From positions 1 through 44,443 of the forward strand of contig JAEEIA010000038.1 in assembly GCA_016281125.1 (NCBI GenBank): DNA of 44,443 nt. The letters run 5' to 3'. A model generated the notes under the pieces. It was not told where the DNA came from. It saw only the letters and a list, made by a program, of their open reading frames with translations, and searched no databases. Shown piece after piece: positions 1 to 44,443 of this stretch (position 1 is its first letter; each line of letters starts with the position of its first letter). The position numbers and the translations under genes were made by a program. The stretch comes from Oscillospiraceae bacterium. Its GTDB lineage: Bacteria > Bacillota > Clostridia > Oscillospirales > Ruminococcaceae.

Positions 1-157
1 GTCATTACGATCACTCGCAATTACTTCTCTTGCGCTCTTTTCCGTCGCGCCTCGACGTTGTATTTACCTCGTTTCCTCAGTAAATACGGAATCTTCAAGG
101 GTTCCTCTTTGGTTGCATTGTTCAATTTTCAAGGTGCCGTGGCCGTCTGACCGACAG
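1..157 (-). other. Probable rRNA operon leader (16S gene expected beyond the left edge)
   Basis: Read on the minus strand, the sequence downstream of two strong promoters contains ACCTTGAAAATTGAACAATG (about 115-136), a phrase of the kind found just ahead of 16S or in rRNA spacers of many Firmicutes. Two stems follow: TATTTAC/GTAAATA (61-67 with 80-86) and CGTCG/CGACG (43-47 with 53-57), which would suit leader processing. No open frame is evident. The mature rRNA itself is not inside the window, so the call rests on promoter architecture and leader sequence. A tRNA or other stable-RNA operon is the main alternative. Confidence 0.6.
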
Positions 158-164
158 CTTATTT

Positions 165-193
165 ATTATAGCACAGAATCAAGATTTTGTCAA
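165..193 (-). promoter_or_regulatory. Promoter P2 of the left-edge stable RNA operon
   Basis: Minus strand: TTGACA (188-193), 17-base spacer, TATAAT (165-170), with TGC before the -10. Both hexamers match the SigA consensus fully, as expected for rRNA promoters. Transcription would start near 157 and leave the window to the left. Confidence 0.85.
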
Positions 194-269
194 GCCTTTT
201 TTGAGATTTTTCAAAAAGTTTTTTCAGTATCTTTTTTCGTGCCCGCCGCTGTCATCCGGCGACTTGTAT

Positions 270-298
270 ATAATAGCATATTTCTCCGGAAATGTCAA
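270..298 (-). promoter_or_regulatory. Promoter P1 of the left-edge stable RNA operon
   Basis: Minus strand: TTGACA (293-298), 17-base spacer, TATTAT (270-275), with TGC before the -10. It lies 105 bases upstream of P2. Tandem P1/P2 of this kind is the usual layout of rRNA operons. Confidence 0.8.
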
Positions 299-401
299 GC
301 AAAAAATTCCATTTCCATGTTTTCAACAAAAGGCGCCGGGAATCGCTCCGATTGCATATCAAATCTGTCGAACGGTAAACAAATGTGCGCCGGAATATCG
401 C

Positions 402-441
402 AAAAAATATAAGCGTCCGGCACCGAATAAGCACCGGACGC
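402..441 (-). terminator. Terminator after prmA
   Basis: Inverted repeat GCGTCCGG (413-420) / CCGGACGC (434-441), followed on the minus strand by a T-rich run (402-408). It lies 6 bases past the prmA stop and would separate the mrp-prmA transcript from the rRNA promoter P1. Confidence 0.75.
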
Positions 442-446
442 ACCGA

Positions 447-1415
447 TTATTTCCGCATCAGAACTGCAGCCCACCCGGCACTTTGTTCCACCGTCACTTT
501 ATGCAGTCCGACCGTGTCCATCGCAGCCAGAACCTCATCCAGGCGCTCGTCAATGATGCCGGACAGCAGCAGCGCTGCGCCGTCCGCAAGATAATGCACA
601 AACAAATCCTTCATCGCAATCAGAATATCCGCGACAATGTTCGCGCAGACAACGTCATAGCCCGTGCCGAACGAATCCGCGAGCGCAGAATCATCGAGAA
701 TATTCCCGCAGAAGGTGTGATAATGCGCCGCCGGAATGCCGTTTCGCTCCGCATTTTCCGCGGCGGCCTCCGCAGCATTCTGCTCAATGTCAATCGCATA
801 CGCTTCGCCCGCGCCGAGCAGCATCGCGCCGATCGACAGAATTCCGCTGCCGCAGCCGATGTCGAGCACACGGGAGCCGGGCTTCACGACCGTTTCCAGC
901 AGGCCGAGGCACAGCTTTGTTGTATCGTGCTGGCCGGTGCCGAAGCTGGAGCCCGGGTCGATATGCAGCGCCGTGCGGCCGGCCGGAACCGGCTCATCTA
1001 CCCAGGTCGGGGTGATCCAGAGGCGCTCGCCGACCGGCAGCGGCCTGAAATACTGCTTCCAGTTGTTCGCCCAGTCCTCCTCGCGGATGCCCTTGCTCGT
1101 CATTTTCAGAGAGCCGTACAGCGCGGCATCAGCGGAGCTGCGGAGCTGTTCCAGAAGGCTGCGGACGGCCGTCATCTGCTCGGCGCCCTGTGCGTTTTCC
1201 GGCACATAGACCGTCACGCTCGGTTCGCCGGAGGTCAGCGCCTCCTGCAAGCCCTCCTCGAGATAATCCCAGTGGCCGACGCGTCCGGCCATCAGGTCAT
1301 CAAAATCGTCCGGATCGAATACCGAAAAGCCCTTGAATCCAAGATCCGTCAGCATGGCGCAGAGCAGATCCAGTCCGGCTTTTGCGGTTTCAATCGTAAC
1401 CTCAGTCCAGTTCAC
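447..1415 (-). CDS. prmA: Ribosomal protein L11 methyltransferase
   Basis: PrmA uses S-adenosylmethionine to trimethylate amino groups of ribosomal protein L11 in the cytoplasm. The 322-residue length is normal for the family. An N-terminal L11-recognition domain (about 1-110) and linker lead to the family-typical stretch DPGSSFGTGQHDTT (about 153-166). The methyltransferase motif I follows, VLDIGCGSG (183-191), and then CANIVADIL (about 257-265), the NxxA-type catalytic-loop region of PrmA. The ATG overlaps the mrp stop codon by 4 bases (ATGA), so the two are probably translationally coupled. The N-terminal third is less conserved, but the identity is clear. A hairpin terminator sits just beyond the stop. 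Confidence 0.93.
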   Translation of the reverse strand: MNWTEVTIETAKAGLDLLCAMLTDLGFKGFSVFDPDDFDDLMAGRVGHWDYLEEGLQEALTSGEPSVTVYVPENAQGAEQMTAVRSLLEQLRSSADAALYGSLKMTSKGIREEDWANNWKQYFRPLPVGERLWITPTWVDEPVPAGRTALHIDPGSSFGTGQHDTTKLCLGLLETVVKPGSRVLDIGCGSGILSIGAMLLGAGEAYAIDIEQNAAEAAAENAERNGIPAAHYHTFCGNILDDSALADSFGTGYDVVCANIVADILIAMKDLFVHYLADGAALLLSGIIDERLDEVLAAMDTVGLHKVTVEQSAGWAAVLMRK

Positions 1416-2248
1416 TGCGCATTTCCTCCGAGGGCAAGGATCGCATCGACTGCGGGCTCGAGCCAGTCGCCCTCAAAGAGTTCCACCATACCGGCGTCGC
1501 AGGCCGCTGCCAGCTTCGGGTTCATCGGGATTTTGCCGAGCACCGGCAGATGATGCGCCAACGCAATTTCGTCGATTCGGCTCTCGCCGAACACCGGGAT
1601 ATGCTTGCCGCAGTCGGGACATACCGCATAGCTCATGTTCTCAACAAGGCCGAGGATCGGCACATTCATGGTTTCCGCCATTTTGACGGCCTTTTCCACG
1701 ATCATCGAAACCAGCTCCTGCGGCGTCGTGACGATCAGGATGCCGTCCACGGGGATGCTCTGAAACACGGTCAGCGGCACGTCGCCCGTCCCGGGAGGCA
1801 TATCCACAAAGAGGAATTCGTTATCGCCCCAGATGACGTCCGTCCAGAACTGCTTGACCGCACCTGCAATGACGGGGCCGCGCCAGATCACGGGATCGGA
1901 CGGATTTTCCAGCAGCAGATTGACGCTCATCAGGTCGGTGCCGAGCTTGGATCTGACCGGGTAGATGCCCTGGTCGTCCGCCTCTGCGCGTGCGGTCACG
2001 CCGAACATTTTCGGCACGGACGGGCCGGTGATGTCTGCGTCGAGGATGCCGACCGTGTGGCCGGTGCGCTGTACGGACACAGCCGTCAGTGCGGTGACGA
2101 GAGATTTGCCGACGCCGCCCTTGCCGCTGACAACGGCAATGACCTTGCCGATCTTGCTCAGGGCATGGGGCTTCTCGTGGAGATCCTGCGGCTGGCGGCT
2201 GGCGCACGCTTCTCCGCAGGTTGAACAGTCATGGGTACATTCGCTCAT
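1412..2248 (-). CDS. mrp: Mrp/NBP35-family iron-sulfur carrier ATPase
   Basis: Mrp (ApbC/NBP35) proteins bind and deliver Fe-S clusters to apoproteins. This is a 278-residue cytoplasmic P-loop ATPase of the deviant Walker (MinD/ParA-like) class. SGKGGVGKS lies at about 41-49, followed by DADITGPS and DMPPGTGD. A Cys-rich N-terminus (C4, C8, C11, C15) and a later CPDC pair are present, as in cluster-binding members. The reading frame extends upstream, but the ATG at 2248 is chosen because GGAGAAAGGA precedes it and the promoter lies inside the extended frame. It is cotranscribed with prmA through a 4-base overlap. Substrate specificity cannot be told from sequence. Confidence 0.9.
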   Translation of the reverse strand: MSECTHDCSTCGEACASRQPQDLHEKPHALSKIGKVIAVVSGKGGVGKSLVTALTAVSVQRTGHTVGILDADITGPSVPKMFGVTARAEADDQGIYPVRSKLGTDLMSVNLLLENPSDPVIWRGPVIAGAVKQFWTDVIWGDNEFLFVDMPPGTGDVPLTVFQSIPVDGILIVTTPQELVSMIVEKAVKMAETMNVPILGLVENMSYAVCPDCGKHIPVFGESRIDEIALAHHLPVLGKIPMNPKLAAACDAGMVELFEGDWLEPAVDAILALGGNAQ

Positions 2249-2288
2249 AATGATCTTTCCTTTCTCCGATTTGTTTCGGTACCTGCTT

Positions 2289-2317
2289 AGTATACCACAA
2301 ATCCTGCGTTCTGTCAA
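2289..2317 (-). promoter_or_regulatory. Promoter of mrp-prmA
   Basis: Minus strand: TTGACA (2312-2317), 17-base spacer, TATACT (2289-2294), preceded by TGG (extended -10). The predicted start is near 2282, giving a leader of about 33 bases ahead of mrp. Confidence 0.85.
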
Positions 2318-2325
2318 ATACCGTG

Positions 2326-2359
2326 CAAAAAACAGGACGGTCTGATGACCGTCCTGTTT
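2326..2359 (-). terminator. Terminator of the cohesin-like gene
   Basis: Perfect 12-13 bp stem AAACAGGACGGTC / GACCGTCCTGTTT around a 4-base loop (2343-2346), with a T6 run on the minus strand (2326-2331). It sits between the cohesin-like gene and the mrp promoter, separating the two same-strand units. Confidence 0.9.
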
Positions 2360-2394
2360 GATTACTTATTCAGCTGTGTGCGAATCAGTCGGAA

Positions 2395-3297
2395 TTAGTC
2401 TTCCTTCTTCTTTGCAGCAACAACAGCAGTACCAGCTGCGAGCAGGAGAGCTGCAACAGCAACGCCTGCACCGGTGTCGCCGGTCTTCACGCCGTTAGCC
2501 TTGGTGGTAGCTGCCTTGGTGGTAGCCTTAGCAGTGGTACCGGAAACGGTGGTCGTGGTGATAGCCGTGGTGGTTTCACCAGTCGGAGCAGCGGTGGTCA
2601 CAGTGGTAGTCGGAGCCGGAGTGGTAGCCGGAGTCGGAACAGTGGTGATAACCGGAGCCGGAGTGGTAGTGGTAACAGGAGCCGGAGTGGTAACCGGAGC
2701 CTGAGTGGTGGTAACAACCGGAGCGCCAACGATCTCGATGTAGCCGTCAACGAGGTTGTACTGAACAGGCTCGTTGTCCTTATCGAGGAACTTGTCAACT
2801 TCGATCTTCATCGGGAACTTGTCGCCGACCTTAACGGTGTTCGGCAGCTTGAAATCAACGAAGAAGAAGGAACCGTCGCCGCTGGTGTTTCTGTTGCCCA
2901 TAACGCCGACTGCAACATTGAACTTATCGTCGTTCTTTGCAAGCTCGGTGTTGTGCTTCATGATGAGGTCGCCCTCAGTTGCCGGGAAGCCATCTGCGTT
3001 GTTCAGAACAGTGAACTTGGAATCCGACGGATAAACCAGACGGACACCGGACGGGCCGAAGCCAGCATTCTTCATGACCTCAACCTCATAGGTGACGACA
3101 TAGTCTGCCTTCTTCAGGTCCTCAATGTCAACCTGAACCTTGGTTGCGACCAGGTTGGTGACGTCCTTCAGTTCAGATGCGGCCGGAGCAACCTTTGTGC
3201 CCTTCGCGCCGTCTGCGCTGACGCTGATGCTCATTGCGACAACAGCAGCAACACTGCATGCAACCGCAGCCACCTTGGAGAAAATAGATTTGCTCAT
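2395..3297 (-). CDS. Cell-surface protein with one cohesin-like domain, Thr/Pro linker and C-terminal anchor
   Basis: This is a 300-residue exported protein. A signal peptide (about 1-28, ending VSADG) is followed by a beta-rich domain (about 48-190). Its pattern fits cohesins: VQVDIEDL..YVVTYEVEV, GVRLVYPSDSKFTVL, DGSFFFVDFKLP and a closing DGYIEIVG strand. Residues about 194-268 are almost only T, P, A and V, a cell-wall-spanning linker. The tail NGVKTGDTG + hydrophobic segment (about 277-295) + KKKED resembles a Gram-positive wall-sorting or membrane anchor, without a canonical LPXTG. A TTG lies 9 bases upstream, but the ATG at 3297 is preferred because AGGA is correctly spaced only for it. 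By inference it displays one dockerin partner at the surface, like single-cohesin anchors of ruminococci. It is a single-gene transcript with its own promoter and terminator. The cohesin call is by pattern only. Confidence 0.7.
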   Translation of the reverse strand: MSKSIFSKVAAVACSVAAVVAMSISVSADGAKGTKVAPAASELKDVTNLVATKVQVDIEDLKKADYVVTYEVEVMKNAGFGPSGVRLVYPSDSKFTVLNNADGFPATEGDLIMKHNTELAKNDDKFNVAVGVMGNRNTSGDGSFFFVDFKLPNTVKVGDKFPMKIEVDKFLDKDNEPVQYNLVDGYIEIVGAPVVTTTQAPVTTPAPVTTTTPAPVITTVPTPATTPAPTTTVTTAAPTGETTTAITTTTVSGTTAKATTKAATTKANGVKTGDTGAGVAVAALLLAAGTAVVAAKKKED

Positions 3298-3495
3298 GTG
3301 TTTCAATCCTTTCTGTTTTGTGTTGGAGGCTGCTGATTGAAGTCAGTCTCCGAAACTGTTCGGCTCTTCGTGCATCGCCCTGACAAGCAATACCCGTCAA
3401 GCCAATTGGCATTCAGAACTCTGCCTGAATCACCACTTGCAGCCTGATGCACCCGCCTGACACAGGGCATGCTGCAATATCAGTGATACAACTGT

Positions 3496-3524
3496 ATTTT
3501 ATCACAAAAAACAATTTTAGTCAA
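3496..3524 (-). promoter_or_regulatory. Promoter of the cohesin-like gene, with long leader
   Basis: Minus strand: TTGACT (3519-3524), 17-base spacer, TAAAAT (3496-3501), preceded by TGA. It predicts an untranslated leader of about 190 bases (3298-3489). I recognise no known riboswitch in that leader, and no long hairpin dominates it. A SigA promoter this close to consensus suggests high expression. Confidence 0.75.
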
Positions 3525-3882
3525 GCGGTTCGTCACTTTTTGTGTGACAATTCGGAGAGAAAATTTCATCGTGTTTTTGTTGATAATGCACAATGTTTAA
3601 GTATTCCGCTCCGTTTCCGCAACCGTACAACTTGTGGTTGTATCATTGTTTTTTGTAAGCAGATGCAGAATTTTCGCTGCTTCTGCATCCGCATTTCCCG
3701 ACGCAAACGCCGAACGCTTCGGCGCCCATGTCAGAATGTTCCTGCCGTCCGTTTGACGGCGCTCCGTTTGTGAATATTGCCGAAAATCGGGAATCTGCAA
3801 CCCGCTGCACAGCCTTTCTGACCAAGATACGCGGTTTCCCGCTGATGCAGATTATGCGGCTGCGAAACAGGGTATGCACACA
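3525..3882. other. Gene-free intergenic stretch between typA and the cohesin-like gene
   Basis: No convincing gene is seen. Short frames here lack ribosome sites and recognisable domains. Two inverted repeats are present: 9 bp GATGCAGAA/TTCTGCATC (3662-3670 with 3681-3689) and 7 bp CGCCGAA/TTCGGCG with a 3-base loop (3708-3714 with 3718-3724). The second could terminate typA transcription from the right, although only a short T-rich stretch follows it. Confidence 0.5.
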
Positions 3883-4088
3883 TTACTTCTTGAACTTCTG
3901 CTTCACCGGCAGTGCCGGAGCCTTTTTCAGAATCCGCAGTTCTGTGCAGCCTGTTCTGTCATACTGTTTTCGTTACTTCTTGAACTTCCGCTTCACCGGC
4001 AGTGCCGGAGCCTTTTTCAGAATCCGCAGCTCTGTGCAGCCTGTTCTGTCATGCTGTTTTCGTTACTTCTTGAACTTCTGCTTCATAC
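3883..4088. repeat. Tandem 90-bp repeat derived from the 3' end of typA
   Basis: Two near-identical 90-base units (3883-3972 and 3973-4062) are followed by a partial third copy (4063 to about 4087), which is the last codons and stop of typA itself. The full units differ at only about three positions. Each unit begins, on the plus strand, with the complement of the typA end (codons KQKFKK or KRKFKK plus TAA). Each also contains CCGGCAGTGCCGG, a short palindrome, followed on the plus strand by a run of T. The period is divisible by three, so the typA stop codon recurs in frame at the end of every unit. Confidence 0.9.
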
Positions 4089-5880
4089 GGAGGCTGTTGT
4101 CCAGAATCCGCTTGCGGATGCGCAGATGCTCCGGAGTGACCTCCAGCAGCTCGTCCTCCGCAAGATACTCCAGGCAGTCCTCCAGGCTCATATCCTTCGG
4201 CGGAATCAGGCGCAGTGCGTCATCGCTGCCGCTTGCACGCGTGTTCGTCAGATGCTTGCGCTTGCAGACATTGACCACAATATCCTCCGCTTTCGGCGTG
4301 CAGCCGACGACCATGCCCTCATAGACGTCCGTACCGGCCGGAATGAACAGGCTGCCTCTTTCCTGCGCGTTATACAGACCGTAGGTGACCGCCTCGCCGG
4401 TTTCGTAGGAAATCAGCGAGCCGACTGCTCTGCGCTCGATGTCGCCCTTATACGGCGCGAAGCACTCGAACACCGAGGACATGATGCCCTCGCCCTTTGT
4501 ATCGGTCAGGAATTCGCTCTTGTAGCCGAACAGACCGCGCGACGGAATCAGGAATTCCAGACGCATCCGGCTGCCCTGCGGATGCATCTCCTGCATCTCG
4601 CCCTTGCGGGAACCGATCTTCTCCATGACTGCGCCGACAGCCGTTTCCGGCACGTCGATCACGAGGCGCTCGATCGGCTCGTAGCGCTTGCCTTCTACTT
4701 CCTTGAACAGGACGCGCGGCGGCGAAACAGCCAGCTCATAGCCCTCTCTGCGCATATTCTCGATCAGAATCGACAGATGCATTTCGCCTCTGCCCGCGAC
4801 TAAGAAGGAATCCGTGCTGTCGGTATCCGTCACGCGGAGGGACACGTCTTTCAGCAGCTCCTTATAAAGGCGCTCGCGCAGCTGGCGGGAGGTCACGAAC
4901 TTGCCCTCGCGGCCTGCAAGCGGGCTGTCATTGACAGAGAACGTCATTTCGACGGTCGGCTCGCTGATCTTCGTGAAGCTGATCGGCTCAAAGCTGCCTG
5001 CCGCACAGATCGTATCACCGATGTTGATGCCGTCGATGCCCGAAATCCACACGATGTCGCCGACGGTCGCGCTCTGTGTCGAAACGCGCTGGAGCTGTTC
5101 GATCTGGAGCAGCGTCACCAGCTTTGCCGTGACCGGCTTTTCCTCGCTGTGGAAGTTGCCGACCTGCACCTGCTGGCCGACCTTTGCCGTACCGCGGATG
5201 ATTCTGCCGATGCCGATTCTGCCGACATATTCATTATAGTCAATCGAGGAGATCAGCATTTGCAGCGGCTCCTCCGGCTCGCCCTGCGGCGGCTCGATAT
5301 AGCTGAGGATCGTATCGAACAGCGGCTTCAGATCCGTGCCCGGCTCATACTGCGAAAGCGATGCTGTGCCGCTTCTGCCGGAGCAGAACAGCACGGGGCT
5401 TTCCAGCTGCTCGTCATTTGCGTCGAGGTCGAGCAGAAGCTCCAGCACCTCGTCGCCGATCTCATCCAGACGCGCATCCGGACGGTCGATCTTGTTGACG
5501 ACAATGATGATCTTCTGGCCCATTTCCAGTGCCTTCGACAGCACAAAACGCGTCTGCGGCATCGGGCCCTCCGCCGCATCGACCAGCAGCAGCACGCCGT
5601 CCACCATGTTCAGAACGCGCTCCACCTCGCCGGAGAAATCCGCATGGCCGGGCGTGTCGATAATGTTGATCTTGACGCCGTTGTACATGACGGAGGTGTT
5701 CTTCGCCAGAATCGTGATGCCGCGCTCACGCTCCAGATCGTTGGAGTCCATGACGCGCTCGGCAACGGACTGGTTCTCGCGGAACGCGCCGCTCTGCTTG
5801 AGCATTTCATCGACCAGCGTCGTCTTGCCGTGGTCAACGTGCGCGATGATTGCGATGTTTCTCAAATCATTTCTTACCAC
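4063..5880 (-). CDS. typA: Translational GTPase TypA/BipA
   Basis: TypA is a ribosome-binding GTPase of the EF-G/LepA class, involved in ribosome assembly and stress adaptation. Its 605-residue length is normal. The GTPase motifs are intact: AHVDHGKTT (13-21), the switch region with RERGITI (about 51-57), DTPGH (75-79) and NKID (129-132). EF-G-like domains II, III and V follow, then the TypA-specific C-terminus ending in a lysine-rich tail. The start is GTG at 5880, followed by GTA AGA AAT. The GAGGG ribosome site overlaps the stop codon of the upstream Sel1 gene 9 bases away, so the two genes form an operon. The end of the gene has been duplicated twice downstream (3883-4062). Confidence 0.95.
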   Translation of the reverse strand: MVRNDLRNIAIIAHVDHGKTTLVDEMLKQSGAFRENQSVAERVMDSNDLERERGITILAKNTSVMYNGVKINIIDTPGHADFSGEVERVLNMVDGVLLLVDAAEGPMPQTRFVLSKALEMGQKIIIVVNKIDRPDARLDEIGDEVLELLLDLDANDEQLESPVLFCSGRSGTASLSQYEPGTDLKPLFDTILSYIEPPQGEPEEPLQMLISSIDYNEYVGRIGIGRIIRGTAKVGQQVQVGNFHSEEKPVTAKLVTLLQIEQLQRVSTQSATVGDIVWISGIDGINIGDTICAAGSFEPISFTKISEPTVEMTFSVNDSPLAGREGKFVTSRQLRERLYKELLKDVSLRVTDTDSTDSFLVAGRGEMHLSILIENMRREGYELAVSPPRVLFKEVEGKRYEPIERLVIDVPETAVGAVMEKIGSRKGEMQEMHPQGSRMRLEFLIPSRGLFGYKSEFLTDTKGEGIMSSVFECFAPYKGDIERRAVGSLISYETGEAVTYGLYNAQERGSLFIPAGTDVYEGMVVGCTPKAEDIVVNVCKRKHLTNTRASGSDDALRLIPPKDMSLEDCLEYLAEDELLEVTPEHLRIRKRILDNSLRMKQKFKK

Positions 5881-5889
5881 TTTGCACCC

Positions 5890-6672
5890 TCACTTCTTTT
5901 TCTTCTTCGCAGCGCGCTCCGCATTGCGGCGGCGCTGTTCGTCATTTTTGATCCGCTGCATCAGCTGCGCCCGCCGGATCTCAAACATTTCGACCCTTGC
6001 AAGCCCCGTGCAGCCGCATACAAACTGTTCTCCGGTTTTCAGCCAGCGGAGCGCTTCGTTCAGGTCGCGCTTTACGCCGACACCGTCCGCATAACAGTCT
6101 GAAAGGAAAAATGTCATGCGCGTGTGCGCCATGAGCAGCTCCTTCTGCTTCTCCGCAAAATCCACAAAGCCTTCCTGTGCGTAATACGCCCAGTAAATGC
6201 GGATCATACGCTCAGCCTGCTCTGCCCATGCATAGGCCGATTCGTGCTCGACCGGGAAGCCTGCCGTTCCGCTTTTGAAGCAGAGCGCCAGCTTTTCCAT
6301 TGCCTCCCAGGAGCCGCTGTCCGCAGCCTGCTCCAGCCATGCGCGGCATTTTGCGGGATCCTTTTCCAGCAGGCGCCCGTTCAGGTAAAAGCCTGCGAGC
6401 AGTGCCATCGCATCCTGCACGCCGAGCTCCGACGCCCGCAGCAGGTAATCATACGCCTTTTCGTCATCCTGCGCCGCGCCCAGACGCCCGAAATAGTAAC
6501 GCTGCCCGAGCTCATACAGCGCGCCGCGCTCATTCTCCTGCGCGTGCTGCTCCAGATCGCTGAGCGGGAACGCCTCAAACGGGCGGTATACCGTGACGGG
6601 CTCCCCGCCGTCCTTCGGCGTAAAGGTCACGGCCGCCGCCGGAAGGTAGGCCGGCATGATGTCCTGTTTCAT
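5890..6672 (-). CDS. Sel1-like repeat protein
   Basis: This is a 260-residue protein without signal peptide or membrane segment. Alpha-helical Sel1/TPR-like repeats start at about residue 50: ALYELGQRYYFG, AYDYLLRASELG, AMALLAGFYLNG, CRAWLEQAADSG, then FFLSDCYADGVGV with NEALRWL. The C-terminus is highly charged and ends in five lysines. Sel1 repeats usually mediate protein-protein contacts. The partner here is unknown. The reading frame continues upstream to 6882, but the ATG at 6672 has AAGGAGGG at ideal spacing and lies after the promoter. It shares a transcript with typA, 9 bases downstream. That pairing hints at a translation-linked role, but this is only inference. Confidence 0.8.
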   Translation of the reverse strand: MKQDIMPAYLPAAAVTFTPKDGGEPVTVYRPFEAFPLSDLEQHAQENERGALYELGQRYYFGRLGAAQDDEKAYDYLLRASELGVQDAMALLAGFYLNGRLLEKDPAKCRAWLEQAADSGSWEAMEKLALCFKSGTAGFPVEHESAYAWAEQAERMIRIYWAYYAQEGFVDFAEKQKELLMAHTRMTFFLSDCYADGVGVKRDLNEALRWLKTGEQFVCGCTGLARVEMFEIRRAQLMQRIKNDEQRRRNAERAAKKKKK

Positions 6673-6702
6673 CCGTTTATCCCTCCTTTTTTGCAACACT
6701 TG

Positions 6703-6732
6703 ATTATAACACCAAGCAATGCGCTCTGTCAA
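6703..6732 (-). promoter_or_regulatory. Promoter of the Sel1-typA operon
   Basis: Minus strand: TTGACA (6727-6732), 18-base spacer, TATAAT (6703-6708), preceded by TGT. The leader to the ATG at 6672 is about 25 bases. Confidence 0.85.
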
Positions 6733-6812
6733 GCATTCAGGCGGATTTTGAGGATTGTGAAGCATTTTTTTCGGATACAGCCTGATTTTTGTCAATAATA
6801 GCAGTGCTCCGG

Positions 6813-6841
6813 TTGATTTTTTTGCTGCTATATGGTATACT
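6813..6841 (+). promoter_or_regulatory. SigA-type promoter of sigma module A
   Basis: TTGATT (6813-6818), 17-base spacer, TATACT (6836-6841) with TGG before the -10. The core ATATGGTATACT is nearly the same as in the promoter of the second sigma gene (38709-38714). It implies a leader of roughly 80 bases before the annotated start. Confidence 0.75.
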
Positions 6842-6897
6842 GTACATAATTGCGGAGAATCCCGCAGATGAAAATCTATCAAAAATCAATCTGAGTT

Positions 6898-6926
6898 TGT
6901 AACCTTTTTCCGTGATTCCTGTTCTA
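6898..6926 (+). promoter_or_regulatory. Possible ECF-type self-regulated promoter
   Basis: TGTAAC (6898-6903), 17 bases, GTTCTA (6921-6926). The AAC-containing -35 is typical of ECF sigma promoters. A related arrangement, TGTAAT-17-TGTCTG, sits at the same place before the second sigma gene. If used, transcription would begin near 6932, and translation would have to start at GTG 6955 or later. The call is weak, from two sequences only. Confidence 0.3.
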
Positions 6927-6930
6927 ATGG

Positions 6931-7521
6931 ATGAGGGCACAAACGCGAAGGGCGGTGGCTGCCATTAACGATGATCGAATCATAGGCCTGTTTGAACAGC
7001 GGAGCGAGCAGGCGATTGCCGAAACTGCAAGTCAGTACGGCGCGCTGTGCCGGTCTGTTGCACGCAACATTCTGGGCTCAAATGAGGATGCCGAGGAGTG
7101 CTTCGACGATGCACTGCTGACCGTTTGGAACGCGATCCCCCCCGCACACCCGCAGAATTTCCGCGCCTATCTCCTTCGGCTGGTACATAACCATGCGGTC
7201 AACCGCTGGAATGCCGGCAAGGCGCAGAAGCGCGGCGGCAGTCATCTGCCGGCGGCGCTCGATGAGCTGTCCGAGGTGCTCGCCTCCCGCGAGGACATTG
7301 TGGACGAAAGCGAACGCCGTGAGCTGCTGGAGGCTGTGACGCGGTTCCTGCGCGGGCTCCCGAAGCACCAGAGAGATCTGTTCGTGCGGCGGTACTGGTA
7401 TGCCGCGACCGTTTCAGAGCTGTCTGCATTGTTCGATATGACAGAAAACCATGTAAAGGTAACACTTTCCCGCATCCGGAAACGGCTGCAAAATACTCTG
7501 CGGAAGGAGGGATTGCTGTGA
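6931..7521 (+). CDS. RNA polymerase ECF-type sigma factor (module A)
   Basis: This is a sigma-70 family member of the extracytoplasmic-function size class (196 residues from this start). Region 2 runs from about EQAIAETASQYGALCRSVARNILGS through EDAEECFDDALLTVWN (core binding and -10 recognition). Region 4 is near the C-terminus: LPKHQRDLFVRRYWY, then the helix-turn-helix TVSELSALFDMTENHVKVTL. The start is uncertain: ATG 6931 has no clear ribosome site, and GTG 6955 sits only 2 bases after GAAGGG. The family usually starts just before the D-D-[KR]-[IE]-I motif, which favours a later start. The stop overlaps the GTG of the next gene by 4 bases, so sigma factor and membrane partner are coupled, as usual for sigma/anti-sigma pairs. 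A paralogue lies at 38825-39382. Confidence 0.9.
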   Translation: MRAQTRRAVAAINDDRIIGLFEQRSEQAIAETASQYGALCRSVARNILGSNEDAEECFDDALLTVWNAIPPAHPQNFRAYLLRLVHNHAVNRWNAGKAQKRGGSHLPAALDELSEVLASREDIVDESERRELLEAVTRFLRGLPKHQRDLFVRRYWYAATVSELSALFDMTENHVKVTLSRIRKRLQNTLRKEGLL

Positions 7522-8540
7522 AGAACGATGCACTTCTGAAGCTGCTGGAAGATCTGCCGGATGATCTGATTGATTCCGCTGCCGATCCGCAGCCGCACCG
7601 CAGACCCGTTCTTTTGCGTTACGCGCTCCCTGCTGCCGCAGCCTGTCTGGTGATTGCGGTTTCCGCATTCATCTGGCCGAAGCTCCGCACGGAAAAGCCT
7701 GAGGTCACGGAGGAGTCCTCCTCCGTACAGGTTACGACCGTCCTGCCCGCCGAAACCGAAGCGGCAGACGGCACATCCGCACAGCAGGGAAACACCCTCA
7801 CAGAAACCACGGACCCGTATTATGTGCATATCGTCACAGAGCCGGTCTACCACTTCACAACCGCACCGCGTCCGGAGAAGACGGATCCCGATGCGACAGA
7901 GGATCCGGGCGGCGAGGAACAGGGCGATCCGGCGGGCACACCGGATACGCCGAACCAGCCGCAGCAGCCGAGCAACAACAGGACAACCACGGCACCGAAC
8001 GAGCGCGGCAACAGCCAGACGCCGTCCCGCACAACCGCCATTCCCGAACGGCCGCAGCAGCAGGGGCAGCAGACGCAGACTGAACCTGCTGCACCGACAA
8101 CGCAGCCGACACCCTCTCAGACAGATCAGGGCAGCGCAACGCCGCCGGGCAACAACGGACGCATCCCGTGCAGCATCACGCGGGTGATGATCGGTTCCGG
8201 GAACAGTCCGGTGGCAAGCGAAGACGAACCCATCTCGGGCGCTGCACCGAAGAGTGATAAGCAGGAAATTGCGAAGATGGAGGGCAATACGCTCGTGATC
8301 CGCATGGATACGAGATGCTCGGATGCCATGATATCCTACCTCGGACTGCGGAACGGCAGGCTCACGATTGAGATCCTGTATGACAACGCGGAGTACAGCA
8401 GAGAGCAGTTTGAATTCCGTGTCGAGCTGCCGCCGGACATCGCAGCCGGAATCTACGACATGAAAGCGGAATGCTTTGATGTGGACGATGTGGACGAATA
8501 CATTCACGACAGGGACAACATCACGCTTGTGATCCTGTAA
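7518..8540 (+). CDS. Single-pass membrane protein, putative anti-sigma factor with Pro/Thr/Gln stalk (module A)
   Basis: This is a 340-residue protein coupled to the sigma gene (GTG start overlapping TGA). A short cytoplasmic N-terminus (1-33) contains LLKLLEDLPDDLIDSAA. One transmembrane helix follows (about 34-53, LPAAAACLVIAVSAFIW). A long low-complexity outside stalk rich in P, T, Q, E and N runs to about residue 213. The C-terminal domain (about 215-340) is predicted beta-rich and contains ITRVMIGSG, LVIRMDTRCSDAMISYLGL and EFRVELPPDIAAGIYDM. No zinc-binding HxxxCxxC anti-sigma signature is seen. The N-terminal motif resembles that of the partner of the second sigma gene (LYDAMEGIPDQYIEAA). 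By position it is expected to hold the sigma factor until an outside signal arrives. This is inference, since the domain families are not recognised. Confidence 0.65.
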   Translation: MKNDALLKLLEDLPDDLIDSAADPQPHRRPVLLRYALPAAAACLVIAVSAFIWPKLRTEKPEVTEESSSVQVTTVLPAETEAADGTSAQQGNTLTETTDPYYVHIVTEPVYHFTTAPRPEKTDPDATEDPGGEEQGDPAGTPDTPNQPQQPSNNRTTTAPNERGNSQTPSRTTAIPERPQQQGQQTQTEPAAPTTQPTPSQTDQGSATPPGNNGRIPCSITRVMIGSGNSPVASEDEPISGAAPKSDKQEIAKMEGNTLVIRMDTRCSDAMISYLGLRNGRLTIEILYDNAEYSREQFEFRVELPPDIAAGIYDMKAECFDVDDVDEYIHDRDNITLVIL

Positions 8541-8564
8541 CGACTTGAAGGGAGGAATATCTCC

Positions 8565-11500
8565 ATGAAACAGCATCTCAGAAATCTGGCAGCAGCGACG
8601 GCATCGGCAGTGCTGCTCAATATGCCGGTCTATGCCGCCGTTACGGCGAAACCCTATCTTTCGCAGATCGGAAGCTGCAAGCGCATTGAAGGTCTGCACG
8701 AATACTATGAGAAACACAACCGGACACTGGGCGACGACACACAGTTCTATTATAACACCGAAAGCGGCAGAATGTACGTCATCTCCCCAGCGGGAAACGC
8801 CGGAATCGAGCTGACGCTGGACGGGCCGGATGATATGCGGTACGAACCGCTGAAAGGTCATATTGCCGCCCTCTGCGAGCAGTATTTCGGCAGCGGGTAT
8901 CAGATCACGGAGCAGATGCTCGAGGTCTGCATCGCAATCCGGGATGACGGAACGGTTCCGGATCTGATCGCCTCCCCGGTTCGCTATGAGATCCGGCTGC
9001 CGGAGCAGGGCGAGGGCGTTCAGGAGAAGGCTGAGGCACTGTACCGGACGCTTGTAGGAGAACAGTATCCTGTTACGGCATGCATGTATTATCCGGAGTT
9101 CGGCTATGTCGACGATGCCGTTCCGGGCGGATATTTTTACAATGCCGAGCAGGAGCAGGCAATCAGCGCGTACCTGAATGCGCATGAACCGGACTGGGTT
9201 CTGAAAACGGATCAAAGCCGTGAAAACATGGCAATCGTCCGCCAGACGGCTGCGACGCAGACGGAAAACAGCTCCGATCATGTGGGCGCCGTTTATGCAA
9301 AGGTGTTTGAGGCGCTCGGTTACTGGCCGGACGTCATGGCGATCACCGACGGATGCTCCCGCGCCTTCGGAATTGACCTGAAGCAGACCGTGCAGATCAC
9401 GGAACAAACATGCCCGTGGGAGTCCCCCTACGAAAAAGAAAGCAGCGGTGCGTCCGCTTACCCGAATGCAAAATTCTTCTTATCGAAGGACGCAGGGAAA
9501 ACAGGCACGCTCGAGTATTACACCTCCGGCAGCAGCATGCTCTCATTCCGCGCCTGGTCGGACTGCGTCGCATTCCATCTGAATGACACCAAGGCGATCT
9601 CCTACGATGAACTGCGGGCGCTTGCAAAGAAATACTCCGATTCCTATTCTGTTAAAATGCAGTCAGACTTCTGCATCATTTCATTCAGCGGCAGCAATAC
9701 ATTCAAGCCGGAATCCGCCGATGCGATCAAAAAAGAACTCTCCGATGCCGGCCTGATCCGGACATTCTACGGCCCGGGCGACGTTGCGTCGGTCGGATAC
9801 GACGATATTGAACCCGCAGAGGACGGTTCGCTGCTCTATTACACCGGCTACACGGAGCAGGAAGCGCAGCAGGTGGATGTCATGAAGGCATGGCTGGAGA
9901 AATACCGGACTGACTGCACGACGGAGGACTATATCACTCCGGCAGCCGCACAGGGCGGCAGAACTGAACCGCAGTATATCAAGGTCACGCCGAAAGCACA
10001 TCTGACGGCAGGTCAGAGGCTTGCACTTGCCTGCGACATTTACCGCGTCGCCGGTATATGGCCGCAGTGGATGATAATGCTTGTGCATGAACCGATCTAT
10101 GCCGTCCGGAACAACAGCTTCGTTCCCGCAGAACCCAAGGGGGAACCCTGCGAATGGATCGACACCGGCCTGAAAGGCTCCGAACAGGAAAAGCGCTGGA
10201 GCAGCTACACGAAATACGACTCCAAGGGAATGTTCGGCGGCGATACCTATATCTCCCCGGACGGCGGTCAGCTGGCCGTGTTTGACCCCATGCCCAACAC
10301 GATCGGATGCTTTGCCGTAAACAACAACGCGCTCACAAAGATCGAGGAAGCCGCAAAGCCCTATTCCGTCACTTCATACGGAAACAGGTTCATCCTGATC
10401 AGCAATTACAGCAGCACGGAGTTCTCGCAGGAGGATGTGCAGAATCTCCGCAGCACGCTGAAAAAGCAGGGACTCATCAGTGCATTCTATGCACCGGGCG
10501 AGGTTGCAGGCGTTTCCTTCCCGATGTTCAATACCGGCGATGCGCTGTACTACTTTAAGCCGACACAGAATCCGGATCAGTTCATGACTGCGCTGAAAGC
10601 ATGGCTTTCGGAGAACCGTCCCGGTTATACGGTCACCGAAGATGCGCCGCAGGATGTGATCCGAACCGATACGGATTATATCAAAGTCACGCCGAACAAG
10701 GATCTGACATCCGCAGAGCTGATCGCGCTTGCAGCAGAGCTCCGCGAAGCAGTCGGCGAAACGCCGCAGTTCCGGAATCTGGTCACGGGCGAGCCGGTCT
10801 TTGCAGTGCGCAATGACAGCCTGTTCTCCGCAGAGCCCGAATCCAAGGGGGAATCCTGCAAATGGATCGACACCGCTTTCCTCGGAAACGATTACCCCAA
10901 CAAATGGAGCAATTACACGAAATTCGATTCAAAGGGCTTCTACGGCAATGAAGTTTACATTTCGCCCGACGGCAGCCGGCTTCTCGCATTCGGCCCGCAG
11001 AACAATACCGTCGCATGCACTTCTGACCATGTCAACAGCCCGCTGAGCAGCGTGGCAATCCTAATCGGGAATCTCCTGCCGGATTATTCTGTCAGCACGG
11101 AGGATGATCGGCTCATTCTCATCAGCGATCTGTCCGGAAACGCGATCAGTCAGGAGAAGGCACAGCAGATCCGCAGCCGCCTGCTCGATGAAGGGCTGAT
11201 CTGGTCATTCTATCAGCCCGGCGAGGTGGCATCGGTAACGTTCATCTCGCATTACAAAGAGGGTGCGCTGTATTACTACAACTCGCCCGCGAAAAAGGGC
11301 GAGAGTCTGGAAAAAATCAAGGCATTCCTCGCGGCGAATCATCCCGACTGCTCTGCCGCAGTCACAGACGGTTCCGAAGTCGACAGAATGGATACGTCCT
11401 ATATCAAGGTCACGGCGGCAGAAGGCACCGGAGATGCCGGTCTGTTCGCACTGGCCGCAGAGATCTATGAAGCGACCGGGCTGAATCCGCTGATGAACGT

Positions 11501-11747
11501 CCCGATCCCGGTCAAACCGGACTATGCCGTGCGCTTTGACAGCCTTTCCGTCAAGGGTGACATGAACCTTGACAGTCAGACAGACGTTGCGGATGCCGTC
11601 ATGACGGCGCGGTACCTCGCGGAGGACAAGGAGGTCAAAATCATGGACAAGGGCATGGAAAATGCCGACGTTACCCATGACAGACAGGTCACAACGGACG
11701 ACCTCGCACTCCTGATCAAAGCGATTGCAAAGCAGACCACACTGTAA
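8565..11747 (+). CDS. Secreted multi-repeat protein of unknown function with C-terminal dockerin (module A)
   Basis: This is a 1060-residue exported protein. A signal peptide (about 1-25, ending VYAAV) is followed by a unique region to about 220, then tandem repeats of about 235 residues. The repeats are recognised by YIKVTP (about 471, 705) and YIKVTA (about 946). Each full unit then carries AVRN..S, KGE.C.WIDT, W..YTK.DSKG, YISPDG, RLILIS or RFILIS, GLI..FY.PGEVA and ALYY. A more diverged first unit spans about 235-465, and the last unit is truncated. Residues about 998-1060 form a type I-like dockerin with two Ca-binding segments (GDMNLDSQTDVADAV and ADVTHDRQVTTDDLA). The ribosome site is GAAGGGAGGA before ATG 8565, 24 bases after the anti-sigma-like gene. 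It should therefore be transcribed with the sigma operon and be tethered by a cohesin. I recognise no enzyme fold in the repeats. Confidence 0.75.
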   Translation: MKQHLRNLAAATASAVLLNMPVYAAVTAKPYLSQIGSCKRIEGLHEYYEKHNRTLGDDTQFYYNTESGRMYVISPAGNAGIELTLDGPDDMRYEPLKGHIAALCEQYFGSGYQITEQMLEVCIAIRDDGTVPDLIASPVRYEIRLPEQGEGVQEKAEALYRTLVGEQYPVTACMYYPEFGYVDDAVPGGYFYNAEQEQAISAYLNAHEPDWVLKTDQSRENMAIVRQTAATQTENSSDHVGAVYAKVFEALGYWPDVMAITDGCSRAFGIDLKQTVQITEQTCPWESPYEKESSGASAYPNAKFFLSKDAGKTGTLEYYTSGSSMLSFRAWSDCVAFHLNDTKAISYDELRALAKKYSDSYSVKMQSDFCIISFSGSNTFKPESADAIKKELSDAGLIRTFYGPGDVASVGYDDIEPAEDGSLLYYTGYTEQEAQQVDVMKAWLEKYRTDCTTEDYITPAAAQGGRTEPQYIKVTPKAHLTAGQRLALACDIYRVAGIWPQWMIMLVHEPIYAVRNNSFVPAEPKGEPCEWIDTGLKGSEQEKRWSSYTKYDSKGMFGGDTYISPDGGQLAVFDPMPNTIGCFAVNNNALTKIEEAAKPYSVTSYGNRFILISNYSSTEFSQEDVQNLRSTLKKQGLISAFYAPGEVAGVSFPMFNTGDALYYFKPTQNPDQFMTALKAWLSENRPGYTVTEDAPQDVIRTDTDYIKVTPNKDLTSAELIALAAELREAVGETPQFRNLVTGEPVFAVRNDSLFSAEPESKGESCKWIDTAFLGNDYPNKWSNYTKFDSKGFYGNEVYISPDGSRLLAFGPQNNTVACTSDHVNSPLSSVAILIGNLLPDYSVSTEDDRLILISDLSGNAISQEKAQQIRSRLLDEGLIWSFYQPGEVASVTFISHYKEGALYYYNSPAKKGESLEKIKAFLAANHPDCSAAVTDGSEVDRMDTSYIKVTAAEGTGDAGLFALAAEIYEATGLNPLMNVPIPVKPDYAVRFDSLSVKGDMNLDSQTDVADAVMTARYLAEDKEVKIMDKGMENADVTHDRQVTTDDLALLIKAIAKQTTL

Positions 11748-11769
11748 TAACATCAGCAGCTACAAGCTG

Positions 11770-11806
11770 AAGCAGCACCTCCGGGGACGGGGTGCTGCTT
11801 TTTTTT
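11770..11806 (+). terminator. Terminator of sigma module A
   Basis: Ten-base stem AAGCAGCACC (11770-11779) / GGTGCTGCTT (11791-11800), followed by a run of T to 11806. It lies 22 bases after the dockerin gene stop. Confidence 0.9.
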
Positions 11807-11870
11807 CGGGCAATGCCCGCCGGAATTGATCTGAGGCACTCCGGATACCGAAAGGATTTCTTTTCTCAAC

Positions 11871-11899
11871 TTGCTTTTTGCAGAATAATATGCTATAAT
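11871..11899 (+). promoter_or_regulatory. Promoter of alr and downstream genes
   Basis: TTGCTT (11871-11876), 17-base spacer, TATAAT (11894-11899) with TGC before the -10. It lies about 35 bases upstream of the alr start. Confidence 0.8.
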
Positions 11900-11936
11900 A
11901 ACAGTGTATGCATAATTGAAAGGAGCCTGATGCACT

Positions 11937-13136
11937 GTGCAGGGCATTCGCAAGCGGACATGGGCGGAAATCAACCTCGACCACGCCGCATGGAACTATC
12001 AGCAGATCCGGAAGGCCGTCGATCCTTCGGCAAAGGTCTGCTGTGTCATCAAGGCCAACGGCTACGGCCACAACGCCGTCCGTCTGGCAGCGCTTTATGA
12101 AACACTGGGCGCGGATTTTCTTGCTGTTTCCAATCTGGAGGAGGCGCTCCAGCTGCGGCAGGGACAGATCTCGCTGCCGATCCTGATTCTCGGCTATACG
12201 CCGCCGGAATGCGCCGGTGTGCTCGCCAAGCAGAACATCTCTCAATGTGTGTATTCCCGCAGCTACGGTGAGGCGCTCTCACAGGCAGCCATGTCGGACG
12301 GCGTGCGCGTCAAAATGCACATCAAAATTGACACCGGCATGGGCAGAATCGGCTTCCAGCACCGGAACGGACACTCCGAGCTCGCCGATGCGCTAGCGGT
12401 CTGCAAGCTGCCCTGCCTCAAACCGGAGGGCATCTTCACACATTTTGCCGTCGCGGATGACGGCGAAACCGGTGCGGCATTCACCCGTGAACAGTACGAA
12501 AACTTCATTGACGCAATCGACCGCCTCGGATGCTACGGCATCGGCTTTGCGCTCCGTCACTGCGCCAACAGCGCCGCAATCTTTGACAAACCGGTTGTGG
12601 AAGATCTGCCGGACGTTCACCTCGATATGGTGCGTGCAGGCATTGTGCTGTACGGCCTTGCGCCGTCCGGCCTGACGCGGAATCTTCCGGAGCTGAAACC
12701 GGTCATGGCGCTGAAAAGCGTCATCTCCCATATCAAGACGATTCAGCCGGGCGATACGGTCAGCTACGGCAGAACCTATACCGCGGATTCCCCGCGCACC
12801 GTCGCCACTGTCCCGATCGGCTATGCAGACGGCTTCTGGCGGCTGAACGGCTGCGGCAGCTGCAAAATGCTCGTCCGCGAGCAGCTCTGTCCGGTGATCG
12901 GCCGGGTCTGCATGGATCAGCTGATGCTGGATATCACCGACGCAAAGGGCATCTCGGTCGGGGATATTGTCACGGTATTCGGTGACGCCGCCGGGCTCTG
13001 CTCCGCAGATCAGATCGCGGAAAACACCGGCACCATCAATTACGAGGTCGTCTGCGCTGTCGGAGAACGCGTCCCGCGGTTCTTTTTGCAGGACGGCGTC
13101 CCCGTGGATGTTTCGGACAATATCTGGAAGCGCTGA
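11937..13136 (+). CDS. alr: Alanine racemase
   Basis: Alr interconverts L- and D-alanine with pyridoxal phosphate in the cytoplasm, supplying D-Ala for peptidoglycan. The N-terminal TIM barrel begins RTWAEINLDH and carries the PLP lysine in VIKANGYGHN (K39). KIDTGMGRIGF and HCANSAA follow. The C-terminal beta domain holds the second catalytic residue, a tyrosine in TVSYGRTY (about Y277), and DVVTVFGD-type sequence (DIVTVFGD). The 399-residue length is typical. The start is GTG at 11937. An ATG 7 bases upstream is out of frame, and AAAGGAG lies ahead. It heads a plus-strand run with a small membrane protein and ung. Confidence 0.95.
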   Translation: MQGIRKRTWAEINLDHAAWNYQQIRKAVDPSAKVCCVIKANGYGHNAVRLAALYETLGADFLAVSNLEEALQLRQGQISLPILILGYTPPECAGVLAKQNISQCVYSRSYGEALSQAAMSDGVRVKMHIKIDTGMGRIGFQHRNGHSELADALAVCKLPCLKPEGIFTHFAVADDGETGAAFTREQYENFIDAIDRLGCYGIGFALRHCANSAAIFDKPVVEDLPDVHLDMVRAGIVLYGLAPSGLTRNLPELKPVMALKSVISHIKTIQPGDTVSYGRTYTADSPRTVATVPIGYADGFWRLNGCGSCKMLVREQLCPVIGRVCMDQLMLDITDAKGISVGDIVTVFGDAAGLCSADQIAENTGTINYEVVCAVGERVPRFFLQDGVPVDVSDNIWKR

Positions 13137-13166
13137 ACACATGATACGAAAAAGGAGAACGCTGCT

Positions 13167-13646
13167 ATGTCCAATCAAAAAATCAGAAGTCTTGTTTACA
13201 CCGCGATTTTCATTGCACTGCTCGGCTCGGGACTGTGGTTCCTGCTGTTCCGCGCGGACGGTCTGACCGCGGATTCCGCCAAGGAATACTACGCGGAAAA
13301 TCAGGCGGCATTCAATGACATTGCATCCTACATGACGGAGAAGCATCTCATTGCGGATGTCACGGCTGTTCCGACCCCGGACGAGCATTTCGGGATTCAG
13401 TCTGAGGATTCCGACGCATACCGTTCTTTCTACGAAAACCTCATCAACCGGATGCGCGTCGCCTGCAAGCGGATCAATTCGACCGGCGATTCCGTGGAAT
13501 TCTATATGCCTGCAAAGGGCGGCCTGCTCTGCCAGCGCCATGCCGTGCTGATTTACGGCGACCCCGGGAACGGCATCGGAGATTCCGCACCGCTCCAGCT
13601 GAACAAGGACGGCTGGTACTACTGCCTCGTCAGCGGCAAGCCGTAA
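13167..13646 (+). CDS. Small membrane-anchored protein, function unknown
   Basis: This 159-residue protein has one N-terminal transmembrane helix (about 9-28, YTAIFIALLGSGLWFLLF) and a soluble, probably extracytoplasmic, C-terminal domain. It is lipobox-free, so probably an uncleaved anchor. Visible features are ADSAKEYYAENQAAFNDIASYM after the helix and GGLLCQRHAVLIYG and GWYYCLVSGKP near the end. The two cysteines could pair outside the cell. I do not recognise the family. AAAAAGGAG precedes the ATG at good spacing. The gene lies 30 bases after alr and 17 before ung, so it is probably cotranscribed with both. Confidence 0.75.
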   Translation: MSNQKIRSLVYTAIFIALLGSGLWFLLFRADGLTADSAKEYYAENQAAFNDIASYMTEKHLIADVTAVPTPDEHFGIQSEDSDAYRSFYENLINRMRVACKRINSTGDSVEFYMPAKGGLLCQRHAVLIYGDPGNGIGDSAPLQLNKDGWYYCLVSGKP

Positions 13647-13663
13647 GGCGGGAGGAACAGAGC

Positions 13664-14338
13664 ATGGTTCATATCGGCAACGACTGGGATGCGCTGCTTG
13701 CACCGGAATTTGCATCGGAATCCTATCAGAAGCTGCGGCAGTTCCTGATTCAGGAATACCGCACAAAACGCATTTATCCGGATATGTACGATATTTTCAA
13801 CGCACTGAAATACACGCCGTATGCCAATGTCAAATGCGTGATTCTCGGGCAGGATCCCTATCACGGAGAGGGACAGGCGCACGGACTGAGCTTTTCCGTC
13901 CGGAAGGGCATTGAGCTGCCGCCCTCGCTCGTCAATATCTTCAAGGAAATCTATGATGATACGGGCATTGACAACCGCAGCGGCTCCGGCGATCTGACCT
14001 ACTGGGCAAAGCAGGGCGTGCTGCTGCTCAATGCCGCGCTGACCGTCCGTGCCGGACAGGCAAATTCGCATCACGGCATGGGCTGGGAACAGCTGACCGA
14101 TGCGATCATCCGGCTGCTGAATGAACGCGAACAGCCGATGGTTTTTCTGCTGTGGGGCAGCTTTGCAAGAGCCAAGGCCTCGCTGATTACAAACCGGAAT
14201 CATCTGATTTTACAGTGTCCGCATCCGAGCCCGCTTTCGGTCTATCGCGGCTTTTTCGGGTGCAGACATTTCTCGAAAACAAACGCATTTCTGGCCGCGC
14301 ACGGCATGACGCCCATTGACTGGCGGGTAGCACCGTAA
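13664..14338 (+). CDS. ung: Uracil-DNA glycosylase (family 1)
   Basis: Ung removes uracil from DNA as the first step of base-excision repair. All family-1 motifs are present: the water-activating loop GQDPYHG (62-68, catalytic D64), the uracil-pocket stretch LLNAALTVRAGQANSH (about 123-138), and the DNA-intercalating loop HPSPLSVYRGFFGC (about 187-200) with its catalytic histidine. The 224-residue length is normal. The ribosome site is GGCGGGAGGAACAGAGC ahead of ATG 13664. The stop codon lies inside a GCACCG/CGGTGC inverted repeat (14330-14345) that has no T-run, so readthrough to metF is possible. Confidence 0.95.
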   Translation: MVHIGNDWDALLAPEFASESYQKLRQFLIQEYRTKRIYPDMYDIFNALKYTPYANVKCVILGQDPYHGEGQAHGLSFSVRKGIELPPSLVNIFKEIYDDTGIDNRSGSGDLTYWAKQGVLLLNAALTVRAGQANSHHGMGWEQLTDAIIRLLNEREQPMVFLLWGSFARAKASLITNRNHLILQCPHPSPLSVYRGFFGCRHFSKTNAFLAAHGMTPIDWRVAP

Positions 14339-14446
14339 ACGGTGCAGGAAAAATGATTTCGGCCGGACGCAGCGAAGATGACCACAGATCTGCAATTCCG
14401 GAAATCATGCAATCTATATAAGCGGGGCAGCCCGCATGAGGTGTAT

Positions 14447-15310
14447 ATGAAAGCAATTCAATTATTTGAAAAGAAGCCGGTGCTCTCCTTTGAGGTGTTC
14501 CCGCCGAAGCCGAATGTCCCCATCGGGAGCATCTACGATACGCTGGAGGCACTGAAAGACCTGCACCCGGATTTCATCAGCGTCACCTACGGCGCAGGCG
14601 GCTCCGTGCCGGGCGCTTCAACTGCGGAAATCTGCGAAACGATCCAGAACCGCCACGGCATTCCGTCCATTGCACACCTGCCGTGCATCAATGAAACAAA
14701 GGAATCCGTGCTGGAAAAGCTGGAAATTTTCCGCGCAAAAGGCGTACACAACATCCTTGCGCTCCGCGGCGACCGCAATCCCGCGGTCGAACCGAAAAAC
14801 GATTTCCGCTATGCCTCTGACCTGATCGCATTCCTGCGGGAGCACGGCGATTTTGATATTGCCGCAGCCTGTTATCCCGAAGGGCATCCGGAGGCGCAGG
14901 ATCTTGATACGGACATTGCGCACCTGAAAGAAAAGGTCGATGCGGGCGCGTCGCACCTGATCTCCCAGCTGTTCTATCACAATGCGGATTTCTTCGCATT
15001 TCTGGATAAAACTGCACAAAAAGGCATTTCCGTGCCGGTCGAGGCGGGCATCATGCCGGTGACCTCGAAAAAGTCCATTGAGCGCATGGTTTCACTCTGC
15101 GGCGCGTCGATTCCGAAGCGGCTTGCAAAGCTGATGGCGCGGTATTCCGACGATCCCGCCTCGCTGAAAGCCGCGGGACTGGAATATGCGATTATGCAGA
15201 TCATTGAGCTGCTCGAAAGCGGCGCGGACGGCATCCACATTTACACGATGAACAACCCGGATGTCGCACGCTACATCATGGAGCAGATTGCGGAGGAAGT
15301 CCCGAGATGA
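14447..15310 (+). CDS. metF: Methylenetetrahydrofolate reductase
   Basis: MetF is a FAD enzyme reducing 5,10-methylene-THF to 5-methyl-THF, the methyl donor for methionine synthase. This 287-residue TIM-barrel protein has the hallmark SFEVFPPK (about 14-21), DFISVTYGAGGS, the NILALRGD loop and SQLFYHNADFF. The ATG at 14447 is chosen because of GAGGTG ahead of it and the fit to the family N-terminus. The frame is open upstream to 14378, but that part does not match the family. Its stop overlaps the start of the MetH reactivation protein (ATGA), and metH follows 1.9 kb downstream, so product and consumer of methyl-THF are encoded together. The 108 bases before it show no clear promoter or SAM riboswitch. 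Confidence 0.93.
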   Translation: MKAIQLFEKKPVLSFEVFPPKPNVPIGSIYDTLEALKDLHPDFISVTYGAGGSVPGASTAEICETIQNRHGIPSIAHLPCINETKESVLEKLEIFRAKGVHNILALRGDRNPAVEPKNDFRYASDLIAFLREHGDFDIAAACYPEGHPEAQDLDTDIAHLKEKVDAGASHLISQLFYHNADFFAFLDKTAQKGISVPVEAGIMPVTSKKSIERMVSLCGASIPKRLAKLMARYSDDPASLKAAGLEYAIMQIIELLESGADGIHIYTMNNPDVARYIMEQIAEEVPR

Positions 15311-15963
15311 CGCCCGCAGACCTCTCCCGCGACGAGATTCTGATGTTTCTGAATACACCGGAGCCCGGCGGGCATCTTTCGGACATGCTGGACGAATGCA
15401 CCGCCGCACTCTGCAAGGCCGCACAGCCGCGCACAATCTACCGCGTGCTGCCGGTCGAACATACAGAAAACGGCGTCACGCTCGGCGGACTGCCTCTGCA
15501 AGGTGCGGACATTGCACTGCACCTGACCGGATGCAGAGAAGCCGTACTGCTTGCCGCGACGCTCTCGGCGCCGGTTGACGCGCTGATCCGCCGCGCAGAG
15601 GTCACGGATATGACCAGAGCAGTCATGCTCGATGCAGTCGCGGGGGCGGCGGTCGAGCACATCTGCAACCGGCTGGAAGCCGAAATCAGGGCGAAGTATC
15701 CGTATCCGTATTATACAGCGCGGTTTTCTGCCGGTTACGGCGATTTCCCGATCACCCAGCAGGGCGACCTCGTCAAGCTGCTGGACGCGCCCCGCAAAAT
15801 CGGCCTGACGGTCACGCCCGCACAGACACTGCTGCCGCTGAAATCGGTGACGGCGGTCATGGGCATGTCGCATGAGCCGGTCAAAGATGCGCGTCGCTTC
15901 TGCTGCGGCAATTCCTGCGCGGAATGCCCGTATCACGAGGACTGCCCGCGGGCAAAGCTCTGA
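15307..15963 (+). CDS. Stand-alone methionine synthase reactivation-domain protein
   Basis: This 218-residue protein corresponds to the C-terminal AdoMet-binding reactivation domain of cobalamin-dependent methionine synthase, which reductively remethylates oxidised cob(II)alamin. Supporting features are the central helical region VDALIRRAEVTDMTRAVMLDAV, then RFSAGYGDFPITQQ (about 139-152), comparable to the R-x-x-x-GYG AdoMet-binding stretch of MetH, and TLLPLKSVTAVMGM. The C-terminus is cysteine-rich (CCGNSCAECPYHEDC), a feature seen in separate reactivation proteins of anaerobes. It starts with a 4-base overlap after metF. The metH in the same run lacks this domain, so this gene most likely supplies it in trans, as reported for Thermotoga maritima. 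Confidence 0.8.
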   Translation: MTPADLSRDEILMFLNTPEPGGHLSDMLDECTAALCKAAQPRTIYRVLPVEHTENGVTLGGLPLQGADIALHLTGCREAVLLAATLSAPVDALIRRAEVTDMTRAVMLDAVAGAAVEHICNRLEAEIRAKYPYPYYTARFSAGYGDFPITQQGDLVKLLDAPRKIGLTVTPAQTLLPLKSVTAVMGMSHEPVKDARRFCCGNSCAECPYHEDCPRAKL

Positions 15964-16008
15964 ACAGAGAAAAACGCGCAAAAACATATCATACAAAGAG
16001 GTTATCAC

Positions 16009-16662
16009 ATGGCACTGTTCCAAAAGAAAATGCCGCATACGGTCAAAGAGGGTTCTGTGCAGGAGCACCTTGCCGTCATGCGCGCCAATTACCGGGACGT
16101 CCCGATCAAATCCAAGACGCTCCCGCGGCCGCTGTGGATCCGTCTGCACAAAGACGACGGGCTGCACATCATCTACCGCGACAAGGATCTGCTGCTCAGC
16201 GAGGGGCGGATCGTCTACGCATATCTCGTGCAGGCAAATGCGATGCTGTTTGAGGAAAAAAACACGCTCGATCTGCCGCTGAATCTCCTGTACTCCATGC
16301 ATCCCATTGCAGAGGCATACCCGGAATTTCTCATGGCAGTCGGCCGGGAGCTGTTCGCTTACAAGAACGCCCCGGAGGAGGACACCCCCGCGGAATACCG
16401 CGAAATGGCGCGGATTCTTGCAGCGGAAACAGACCGCTCCGCTGTTGATTTCACAATCAGCATGCCGGATCCCGCGCACGAGGGACAGATGCTTGAAAAT
16501 GTTGACATGCATTTCTGCTCTGCGATTGCATTCCACAAGGATCTGCCGAACTCGCATCTGACCGGCTGCTCGTTCCTGCCCGTGCTGGCCGCACCGGAGA
16601 AAACCTCCGCTGTCCTGATTCTGCCGAAGGAATACTGGACGGCGCCGTATTATCAGCTGTAA
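16009..16662 (+). CDS. Unknown protein in the metF-metH run
   Basis: This 217-residue protein is predicted cytoplasmic, with no signal peptide or membrane helix. Visible stretches include HLAVMRANYRDVPIKSKTLP, an RLHKDDGLHIIYRDKDLLLSEGR beta-hairpin-like segment, and VDMHFCSAIAFHKDLPNSHLTGCSFLPVL. I do not recognise the family. The ATG at 16009 follows AAAGAGG at acceptable spacing. It lies 45 bases after the reactivation protein and 27 before trmO, and is presumably cotranscribed with them. That is the only clue to a link with methionine or SAM metabolism. Confidence 0.7.
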   Translation: MALFQKKMPHTVKEGSVQEHLAVMRANYRDVPIKSKTLPRPLWIRLHKDDGLHIIYRDKDLLLSEGRIVYAYLVQANAMLFEEKNTLDLPLNLLYSMHPIAEAYPEFLMAVGRELFAYKNAPEEDTPAEYREMARILAAETDRSAVDFTISMPDPAHEGQMLENVDMHFCSAIAFHKDLPNSHLTGCSFLPVLAAPEKTSAVLILPKEYWTAPYYQL

Positions 16663-16689
16663 TTCTGTATTCAGCCAACAGGAGTCAAC

Positions 16690-17145
16690 ATGGAAGAAAT
16701 CATCATGCGCCCGGTCGGATATGTCCGGAATCACGTACAGGAGAAAAAGGATACCGCATGGGGTGCGGATATCTCCGTCATTGCGCTGGAGGATGCGTAT
16801 ACATCCGGGCTGAACGGTCTTGCGGATTTCTCCCATGCGGTCATTCTGTTTTATCTGGATCAAGCTGAATTCAATCCGGAAACGCATCTGCTGCGGAGGC
16901 CGCAGAACCGTGACGATATGCCGGAGGTCGGCATTTTTTCGCAGCGGTGCAAAGACCGTCCGAATCGGATCGGCATGACTGCCGTTGAGATCGTTTCCGT
17001 TTCGGAGCATATGCTCACTGTTAAAGGTCTTGATGCCGTTGACGGCACGCCCGTTCTCGACATCAAGCCTTATTATCCCGCCTATGACAAAAGAGATGCG
17101 GCAGTTCCGGAATGGACAGAACGCCTGATGTCGCATTACTTTTGA
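16690..17145 (+). CDS. trmO: TrmO-family tRNA methyltransferase (UPF0066)
   Basis: TrmO (formerly YaeB/VirR) methylates N6 of threonylcarbamoyl-A37 in tRNA using SAM. The 151-residue length fits the single-domain bacterial form. Family features are PVGYVRN at the start, then FSHAVILFYLDQA, the segment GIFSQRCKDRPNRIGMTAVEIVSV (in the middle, with the RP-N-x-IG-[ML]-[ST] hallmark) and LDAVDGTPVLDIKPYYPAYD near the end. The ATG at 16690 has an AGGAG ahead. A SAM-consuming enzyme between the MetH accessory genes and metH fits the operon theme. TrmO specificity is inferred from family only. Confidence 0.85.
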   Translation: MEEIIMRPVGYVRNHVQEKKDTAWGADISVIALEDAYTSGLNGLADFSHAVILFYLDQAEFNPETHLLRRPQNRDDMPEVGIFSQRCKDRPNRIGMTAVEIVSVSEHMLTVKGLDAVDGTPVLDIKPYYPAYDKRDAAVPEWTERLMSHYF

Positions 17146-17192
17146 ACCGATCACTGCTGACAGCCTGATGTACCTGTGGAGGGCCTGAGATT

Positions 17193-19556
17193 ATGGATTT
17201 TCGCACACTGTTACTCAATGAATTTGTCTTTCTGGACGGCGGCATGGGCACCATGCTGCACTTAGCGCCCGGCGAGCTGCCGGAGCGGCTGAATCTCACC
17301 GAGCCGGAGCGCGTCGCAGCCGTCCACAAGGCATATGCCGATGCAGGCTCCCAGATCGTCTACTCGAACACGTTCGGTGCAAACCCGCTGAAGCTGGCAG
17401 GCACGGGCGTGGACGCTGCGGAGAGCATCAAGGCTGCCGTGCAGCTTGCAAGACGGGCGGTCGGAGAAGGCGTCTGTATTGCGCTGGACGTCGGCCCGAC
17501 AGGTCAGCTGCTCCCCCCTGCCGGACAGATGACCTTTGAGGCCGCCTATGACTCCTTCTGCGTAATGTGCAGAGCCGGTGCCGAAGCGGGCGCCGACCTC
17601 ATCGTCATTGAAACGATGAGCGACCTGCTGGAAACCAAGGCTGCGCTGCTCGCCGCAAAGGAAACAACCGATCTGCCCGTGCTCGTGACGATGACCTTCA
17701 CTGAAAACGGCAGAACCTTCACCGGCTGCCCGATCTCTGCGGCGGCCATGACGCTGGAGGGGCTCGGCGCTGCGGCCATCGGCATCAACTGCTCGCTCGG
17801 CCCGCGGGAAATCCTGCCGATGATGCAGGAAATGGCAAAATGGACGAATCTGCCGCTGATTGCCAAGCCGAACGCCGGTCTGCCCGATCCGGTCACGGGA
17901 GAATACTTCCTGACGCCGGAGGATTTTGCAGATTTCATGCCCCAGTTCGCGGACTGCGGCGTGCAGTTCTTCGGCGGCTGCTGCGGCTCCACGCCCGCGT
18001 TTATCGCGGCGGTACGCAGAAAGCTGGAGGGCATCCGCCGTGGACGCCGTGCAGGTCAGCGACCTGCTGCGGTCTGCTCCGGTACGCGCACCGTCCTGCT
18101 GGATATGCCGCGCGTCATCGGTGAACGCATCAACCCGACCGGCAAAAAGCGCATGAAGCAGGCGCTGCTGGACGGCGATATGGACTATCTGCGCGGTGAG
18201 GCCATCACGCAGACGGAAGCCGGTGCGGATATTCTGGACGTCAACGTCGGCACGCCGGGCATCGACGAAGCCGCCGTGCTGCCGCTGGCGGTACAGGCCA
18301 TTATGGAGGTCACGGATCTCCCCTTGCAGCTCGATTCCTCGGATCCTGCCGCACTTGAAGCGGCACTCCGGATCTATCCCGGCAAGCCGATTGTCAACTC
18401 TGTCAACGGCAAAGCGGAGTCCCTTGCAGTCGTGCTGCCGCTCGTGAAGCACTACGGTGCGGCGATTGTCGGCCTGACGCTCGACGAAAACGGCATCCCG
18501 CAGTCCGCGGCAGAGCGCTTTCTGATCGGCAAACGGATTCTTGACCATGCAGTGCGGCTCGGGATTCCGAAGGAAAACGTGTTCCTCGACTGCCTGACAC
18601 TGACCGCCTCAACCGGCGAAAGCGGCCCCTCGGAAACCCTGACCGCCGTGCGCCGCGTTCATGAAGAACTCGGCTTGCAGACGGTGCTCGGCGTTTCCAA
18701 CATCAGCTTCGGTCTGCCGAACCGGCCGCTCATCAACCGCAGCTTCCTCTGCATGGCAATGACAAACGGCCTGACGCTGCCGATCATGAACCCGATGGCA
18801 GAGGGCATGATGGATACCGTCCGCGCCTACCGGATGCTCGCGGGCTTTGACAGAAACTGCGAAAACTTCATTGCCGCATATCAGGATGCGGGATCACCGG
18901 CAGCGGCTGCGCCCGCAAAGAACAATGAGAATCTGACGCTGGAAGGCGCGGTCATTCACGGGCTCCGGCAGGATGCGGCGCGTCTGACGCAGGCCGCGCT
19001 GGAGATGCACGCCCCGCTCGCGGTTGTCAATGATATGCTGATCCCGGCACTGGATGCCGTCGGCGCGGATTACGAGAGCGGCAAGGTCTTTCTGCCGCAG
19101 CTGATCCAGGCGGCGACCGCCGCACAGAGCGCATTCGGCGTCATCAAGCAGCATATGCTCTCGCAGGAGGGCGGCGAGCACGCCGATAAGGGCAAAATCA
19201 TCGTTGCTACCGTGCAGGGCGACGTCCACGACATCGGCAAAAACATTGTCCGGCTGCTGCTGGAAAATTACGGCTATGACGTCATCGACCTCGGCAAGGA
19301 CGTCCCGCCGCAGAAGATCGTCGATGCTGCAATCAGCAATCAGGTCCGGCTGGTCGGGCTTTCCGCGCTGATGACCACAACGGTCGGCGCTATGGAGGAA
19401 ACGATCAAGCTGCTGCATCAGCAGTATCCGGAATGCAGAACGGTCGTCGGCGGCGCGGTGCTGACCGGCGATTACGCCGAGCAGATCGGCGCGGACTGCT
19501 ATGCCAAGGACGCAAAAGCAACCGTCGATTACGCAAAAACCGTGTTCGGAGAATAA
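17193..19556 (+). CDS. metH: Cobalamin-dependent methionine synthase without reactivation domain
   Basis: MetH transfers a methyl group from 5-methyl-THF via cobalamin to homocysteine. The 787 residues hold four domains. The homocysteine-binding barrel (about 1-285) has zinc ligands at C199 (INCS) and C263/C264 (GGCCGST). The pterin-binding barrel (about 305-560) has VIGERINPTGKK, ILDVNVGTPGID and LQLDSSDP. The cobalamin cap (about 585-665) is followed by the Rossmann cobalamin domain, which has the DVHDIG motif at 677-682, where H679 ligates cobalt. The protein ends after the B12 domain, about 350 residues shorter than E. coli MetH, so the AdoMet/reactivation domain is absent. The protein at 15307-15963 can supply it. 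A GGAGGG lies before ATG 17193. Confidence 0.95.
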   Translation: MDFRTLLLNEFVFLDGGMGTMLHLAPGELPERLNLTEPERVAAVHKAYADAGSQIVYSNTFGANPLKLAGTGVDAAESIKAAVQLARRAVGEGVCIALDVGPTGQLLPPAGQMTFEAAYDSFCVMCRAGAEAGADLIVIETMSDLLETKAALLAAKETTDLPVLVTMTFTENGRTFTGCPISAAAMTLEGLGAAAIGINCSLGPREILPMMQEMAKWTNLPLIAKPNAGLPDPVTGEYFLTPEDFADFMPQFADCGVQFFGGCCGSTPAFIAAVRRKLEGIRRGRRAGQRPAAVCSGTRTVLLDMPRVIGERINPTGKKRMKQALLDGDMDYLRGEAITQTEAGADILDVNVGTPGIDEAAVLPLAVQAIMEVTDLPLQLDSSDPAALEAALRIYPGKPIVNSVNGKAESLAVVLPLVKHYGAAIVGLTLDENGIPQSAAERFLIGKRILDHAVRLGIPKENVFLDCLTLTASTGESGPSETLTAVRRVHEELGLQTVLGVSNISFGLPNRPLINRSFLCMAMTNGLTLPIMNPMAEGMMDTVRAYRMLAGFDRNCENFIAAYQDAGSPAAAAPAKNNENLTLEGAVIHGLRQDAARLTQAALEMHAPLAVVNDMLIPALDAVGADYESGKVFLPQLIQAATAAQSAFGVIKQHMLSQEGGEHADKGKIIVATVQGDVHDIGKNIVRLLLENYGYDVIDLGKDVPPQKIVDAAISNQVRLVGLSALMTTTVGAMEETIKLLHQQYPECRTVVGGAVLTGDYAEQIGADCYAKDAKATVDYAKTVFGE

Positions 19557-19557
19557 T

Positions 19558-20352
19558 ATGTTTGAACGTGTAAAGGAACAGACACTGGAAGTACGGAACG
19601 GGAAAATGCTCTGCATCTCGTTCGGAAAAGGCGCACGCCCGCTGGTTTCCATCCCGGGGCTCCGCCTGACGGAAATGAAGGGAACGGGCGCGTTCGCGGC
19701 GCTGTATTACAAGATATTCACGGCGGATTACACCGTATATCTGTTTGACCGGAAGGATCCGCTGCCGGAGCCATGCACAATCCGCGAAATGGCGGAGGAT
19801 GTCGCCGCGGCGATGGAACAGCTCGGCCTGCGGGATGCAGACGTCATCGGCGTTTCGCAGGGCGGCATGATCGCGCAGGAGCTTGCACTCAATCACCCGG
19901 CGCTTGTCCGGAAGCTGGCGCTCGGCGTCACGCTGAGCCGCCCGAATGAAACCGTCAGTGCTGCGGTATCAGGCTGGATCGCCATGGCAGAGCGCGGCGA
20001 AACAGATGCCGTAATCCGCGATTATGCAGAGCGCGCGAGCTCAGAAAAAACACTGCGCCGGAACATCGCATGCCTGCCGCTTGCAGTAAAGCTGCAAAAA
20101 ATGCTCCCGCCGGAGCGCTTTCTCCCGCTGGCAGAGGCATGCCTCAGCTGCAATACCTATGACCGGCTCACGCAGATCCGGTGTCCGGTGCTGGTTCTGG
20201 GCGGTGCGCTGGACAAGGTCGTTTCCGGCGAGGCTTCGCTGGAAATCGCAGAAAAGCTCGGCTGCGAATACCATATCTACCCCGACCAGAGCCACGAGGC
20301 CTATAACGAGGCAAAAGATTTCAACAGGCGGATCTTCGACTTCTTCCGCTGA
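19558..20352 (+). CDS. Alpha/beta-hydrolase fold protein
   Basis: This 264-residue cytoplasmic protein has the hydrolase core. The nucleophile elbow is GVSQGG with serine at about 100, the acid is probably the aspartate in GGALDKVV (about 218), and the histidine lies in DQSHEAYNE (about 245). The oxyanion/early strand PLVSIPGL replaces the usual HG-x-P. The substrate is unknown, and esterase or acyltransferase activity are equally possible. The ATG lies 1 base after the metH stop, and the GGAG ribosome site is inside the end of metH, so it is tightly coupled. A frame upstream of 19558 overlaps metH and is not used. A terminator closes the transcript 14 bases after the stop. Confidence 0.85.
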   Translation: MFERVKEQTLEVRNGKMLCISFGKGARPLVSIPGLRLTEMKGTGAFAALYYKIFTADYTVYLFDRKDPLPEPCTIREMAEDVAAAMEQLGLRDADVIGVSQGGMIAQELALNHPALVRKLALGVTLSRPNETVSAAVSGWIAMAERGETDAVIRDYAERASSEKTLRRNIACLPLAVKLQKMLPPERFLPLAEACLSCNTYDRLTQIRCPVLVLGGALDKVVSGEASLEIAEKLGCEYHIYPDQSHEAYNEAKDFNRRIFDFFR

Positions 20353-20365
20353 CACAGAATACAAA

Positions 20366-20396
20366 AAAGCCTGAGAACACCGCGTTCTCAGGCTTT
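20366..20396. terminator. Bidirectional terminator between the hydrolase and aspartate kinase genes
   Basis: A 13-bp perfect stem AAAGCCTGAGAAC (20366-20378) / GTTCTCAGGCTTT (20384-20396) with a 5-base loop. Converging genes end on both sides. The minus-strand side is followed by T6, the plus side only by TTTCG. Confidence 0.9.
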
Positions 20397-20409
20397 CGTG
20401 TTTCAGGGA

Positions 20410-21783
20410 TTATTCCTCTTCGCCGTCTGCAAGCGTGCTGTTGACAAACATGTCATAGATCCGGCGGACAGCCTCCTCAAAGTCGCCGTCCAGCAGACCG
20501 ATGATGATATTCAGCTCGCTGGAGCCCTGGTCGATCATCTTGACATTGATGCGCGCATGTGCAAGCGCCGCGAAAATTCTTGCTGCCGTACCGCGTGTTC
20601 TGCGCATGCCGCGTCCCACGACGGCCAGCAGGGAAATGCCGTGCTCCAGCTCGCAGACATCCGGCTCCACAGCCTTGCGGATGCGGGAGAGCACCGTCTT
20701 TTCTCTGCCCTTGATCGCATCCTCCGCAAGGATGATCGACATGGTGTCGATGCCCGACGGCATATGCTCAAAGGAGATGCCCATTTCCTCCAGCACGGAG
20801 AGCACCTTGCGGCAGAAGCCGAGCTCGGCGTTCATCATGGCCTTCTGAATGTTGATCGCGCAGAAGCCCTTTTTGCCCGCGATGCCCGTGATCGTGTATC
20901 CGGTCAACGCGTCGGAATCGGCGCTGTCGCCGGCAACAATCAGCGTGCCCGGCGCAGAGGGATCGTTCGTATTGCGAATATTGATCGGGATGCCCGCAGC
21001 GCGGACCGGGAAGATCGCATCCTCATGGAGCACCGTTGCGCCCATGTAGGACAGCTCGCGCAGCTCCTCATAGGTAATCGTATTGATGACGGCCGCATCC
21101 TTGACAATGCGCGGATCAGCGACCAGCACGCCGGAAACGTCCGTCCAGTTTTCGTACATCTCCGCACGGACTGCTCTTGCAACGAGCGAGCCGGTGATAT
21201 CGGAGCCGCCGCGGGAGAACGTGATGATTTCGCCGTTCGGGCCGGAGCCGTAAAAGCCCGGAATGACCGCATTCTGCACATCTGCGAGCTTTTCCCGCAG
21301 GAGCATCATGGTTTCAGTCATGAGCAGATTTCCGCTCTCATTGAAGCAGATCACATCTGCCGCATCAATGAACGGGAATCCGAGATAATCCGCAAGGAGC
21401 AGACCGTTCAGGTATTCGCCGCGGCTTGCAGCAAAATCCCTGGTCGCGCCCTCCTTCAGACGGTAGGCGATGCGGTCGAGCTCATCGGTCGGGTCAAACG
21501 AAAGGCCGAGCGCCTTTGCAATCTCCAGATAGCGGGAGCGGATTCTCTCCAGCGGCTCGGAAAAATCCTTGCCGGTTTCCGCCAGCTTCTGGCAGGTATA
21601 AAGCAGGTCGGTGATCTTGATGTCGTCAGAATAGCGCTTGCCCGGCGCAGACGGCACCACATAGCGGCGGTTCGGATCGGCGGTGACAATCGCCTTCACC
21701 TTTTCAAACTGGCCGGCATCGGCCAGACTGCTGCCGCCGAACTTGACGACCTTGCTGTTCATCAGTATTTCAGACATTTCCAT
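20410..21783 (-). CDS. lysC: Aspartate kinase
   Basis: It phosphorylates L-aspartate, the first step to lysine, threonine and methionine (and diaminopimelate). The 457-residue monofunctional form has a kinase domain with VVKFGGSSLAD (about 12-22), FSRGGSDITGSLVARAV and DPRIVKDAAVI. Two C-terminal ACT regions start near GYTITGIAGKKGFCAINIQKA and contain LLAVVGRGMRRTRGTAARIF, so feedback regulation by an end-product amino acid is likely. Two starts are possible, ATG 21783 and ATG 21777, and AAAGG favours the second slightly by spacing. It is a single-gene transcript with its own promoter, sharing a terminator with the convergent hydrolase gene. Which amino acid inhibits it cannot be told. Confidence 0.92.
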   Translation of the reverse strand: MEMSEILMNSKVVKFGGSSLADAGQFEKVKAIVTADPNRRYVVPSAPGKRYSDDIKITDLLYTCQKLAETGKDFSEPLERIRSRYLEIAKALGLSFDPTDELDRIAYRLKEGATRDFAASRGEYLNGLLLADYLGFPFIDAADVICFNESGNLLMTETMMLLREKLADVQNAVIPGFYGSGPNGEIITFSRGGSDITGSLVARAVRAEMYENWTDVSGVLVADPRIVKDAAVINTITYEELRELSYMGATVLHEDAIFPVRAAGIPINIRNTNDPSAPGTLIVAGDSADSDALTGYTITGIAGKKGFCAINIQKAMMNAELGFCRKVLSVLEEMGISFEHMPSGIDTMSIILAEDAIKGREKTVLSRIRKAVEPDVCELEHGISLLAVVGRGMRRTRGTAARIFAALAHARINVKMIDQGSSELNIIIGLLDGDFEEAVRRIYDMFVNSTLADGEEE

Positions 21784-21815
21784 GCATCCTTTCCGTGAAT
21801 AAACTACCAGATAAT

Positions 21816-21844
21816 AGTATATTCGATTTTCCGGAAAAAATCAA
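21816..21844 (-). promoter_or_regulatory. Promoter of aspartate kinase gene
   Basis: Minus strand: TTGATT (21839-21844), 17-base spacer, TATACT (21816-21821). Unlike most promoters here, it lacks TGn before the -10. The leader is about 25 bases, too short for a lysine riboswitch. Confidence 0.7.
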
Positions 21845-21930
21845 TAGGCGGGATTGACAAAGTTTGCAGCATAAAACTGTACTTTTTGTGCATACGGGTG
21901 TACGTGGTACGCGGACAGGATATGCTGACA

Positions 21931-21966
21931 AAAACGGGACACAGGCCGATCCTCTGTGTCCCGTTT
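21931..21966 (-). terminator. Terminator of the LRR-dockerin gene
   Basis: A 14-bp perfect stem AAAACGGGACACAG (21931-21944) / CTGTGTCCCGTTTT (21953-21966) with a T-run on the minus strand. It lies 17 bases past the stop codon. Confidence 0.9.
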
Positions 21967-21983
21967 TCCGGTATCAGACCAGA

Positions 21984-23519
21984 TTATTTCGTCTTCGGAA
22001 GCAGGGCTTCCCACTGGATATCCTGTCCCGAAACCTCTGCAACGTAATGCCGCATAATAAGCTGTGCGTCGCAGACGGTGATATCCGAATCGCCGTCCAC
22101 ATCCACAGCGGTTCTCTGATATGCACAGAGTCCGTCCGGCAGCTGTGCGATGTTGTACACAGCTGCGCGGAGTGTGCGCTGTGCATCATCCACGCTGACG
22201 CAGCCGTCGCCGTTGATATCACCGGTCTGAAGCTCAGGAATCTCTCCGAGCGATTCAAAGGTGCAGGCATACTTCTCTGCATACTTCTGCGCTTCCGAGC
22301 CTTCGTATCCGACGATCACGCCGTTGAATCTGCCGTTGCGCTCCGTGCTGATTGTATCCGCTGCATCATAGATCCTGCAGTCCGGATTCAGGAATGTGAT
22401 CTTCTGAAGATCGTCGCACATCCAGAATGCCTGCTTGCCGACCTCCGTGACATTAACCGGAACTGTAATCTCCGTCACATGATCGCATTCTGTGAAAGCA
22501 CATTCCGGAATAGATGTCACCATCTCCGGAATCGTCAAATGATCAAACGAAGTGCAGAGGTCAAATGAATAATTACCGAGCTCTCTGAGCCGCTCCGGCA
22601 GTTCAAAATCCGTCAGCGCCAAGCAGCCGAAGAATGCGAAATCGCCGATCGTGTGAACGGAATCCGGCAGATTGATGGAACGCAGCTTGACGCAGGATCT
22701 GAATGCATTGAACGGGATTACATTCAGGCTGTGCGCGTCTTCTGCAAATATTACGGTTTCAAGCAGATCGCAGCCGAGAAATGCGCCCACGCCGATCGTG
22801 CAGATCGTGGACGGGAACGAAATCGTTTCCATCAGTCTGCAACCGCTAAACGCATAATCGCCGATCTCATAAACACCTTCCGGGAGCGTCACGGACAGCA
22901 GCTGCGTACAGCCTTCAAACGCACCGTAGCCGAGACCGGTCACAGTTTCCGGGATTCTGACTGCGGTCATTTCAGAGCAGCAGTAGAATGCCTGACCTGC
23001 AATGTACCGGATGCCGTCCGGAATGACGACCTCGCCGGTGCATGCAAGCACGTCGGCAGAAAGCAGAATATTCTGCTCGACCTTAAATTTCTCTTCCACA
23101 TTGTACGGGTGTTTTTCCAGCCAGGGCGTGCCGGAGAACGCAAACGAACCGATCTTTTCGATGCTCTCCGGCAGCGTGACCGTGCTCAGTGCCACGCATG
23201 AGGTGAATGCATTGTCTTCGATGACGCGGACGCCTTCCGGAATCGTCACAGATGTAATCGGTGCTCCGCGCAGAGCATATGCGCCGATCTGCGTAACGGG
23301 CATTCCGTCAATCTCCGCGGGGATTACCAGCTCCTCCGGCAGATCGTCCGTAAAACCGGTAATCGTGATTTCGCCGTATTCCTGCTCATAGGTCAGGCCT
23401 TGGTACGTGCTGACTTCCTCTGCATAAACGGCAGCCGGTGCGGGTAACGCCGCCACCGTGCAGGTGCCGGTCAGCATCGCTGCACAGAGCAGTGCAGCAG
23501 TGTGTTGTGTGCGCTTCAT
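21984..23519 (-). CDS. Secreted BspA-type leucine-rich-repeat protein with C-terminal dockerin
   Basis: This 511-residue exported protein has a signal peptide (about 1-33, ending AVYAEE). From about 45 to 410 it has BspA/LRR_5-type repeats of roughly 23 residues, of the form IP..V..IG..AF..C..L..V.LPE (for example GAYALRGAPITSVTIPEGV, YGAFEGCTQLLSVTLPEGV, FAFFGCLALTDFELPE). The C-terminus is a dockerin (about 440-500): GDINGDGCVSVDDAQRTL and DVDGDSDITVCDAQLIM. BspA-type repeats typically mediate adhesion. Here the dockerin should tether them to a cohesin. GAGGAGG before ATG 23519 decides the start. dtd lies 71 bases upstream on the same strand with no obvious promoter between, so cotranscription is possible. 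Confidence 0.85.
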   Translation of the reverse strand: MKRTQHTAALLCAAMLTGTCTVAALPAPAAVYAEEVSTYQGLTYEQEYGEITITGFTDDLPEELVIPAEIDGMPVTQIGAYALRGAPITSVTIPEGVRVIEDNAFTSCVALSTVTLPESIEKIGSFAFSGTPWLEKHPYNVEEKFKVEQNILLSADVLACTGEVVIPDGIRYIAGQAFYCCSEMTAVRIPETVTGLGYGAFEGCTQLLSVTLPEGVYEIGDYAFSGCRLMETISFPSTICTIGVGAFLGCDLLETVIFAEDAHSLNVIPFNAFRSCVKLRSINLPDSVHTIGDFAFFGCLALTDFELPERLRELGNYSFDLCTSFDHLTIPEMVTSIPECAFTECDHVTEITVPVNVTEVGKQAFWMCDDLQKITFLNPDCRIYDAADTISTERNGRFNGVIVGYEGSEAQKYAEKYACTFESLGEIPELQTGDINGDGCVSVDDAQRTLRAAVYNIAQLPDGLCAYQRTAVDVDGDSDITVCDAQLIMRHYVAEVSGQDIQWEALLPKTK

Positions 23520-23590
23520 AAAAACTCCTCCTCGTGTTGTCAAATTCATTTTGTGCAATTATGCTGCGGAGGGCTTTCGCAGCGGTATGG

Positions 23591-24058
23591 TCAGGACTGA
23601 CTGCGGGGTTTTCGCAGTTCGTCCGTGTCCAACAGAACGGTAAAGGGGCCGTCGTTCAGAAGTTCGACGTCCATGTGTGCGCCGAATACGCCTGCATCCG
23701 TGTGCGGGATGACGGCACGGCACTGCGCCAGGAACAGCTCATAGAGCCGGTTGGCTTCATCAGGCTTCGCGGCGTGGGAAAAGCTCGGTCTGGTGCCCTT
23801 GCGGCAGTCCGCGCAGAGCGTGAACTGCGAAATCACAAGCAGCGAGCCGCCCACATCCTGAATGCTGCAATTTGTTTTGCCGTCTGCGTCAGAAAACAGA
23901 CGCAGCTTCAGCAGCTTTTCGGTCAGCAGCGTGACCTCAGCTTCGGTATCGGTTTCCGTGACGCCGAGCAGGACGAGAAAGCCCTGCGCGATCGCACCGG
24001 TGACGTTTCCGTCCACCGTCACGGATGCGTGTCTGACACGCTGAATCAATGCGCGCAT
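23591..24058 (-). CDS. dtd: D-aminoacyl-tRNA deacylase
   Basis: Dtd hydrolyses D-amino acids, and glycine from tRNA-Ala, to keep translation homochiral. The 155-residue length is normal. The family start MRALIQRVRHASVTVDG is followed by GFLVLLGV, the catalytic SQFTLCAD motif (about 77-84) and DGPFTVLLDT near the end. The last is the Gly-cisPro loop, with phenylalanine where valine is more usual (GPVT). It lies just upstream of the LRR-dockerin gene on the same strand. The 153 bases before it, up to the flavoprotein gene, hold no clear promoter or terminator. Confidence 0.93.
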   Translation of the reverse strand: MRALIQRVRHASVTVDGNVTGAIAQGFLVLLGVTETDTEAEVTLLTEKLLKLRLFSDADGKTNCSIQDVGGSLLVISQFTLCADCRKGTRPSFSHAAKPDEANRLYELFLAQCRAVIPHTDAGVFGAHMDVELLNDGPFTVLLDTDELRKPRSQS

Positions 24059-24211
24059 AGAATCAATGCTCCTTATTGTTTGGCTGATAATTTTCTGTTT
24101 TCAAGATATAACGGATGCCTTTTTTCTGTTTCCGGGCACAGTCGCCGCGTAATTCATCGAGATGCATTGCGGTCAATTCTCCTGCGATTCATGCAGAGAA
24201 TCAGTATGCCG

Positions 24212-25405
24212 TTATCTTCCGAGCCGGAGGGCCGCACCGCCCGCCCAGCACCATGTCAGATTATAGCCGCCGCAGTCGCCGTCCAGATCGAGCAGCTCAC
24301 CGCAGAAAAACAGGCCTCTGTGCAGCCGCGATTCCAGCGAACCGGTCACGCACTCCCCTGCAACGCCGCCCGCGGTGACCTGTGCCTGCGCAAATTTCGC
24401 TGAGCCCGTCACCGGGAATCGCCAGTCCCGCAGGATGGCAGCCAGCGTTTCCTTTGCAGCATCCGAAAGCGCAGAAGCGGGCTCTGTGCAGCTTCCGCCG
24501 GACTGCTTGATGCAGCATTCCGCGATACGCTTCGGGAGCAGACCGGTCAGCAGGTCGCCGGCCGGGAGATTCCCGCGCAGCGAAAGCAGCCCGTCCAGCA
24601 GCGGCACCGTGTCATGCACCGGAATATCCGGCAGCAGATCCAATGCGATTTCCGCGCGGCTGCCGTATTCCCCGGTCAGGCGGGAGAGATTGAAGATGCA
24701 GATGCCGGAGAGTGCGCCGTCAGTGAACTGCACCTCGCCGGATTCCTGCTTTACGGTTTTGCCGCCGCAGACCGCCTTGGCCGCTGCCCGCACGCGCAGA
24801 CCCTTCATCGCGCGGACGCGCGCCAGATCAGTCGGGACAGGACAGAGCGAGGGGCGCGGCGGAATGACCGTATACCCCATTTTCCGCAGGATCGGATACA
24901 GGCTGCCGTCCGTGCCGCAGTTCGGTGCAGCAGCACCGCCCGCCGCCAGAATCACGGCATCCGCAGAAAAGCGTTCCGCCCCGCAGAGCACCGTCCATGT
25001 TCCGTTCTTCGGAATCAGCCCCGTCACCTGCTTTTCGCAGAGCGTCTGTACGCCGCGCTGCTCCGCCGCAAAGCGCAGCGCATCGAGCACGGAGGCCGCC
25101 GTTCCGCTCATCGGATACATGCGCCCCTCACTGTCGGTTCTGGTATAGAGCCCGAACCGCCGGAAATATGCTTTTGCATCAAACGCTGCAAGAATCTGTT
25201 CCGCCTGCTTCACGCTGCCGTGATAATGAGAAAAATCAAAACCTTCATGTCCCAGATTGCACCGTCCGTTGCCGGTCAGCAGCAGCTTTTTGCCGACGCG
25301 CGGCAGCCGCTCCAGAACCGTCACGGCACAGCCCTGCTCCGCCGCATTGATTGCCGCGGACAGTCCCGCAGCACCGCCGCCAACCACAATCACGCGCCTG
25401 CTCAT
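24212..25405 (-). CDS. HI0933-like FAD-dependent oxidoreductase
   Basis: This 397-residue flavoprotein of the HI0933/YhiN (BaiN-like) family has the FAD dinucleotide motif VVGGGAAGLSAAI (about 6-18), followed by LERLPRVGKKLLLTGNGRCNL, a strong family signature. A central domain follows, and then the C-terminal GELLDLDGDCGGYNLTWCWAGG that closes the FAD site. The reaction is not defined by sequence. The ATG at 25405 overlaps the stop of the upstream membrane protein (ATGA). The frame extends further upstream, but that part is the other gene's sequence. It is translationally coupled to a zinc-ribbon membrane protein, an unusual partnership. Confidence 0.88.
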   Translation of the reverse strand: MSRRVIVVGGGAAGLSAAINAAEQGCAVTVLERLPRVGKKLLLTGNGRCNLGHEGFDFSHYHGSVKQAEQILAAFDAKAYFRRFGLYTRTDSEGRMYPMSGTAASVLDALRFAAEQRGVQTLCEKQVTGLIPKNGTWTVLCGAERFSADAVILAAGGAAAPNCGTDGSLYPILRKMGYTVIPPRPSLCPVPTDLARVRAMKGLRVRAAAKAVCGGKTVKQESGEVQFTDGALSGICIFNLSRLTGEYGSRAEIALDLLPDIPVHDTVPLLDGLLSLRGNLPAGDLLTGLLPKRIAECCIKQSGGSCTEPASALSDAAKETLAAILRDWRFPVTGSAKFAQAQVTAGGVAGECVTGSLESRLHRGLFFCGELLDLDGDCGGYNLTWCWAGGAALRLGR

Positions 25406-26520
25406 GTGAGTGTCAGCGCTTTCAGCTGATGCTCGCCGCTGTCTGCACGCAGCAGCTTCGGCGCTGTGAGCAGCACGCCGATCAGCACGGAGGCAAGCAG
25501 GCAGAGCACACATTTTGCGAGCTCCGGCAGCAATCCGGAACGGAACATCTCATATTTCATAAACTGCGGGAATGCAAGGAAACATTTGCCCGTCGTCTGA
25601 TTGTCAATCACCAGCCTGGTATATTGGAGGCTTTCCTCCACGGCACTGCGGTCAAAGCCTTCTCCGAGCTGCTCGTTCAGCGCAGCAAGCTCATCCGGCG
25701 CCATGCTGTCCATCGCGTCCAGCAGTTCCTGCGCCGATGCCCGGATCGTTTCCGCCTGCGCGGCGTTTTCACGGTTCGCCTCCGCCATTCTGCCGCTCAG
25801 ATGCAGCACCGAAGCACCGCAGCCTGCGATCAGGCAGAGTACCGCGCAGAGAATCACGGCGGGACGCGTCAGCTTTTTGCCGAGCTTTTTCATCAGAAGA
25901 AGCCCCGCAACCAGCCCGGCATATCCGGTCAGGATGCTGAGATAGCTGAGCTTCAGCACCGCAAAGGTCAGCAGGAACACGAGCACCGCACCTGCGGCTG
26001 CACCGAGTATCAGCCCCGATTTGTTCGGCTTCTCCTCCGCATGCTTCTCGGTATCCGCCTGCATCTGCGACTCCACATGCGGTTTGCATGCATCGCAGAC
26101 CGTCACGCCGGTGCCGTCCAGCAGATACTGTGAAAAGCCGTGCTCCGTTCCGCAGACCATGCAGCAGGGAATCAGCCCGAGATCGGCTGCCAGCGCGACC
26201 AGCTCCGCAGTGACGGACGCCGCCCTGCTCTCCGTTTCGTCCTTTGCCTGCGAAACGATTGCGGAGAGTCCGCGTTCGCGGTAAACGAGTACAGCCGCGC
26301 CCGGATGCGCCATACGCCACTCCTCCAGCGCGGATGCGAGATCCGCCTCTGTTTTGCCCGCGGGCAGCTTTGCAACAATCCGCAGCGACATCGTATCGCG
26401 CCGCGGGATAATCTGCACAAATACAGGATAACCGCCCTGCATCGTGCCCCAGAATGTTTTTTCCTTGCTGTCATACTGCAAGCCGGTCAGCCTGCAAAAT
26501 GCGCCGGTATCAAAACCCAT
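25402..26520 (-). CDS. Membrane protein with zinc-ribbon-like Cys cluster, function unknown
   Basis: This 372-residue protein has an N-terminal soluble domain (about 1-110), then a zinc-ribbon-like cluster: C120-x2-C123 (CMVC) and C142-x2-C145 (CDAC), with an extra C119. Three hydrophobic helices follow (about 170-189, 190-210, 221-240), then a coiled, charged outer or cytosolic segment with QETIRASAQELLDAMDSM-like character (about 255-315), and a final helix (about 335-357). GGAGGATACT precedes ATG 26520. It is coupled by a 4-base overlap to the FAD oxidoreductase, so the Cys cluster might be redox-active rather than structural. I do not recognise a named family. Confidence 0.75.
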   Translation of the reverse strand: MGFDTGAFCRLTGLQYDSKEKTFWGTMQGGYPVFVQIIPRRDTMSLRIVAKLPAGKTEADLASALEEWRMAHPGAAVLVYRERGLSAIVSQAKDETESRAASVTAELVALAADLGLIPCCMVCGTEHGFSQYLLDGTGVTVCDACKPHVESQMQADTEKHAEEKPNKSGLILGAAAGAVLVFLLTFAVLKLSYLSILTGYAGLVAGLLLMKKLGKKLTRPAVILCAVLCLIAGCGASVLHLSGRMAEANRENAAQAETIRASAQELLDAMDSMAPDELAALNEQLGEGFDRSAVEESLQYTRLVIDNQTTGKCFLAFPQFMKYEMFRSGLLPELAKCVLCLLASVLIGVLLTAPKLLRADSGEHQLKALTLT

Positions 26521-26643
26521 AGTATCCTCCGTTGATTATCCGCTGTGCAGTCAGACCTGCTGTCAGCGTTATGGATCCGTCTGCGGATCCTGTCCGCGCT
26601 CCTGCATATTTTTATGCAGCCATCGCGGCTGTATTGCTCTGAT

Positions 26644-27270
26644 TCAGCCCTTTACCTCGGTATAGTAAAACACGGCCAGCTGCGTTCTGTCGCGCAGATT
26701 CAGCTTATCGAGCAGCGTGCTGATATAGTTGCGCACGGTACCCTCCCCGAGGTAGAGCTTTGCAGCGATTTCCTTATTGGAAAGCCCCTCCGCAACCTGC
26801 TCCATGATGACACGCTCCTTGTCCGTGATGCCGTGCGCCTCAAAATCAAAGGAGCCGCGCGGCTTCATCAGCTCAGGCAGCTTGCCGATGATCTTGTCCC
26901 CGAACACGGTCTGCCCGCGCATCACCGCCTCCAGCGCGGGGGCAATCGCAGAAAAATCCTGTTTCAGGATGTACCCCTTGGCGCCCAGACTGAATGCGTC
27001 CATGATGTACTCATCATCGGAAAAGGTCGTCAGATAGAGAATCCGGGCATCCGGGCTTTCCCGCAGGATCACCCTGCCGGCCTCCAGACCGGTCATGCTC
27101 TCCATGCGGATATCCATAAGGATGACGTCCGGATGATGCTGCCGGTACAGCGAAACCGCCTCTGCGCCACTGCTGCCGACTGCCTGCACCGTAATGCCGC
27201 CCGTGCTTTCCAGAATCGTTTTCAGTGACATCGCGGCGAGCTGATCGTCGTCAATCACAATAATCTCCAT
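26644..27270 (-). CDS. NarL/FixJ-type response regulator
   Basis: This 208-residue DNA-binding response regulator has a receiver domain (about 1-120) with acidic pocket D8/D9, phosphorylation site D53 (VILMDIRM), a threonine at the switch (YLTTFSDDE) and K105 (YILKQD). The C-terminal LuxR-type helix-turn-helix (about 145-203) carries ITDKERVIMEQVAEGLSNKEIAAKLYLGEGTV. Its ATG lies 1 base after the stop of the sensor kinase gene, so the pair forms an operon. Targets are unknown. Confidence 0.93.
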   Translation of the reverse strand: MEIIVIDDDQLAAMSLKTILESTGGITVQAVGSSGAEAVSLYRQHHPDVILMDIRMESMTGLEAGRVILRESPDARILYLTTFSDDEYIMDAFSLGAKGYILKQDFSAIAPALEAVMRGQTVFGDKIIGKLPELMKPRGSFDFEAHGITDKERVIMEQVAEGLSNKEIAAKLYLGEGTVRNYISTLLDKLNLRDRTQLAVFYYTEVKG

Positions 27271-27271
27271 G

Positions 27272-28330
27272 TTACTGCTCCTTGGGTATTGTCATAAAGA
27301 TGCGGAAGCCCTGCTCCGATGCGGAAAAGCTGATATGCCCGCCGACGGCTGCCGCGCGGTCCTCCATGTTCCGCAGCCCGATGCCGCCGCGCCGGATCTC
27401 CGCATGTGTGCCGTTATCTTCCACCAGCAGCTGATAGAACGCGGGATGCTCGCGGAAAATGACCGTCAGCCGGTCGCCGTCGGAATGCCGGACGGCATTG
27501 GAAACGCCCTCCTTTGCGACGCCCGCAACACAGAGCTTGACCGCGCCGGGAATCTGCGTGCCTGCATCATAATGCAGCTCGGCGGAAAACTGCTCCGTCC
27601 GAAGCAGCTCCTCCAGCGTCTTTTTCAGATCGACGGAATCATCATGCAGATTGTGAACGCTCTCGCGGATGCTTGTCATGGCACCGTCGAGCGTCTGTTT
27701 CAGCGCATCCAGCGGCTCGCGGAGCGCATCGTCGTGATTGACGATTTGCAGCGCGCCGGTCTGCAAAATCGAGCGCGTCAGCATATGACCGACATTGTCA
27801 TGAATCTCGCGGGCGATGCGGTTGCGCTCTTTCAGCGTCGCCAGATGAATTTCGTTATCCTGTGCAGCAGCAAGCCGCCGGTTCTGGGCGGTCAGCTGCA
27901 TATTTTTCTCGGTGATTTCATCGCGCAGCGCCGTCAGCTTTCCGACGGCGGTTTCCAGCCTGTTGACGCGGACATACAGAATCACAGCGGTCAGCATCCC
28001 GGCACCTGTGATCAGCAGCTGCATCTGACTGAGTTCAGGCAGCCTCGCAGCAGCGAAACCCGCAGGAAGCACGAGCCACCATTTCCGTTCACAGAGCGCA
28101 TCGTACAGCAGCAGCGGCAGCGCGCAGAGCATCACAGGCATCACCCCGCAGAGCAGCGCGCAGCCCGCAATGATCACAGGGGCGGCTGCCTTTCCGGAGA
28201 AAAGCTGTGCGCAGGCAGAGGCCGCAGCCGCGAGCAGCAGTGCGGCAACCGGAAGAACCGGCTCTGACGAAGCTGCAAAGCCGAGCAGACAGATCGTCAG
28301 AATCGCAGATTTTTCAAGCAGTCTGTTCAT
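27272..28330 (-). CDS. Membrane sensor histidine kinase (HisKA_3 type)
   Basis: This 352-residue kinase partners the NarL-type regulator. The N-terminal half has several hydrophobic helices (about 10-120) and no large outside domain, suggesting sensing within or near the membrane, as in DesK-like kinases. A coiled coil (about 125-165) leads to the phospho-acceptor ERNRIAREIHDNVGHML with H177. The ATPase domain has VAKEGVSNAVRHS (N box), EDNGT and GGIGLRNMEDRA. The start is ATG 28330 with AAGGAG at 8 bases, and a GTG 9 bases upstream is less suitable. The signal is unknown. Confidence 0.92.
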   Translation of the reverse strand: MNRLLEKSAILTICLLGFAASSEPVLPVAALLLAAAASACAQLFSGKAAAPVIIAGCALLCGVMPVMLCALPLLLYDALCERKWWLVLPAGFAAARLPELSQMQLLITGAGMLTAVILYVRVNRLETAVGKLTALRDEITEKNMQLTAQNRRLAAAQDNEIHLATLKERNRIAREIHDNVGHMLTRSILQTGALQIVNHDDALREPLDALKQTLDGAMTSIRESVHNLHDDSVDLKKTLEELLRTEQFSAELHYDAGTQIPGAVKLCVAGVAKEGVSNAVRHSDGDRLTVIFREHPAFYQLLVEDNGTHAEIRRGGIGLRNMEDRAAAVGGHISFSASEQGFRIFMTIPKEQ

Positions 28331-28350
28331 GCTGTTCACTCCTTATTTAG

Positions 28351-28379
28351 AGTATAGCACATTCTCATGCAAAATGCAA
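28351..28379 (-). promoter_or_regulatory. Promoter of the two-component system
   Basis: Minus strand: TTGCAT (28374-28379), 17-base spacer, TATACT (28351-28356), with TGC before the -10. The leader is short, about 15 bases. Confidence 0.78.
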
Positions 28380-28458
28380 GCAAAAAGCAGCATTCTTCTA
28401 CTGATTATTCTTTTGATTATTTTTTCCGTTTCATCCGGAACCGTCTGCCCGGGTGTTG

Positions 28459-28497
28459 AAAAAAGCGGACGCCGACCGTAACAGTCAGCGCCCGCTT
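28459..28497 (-). terminator. Terminator of the phosphatase-trk-lipase operon
   Basis: Near-perfect 14-bp stem (12 of 14 paired), 28463-28476 with 28484-28497, followed on the minus strand by T6. The arm and loop sequence resembles the terminator at 36587-36621. Confidence 0.85.
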
Positions 28498-28530
28498 GTC
28501 GGTAAAGCGGTATCTCCGATGGATTCATAA

Positions 28531-28640
28531 TGGGGCGCTGCCCCATACCCCGCCAAAGGGATGGAATCCCTTTGGAATCCCGCAATAATAAAATCAATGC
28601 AAACGCATAGCGAAGCGTGCGAGAGTCCCCTTATCAATCA
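28531..28640. repeat. Cluster of intergenic palindromes
   Basis: Between the lipase gene and its terminator lie three short inverted repeats in a row: TGGGGC/GCCCCA (28531-28545), CCAAAGGGAT/ATCCCTTTGG with a 3-base loop (28553-28575), and ACGC/GCGT around ATAGCGAA (about 28602-28618). Nothing here is coding. It looks like a dispersed palindromic intergenic element, but only one full copy is in the window, so repeat status is inferred. Confidence 0.45.
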
Positions 28641-28668
28641 TCACGCAGCGATGCCTTTATCGGCAAGC

Positions 28669-29532
28669 TCACGCCTGTGATGCCAGAAACGCCCGCAGAG
28701 AGGGCATGGCTGCCATAGCAGTGCGGCGGCCTGTCGCATAGACCGTGCGCATCAGCTCCGGATCATGCGTCAGATGACTGACCGGCAGCTTCTCCGGCGG
28801 ACGGATCACAAAGGCCGTGCCGTTCTGCTCCGCCTCCCGCACATACGCAATCTGCTGGTTGTAGACCTCGTGCCGCCGTGCCATCGCGCGGATCAGCTTC
28901 GGGTACTTCCGGTAGACCGTCCGCACAAGCGGCATGGTTTCGTTCGGCTGCTTGACATAATCCGCAGGCTGCGTCAGAATGACAATATTCCGCGCATAGC
29001 CCTTGTACTCAAAATATTTCAGCGGAACGGAATCAGCGATGCCGCCGTCGAGCAGTTCATATTTTCCCGCCTTGACGATTTTCGAGCAAAGCGGCATGGA
29101 AGCGCCTGCGCGCACCCATTCCAGTTCCTCGCGGCTGATCATGTCTTTGCACTGATGATACACCGCCTTTCCGGTGTTGACATCCGTGCAGACAATGTAA
29201 AACGGAATGCCGCTTTTCAGGAATGTTTCATTGTCGATCGGATCAAGCACCTCCGGGATCGTGTGGTAGCAGAACTCCGCACCGAACATATCGCCGGTCA
29301 GCAGCAGCGAAGCCGTGCTGCAAAACCGCGGATCCCTGCAAAACCGCGTGCAGTAGCGCAGCGGCCGTCCCTTCTGCTGCGTCACGTAATTGCAGCCGAA
29401 GGTCGCGCCTGCGGATACGCCGATGACGCCGTCCGCGCGGATCCCCTCCTCCATGAAAACGTCGATGACACCTGCGGTGAACAGCCCGCGCATCGCGCCG
29501 CCCTCCATGACAAGTCCGAGCTTTTGCTTCAT
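28669..29532 (-). CDS. Patatin-like phospholipase
   Basis: This 287-residue acyl hydrolase of the patatin/RssA-like class uses a Ser-Asp dyad. The oxyanion-hole stretch EGGAMRG (10-16) is followed by the nucleophile motif GVSAG (38-42, S40) and the DGG motif with the catalytic aspartate (LLDGGIADSVPL, about D162). No signal peptide is present, so it is probably cytoplasmic, acting on membrane lipid. The ATG at 29532 is preceded by a good GGAGG. It is last in a same-strand run after trkH (32 bases). The link to potassium uptake is unexplained. Confidence 0.9.
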   Translation of the reverse strand: MKQKLGLVMEGGAMRGLFTAGVIDVFMEEGIRADGVIGVSAGATFGCNYVTQQKGRPLRYCTRFCRDPRFCSTASLLLTGDMFGAEFCYHTIPEVLDPIDNETFLKSGIPFYIVCTDVNTGKAVYHQCKDMISREELEWVRAGASMPLCSKIVKAGKYELLDGGIADSVPLKYFEYKGYARNIVILTQPADYVKQPNETMPLVRTVYRKYPKLIRAMARRHEVYNQQIAYVREAEQNGTAFVIRPPEKLPVSHLTHDPELMRTVYATGRRTAMAAMPSLRAFLASQA

Positions 29533-29564
29533 ATGATTCCTCCGTTATTTTGAAATGCAGTATA

Positions 29565-31001
29565 TTATTTTTTCCATGTCACAGGCGAGATCAGCAGCAC
29601 AAGCGGGAACAGCTCCAGTCTGCCCGCCAGCATGTCAAAGATCAGCATGAACTTGGATGTCGTGGAAAACACGTCGTAATTCGAGGTCGGGCCGACCAGG
29701 TTCAGACCCGGGCCGATATTGTCGAGCGTCGCAACGGTTGCCGTAAAATTCGTTGTCAGGTCGAGCTGATCGAACGAGAGCACCAGCATGCTGACAAGAT
29801 AGATCAGGATATAGCATGCGAAGTATACATTGACCGACCGGATAATATCCTGCTCAATCGGATGCTTGTCCATTTTCAGCGTCTTGACCTGCCGCGGATG
29901 CGTCATAATCCGCAGCTCATTGTGCATGTTCTTGAGGAAGATGATAAGGCGCGAAACCTTGATGCCGCCGCCCGTACTGCCCGCGCAGGCACCGATGAAC
30001 ATCAGAATGACCAGCAGTGTGCGGGAATACTCCGGAAACAGGTTGAAATCGACCGTTGCAAAGCCTGTTGTCGTAATCAGGGAGCCGACCGTGAAGGAGC
30101 TGTGCATCAGCGCTTCGCCGGTGCCGCTGAACATCGGCAGATGCCGCACATCCAGCGTGATTGTCACGATTGCAAAAAGAATGATGCCGAGATAGAGCCT
30201 CAGCTCCTCGGTAAATCCCTCCCGGAAGCGGCGCTGTAAAAACAGGAAATAACAGGAGAAGTTGACGCCGAACAGGATCATGAAAACGGTAATGACATTG
30301 ATGCAGAACGGGGAATACGGCATACCGTCCGGATTACAGGAGAAGCCGCCCGTTCCGGCTGTTGCGAACGAAAGGTTGACCGCATCGAATGCGGGCATTC
30401 CGCCGACCAGCAGAAACCCGATCTCAAACAGCGTCATCACGAAATAGATGACATAAAGCAGCATGGCGGTCTTTCTGACGCGCGGCACCAGCTTGCTGAC
30501 GGACGGGCCGGGGCTCTCCGCCTTCATCAGATACATATTCTGTCCCCCGGCGATCGGCAGCAGCGCCATGATGAACACCAGCACGCCCATGCCGCCGACC
30601 CAGTGCGTAAAGCTGCGCCACATCAGCATACATTTCGGCATTCCCTCCAGCGTATGCAGAATGCTGGCGCCGGTCGTTGTAAAGCCGGAAACTGTTTCAA
30701 ACAGCGCATCCACAAAGCGCGGAATGCAGCCGGAAATGTAAAACGGCAGCGCGCCGATCAGGCTCAGCACGATCCAGCTCAGCGCAACGATCACAAAGCC
30801 GTCGCGCGCAAAGAGCGTTTTGTTTTTCGGTTTGAAGCGCGTGATGACAAATCCTGCGATCAGGCAGAGCAGCGCCGTCACGGCAAAGAGCATCAGCTCC
30901 GGCTCATGATAAACTGCCGCGGTGAGTGTCGGCACGGCCATGAACGCGCCCTCAAAGGCAAGAAGCAATCCGAGAATATAGATTGTCATGCGGAAATTCA
31001 T
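29565..31001 (-). CDS. trkH: Trk/Ktr-type potassium transporter, membrane subunit
   Basis: This 478-residue polytopic membrane protein forms the K+-translocating pore. TrkH-type features are an early NPLxx-free helix pair, a first pore loop with FTTTGASIL (about 106-114), TAGTGGFSCNPDGM, TGFATVDF and GGGIKVSR (near 370), each of the repeated pore segments carrying a filter glycine. About ten hydrophobic helices are visible. The ATG follows GGAGGAATGACAGC. trkA ends 15 bases upstream, so pore and regulatory subunit are co-expressed. Confidence 0.92.
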   Translation of the reverse strand: MNFRMTIYILGLLLAFEGAFMAVPTLTAAVYHEPELMLFAVTALLCLIAGFVITRFKPKNKTLFARDGFVIVALSWIVLSLIGALPFYISGCIPRFVDALFETVSGFTTTGASILHTLEGMPKCMLMWRSFTHWVGGMGVLVFIMALLPIAGGQNMYLMKAESPGPSVSKLVPRVRKTAMLLYVIYFVMTLFEIGFLLVGGMPAFDAVNLSFATAGTGGFSCNPDGMPYSPFCINVITVFMILFGVNFSCYFLFLQRRFREGFTEELRLYLGIILFAIVTITLDVRHLPMFSGTGEALMHSSFTVGSLITTTGFATVDFNLFPEYSRTLLVILMFIGACAGSTGGGIKVSRLIIFLKNMHNELRIMTHPRQVKTLKMDKHPIEQDIIRSVNVYFACYILIYLVSMLVLSFDQLDLTTNFTATVATLDNIGPGLNLVGPTSNYDVFSTTSKFMLIFDMLAGRLELFPLVLLISPVTWKK

Positions 31002-31016
31002 GCTGTCATTCCTCCG

Positions 31017-32372
31017 TTATTGCAGCAGGTCATTCATATCGTGCAGACCGAGGTGATTCGTGACGATCACGACGGAATCGCCCTTCTGGATGCGGTCGCT
31101 GCCGCGCGGAATCAGAACCCTGCGGTCGCGCTTGATCGCCGCGACCAGCACGCCGTCCCGGAGCCTGAGCTGCGAAAGCGGCGCGGCCGTCAGGCCGGAA
31201 TCTTCCTTGACAATGAATTCTGCCGCCTCGACCTTACCCTTGATGACCTGATAGAGCGTTTCCAGATTCGTGCCGATTGTCTTGTTCATCGCGCGGACAT
31301 AGCGCACGATATGGTCAGAGGTCAGATTCTTCGGGTAAATAATCGTATCAAGGTCAAGATGTTCGATGACCTCGTCAAAGTCGATCCGGTTGATCTTTGT
31401 TACAATTTTGCCATTGCTGACCGATTTTGCAAACAGGGACAGCAAAATGTTTTCCTCATCCAGATTTGTCAGGGAAACAAATGCCCCCGCCTTGTCGATG
31501 TTCTCCTGCATCAGCACTTCCTGATTGACCGCATCCGCCAGAATGACATTGACATTCGGGAGCGCATCGGCGAGCTGGCGCGCGCGCTCTGCATCCTTTT
31601 CGATGACCGTTGCTGCAATGCCCGCATTGTCCAGCAGCTCGCAGAGATAATGCGCGATATCGCCGCCGCCCGCAATCAGCACATTGCTGACCGGCGTGGC
31701 CTGATACTTAATCTTCCGGAAAAAGACGAACGCGGCCTTCGGCTCGGAGATAATGGAAATGATGTCGCGCGCCTCAAAGCGGAAATCACCGGATGCGATA
31801 TATGCCTCGTCGCCGCGCTCGACCGTGCAGACCAGCACGTCGCAGTGCAGTCTGGAGCCGATCTCCTTGACGCACATGCCGCAGAGCGGCGAGTCCTCCG
31901 GCAGCTTGAATTTCAGCAGCTCGACCTTGCCCTTGGCAAAGGTGTCGATCTTGATCGCGGACGGAAACTGCAATACGCGCGCAATTTCCTCCGCCGCGGC
32001 AAACTCCGGATTGATCGCCATTGCTAGCCCGAGCTCATTTTTCAGATAGGGCACGTCCGCGTTGTACTGCGGATTGCGCACACGCGCGATGGTCTGGCAG
32101 CCGCCCGCCACCTTTGCAATCAGGCAGCAGAGCAGATTGCGCTCATCCGACCCGGTAACGGCGATCATCAGGTCGGCATCGTCGATGCCCGCCTCCTTCA
32201 GCACCGTATGCGTCGCGCCGTTTCCGACAATGCCCATGACGTCAAACCGGTTGGTAATATCCGCCACGCGGTCGGCATTGGTATCCACAACGGTGATATT
32301 GTTGCCCGCCTCATTGAGCTGTGCAGCAAGCACCTTTCCGACCTTGCCGCAGCCGACAATAATGATTTCCAA
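31017..32372 (-). CDS. trkA: Trk system regulatory NAD-binding subunit
   Basis: TrkA is a cytoplasmic regulator that gates the TrkH pore on nucleotide binding. The 451 residues contain two tandem RCK units. The first Rossmann fold has IIVGCGKVGKVLA at the start and ends in a TrkA-C domain. The second has VLIAGGGDIAHYL (about 228-240), followed by another TrkA-C domain with ALIPRGSDRIQKGD-type sequence (VLIPRGSDRIQKGDSVVIVT). The length is typical of the duplicated form. It sits between the histidine phosphatase gene (45 bases) and trkH (15 bases) in one operon. Confidence 0.93.
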   Translation of the reverse strand: MEIIIVGCGKVGKVLAAQLNEAGNNITVVDTNADRVADITNRFDVMGIVGNGATHTVLKEAGIDDADLMIAVTGSDERNLLCCLIAKVAGGCQTIARVRNPQYNADVPYLKNELGLAMAINPEFAAAEEIARVLQFPSAIKIDTFAKGKVELLKFKLPEDSPLCGMCVKEIGSRLHCDVLVCTVERGDEAYIASGDFRFEARDIISIISEPKAAFVFFRKIKYQATPVSNVLIAGGGDIAHYLCELLDNAGIAATVIEKDAERARQLADALPNVNVILADAVNQEVLMQENIDKAGAFVSLTNLDEENILLSLFAKSVSNGKIVTKINRIDFDEVIEHLDLDTIIYPKNLTSDHIVRYVRAMNKTIGTNLETLYQVIKGKVEAAEFIVKEDSGLTAAPLSQLRLRDGVLVAAIKRDRRVLIPRGSDRIQKGDSVVIVTNHLGLHDMNDLLQ

Positions 32373-32417
32373 AGTTACTTCTCCTTCCGAAATGCTGACT
32401 GACAGGCATCCGCCTGC

Positions 32418-33146
32418 TCAGTCATGCCGTTCGTCCTGATTGTCAAATGTTTCGCAGAACCTTGCAGAGAATGAAGGCTCGCGTCCGCCCGCATACAGAT
32501 GCGCCGTATCCCCGAAGGTATTGATGCGGAACGATGCGATGCCCTTTCTGCGTTCCTCCGTCGAAACGACCGTAACGGCCGTCGGTGCGGCGCAGAGCCC
32601 GTGCCAGAGCACCATCGGGGATGCCCCGATCAGATGCGCAAGCATAACGCATTCCACGCCGAAATGGCAGAACAGCAGAATCGCATCCGTATTGGGACGT
32701 TCCGCGCGGTAGTAATTGCCCTCCCGGACATAGCCGTGCTTGGCAATCAGCGTGTCAAGTCCCGCGAAAACCCGCTGCGCCTCTTCCCCGACTTGATGCG
32801 TCCGCATCACATCGGTTTCAGCCCAGCGATCCTTGTCGTAATAAGCCGGTTCCTCCGTCCAGACTGCGGGCAGCCAGTCCCACGCCACGCGGATGTCACC
32901 GGTATCGGGATGCAGAATTGCCGCGCGGAATTCGCGCAGCCACGGCAGCGTTTCCGCCTCCATGCCGAGTGCATCCAGTGTATATTTCGCCGTATCCTGC
33001 GCCCGCCCGAGCGGGGAAACATAGCAGGCGGCGAATTTATGTCCGGCCAGCCGCTTTGCAGCCAGCGCCGCTTCGGTTTTTCCTGTTTCCGTGAGCGTAT
33101 CATGCTCGTAATCCGGATCGCCGTGCCGCACAATAATCAGCTTCAT
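32418..33146 (-). CDS. Histidine phosphatase family protein
   Basis: This 242-residue cytoplasmic protein of the phosphoglycerate-mutase-like superfamily has the catalytic RHG (R7, H8) near the start, SPLGRAQDTA (about 44-53) with the second arginine, and CHFGVECV with the second histidine. These four residues form the phosphate pocket. The substrate is unknown, and the family covers sugar phosphates, nucleotides and phosphoproteins. The ribosome site before ATG 33146 is weak (GGTGAT). It is first in the operon with trkA, trkH and the lipase, behind a leader of about 145 bases. Confidence 0.87.
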   Translation of the reverse strand: MKLIIVRHGDPDYEHDTLTETGKTEAALAAKRLAGHKFAACYVSPLGRAQDTAKYTLDALGMEAETLPWLREFRAAILHPDTGDIRVAWDWLPAVWTEEPAYYDKDRWAETDVMRTHQVGEEAQRVFAGLDTLIAKHGYVREGNYYRAERPNTDAILLFCHFGVECVMLAHLIGASPMVLWHGLCAAPTAVTVVSTEERRKGIASFRINTFGDTAHLYAGGREPSFSARFCETFDNQDERHD

Positions 33147-33270
33147 ACTTTATCACCGCACGCTGTACACAGCATATCCTTCGCCCTGCGGACAGCGCAC
33201 TCCGGCGCCCGTTTCCCGTTCCGTTCCGGCATAAAAAGCCCTCTCTTCTTTCTGTCTTGAATCATGATAA

Positions 33271-33291
33271 ACGGAGAACAACATACTCCGT
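33271..33291 (-). promoter_or_regulatory. 5'-end hairpin in the phosphatase-trk leader
   Basis: ACGGAG (minus strand, 33291-33286) pairs with CTCCGT (33276-33271) around a 9-base loop. The stem begins almost exactly at the predicted transcription start (about 33292), so the mRNA would carry a 5'-terminal hairpin that could protect it from decay. No T-run of terminator quality follows. Confidence 0.5.
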
Positions 33292-33298
33292 TCATCAT

Positions 33299-33327
33299 AT
33301 CATACCATAAAACGCCGGAATTGTCAA
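33299..33327 (-). promoter_or_regulatory. Promoter of the phosphatase-trkA-trkH-lipase operon
   Basis: Minus strand: TTGACA (33322-33327), 17-base spacer, TATGAT (33299-33304), with TGG before the -10. It is divergent from the ABC transporter promoter, with the -35 boxes 20 bases apart. Confidence 0.8.
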
Positions 33328-33347
33328 CGACGGCGCCGCACAGCGGC

Positions 33348-33376
33348 TTGACTTTCATACGGTGATATGGTATTAT
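33348..33376 (+). promoter_or_regulatory. Promoter of the amino-acid ABC transporter operon
   Basis: TTGACT (33348-33353), 17-base spacer, TATTAT (33371-33376), with TGG before the -10. The leader of about 38 bases before ATG 33421 excludes a large riboswitch. Confidence 0.8.
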
Positions 33377-33420
33377 AGTAGTATCTTGACTGGCATCTGC
33401 CGCGAAAGGAAGGATTGAGG

Positions 33421-34941
33421 ATGAAACTACGAAAAACGGCCGCGCTGCTGACCGCTGCATTTCTGCTGCTGACGGGCATCAAGGCGGTCATTCCCGTTTC
33501 CGCTGATACGGAACGCCATACATTCACCGTCGGCTTTGACGCGGAATTTCCGCCCTACGGCTATCAAGACGAATCCGGCGAATACGTCGGCTTTGACCTC
33601 TCCCTCGCAGACGAGGTATGCAAGCGCAGAGGCTGGGCGCTGAACAAGGTGCCGATTGAGTGGAACTCCAAGGATATGGAGCTGAAAACCGGCGCGATTG
33701 ACTGCATCTGGAACGGCTTTACGATCAACGGCAGAGAAAACGACTACACCTGGACCGTGCCGTATGTGGACAATTCACAGGTTGCGATTGTCCGCGCGGA
33801 TTCGGATATTCAGGTGCTCTCGGATCTCTTCGGCAAGATTGTTGCGGTGCAGACAGACAGCTCTGCGCTTGCAGCCTTTACCGGCGAGGACGCGGAGGAA
33901 TCGAATATCGCGCTGGCCAAAACCTTCCGGGAGCTCCGGCAGGTCGGCGACTACAACAGCGCATTCATGAATCTGGAAAGCGGCGCGGTGGACGTCATCT
34001 GCATGGACATCGGCGTTGCGAATTATGAGATCAAAGCGCGCGGCGGCAAATTCCGGATGCTCGATGAGCACATCTCCTCGGAGGAGTACGGCGTCGGCTT
34101 CCTGAAAGGCAATACAGAGCTGCGCGACGAGGTGCAGGAAACCCTGTTTGAGATGCTCGATGACGGCGCCTTTGCCCGAATCGCCGCTGACTGGGAGCTC
34201 ACCGACTGCGTCTGCCTGACACGGGAATCAGCCGCACCGGCGGAAACGCCCAAAGAAGCGGAATCTGTTGATGAAACAGAAAAAAACGGTACAAGCCTTG
34301 CCAATATCTGTATACAGCTGCTCCGGGGCGTCGGCGCATCCCTGGCAATCTTCTTCCTGACGCTGCTCTTTGCGCTGCCGCTCGGCCTGCTGATCGCGTT
34401 CGGCAGAATGAGCAGATTCAAGCCGCTGAGCGCGCTTGTCAAGCTGTATATCTCTGTTGTCCGCGGCACGCCGCTGATGCTCCAGCTGCTCGTGGTGTTC
34501 TTCGGCCCGTATTATCTGTTCCGCGTCAGCACGCCGCCCGGCTACCGCTTCTGGGCCGTCATCATCGGCTTTACGCTGAATTACGCGGCGTATTTCGCAG
34601 AGATTTACCGCTCCGGCATTCAGGCGGTTCCGGTCGGACAGCATGAGGCCTGTGCGATTCTCGGCTATTCCGGCACACAGAAATTCTTCCGGATCATCTT
34701 CCCGCAGATGACCAAGAACATCCTGCCCTCCGTGACGAATGAGGTCATCACGCTGGTCAAGGATACCTCGCTTGCATTCGCCATTTCCTATACGGAAATG
34801 TTTACGCTGGCCAAGCAGGTCGCGGCGGCACAGGCAACAATCCTGCCGCTGTTCATCGCAGGCGTGTTCTACTATGTATTCAACTTCATCGTTGCGTTTG
34901 TCATGGAGCGCATCGAAAAGAAGCTCAGCTATTTCAGATAA
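33421..34941 (+). CDS. Amino-acid ABC transporter: substrate-binding protein fused to permease
   Basis: This 507-residue fusion has a signal/anchor (about 1-28, ending VSADTE). A periplasmic-binding-type domain (about 33-265) has FTVGFDAEFPPYGYQDESG, FDLSLADEVCKR, DCIWNGFTI and the closing YGVGFLKGN. After an acidic linker (about 267-290, AETPKEAESVDETEKN) comes a HisM/GlnP-type permease (about 295-507) with several helices and the ATPase-contact EAA loop (GQHEACAILGYSGTQKFFRIIFPQ). Such fusions are known in Firmicutes GlnP-like systems for glutamine, glutamate or other polar amino acids. The ligand cannot be told here. AAAGGAAGGA precedes ATG 33421. The ATPase gene follows 13 bases later. 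Confidence 0.92.
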   Translation: MKLRKTAALLTAAFLLLTGIKAVIPVSADTERHTFTVGFDAEFPPYGYQDESGEYVGFDLSLADEVCKRRGWALNKVPIEWNSKDMELKTGAIDCIWNGFTINGRENDYTWTVPYVDNSQVAIVRADSDIQVLSDLFGKIVAVQTDSSALAAFTGEDAEESNIALAKTFRELRQVGDYNSAFMNLESGAVDVICMDIGVANYEIKARGGKFRMLDEHISSEEYGVGFLKGNTELRDEVQETLFEMLDDGAFARIAADWELTDCVCLTRESAAPAETPKEAESVDETEKNGTSLANICIQLLRGVGASLAIFFLTLLFALPLGLLIAFGRMSRFKPLSALVKLYISVVRGTPLMLQLLVVFFGPYYLFRVSTPPGYRFWAVIIGFTLNYAAYFAEIYRSGIQAVPVGQHEACAILGYSGTQKFFRIIFPQMTKNILPSVTNEVITLVKDTSLAFAISYTEMFTLAKQVAAAQATILPLFIAGVFYYVFNFIVAFVMERIEKKLSYFR

Positions 34942-34954
34942 GGAGGACAGGAAC

Positions 34955-35713
34955 ATGAATCTGCTTGAAGTGAAGAATCTGAAAAAGAGCTTCGGCGACC
35001 TGGAAGTGCTGAAAAATATCAGCATGGAGGTCGGGGAAGGCGAGGTCGTGTCCATCCTCGGCCCCTCCGGCTCAGGCAAATCGACCTTCCTGCGCTGCAT
35101 CTCCATGCTGGAAACAATCGACGGCGGCTCGCTGGTCTACTGCGGAAAGCAGGCGGTTTCCGAGCAGGACGGCAAGCCGGTCTATGTCCCGAAAAGCGAA
35201 TTGCAGGAGATCCGGCACAGCTTCGGACTGGTATTCCAGAATTTCAATCTGTTTCCGCATTATTCCGTGCTGAAAAATATCACGGACGCGCCAATCCGCG
35301 TTTTGAAGCGCGACAAGGCGGAGGTCATGAAGGAAGCGGAGGCGCTGCTGAAAAAAATGGGGCTTGCCGACAAGGGCAGCTTCTATCCCTATCAGCTTTC
35401 CGGCGGTCAGCAGCAGCGTGTTGCGATTGCGCGGGCGCTTGCGATGAAACCGAAGATGCTGTTCTTCGACGAGCCGACCTCGGCGCTGGATCCGGAGCTG
35501 ACCGCGGAGATCCTCAAGGTATTGAAGGAGCTTGCGAAAGAGAAAATGACCATGCTGATTGTCACGCATGAGATCGGCTTTGCGCGCAGCGTGTCCGATC
35601 ATGTGGTGTTTATGGACGGCGGCGTGATCGTCGAGCAGGGCGACCCGCGCGACGTCATTGACAATCCTTCCAACGAACGCACCCGCGCATTTCTCAAAAA
35701 GATGGAACAGTAA
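34955..35713 (+). CDS. Polar amino-acid ABC transporter ATPase (GlnQ/HisP type)
   Basis: This 252-residue cytoplasmic ATPase has Walker A GPSGSGKS (36-43), the Q-loop in LVFQNFNLFPHYSVLKN, signature LSGGQQQR (about 148-155), Walker B MLFFDEPTSALDPE (about 168-181) and the switch histidine in LIVTHEIGFA. The sequence around the Q-loop and the C-terminal RTRAFLKKM are typical of the polar amino-acid subfamily. AGGAGGACAGGAAC precedes ATG 34955. It is in one operon with the binding-protein/permease fusion. Confidence 0.95.
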   Translation: MNLLEVKNLKKSFGDLEVLKNISMEVGEGEVVSILGPSGSGKSTFLRCISMLETIDGGSLVYCGKQAVSEQDGKPVYVPKSELQEIRHSFGLVFQNFNLFPHYSVLKNITDAPIRVLKRDKAEVMKEAEALLKKMGLADKGSFYPYQLSGGQQQRVAIARALAMKPKMLFFDEPTSALDPELTAEILKVLKELAKEKMTMLIVTHEIGFARSVSDHVVFMDGGVIVEQGDPRDVIDNPSNERTRAFLKKMEQ

Positions 35714-35746
35714 CCGCGCGGAAATCCGCAGGAAAGGAGCCGTATC

Positions 35747-36538
35747 ATGCAGATTCTGGAGCTTGGATACCGTTCCGTGCTGATGCCGCATACGGCGTTC
35801 TCGTACCCGGACGGCGCGGACGGAACGCTGCTGCTGCTGACGGATGCGCCCATGCAGATCACGGCCGGGACGCAGCTTCTGCAAGCGGAATCCGGCGACG
35901 CCGCGGTTATCGCGGAGCATACGCCGCTTGTCTGCAAGGCCGCCGAGCAGCCGCTTTACTATGACTGGGTGCTGTTCCGGCAGGGCGGCGACCGCAGCTT
36001 CTATCAGTCCCTGCAAATCCCGGAAAACACGCTGCTGCGCTTCGGGGACACCGCATTTTTCTCTGTGCTGCTGGAACAGCTCTGTGCTGAGTTTTACGGG
36101 GCGAATGCCAAGCGCAGCGATATGCTGGAATATCTGCTCAAGGCGCTGCTGATCCGTATGGCGGAAACCGGCGGCCCTGTCGCTGAGCAGGCCGCCGCAG
36201 AGCATTCCGATCCACATTACGCGGAGCTGGTGCGGCTGCGGGAGAAAATTTATGCGAATCCGCAGGAGAAGTGGACGGTCGAGCTGCTCTGCTCGGAGGT
36301 CGGCATGAGCCGAAGCTATTTCCAGCTTGTGTACAGGGAAACCTTCGGCATGACCTGCATCGCGGACGTCATCAACTGCAAAATGAACCTCGCCCGCGAG
36401 CTGCTGACCTCGACAAGCTATACGATTGCGCATGTCGCGCAGCTCTGCGGATATGACAACGAGGAACATTTCATGCGGCAGTTCAAGAAGAACAACGGCG
36501 TCACCCCGACCGTCTACCGCCGCACCCACAGCGAATAA
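35747..36538 (+). CDS. AraC-family transcriptional regulator
   Basis: This 263-residue protein has an N-terminal cupin-like ligand domain (about 1-150) and a C-terminal pair of helix-turn-helices (about 165-260). The first is WTVELLCSEVGMSRSYFQLVYRETFGM. The second is YTIAHVAQLCGYDNEEHFMRQFKKNNGVTPTVYRR, a textbook AraC ending. AGGAAAGGAGCC precedes the ATG. It lies 33 bases after the ABC ATPase gene and before a terminator, so it is probably the third gene of that operon and may respond to the transported compound or to an unrelated sugar. Confidence 0.9.
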   Translation: MQILELGYRSVLMPHTAFSYPDGADGTLLLLTDAPMQITAGTQLLQAESGDAAVIAEHTPLVCKAAEQPLYYDWVLFRQGGDRSFYQSLQIPENTLLRFGDTAFFSVLLEQLCAEFYGANAKRSDMLEYLLKALLIRMAETGGPVAEQAAAEHSDPHYAELVRLREKIYANPQEKWTVELLCSEVGMSRSYFQLVYRETFGMTCIADVINCKMNLARELLTSTSYTIAHVAQLCGYDNEEHFMRQFKKNNGVTPTVYRRTHSE

Positions 36539-36586
36539 TGCCGGCAGGCCGGCAGCGATTCTTCACTATTCCGCAGCAAGAGCAAG

Positions 36587-36621
36587 GCGGGCGCAGACGT
36601 CACGGTCGGCGCCCGCTTTTT
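36587..36621 (+). terminator. Terminator of the ABC transporter-AraC operon
   Basis: Eight-base stem GCGGGCGC (36587-36594) / GCGCCCGC (36609-36616) with T5 after it. The loop-side text CACGGTCGGCG matches that in the minus-strand terminator at 28459-28497 (TACGGTCGGCG). Confidence 0.88.
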
Positions 36622-36671
36622 GCGAGAGCAAAAAAATACGTAAAATTCGACATTTTCCGTTTTTCGCTGCA

Positions 36672-36701
36672 TTGACAGACCGGTTCCGGATGTGATATAA
36701 T
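36672..36701 (+). promoter_or_regulatory. Promoter of the CotH-dockerin gene
   Basis: TTGACA (36672-36677), 18-base spacer, TATAAT (36696-36701), with TGA before the -10. The leader is about 35 bases. Confidence 0.85.
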
Positions 36702-36742
36702 GACCGCGAACCCGGAATCAAACAGAACGGAGGACAGTCTAT

Positions 36743-38596
36743 ATGCGTACACACATCACAGCGCGCGCAGCAGCCTGCGGCGCGGCTTTTATGCTGACCT
36801 TAACAGCGGCCGGTCAGCTTCCGGTATCCGCGGCGTCATCTGCGGTTTCTGCACCGGTATTCTCACAGGAAAGCTGCTTTTATGACGCTGCATTTGATCT
36901 GACGCTGACGGCACCGGATGACTGCAAAATCTATTATACGCTGGACGGCAGCGAGCCAACCGGAAATTCCCGGCTGTATGACGGCGCTATCTCTGTCTGT
37001 GACCGCACGCCGGAAGCTAATGTCATATCGGATCAGGCAAACCCGCACAATCCGCCGGACGCGCCCGTCGATAAGGCGACGATTGTCCGTGCGGCAGCGT
37101 ATGATGCATCGGGACGTTTCAGTGAAACCGTGACAAAGACCTATTTCATCGGCTGCGGCCAGAGAGATTACCTGACGGACATTCCGGTGGTTTCGCTGGT
37201 GACGGATCCGGATCACCTGTTCAATGAAGAAACCGGCATTTATGTTGACGGAAACTCCGGTGCGCGGCAGGAATTCAGGCTTCCGAATTATATGCAGAAG
37301 GGACGGGAATGGGAGCGCCCGGCACACTTCACGGTGTTTGAGAACGGAAAAGCCGTTTACAGTGCGAACACCGGCATCCGCATTCACGGGAATTCATCAT
37401 CCATGTCCGCACAAAAGAGCTTCAAGCTCTATTCAAGGAGCGAATACGGCACAAAGAAATTCGCATACGATTTCTTCGGCGGCACAGCCAGGGATGTGAA
37501 CGGCGAACGCATCTCGTCCTTCGATCACATGATTCTGCGGAACGGCGGCAATGACAGCACCCTGAAAATCCGCGACCGGCTGTGTCAGGAGATGGCGGCG
37601 GGGCGCAGCTTCGGTACGCAGGCAAAATCCGAATGCGTCGTATTCCTGGACGGCGAATTCTGGGGGCTTTACAACTTCACCGAAAAGCTGAACGAATCCT
37701 ATCTCGCCGCGCATTACCATGTCAAAAAGGATTCCGTCTGCCTCATCAAGGATCCGCTTGAATATATCGAGGGGGATGTCAAGGGGCTGGATGACTTCCG
37801 GGATCTGATTGCGCTTGCGGAGTCTGACCTGAGCGGCGCAGACGCCTATGACCGGGTTGCAGCCGTCATTGACATCAAGGGCTATGCGGAATATATGGCG
37901 ACGGAGCTGCTCATCGCCAACATTGACTTCAACAACAACAATTTTGCGCTGTGGAAAACAGATACCGCTGACAGCAGCAATCCGTATGCTGACGGGAAAT
38001 GGCGTTTTCTGCTGTACGACACCGAGGAAAGTCAGGGGCGCGGCCCCTATTGCGCGGCCGACACCGACATGTTTGCACGGATGCAGCAGTCCGAGGCATG
38101 GAATATCCGGCTCCTGTTCTCGCTGCTGGAAAGCAGCCCGAGATTCCGGACGGAATTTACAGAGGCGTTTTATTCGGTCTGTGATGAAAATTTCAATAGT
38201 GAACGCGTACTAAAACGCGCAGACGAACTGCTGCTGCGGTATCGGAAAGCGCTCGAAAAATCATATGACCGGTTTGCAGAGCACTATGCGGATTCGGAAA
38301 CGCCGACGGCCGAAAGCCAGCTGAATGAAGATTTTTCGTCGCTGCGGACATTCTGGGAAGACCGTGCGGATTATGCAAAATCGCATCTGGTCAATTATCT
38401 GCAAACGGTTGTCCGCCCCGGAGATGTGAACGGGGATGCACAGGTTGACGCCGCAGATGCAGTGCTGCTCCGGGATCTGCTGCTCGGAAGGCCGGATGCG
38501 GCACTTGCAGATCGGACTTCCGCCGATCTGAACGCCGACGGACGGCTCAGCGCCGCCGATCTGTCAGCGCTGAAGCAGCTGCTCCGGGCAGCATAA
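36743..38596 (+). CDS. Secreted CotH-kinase-family protein with C-terminal dockerin
   Basis: This 617-residue exported protein has a signal peptide (about 1-30, ending PVSAAS). A chitobiase/Fn3-like accessory domain (about 38-135) has IYYTLDGSEPTG. The CotH kinase-like domain (about 150-500) is recognised by IRIHGNSSS, MILRNGGND, KIRDRLCQEMA, FLDGEFWGLYNFTEKLN and WRFLLYDTEES, the last supplying the metal-binding aspartate region. A dockerin (about 558-617) has GDVNGDAQVDAADAVLL and ADLNADGRLSAADLSAL. CotH kinases of spore-formers phosphorylate secreted coat proteins, so here the target could be a surface protein held on the same scaffold. This is inference. GGAGG precedes ATG 36743. It is a single gene with its own promoter and terminator. 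Confidence 0.88.
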   Translation: MRTHITARAAACGAAFMLTLTAAGQLPVSAASSAVSAPVFSQESCFYDAAFDLTLTAPDDCKIYYTLDGSEPTGNSRLYDGAISVCDRTPEANVISDQANPHNPPDAPVDKATIVRAAAYDASGRFSETVTKTYFIGCGQRDYLTDIPVVSLVTDPDHLFNEETGIYVDGNSGARQEFRLPNYMQKGREWERPAHFTVFENGKAVYSANTGIRIHGNSSSMSAQKSFKLYSRSEYGTKKFAYDFFGGTARDVNGERISSFDHMILRNGGNDSTLKIRDRLCQEMAAGRSFGTQAKSECVVFLDGEFWGLYNFTEKLNESYLAAHYHVKKDSVCLIKDPLEYIEGDVKGLDDFRDLIALAESDLSGADAYDRVAAVIDIKGYAEYMATELLIANIDFNNNNFALWKTDTADSSNPYADGKWRFLLYDTEESQGRGPYCAADTDMFARMQQSEAWNIRLLFSLLESSPRFRTEFTEAFYSVCDENFNSERVLKRADELLLRYRKALEKSYDRFAEHYADSETPTAESQLNEDFSSLRTFWEDRADYAKSHLVNYLQTVVRPGDVNGDAQVDAADAVLLRDLLLGRPDAALADRTSADLNADGRLSAADLSALKQLLRAA

Positions 38597-38624
38597 GCCG
38601 CGCTGCGCAGAACGCTCATTTCAC

Positions 38625-38661
38625 GATCCGCTCTCCCTGTTCCGGGGAGGGCGGATTTTTC
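38625..38661 (+). terminator. Terminator of the CotH-dockerin gene
   Basis: Inverted repeat ATCCGCTCTCCC (38626-38637) / GGGAGGGCGGAT (38645-38656) with one mismatch, followed by T5. Confidence 0.85.
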
Positions 38662-38685
38662 AGGATGCCGTTTCAGCAGCCGCCG

Positions 38686-38714
38686 TTGCATTTTGCCGTA
38701 TCATATGGTATACT
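38686..38714 (+). promoter_or_regulatory. SigA-type promoter of sigma module B
   Basis: TTGCAT (38686-38691), 17-base spacer, TATACT (38709-38714), with TGG before the -10. The CATATGGTATACT core matches the promoter of sigma module A. Confidence 0.75.
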
Positions 38715-38748
38715 ATGGACAGCTCAAAAAAAATTTTTTTCGGAAAAG

Positions 38749-38777
38749 TGTAATATCACCGGTGCCGTTGGTGTCTG
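38749..38777 (+). promoter_or_regulatory. Possible ECF-type self-regulated promoter (module B)
   Basis: TGTAAT (38749-38754), 17 bases, TGTCTG (38772-38777), in the same position relative to the sigma gene as TGTAAC-17-GTTCTA in module A. The -10 parts match poorly, so this is tentative. Confidence 0.25.
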
Positions 38778-38824
38778 TCATTTTGAAGCCGCTTCAAAAC
38801 CGAACCGAAAGGATGATGATTACT

Positions 38825-39382
38825 GTGGATGATAAAGAACTGATCAGTCTGTACTTTGCCCGCGACGAAAAAGCAGTCACGGAAACACAGCGCATATTCG
38901 GCGGATACCTGTATACCATCGCGCACAATATTCTTGGAAGCGTACAGGATGCGGAAGAATGTGTCAATGATGTTCTGATGCGCCTCTGGAATCACATCCC
39001 GCCGGCCAAACCGGAGAACGTCTATGCATATTTCGCATCTGTCGCACGGTCCGTCGCAAGCAAGCGCTACAAAATGAAGCACGCGCAGAAGCGCGGCGGC
39101 GGGGAAACGGCACTCGTGCTTGACGAGCTGCATGACTGCTGCACCGATCCTGACACGGTGGAACAGCAGATTGACAGCCGCGCCCTGCGGGAAACGATTG
39201 CCGCGTTTATCGAAACATTAAAACCCGAGCAGCAGACCATTTTTATTCAGCGATACTGGTATGTCTGCCCGATTGAGGACATTGCGGAAGACCTCGGGAT
39301 CTCGAAATCAAAGGTTTCGGTGACCCTGATGCGCACACGCCAGAAGCTCCGGAAACATCTTGAACAGGAGGGATTCTTATGA
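38825..39382 (+). CDS. RNA polymerase ECF-type sigma factor (module B)
   Basis: This is a paralogue of the sigma factor at 6931-7521, 185 residues from this start. Region 2 contains RIFGGYLYTIAHNILGSVQDAEECVNDVLMRLWN. Region 4 has LKPEQQTIFIQRYWYVCPIEDIAEDLGISKSKVSVTLMRTR. The frame is open from 38693, but that stretch overlaps the promoter. GTG 38825 (protein starting VDDKELISLYF) is preferred for its distance from AAAGGA and fit to the family start. ATG 38813 or 38816 are possible. The stop overlaps the ATG of the large membrane partner by 4 bases (ATGA), as in module A. Confidence 0.88.
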   Translation: MDDKELISLYFARDEKAVTETQRIFGGYLYTIAHNILGSVQDAEECVNDVLMRLWNHIPPAKPENVYAYFASVARSVASKRYKMKHAQKRGGGETALVLDELHDCCTDPDTVEQQIDSRALRETIAAFIETLKPEQQTIFIQRYWYVCPIEDIAEDLGISKSKVSVTLMRTRQKLRKHLEQEGFL

Positions 39383-42300
39383 AGCCGATCGACCTTTACG
39401 ACGCCATGGAAGGCATCCCGGATCAGTACATCGAAGCGGCAAAGCCTGCCGTCAAGCGGAAGGGAGAGTCCCGTACAGTCACAACGCAGACAGTACGTGC
39501 AGCGGAGCAGGTACACAGCAGTCCGCACACGCAGAAGCGTCAGAACAGAAAGGACAGTATCCATATGAGTACCATTCAGCCGGTATGGCAGCGCATCACA
39601 ACAGGCCTTGTCGCTGCTGCCGCCTGCGCCGTATTTGTCGGCGGAGGCTGGTTTATCGTTCAGCAGGCAAAACAGAACCGTCAGCAGGAAAACGAAGAAA
39701 GCATGGCGAAATCAGCTCCGAATTTCCTCGGCGGTCTTGGCCGGATCCATGTTGCAAGCGACATGTATCTGATGTATGATAACGAAAAAGCATATTTCAG
39801 CCTGGCAAGCTATGAAGCAAAACGCAGCAGCAGCGAAGTCGGCAAGCTCACGGAGCGTGAACATGCCGCAGAATATCTCTGGGACGGCGAGCAGTTCTGC
39901 CATGCGGAGGACAATGCGCTTTACCGCATCGGCATGGACGGAAAGCATACGGAAAAAACGCCGTTCTATACAATCGACACCGATGAAATCCAGAAGCAGG
40001 TCAGCACAGACATCGTCAGCACCTATTTCCTTGAAACCAAAAAGCTCACGGACGGTTACTATTATGTCTGCTTCGCAATCGGAACCGCAACCGACAAAAC
40101 CGTCAACTGGGACAATCAGGTCTTTGCCTGCATCTATCAGCCGGAAAACGGTCAGCAGGACTTCATCCCGAACGGGCTCATTTCCCAGCCGCATCTCATC
40201 ACGGACGGCAATGATATCATCGTGTCTGAGGCCAACGGCGACCTTTACCGCGTCACACTGAATCCGGTGAACATTGAGGCACTCGGAAACGTGCAGCCGA
40301 CCGCCGCCTTTGAATCAAACTTTGCCCTCTCGGACGGCAGCCTGTACTATATGGCTTCCAAAGCAGAGGACGAGAGCGAAAAGCTCAGCTACGGCAAAAT
40401 CAACCTGAAAACACTCGAATATACGGATGTTCTGGAAACACCGGACTTCACGAACTTTGTTCCCTATAGCGGAGAAATCTACGCGCTCAGCTCTGACGGT
40501 TCAAAGCTGATCTGTGCAGATCCCGACATGAAGCATGTCAAAACGGTCTGCGACTTCAACGGCATGATGACGGAAAAGCAGCAGGCTGCGCTTGCCGAAG
40601 ATATGACACAGCATTCCTATCTGCCGGTGCTGCACGCCGTGGATGACAACTGGTTCATGATTGATCTTTCCTCGGTTGATTCAGCCAGAGGCAAGGCGCT
40701 GATCGACCGCAAGACCATGAAAATGCAGCTCTTCACGCAGAACAGCGCCGATGACATCCCCGAAACGGCCGCAAAGCCCAATATCTACGGCGGTACAGGC
40801 GCACTGCATACGGCTGGGAACATGTGGCTGGTCTATGATGACAGCAATGTGTACTTTGAGTACAGCGCCCTGCGCGGTGAGCGCAATCCTGCTTCTCAGA
40901 TCTCGGATACCGTGCTGTTCAGCAAAGGCAGGGACACGGCACTGATCTATGACGGCAAATACCTCTACACCCACGACGGATTCAACCTGTATCGTCTCGG
41001 AAGCGACGGAAACCCGGAAGCGGAACCGTTCTACACCGTCAGTGACGCAGATATTGCAGCATTCAAAGCAGAAACCGGCGGAAAAGCATATTTGCAGTTC
41101 TTCGGTGTTGACAGACTCACAGAACAGTATTACCATGTCTTCGCACAGCTCGTAGACGATCCGGTCGGACAGAACGTCAGCTACAACCAGACCTTCGCTT
41201 ATCTCTACAATGCGGAAACCGGAGCGTGCCGGGAAATCCCGGATTTCGGAGAGCAGCTGTTATCTTTCCGTTGCGTCAAAAGCGGAGATTACTTCTACTG
41301 CTGCCCGGTCGGCACGGAAAACCTCTGCCGCTTTGACCTTGAACACTACACCTATGAAACCATTGCGAAGCCGGATCCCTATATCATGTGGAACGACTGC
41401 ATTCTGGCAGACAACAACGCCCTGTACTATCTGTCGCCGGGACTGAACAGCAACGGCGAACAGGCCTTTTACGACTTCGCCAAGCCCTGCTACTGCAAAT
41501 ACGATCTGAGCACCGGTACCTCCGGCGTTCTGAGTGAAACACCGGATCTCGATTATTTCGTTCCGTTTGACGGCATGATCTATTTCGTCAGCCTGGACGG
41601 CACAAAGGTTTACTGCGCCGATCCGGAGCTGCAAAACAAAACCCTCCTGATCGACTACGAGCGGGACATTCCGGCAGAGCTCAAGGAAGCTGTTCTTGCC
41701 GCAGAAAAGAAATACAATACGACCGCGCCGATCTCGCGTGTGGACAGCGTCGATGAAAACTATCTCTGCACGCGCCTTGTGGACGGCACGGACATCCTGC
41801 TCAACCGAAAGACCAACCAGCTCCGCTTCTACCGGCGCACCGATTCGGAGAACACGGAACAGATCGCAGTCACTGCGCTGACCACAGCTGCGGAATCCGC
41901 AGCAGCAACGACCACGACCGCCGCCGTCACCGGCGACGAGGAAAACGTGTTCGGCGGCTGGGGAAGGCTGTATCCCGTTGACTGGGACAATCACGGCGCC
42001 GTCGCACTGTACCGTGACAGCAACAACTATTACTTCTTTGACGGAACAGAGGAGAAGTGGTACCGCTGCCCGCTTGCAGGCGGTGAAAAGGAACCGCTGC
42101 CCGCGCGCATCAACGGCGCACAGGCACCGCACAGGCCGTTCATCTCCGACGGCGAACGCGTTTACTCCAAGGACATGATCGTTTATTCCGACGGCAATGC
42201 GTCAAATTCGTTTGATACCGCACAGATCCGCGCATATCTGGACGAGCTGAATGACGATGCAACGGACAACGGCTATTACTACGAATGCCAGAATATCTGG

Positions 42301-42924
42301 CACATCCGCAACCATTACTTCCTGCATATCACCGGTACCAATCAGAAGGGCGACATCATCAGCATCGAGGTCTGGACAGACGAAACCGGCAGAATCATCT
42401 CCCATGAAAACGCACCGGCAAACATCTCGCTTTACTTCTGCAACGGCAAAAAAACGGAAATGCGTGCAATCAAAGACCAGTTTCTTGATGTCATAGACTG
42501 CCCCGGCGACGAGATCGACGGAAAGCCGGATCCGCTGGCATACGGCAAGATTATTGATATGTACAGTGACATGGAACATGAATACTATTTCACCGCAGAT
42601 CATGACCTGTATACCCTCGTTCAGGGAGAACCGGTGCTCGTGACCGACAGAGCATTCCAGAACCCGAAGATGGAAATCGCACCGGACGGCCGCTTCTTCT
42701 ATGTCAATCAGGATCCGCTGAACTTCTCGGTGCGCGAATGGATCGGCGGCTCACAGGACAATGAGCTCTATGCACCGGAGCTGTGCCAGGAGCTGCGGAT
42801 CTGCGGCTTTGAAGAAACCGGGAACGGCAGATACAACATCGTTCTTTCACGGACAGTCGACAATGACACCGGCTACGTCTTTGTGGACGCCGCAACGGGG
42901 CAGGCCGTAAAGAAGATACAGTAA
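39379..42924 (+). CDS. Very large single-pass membrane protein, putative anti-sigma partner with three outside repeats (module B)
   Basis: This 1181-residue protein is coupled to the sigma gene. The cytoplasmic N-terminus (1-72) contains LYDAMEGIPDQYIEAAKP, similar to the module A partner. One transmembrane helix follows (about 73-94, TTGLVAAAACAVFVGGGWFIV). The outside part has three large repeats, each opening with a similar line: NFLGGLGRIH (about 115), NIYGGTGALH (about 468) and NVFGGWGRLY (about 856). Within the repeats, short strand-turn units such as DNALYRIG, DGSLYYMAS, DGSKLICADP, DNNALYYLSPG and DGTKVYCADPE recur, consistent with beta-propeller or DUF5050-like blades. A Thr/Ala linker (about 835-850) separates repeat 3. 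No dockerin, zinc anti-sigma motif or catalytic motif is seen. By position it should restrain the sigma factor and sense something outside. That role is inferred. Confidence 0.65.
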   Translation: MKPIDLYDAMEGIPDQYIEAAKPAVKRKGESRTVTTQTVRAAEQVHSSPHTQKRQNRKDSIHMSTIQPVWQRITTGLVAAAACAVFVGGGWFIVQQAKQNRQQENEESMAKSAPNFLGGLGRIHVASDMYLMYDNEKAYFSLASYEAKRSSSEVGKLTEREHAAEYLWDGEQFCHAEDNALYRIGMDGKHTEKTPFYTIDTDEIQKQVSTDIVSTYFLETKKLTDGYYYVCFAIGTATDKTVNWDNQVFACIYQPENGQQDFIPNGLISQPHLITDGNDIIVSEANGDLYRVTLNPVNIEALGNVQPTAAFESNFALSDGSLYYMASKAEDESEKLSYGKINLKTLEYTDVLETPDFTNFVPYSGEIYALSSDGSKLICADPDMKHVKTVCDFNGMMTEKQQAALAEDMTQHSYLPVLHAVDDNWFMIDLSSVDSARGKALIDRKTMKMQLFTQNSADDIPETAAKPNIYGGTGALHTAGNMWLVYDDSNVYFEYSALRGERNPASQISDTVLFSKGRDTALIYDGKYLYTHDGFNLYRLGSDGNPEAEPFYTVSDADIAAFKAETGGKAYLQFFGVDRLTEQYYHVFAQLVDDPVGQNVSYNQTFAYLYNAETGACREIPDFGEQLLSFRCVKSGDYFYCCPVGTENLCRFDLEHYTYETIAKPDPYIMWNDCILADNNALYYLSPGLNSNGEQAFYDFAKPCYCKYDLSTGTSGVLSETPDLDYFVPFDGMIYFVSLDGTKVYCADPELQNKTLLIDYERDIPAELKEAVLAAEKKYNTTAPISRVDSVDENYLCTRLVDGTDILLNRKTNQLRFYRRTDSENTEQIAVTALTTAAESAAATTTTAAVTGDEENVFGGWGRLYPVDWDNHGAVALYRDSNNYYFFDGTEEKWYRCPLAGGEKEPLPARINGAQAPHRPFISDGERVYSKDMIVYSDGNASNSFDTAQIRAYLDELNDDATDNGYYYECQNIWHIRNHYFLHITGTNQKGDIISIEVWTDETGRIISHENAPANISLYFCNGKKTEMRAIKDQFLDVIDCPGDEIDGKPDPLAYGKIIDMYSDMEHEYYFTADHDLYTLVQGEPVLVTDRAFQNPKMEIAPDGRFFYVNQDPLNFSVREWIGGSQDNELYAPELCQELRICGFEETGNGRYNIVLSRTVDNDTGYVFVDAATGQAVKKIQ

Positions 42925-42967
42925 GGCCGGCAAATGAACAATCCTCCGAATACGATTCACACAAGCA

Positions 42968-42995
42968 CACCGCCTGACAGAAATATCAGGCGGTG
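42968..42995 (+). terminator. Probable terminator of sigma module B
   Basis: Ten-base perfect stem CACCGCCTGA (42968-42977) / TCAGGCGGTG (42986-42995), followed by the moderately T-rich TCACTTTGTTC. It lies 44 bases after the stop. The T-run is weak. Confidence 0.65.
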
Positions 42996-43046
42996 TCACT
43001 TTGTTCACAGGCTCCCCGTTTTGCAGCTTCCCCGGAAAGAAAGCTA

Positions 43047-43075
43047 TTGATTTTCTTGCTTTGATATTGTATAAT
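43047..43075 (+). promoter_or_regulatory. Promoter of the ABC exporter gene
   Basis: TTGATT (43047-43052), 17-base spacer, TATAAT (43070-43075), without the TGn extension. The leader of about 27 bases contains CGGAGGG before ATG 43109. Confidence 0.75.
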
Positions 43076-43108
43076 ATAAGCAAATATTCATGATCGGAGG
43101 GATACCCC

Positions 43109-44296
43109 ATGCCGCCCGGAGGAAGACCCGGCCCCGGTTATCTGACCGAGGAAGAAAAGAAAAACAAACCAAAGGTAACAAAAGAGCTGCTTCGGCGCAT
43201 TTATTCCTATCTCAGGCCGTACCGGAAGCAGATGGCGCTGGTTCTGGTTTCGATTCTGGTTTCATCCGTTCTCACGCTGATGCCGTCTGTTCTGACCGGA
43301 AAGATCATTGACGAAGGCCTGATTGCCAGAAACCTGAAAGCGCTCATTCTGTTTATTCTGCTTTCATTCGGCGTCACGCTGCTCGCAAACCTGATCGGCA
43401 TTCTGGAAAGCTACCTGAACACATGGATTGCGCAGCACATCACCTTTGATATGCGCAATACGATGTACCGTCACCTGCAAACGATGTCGCAGCGGTTCTT
43501 CACCACGAACAATCAGGGCGACATCATCACGCGCATGACAAGCGATATTTCCGGCGTGCAGCAGATCATCACAGGCACCCTGACGAGCATTCTGTCCAAT
43601 GCAATCACGCTGATTGTGGCACTCATCCTGATGTTCCGTGAAAACTGGATTCTCGCGCTGGTCGGCATCGCCGTCGTGCCGCTGTTTACGATTCCGACGC
43701 GCAGCGCAGGCAAGCGCCGCTGGTCGATTACCAAGGAATCGCAGGCTTGCAGCGACGAGATCAACGGCATCCTGAACGAAACGCTCTCCGTCAGCGGACA
43801 GCTCCTCGTCAAGCTGTTCGGTATGGAGGAAAAGGAAAATCAGCGCTATCAGGCCGTCAACAAAAAGATGATCGGCCTGAACATCAAGGAGAGCATGGCG
43901 GGCCGCTGGTTCCGCATGGCGCTCAGCACGTTCACCAACATCGGGCCGATGCTGATTTATCTGGTCGGCGGCCTGATCATGATGCGCTATGACGAGTCGA
44001 TCACGGTCGGCCAGATCACAGTTCTGGTTGCGCTGCTTGGAAAAATGTACATGCCGGTCAACCAGCTGCTGAATATTCAGGTGGACTGGATCCGCTCCAT
44101 GGCCATGTTCACGCGCATCTTTGAATACTACGATCTGGAGCCGGAAATCCAAAATGCACCGGATGCAATCGTTCCGCCGTCCGCGGACGGCGAGGTCGAG
44201 TTCCGGAATGTCCGGTTCTATTACGACGAGGAACGTGAAATCCTGAAAAACATCAGCTTCAGGCTGGAAAGACGGGTACTAATAAAGAAGTTTTAA
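43109..44296 (+). pseudogene. ABC exporter (permease-ATPase) broken at the start of its ATPase domain
   Basis: It begins as a half-size ABC exporter of the MsbA/multidrug type. A short Gly/Pro-rich N-terminus is followed by a six-helix ABC transmembrane domain (about 30-330; landmarks RRIYSYLRPYRKQM, RFFTTNNQGDIITRMTSD, ACSDEINGILNETLSVSGQLLVKLFG). The nucleotide-binding domain starts (VEFRNVRFYYDEEREILKNISFRLE, about 365-389), but the frame changes to unrelated sequence at about 44268 and stops at 44296, before Walker A. A normal protein would have about 200 more residues. The remaining 395 residues cannot hydrolyse ATP. Either a mobile element has interrupted the gene or the sequence is joined wrongly here. 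Confidence 0.8.
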
Positions 44297-44307
44297 TTCT
44301 TTGGTAA

Positions 44308-44442
44308 CTATTCAGTCCTCCAAGCCAACTGTCCTTGAAACAAAGAATGCAGTGCATCGAACGCAGTGAATTCAGCTTTTGCGGCGGTAGAGGTCAGAGA
44401 CTTCAACAACAGGAAATCTTTAGCACCCTGTTCTGAGCGGAA
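44308..44442 (-). CDS. C-terminal fragment of an unidentified protein running off the right edge
   Basis: On the minus strand an open frame enters from the window edge and ends with TAG at 44308. It gives 44 residues beginning FRSEQGAKDFLLLKSL and ending GQLAWRTE. This stretch is more AT-rich than the rest of the window. An imperfect AAAGAA/TTCTTT hairpin (44284-44302) follows the stop. The position, directly against a broken gene, suggests the end of a transposase or other element gene, but I do not recognise the family. It may be incidental. Confidence 0.35.
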   Translation of the reverse strand, partial: FRSEQGAKDFLLLKSLTSTAAKAEFTAFDALHSLFQGQLAWRTE

Positions 44443-44443
44443 A

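Follow-up and report, generated by a model that had tools for sequence, protein, structure and literature searches.

An expanded family of ECF sigma factor/membrane partner modules in a ruminococcal cellulosome producer, a probable counterpart of SigI/RsgI arrays

Two sigma factor/membrane partner modules in the window

The window analysed here is a stretch of 44,443 nucleotides, and all features described below lie on its forward strand. Module 1 (6813-11806) opens with a predicted housekeeping-type promoter (TTGATT-17-TATACT with TG; 6813-6841), in which TATGGTATACT was found as an exact match at 6831-6841, followed by a predicted ECF-type promoter with the family-wide motif (6898-6926; -35 TGTAACC at 6898-6904, a 16-nt spacer and -10 GTTCTA at 6921-6926). 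The first gene, P0001 (6931-7521; 196 aa, start uncertain), encodes an ECF sigma factor, as identified by Pfam and NCBIfam domain matches. Because position 6931 lies only about 5 nt beyond the ECF-type -10, use of that promoter would make a later start likelier, at GTG 6955 or further downstream. The second gene, P0002 (7518-8540; 340 aa), encodes a single-pass membrane partner, a putative anti-sigma factor, with a putative sigma-binding motif at residues 1-22 (7518-7583; two short helices in a low-confidence prediction), a transmembrane helix predicted by hydropathy at residues 35-53 (7620-7676) and, beyond a Pro/Thr/Gln stalk, a C-terminal extracellular beta domain within about residues 211-340 (8148-8537). 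The predicted fold of P0002 as a whole is weak (mean pLDDT 45.5); strands were predicted in the end domain at pLDDT about 70, and this domain is common to relatives (leave-one-out HMM, E=3e-8). P0003 (8565-11747), which starts 24 nt past the partner gene and is likely the third gene of the operon, encodes a secreted repeat protein, the separate dockerin repeat protein of the preliminary description; its C-terminal dockerin domain (residues 997-1054; 11553-11726) scored above the Pfam cut-off. A domain common to P0002 and P0003 was searched for and not found. The module closes with an intrinsic-terminator-like hairpin (11769-11801).

Module 2 (38686-42995) carries the same housekeeping-type extended -10, TATGGTATACT, as an exact match at 38704-38714, and a predicted ECF-type promoter at 38749-38777 (-35 TGTAATA at 38749-38755, a 16-nt spacer and -10 TGTCTG at 38772-38777). 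P0004 (38813-39382; 189 aa) encodes an ECF sigma factor, again by Pfam and NCBIfam matches, and P0005 (39379-42924; 1181 aa) encodes its single-pass membrane partner, likewise a putative anti-sigma factor, with a putative sigma-binding motif at residues 1-22 (39379-39444) and a hydropathy-predicted transmembrane helix at residues 76-94 (39604-39660). Structure prediction gave three beta-propeller-like repeats, at about residues 113-455 (39715-40743), 467-821 (40777-41841) and 855-1181 (41941-42921), which open with NFLGG, NIYGG and NVFGG at about residues 115, 468 and 856, respectively. They measure roughly 326-388 residues each, in agreement with the 330-390 first estimated. A terminator-like hairpin with a weak T tail (42967-42996) closes the module. 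The sensors had been called unfamiliar, and they proved partly identifiable through the propeller-like repeats of module 2 and the end domain shared by relatives of module 1. A PDB profile search with P0005 gave no match, and neither did a PHROGs search with P0002, P0003 and P0005. For the partners, NCBIfam gave a single anti-sigma match: NF052375 ('antisigma') hit the membrane region of P0005 at residues 58-106, with E=0.012 and 15.6 bits where the cut-off is 100.

Both sigma factors scored above cut-off for Pfam Sigma70_r2 (PF04542), Sigma70_r4_2 (PF08281) and TIGR02937, and they share 35% identity over 186 residues. They combine regions 2 and 4 in about 190 aa, as in ECF (group 4) sigma factors, and stop at region 4 without an extension. 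P0001 matched one sigma factor in the PDB (E=2e-4).

Family size, partner N-terminus and promoters

The pairing of an ECF sigma factor with a membrane partner is real, and the family is far larger than two modules. Homology search of the window's genome identified 30 ECF sigma genes of the module type, each with a one-helix membrane protein, as predicted by hydropathy, encoded directly 3' of it (30/30), and the two genes overlap by 4 bases in 29 of the 30. The order claimed for the two modules, ECF sigma, 4-base overlap and single-pass membrane protein, was seen at both and recurs beyond chance among the genome paralogues. When the gene after each sigma gene was tabulated in named relatives, a partner with a predicted helix followed in 80/80 loci, with the 4-nt overlap in 69/80. 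A distant sigma, C79:27237 (29% identity), was left out of the 30, and was included in the motif set of 31, the per-genome copy count and the set of 111 partners. At 95.5% completeness and 3.9% contamination, the assembly may lack one or two copies or include one or two foreign ones. All 30 genomes searched within the genus carry the family, at 2-35 copies each. Of 197 genomes sampled from the taxonomic family, 82 have it at E<=1e-40; three of these 82 belong to the genus itself, and 78 hold 1-6 matches each. The 80 named loci include three with the label Lachnospiraceae and one with Christensenella. The suggestion of a family of surface-sensing switches in ruminococci is supported, but the family is not confined to them.

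As first described, the N-termini of P0002 and P0005 carry related short motifs (MKNDALLKLLEDLPDDLIDSAA and MKPIDLYDAMEGIPDQYIEAAK, respectively). Helices at about residues 3-11 and 15-21 were predicted at pLDDT <60, and in the partners the membrane helix starts at residue 31-109 (median about 58). A Pfam scan of the partners identified no anti-sigma family and no RsgI_N, and the partners lack the class I anti-sigma domain (ASDI), a cytosolic domain of about 100 residues recognised by models.

We gathered 139 sigma/partner pairs (30 own, 80 named, and 29 from 47 loci of further relatives), of which 136 were used for covariation after three were excluded for poor motif anchoring. Sigma distances correlated with those of the partner N-terminus (Mantel r=0.385, p=2e-4), against 0.14 for the membrane segment (p=0.01) and 0.20 for ectodomain similarity (p=4e-4). 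The partner's first ~22 residues covary chiefly with the start of sigma region 4, with some signal at region 2. The sigma-partner positions 141-17, 137-14 and 148-20 scored 0.29, 0.19 and 0.17, against 0.14 for the largest of 40 permutations, with phylogeny handled by sequence weighting and the membrane-segment control only; that control was not above its own null (0.146 vs 0.161). Stricter weighting removed pair 137-14, omission of the own-genome sequences removed pair 148-20, and a scan limited to the 30 own-genome pairs did not rise above the null. Among 58 pairs with sigma identity <60%, Glu20 was present in 28 of the 44 having Arg148 and in 0 of the 14 without it; the Fisher tests on pairs of this type were done on pairs chosen after the scan. 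Since the N-terminus covaries with sigma while the membrane helix does not, the partner is most likely, judging from sequence, an anti-sigma factor whose binding segment is very short and unannotated. Such covariation speaks against the refuting condition named in the preliminary description, a lack of interaction between the N-terminal motif and the sigma factor.

The shared promoter core, TATGGTATACT, was confirmed as exact at both modules (6831 and 38704). As a module signature it was ruled out: it occurs 15 times in the genome (4 in the reversed control), and 13 of these copies lie away from modules, leaving two at them. It fits an extended -10 for the housekeeping sigma factor. Nearer the genes we identified a second, family-wide promoter motif of ECF type, TGTAACC-N16-(C/T)GTC(T/A). 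An unseeded Gibbs search was caught on A/T tracts and was dropped in favour of seeded EM and an out-of-sample test. The EM total was 260.5 for the real set of 31 (25 rounds), compared with 140.7-186.2 for 15 shuffled sets and 177.8 further upstream (control runs of 12-15 rounds). Out of sample, a score >=7 was reached in 43 of 80 upstream regions, against 1/73 and 1/69 control stretches. The motif contains the AAC in the -35 that is typical of autoregulated ECF promoters, and the position of this predicted promoter before the sigma genes implies self-activation. Genome-wide, the strict pattern showed no excess (8 vs 8 in the reversed control), and a broader one was not above control (19 vs 16). 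Three of the eight strict matches lie upstream of secreted dockerin genes, two of which are tandem paralogues, and three upstream of sigma genes; a tighter pattern (3 vs 0 in control) was defined after the hits were known. Because the pattern counts do not exceed the reversed control, these putative target genes are proposed by position alone.

Ectodomains and the link to the cellulosome

The partner outside domains are very varied, including beta-propellers, PASTA (three partners), a serpin (one), a dockerin and cohesin-like repeats. The two window ectodomains, described as completely different, did not pair in BLASTP at E<1e-3, and at this threshold ectodomains were related in 9 of 435 pairs, a much faster divergence than that of the sigma factors; in the tandem C60 pair, sigma identity is 96% and ectodomain identity 42%. 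The idea that close sigmas have 'unrelated' ectodomains was ruled out by the end domain common to module 1 relatives. An HMM built from 13 own-genome cohesins matched 3 of 111 partners (E 3e-14 to 6e-8; next best 0.28). The Pfam cohesin model stayed below cut-off in cohesin-like partners (E 0.067 and 2.4 genome-wide; none at E<=0.05), and phmmer against the PDB found no cohesin in a partner. The serpin and PASTA ectodomains suggest that some cues are not polysaccharides.

Dockerins were found in all 30 genus genomes, at 60 to at least 149 per genome. The window's genome, the one for which cohesins were counted, has at least 149 dockerins and 16 cohesins above cut-off, four of the latter in one 1412-aa frame, and so combines many dockerins with cohesin-bearing proteins, as a cellulosome producer does. 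Module copy number rises with the number of dockerin candidates (rho 0.89, or 0.71 once genome size is allowed for), in a correlation that ignores phylogeny and uses dockerin counts that are partly lower bounds. A secreted dockerin gene comes next after 9 of 11 module-1-type operons. In the window's genome, a dockerin ORF lies within 300 nt past 7 of 30 modules and 23 are without one; among all 111 modules, 100 of which have sufficient sequence beyond them to be judged, the count is 14. In three of the 111 modules (C1:71105, E=9e-13; C68, E=1e-5; L121, E=3e-23), one domain occurs both in the partner and in the secreted dockerin protein whose gene lies immediately downstream.

A proposed switch and its alternatives

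The modules are probably transmembrane ECF sigma/anti-sigma switches, and the best reading is an ECF-based counterpart of the SigI/RsgI arrays, analogous and not a member. The likeness in logic drawn in the preliminary description was borne out by the 30 copies, the 2-35 per genus genome and the varied ectodomains. As in Clostridium/Acetivibrio thermocellum with its relatives and Pseudobacteroides cellulosolvens, multiple paralogous pairs occur in a cellulosome producer, and a variable ectodomain follows the one membrane helix of the partner; an autoregulated promoter and dockerin genes among the targets are predicted likenesses. In contrast to SigI/RsgI, the modules have an ECF sigma with region 4 and not SigI-C, no RsgI_N (PF12791), a very short N-terminal clamp, up to 35 copies, a TGTAACC ECF-type promoter where SigI uses an A-tract promoter, and ectodomains that include propellers, cohesin-like repeats, dockerin, PASTA and serpin. 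Sets of 8 to 16 SigI factors have been published for related species, and SigI carries SigI-C in place of region 4 (PMC6056542).

We infer inhibition, proteolysis, the cues, most targets and control of the wider cellulosome along the following lines. Each module would be a one-signal transmembrane switch, in which two short helices, making up the partner's N-terminal ~22-30 residues, act as a clamp on the ECF sigma. The clamp would grip the beginning of region 4, and region 2 perhaps as well, and hold the sigma at the membrane away from RNA polymerase. In some modules a housekeeping-type promoter may provide a basal sigma supply. The cue would vary with the ectodomain, being plant polysaccharide, a cellulosome component, a protease or cell-wall material, and would release the clamp, probably via regulated intramembrane proteolysis. 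The freed sigma would then transcribe its own operon from the TGTAACC-N16-(C/T)GTC(T/A) promoter, and may also drive secreted dockerin genes; in module 1 this would be P0003, part of the same operon, and in other modules genes located elsewhere. We propose that sigma and clamp were duplicated repeatedly while ectodomains were exchanged or changed rapidly, which gave an array of ~30 parallel sensors.

It is rather unlikely, although the most serious alternative, that these are ordinary envelope-stress pairs of the SigV/SigW type, numerous by chance, with an incidental cellulosome link in a dockerin-filled genome. SigV/RsiV and SigP/RsiP are Firmicutes ECF sigma factors with single-pass anti-sigma factors, as here, although the present partners lack a Pfam match to an anti-sigma family. 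The low copy number across the taxonomic family, the PASTA and serpin partners and the 23 modules without an adjoining dockerin gene agree with this explanation; yet copy number climbs with dockerin candidates after genome size, some partners bear cohesin-like repeats or a dockerin, and dockerin genes follow most module-1-type operons and stand behind three strict promoters. ECF262 (Ruminococcus albus SFB89493.1), likewise an ECF sigma of a Ruminococcus, is tabulated among ECFs without an anti-sigma factor in the section consulted of PMC8999054; in contrast, our modules have an adjoining partner, and the window sigmas no extension past region 4.

Covariation and coupling point to interaction and not to its sign, and the overlapping genes are presumably co-transcribed, which would also suit an activating or scaffolding partner with a FecR-like dual role, the sigma being active only with it. 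We consider this improbable. Dual-role FecR-type regulators accompany a TonB-dependent outer-membrane receptor in diderms, and such a receptor is not expected in this host. Moreover, the layout predicted here, two helices in a short segment ahead of a single membrane helix, resembles that of class II anti-sigma factors such as CnrY (with the ECF CnrH), whose helix 1 contacts sigma region 4 and helix 2 region 2 (PMC7406223, sections considered). Our covariation likewise suggests contacts with regions 4 and 2; unlike in CnrY, the strongest region-4 signal comes from helix 2, the host is of Gram-positive type and the sensory ectodomains are large. Very improbable is a contingency-type reservoir of adhesin or antigen diversity with regulation secondary: the ectodomains do diversify much faster than the sigmas, but selection for surface variety alone would have no need of the features that recur throughout the family, namely the promoter motif, 4-nt coupling and N-terminal motif. 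A true SigI/RsgI system with divergent sequences, despite the same logic and similar or greater multiplicity, is refuted by the canonical region 4 of the sigmas and by RsgI_N, found in 0/30 genus genomes (B. subtilis control detected) and in none of the scanned partners.

Within the ECF switch reading, we tentatively suggest that the array replaces SigI/RsgI in running ruminococcal cellulosomes and that part of it senses the machine itself. Outside the cell, anti-sigmas bearing cohesin-like repeats or a dockerin would gauge how many dockerin enzymes are unassembled or how many scaffoldin sites are free, and thereby tune transcription of cellulosome parts. Because a few partners share a domain with the downstream dockerin protein, that secreted protein and the sensor encoded beside it may compete for the same cue. 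In the sections considered of a 2024 survey, a dedicated RsgI receptor suite is used only by Acetivibrio-type cellulosome bacteria, and no ruminococcal cellulosome regulator is named (PMC11557425). Control of the fibre-digesting cellulosome in these gut bacteria is little known, and the sigma/partner family is a concrete candidate: it lies in the right genus, follows the copy-number trend, has dockerin genes beside some modules and carries cohesin-like repeats or a dockerin on some sensors. Beyond this, its putative anti-sigma segment is very short and has predicted contact residues, and its roughly 30 diverse ectodomains form a natural collection built on a single signalling frame.

Two modules and their family

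Both window modules lie on the forward strand: module 1 (6813-11801) comprises an ECF sigma gene, an overlapping gene for a one-helix membrane protein (the partner) and the gene of the dockerin protein P0003, and module 2 (38704-42996) comprises an ECF sigma gene and an overlapping gene for a one-helix membrane protein. The two sigma factors, 35% identical to each other, exceeded the cut-offs of Sigma70_r2, Sigma70_r4_2 and TIGR02937. The sigma and partner genes overlapped by four bases in both modules and one membrane helix was predicted per partner, so that the two modules of shared gene order in the preliminary description proved a sound observation. P0003 is the third gene of module 1, 24 nt past the partner, with a dockerin above the Pfam cut-off and a terminator-like hairpin 3' of it. 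A CotH-kinase protein with Fn3_assoc and dockerin domains is encoded at 36743-38596 and ends about 110 nt ahead of the housekeeping-type -10 of module 2.

We identified 30 family sigmas in the genome itself (completeness 95.5%, contamination 3.9%) at E<=8.6e-36 to the module 2 sigma factor P0004, one distant relative (E=1.4e-12) being excluded. When the gene after each sigma was tabulated, as had been proposed, a membrane partner was found in every case: the protein encoded next to each of the 30 had a single strong hydrophobic segment, beginning at residue 31-109, and all 80 named relatives examined, the best 80 of 572 confirmed, had a membrane-segment partner, with the exact overlap in 69. 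A script placed the partner start at the 4-nt overlap in 28 of the 30; an in-frame ATG at the overlap makes C50:91786 (contig:position) the 29th, leaving C50:102509 as the sole exception. Matches at E<=1e-20 occurred in all 30 genus genomes searched (2-35 each, 495 in total, the distant kind counted). In the taxonomic family, 82 of 197 genomes had matches at E<=1e-40, and 78 of these had 1-6, with at most 17 candidates scored per genome. The family and its sigma-partner coupling are computed results. Titles and abstract starts in the literature, with subscription journals thinly covered, gave no ECF/anti-sigma array in ruminococcal cellulosome bacteria.

Promoter elements

The proposed promoter core TATGGTATACT, which looks like an extended -10, was present at both modules; it failed as a module signature, as only 2 of its 15 genome copies (4 for the reversed control) lie there. 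A second element, TGTAACC followed after 15-16 nt by (C/T)GTC(T/A), was shared by the family and located 20-70 nt ahead of the matched sigma start in 28 of 31 regions; several members, e.g. C60:51640, C52 and C68, matched it poorly. Seeded EM on the 31 regions reached 260.5 log-odds, compared with 140.7-186.2 in 15 shuffled sets and 177.8 on the control stretch 150-300 nt upstream. Applied unchanged to the 80 named loci, near-identical ones retained, the motif model scored >=7 in 43, compared with 1/73 and 1/69 control stretches and 0.8% of shuffles. Since the promoter so computed carries an AAC-type -35, described in PMC6056542 as typical of ECF sigmas, the modules probably activate themselves via this second, ECF-type promoter. 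An ECF-type site at C79:23510-23539 (+) (locus L263) is divergent from sigma C79:22783, 135 nt ahead of an ORF that extends for 455 aa or more and whose start is signal-like.

The partner N-terminus

No family model naming an anti-sigma domain matched the partner N-termini; the sole anti-sigma match was NF052375 to the module 2 partner P0005, far under its cut-off and over the membrane region. The first 22 residues of the partners approximate M-K-x-x-D-L-h-x-A-h-G-x-I-D-E-x-Y-I-x-E-A. By description, this motif may be likened to the short two-helix segments which PMC7406223 describes for CnrY and other anti-sigma factors of class II.

In Mantel tests on the genome's own modules, distances between N-termini tracked those between sigmas (r=0.385, p=2e-4), the lower values being 0.14 (p=0.01) for the membrane segment and 0.20 (p=4e-4) for ectodomain similarity. 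Computed covariation over 136 sigma-partner pairs (sigma residues numbered as in P0001, the module 1 sigma factor) peaked at 141-17 (0.29), 137-14 (0.19) and 148-20 (0.17), above a null maximum of 0.14 in 40 permutations, whereas the membrane-segment control of the same ancestry (107 pairs) gave 0.146, under its null of 0.161. The peaks form a plausible helical register, and Pfam region 4 begins at sigma residue 134. Peaks 141-17 and 137-14 stayed above null with the genome itself removed, as did 141-17 and 148-20 under stricter weighting; its 30 pairs alone gave no covariation above null. Among 58 non-redundant pairs, Glu20 was present in 28/44 with Arg148 and 0/14 without, and acidic 15 in 29/29 with Lys/Arg83 of region 2 and 16/29 without, both pairings being chosen post-scan; neither window module breaks either rule. 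Taken together, the peaks and pairings point to a probable contact of the motif's helix 2 with the beginning of sigma region 4, and perhaps with region 2 too.

Ectodomains, dockerins and the proposed switch

Outside the membrane, BLASTP at E<1e-3 linked just 9 of the genome's 435 ectodomain pairs; the ectodomains of C79:22783 and C1:71105, whose sigmas are 61% identical, gave no BLASTP match even at E 10. In the tandem duplicate modules L068:1542-7971, the sigmas are 96% and the ectodomains 42% identical; judged from these sequences, ectodomain change is very fast. Profile search found the end domain of the module 1 partner P0002 to be common to relatives of module 1; a model built without P0002 recovered it at E=3e-8, and leave-one-out tests succeeded in 7 of 8 cases (L127 failed). 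The predicted structure of P0005 has three beta-strand repeats (pLDDT 70-90 for most residues). Its best Foldseek matches were the multi-propeller receptors LRP2 (E=8e-18) and LRP6, followed lower down by the Bacteroides sensors BT4673 and BT4663, matched in their outer domains; whole-model TM-scores of 0.11-0.19 are low, as a model made of several hinged domains would lead one to expect. PASTA domains in three partners (L066, L084, L086) suggest wall-fragment cues. One partner (C25, L079:4529-6025) joins a serpin to a membrane helix and an anti-sigma-like N-terminus, suggesting the obvious idea of a protease cue; homologous ectodomains occur in L139 and L168, both labelled Lachnospiraceae. 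One partner has a dockerin just below the Pfam cut-off. An HMM from 13 of the genome's cohesins found cohesin-like repeats in two partners, C76:127890 and C1:57858, and in one relative, where the Pfam cohesin model stayed below its cut-off.

All genus genomes searched carry dockerins, from 60 to at least 149 each, 149 being the most that the scoring allowed, and the genome itself has 16 cohesins over cut-off. Across 30 genomes, module number correlated with the first-look count of dockerin candidates (rho 0.89, or 0.71 once genome size was allowed for; uncorrected for phylogeny). Among 111 modules, 100 had >400 nt past the partner, and in 72 an ORF of 120 aa or more began no further than 300 nt on; the next ORF on the same strand bore a dockerin in 14 of the 111, 7 of them among the genome's 30. 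In the module-1 type, a visual grouping based on sigma similarity and the motif (C56:6961, C79:22783, C68, C1:71105, C4, L120, L121, L125, L127, L132, L146), the following ORF carried one in 9 of 11, all except C4 and L127. In L082, L088 and L121, the ectodomain is homologous to the secreted dockerin protein directly downstream (E 9e-13, 1e-5 and 3e-23, respectively).

The strict pattern TGTRACC-N15/16-BGTCT matched 8 times in the genome: 3 before family sigma genes, 3 before dockerin genes and 2 elsewhere. As the reversed control also gave 8 (broader pattern, 19 vs 16), the count itself shows no genome-wide enrichment and the argument is positional. At the candidate targets C59:86116, C80:53606 and C80:56593, two of which are tandem paralogues, the site lies about 100 nt ahead of secreted dockerin proteins. 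Pfam dockerins were found in all 10 proteins scanned (7 of the 14 following proteins and the 3 targets), eight over the cut-off and two slightly under.

The resemblance to SigI/RsgI noted in the preliminary description stood for the way of working, but not for membership: the modules have a canonical region 4 rather than SigI-C and are without RsgI_N, which was found in 0/30 genus genomes and detected in the B. subtilis control. We infer inhibition of the sigma factor by its partner and release of the sigma factor by proteolysis, as well as the cues and the breadth of the regulon. The idea of a family of surface-sensing switches is strengthened.
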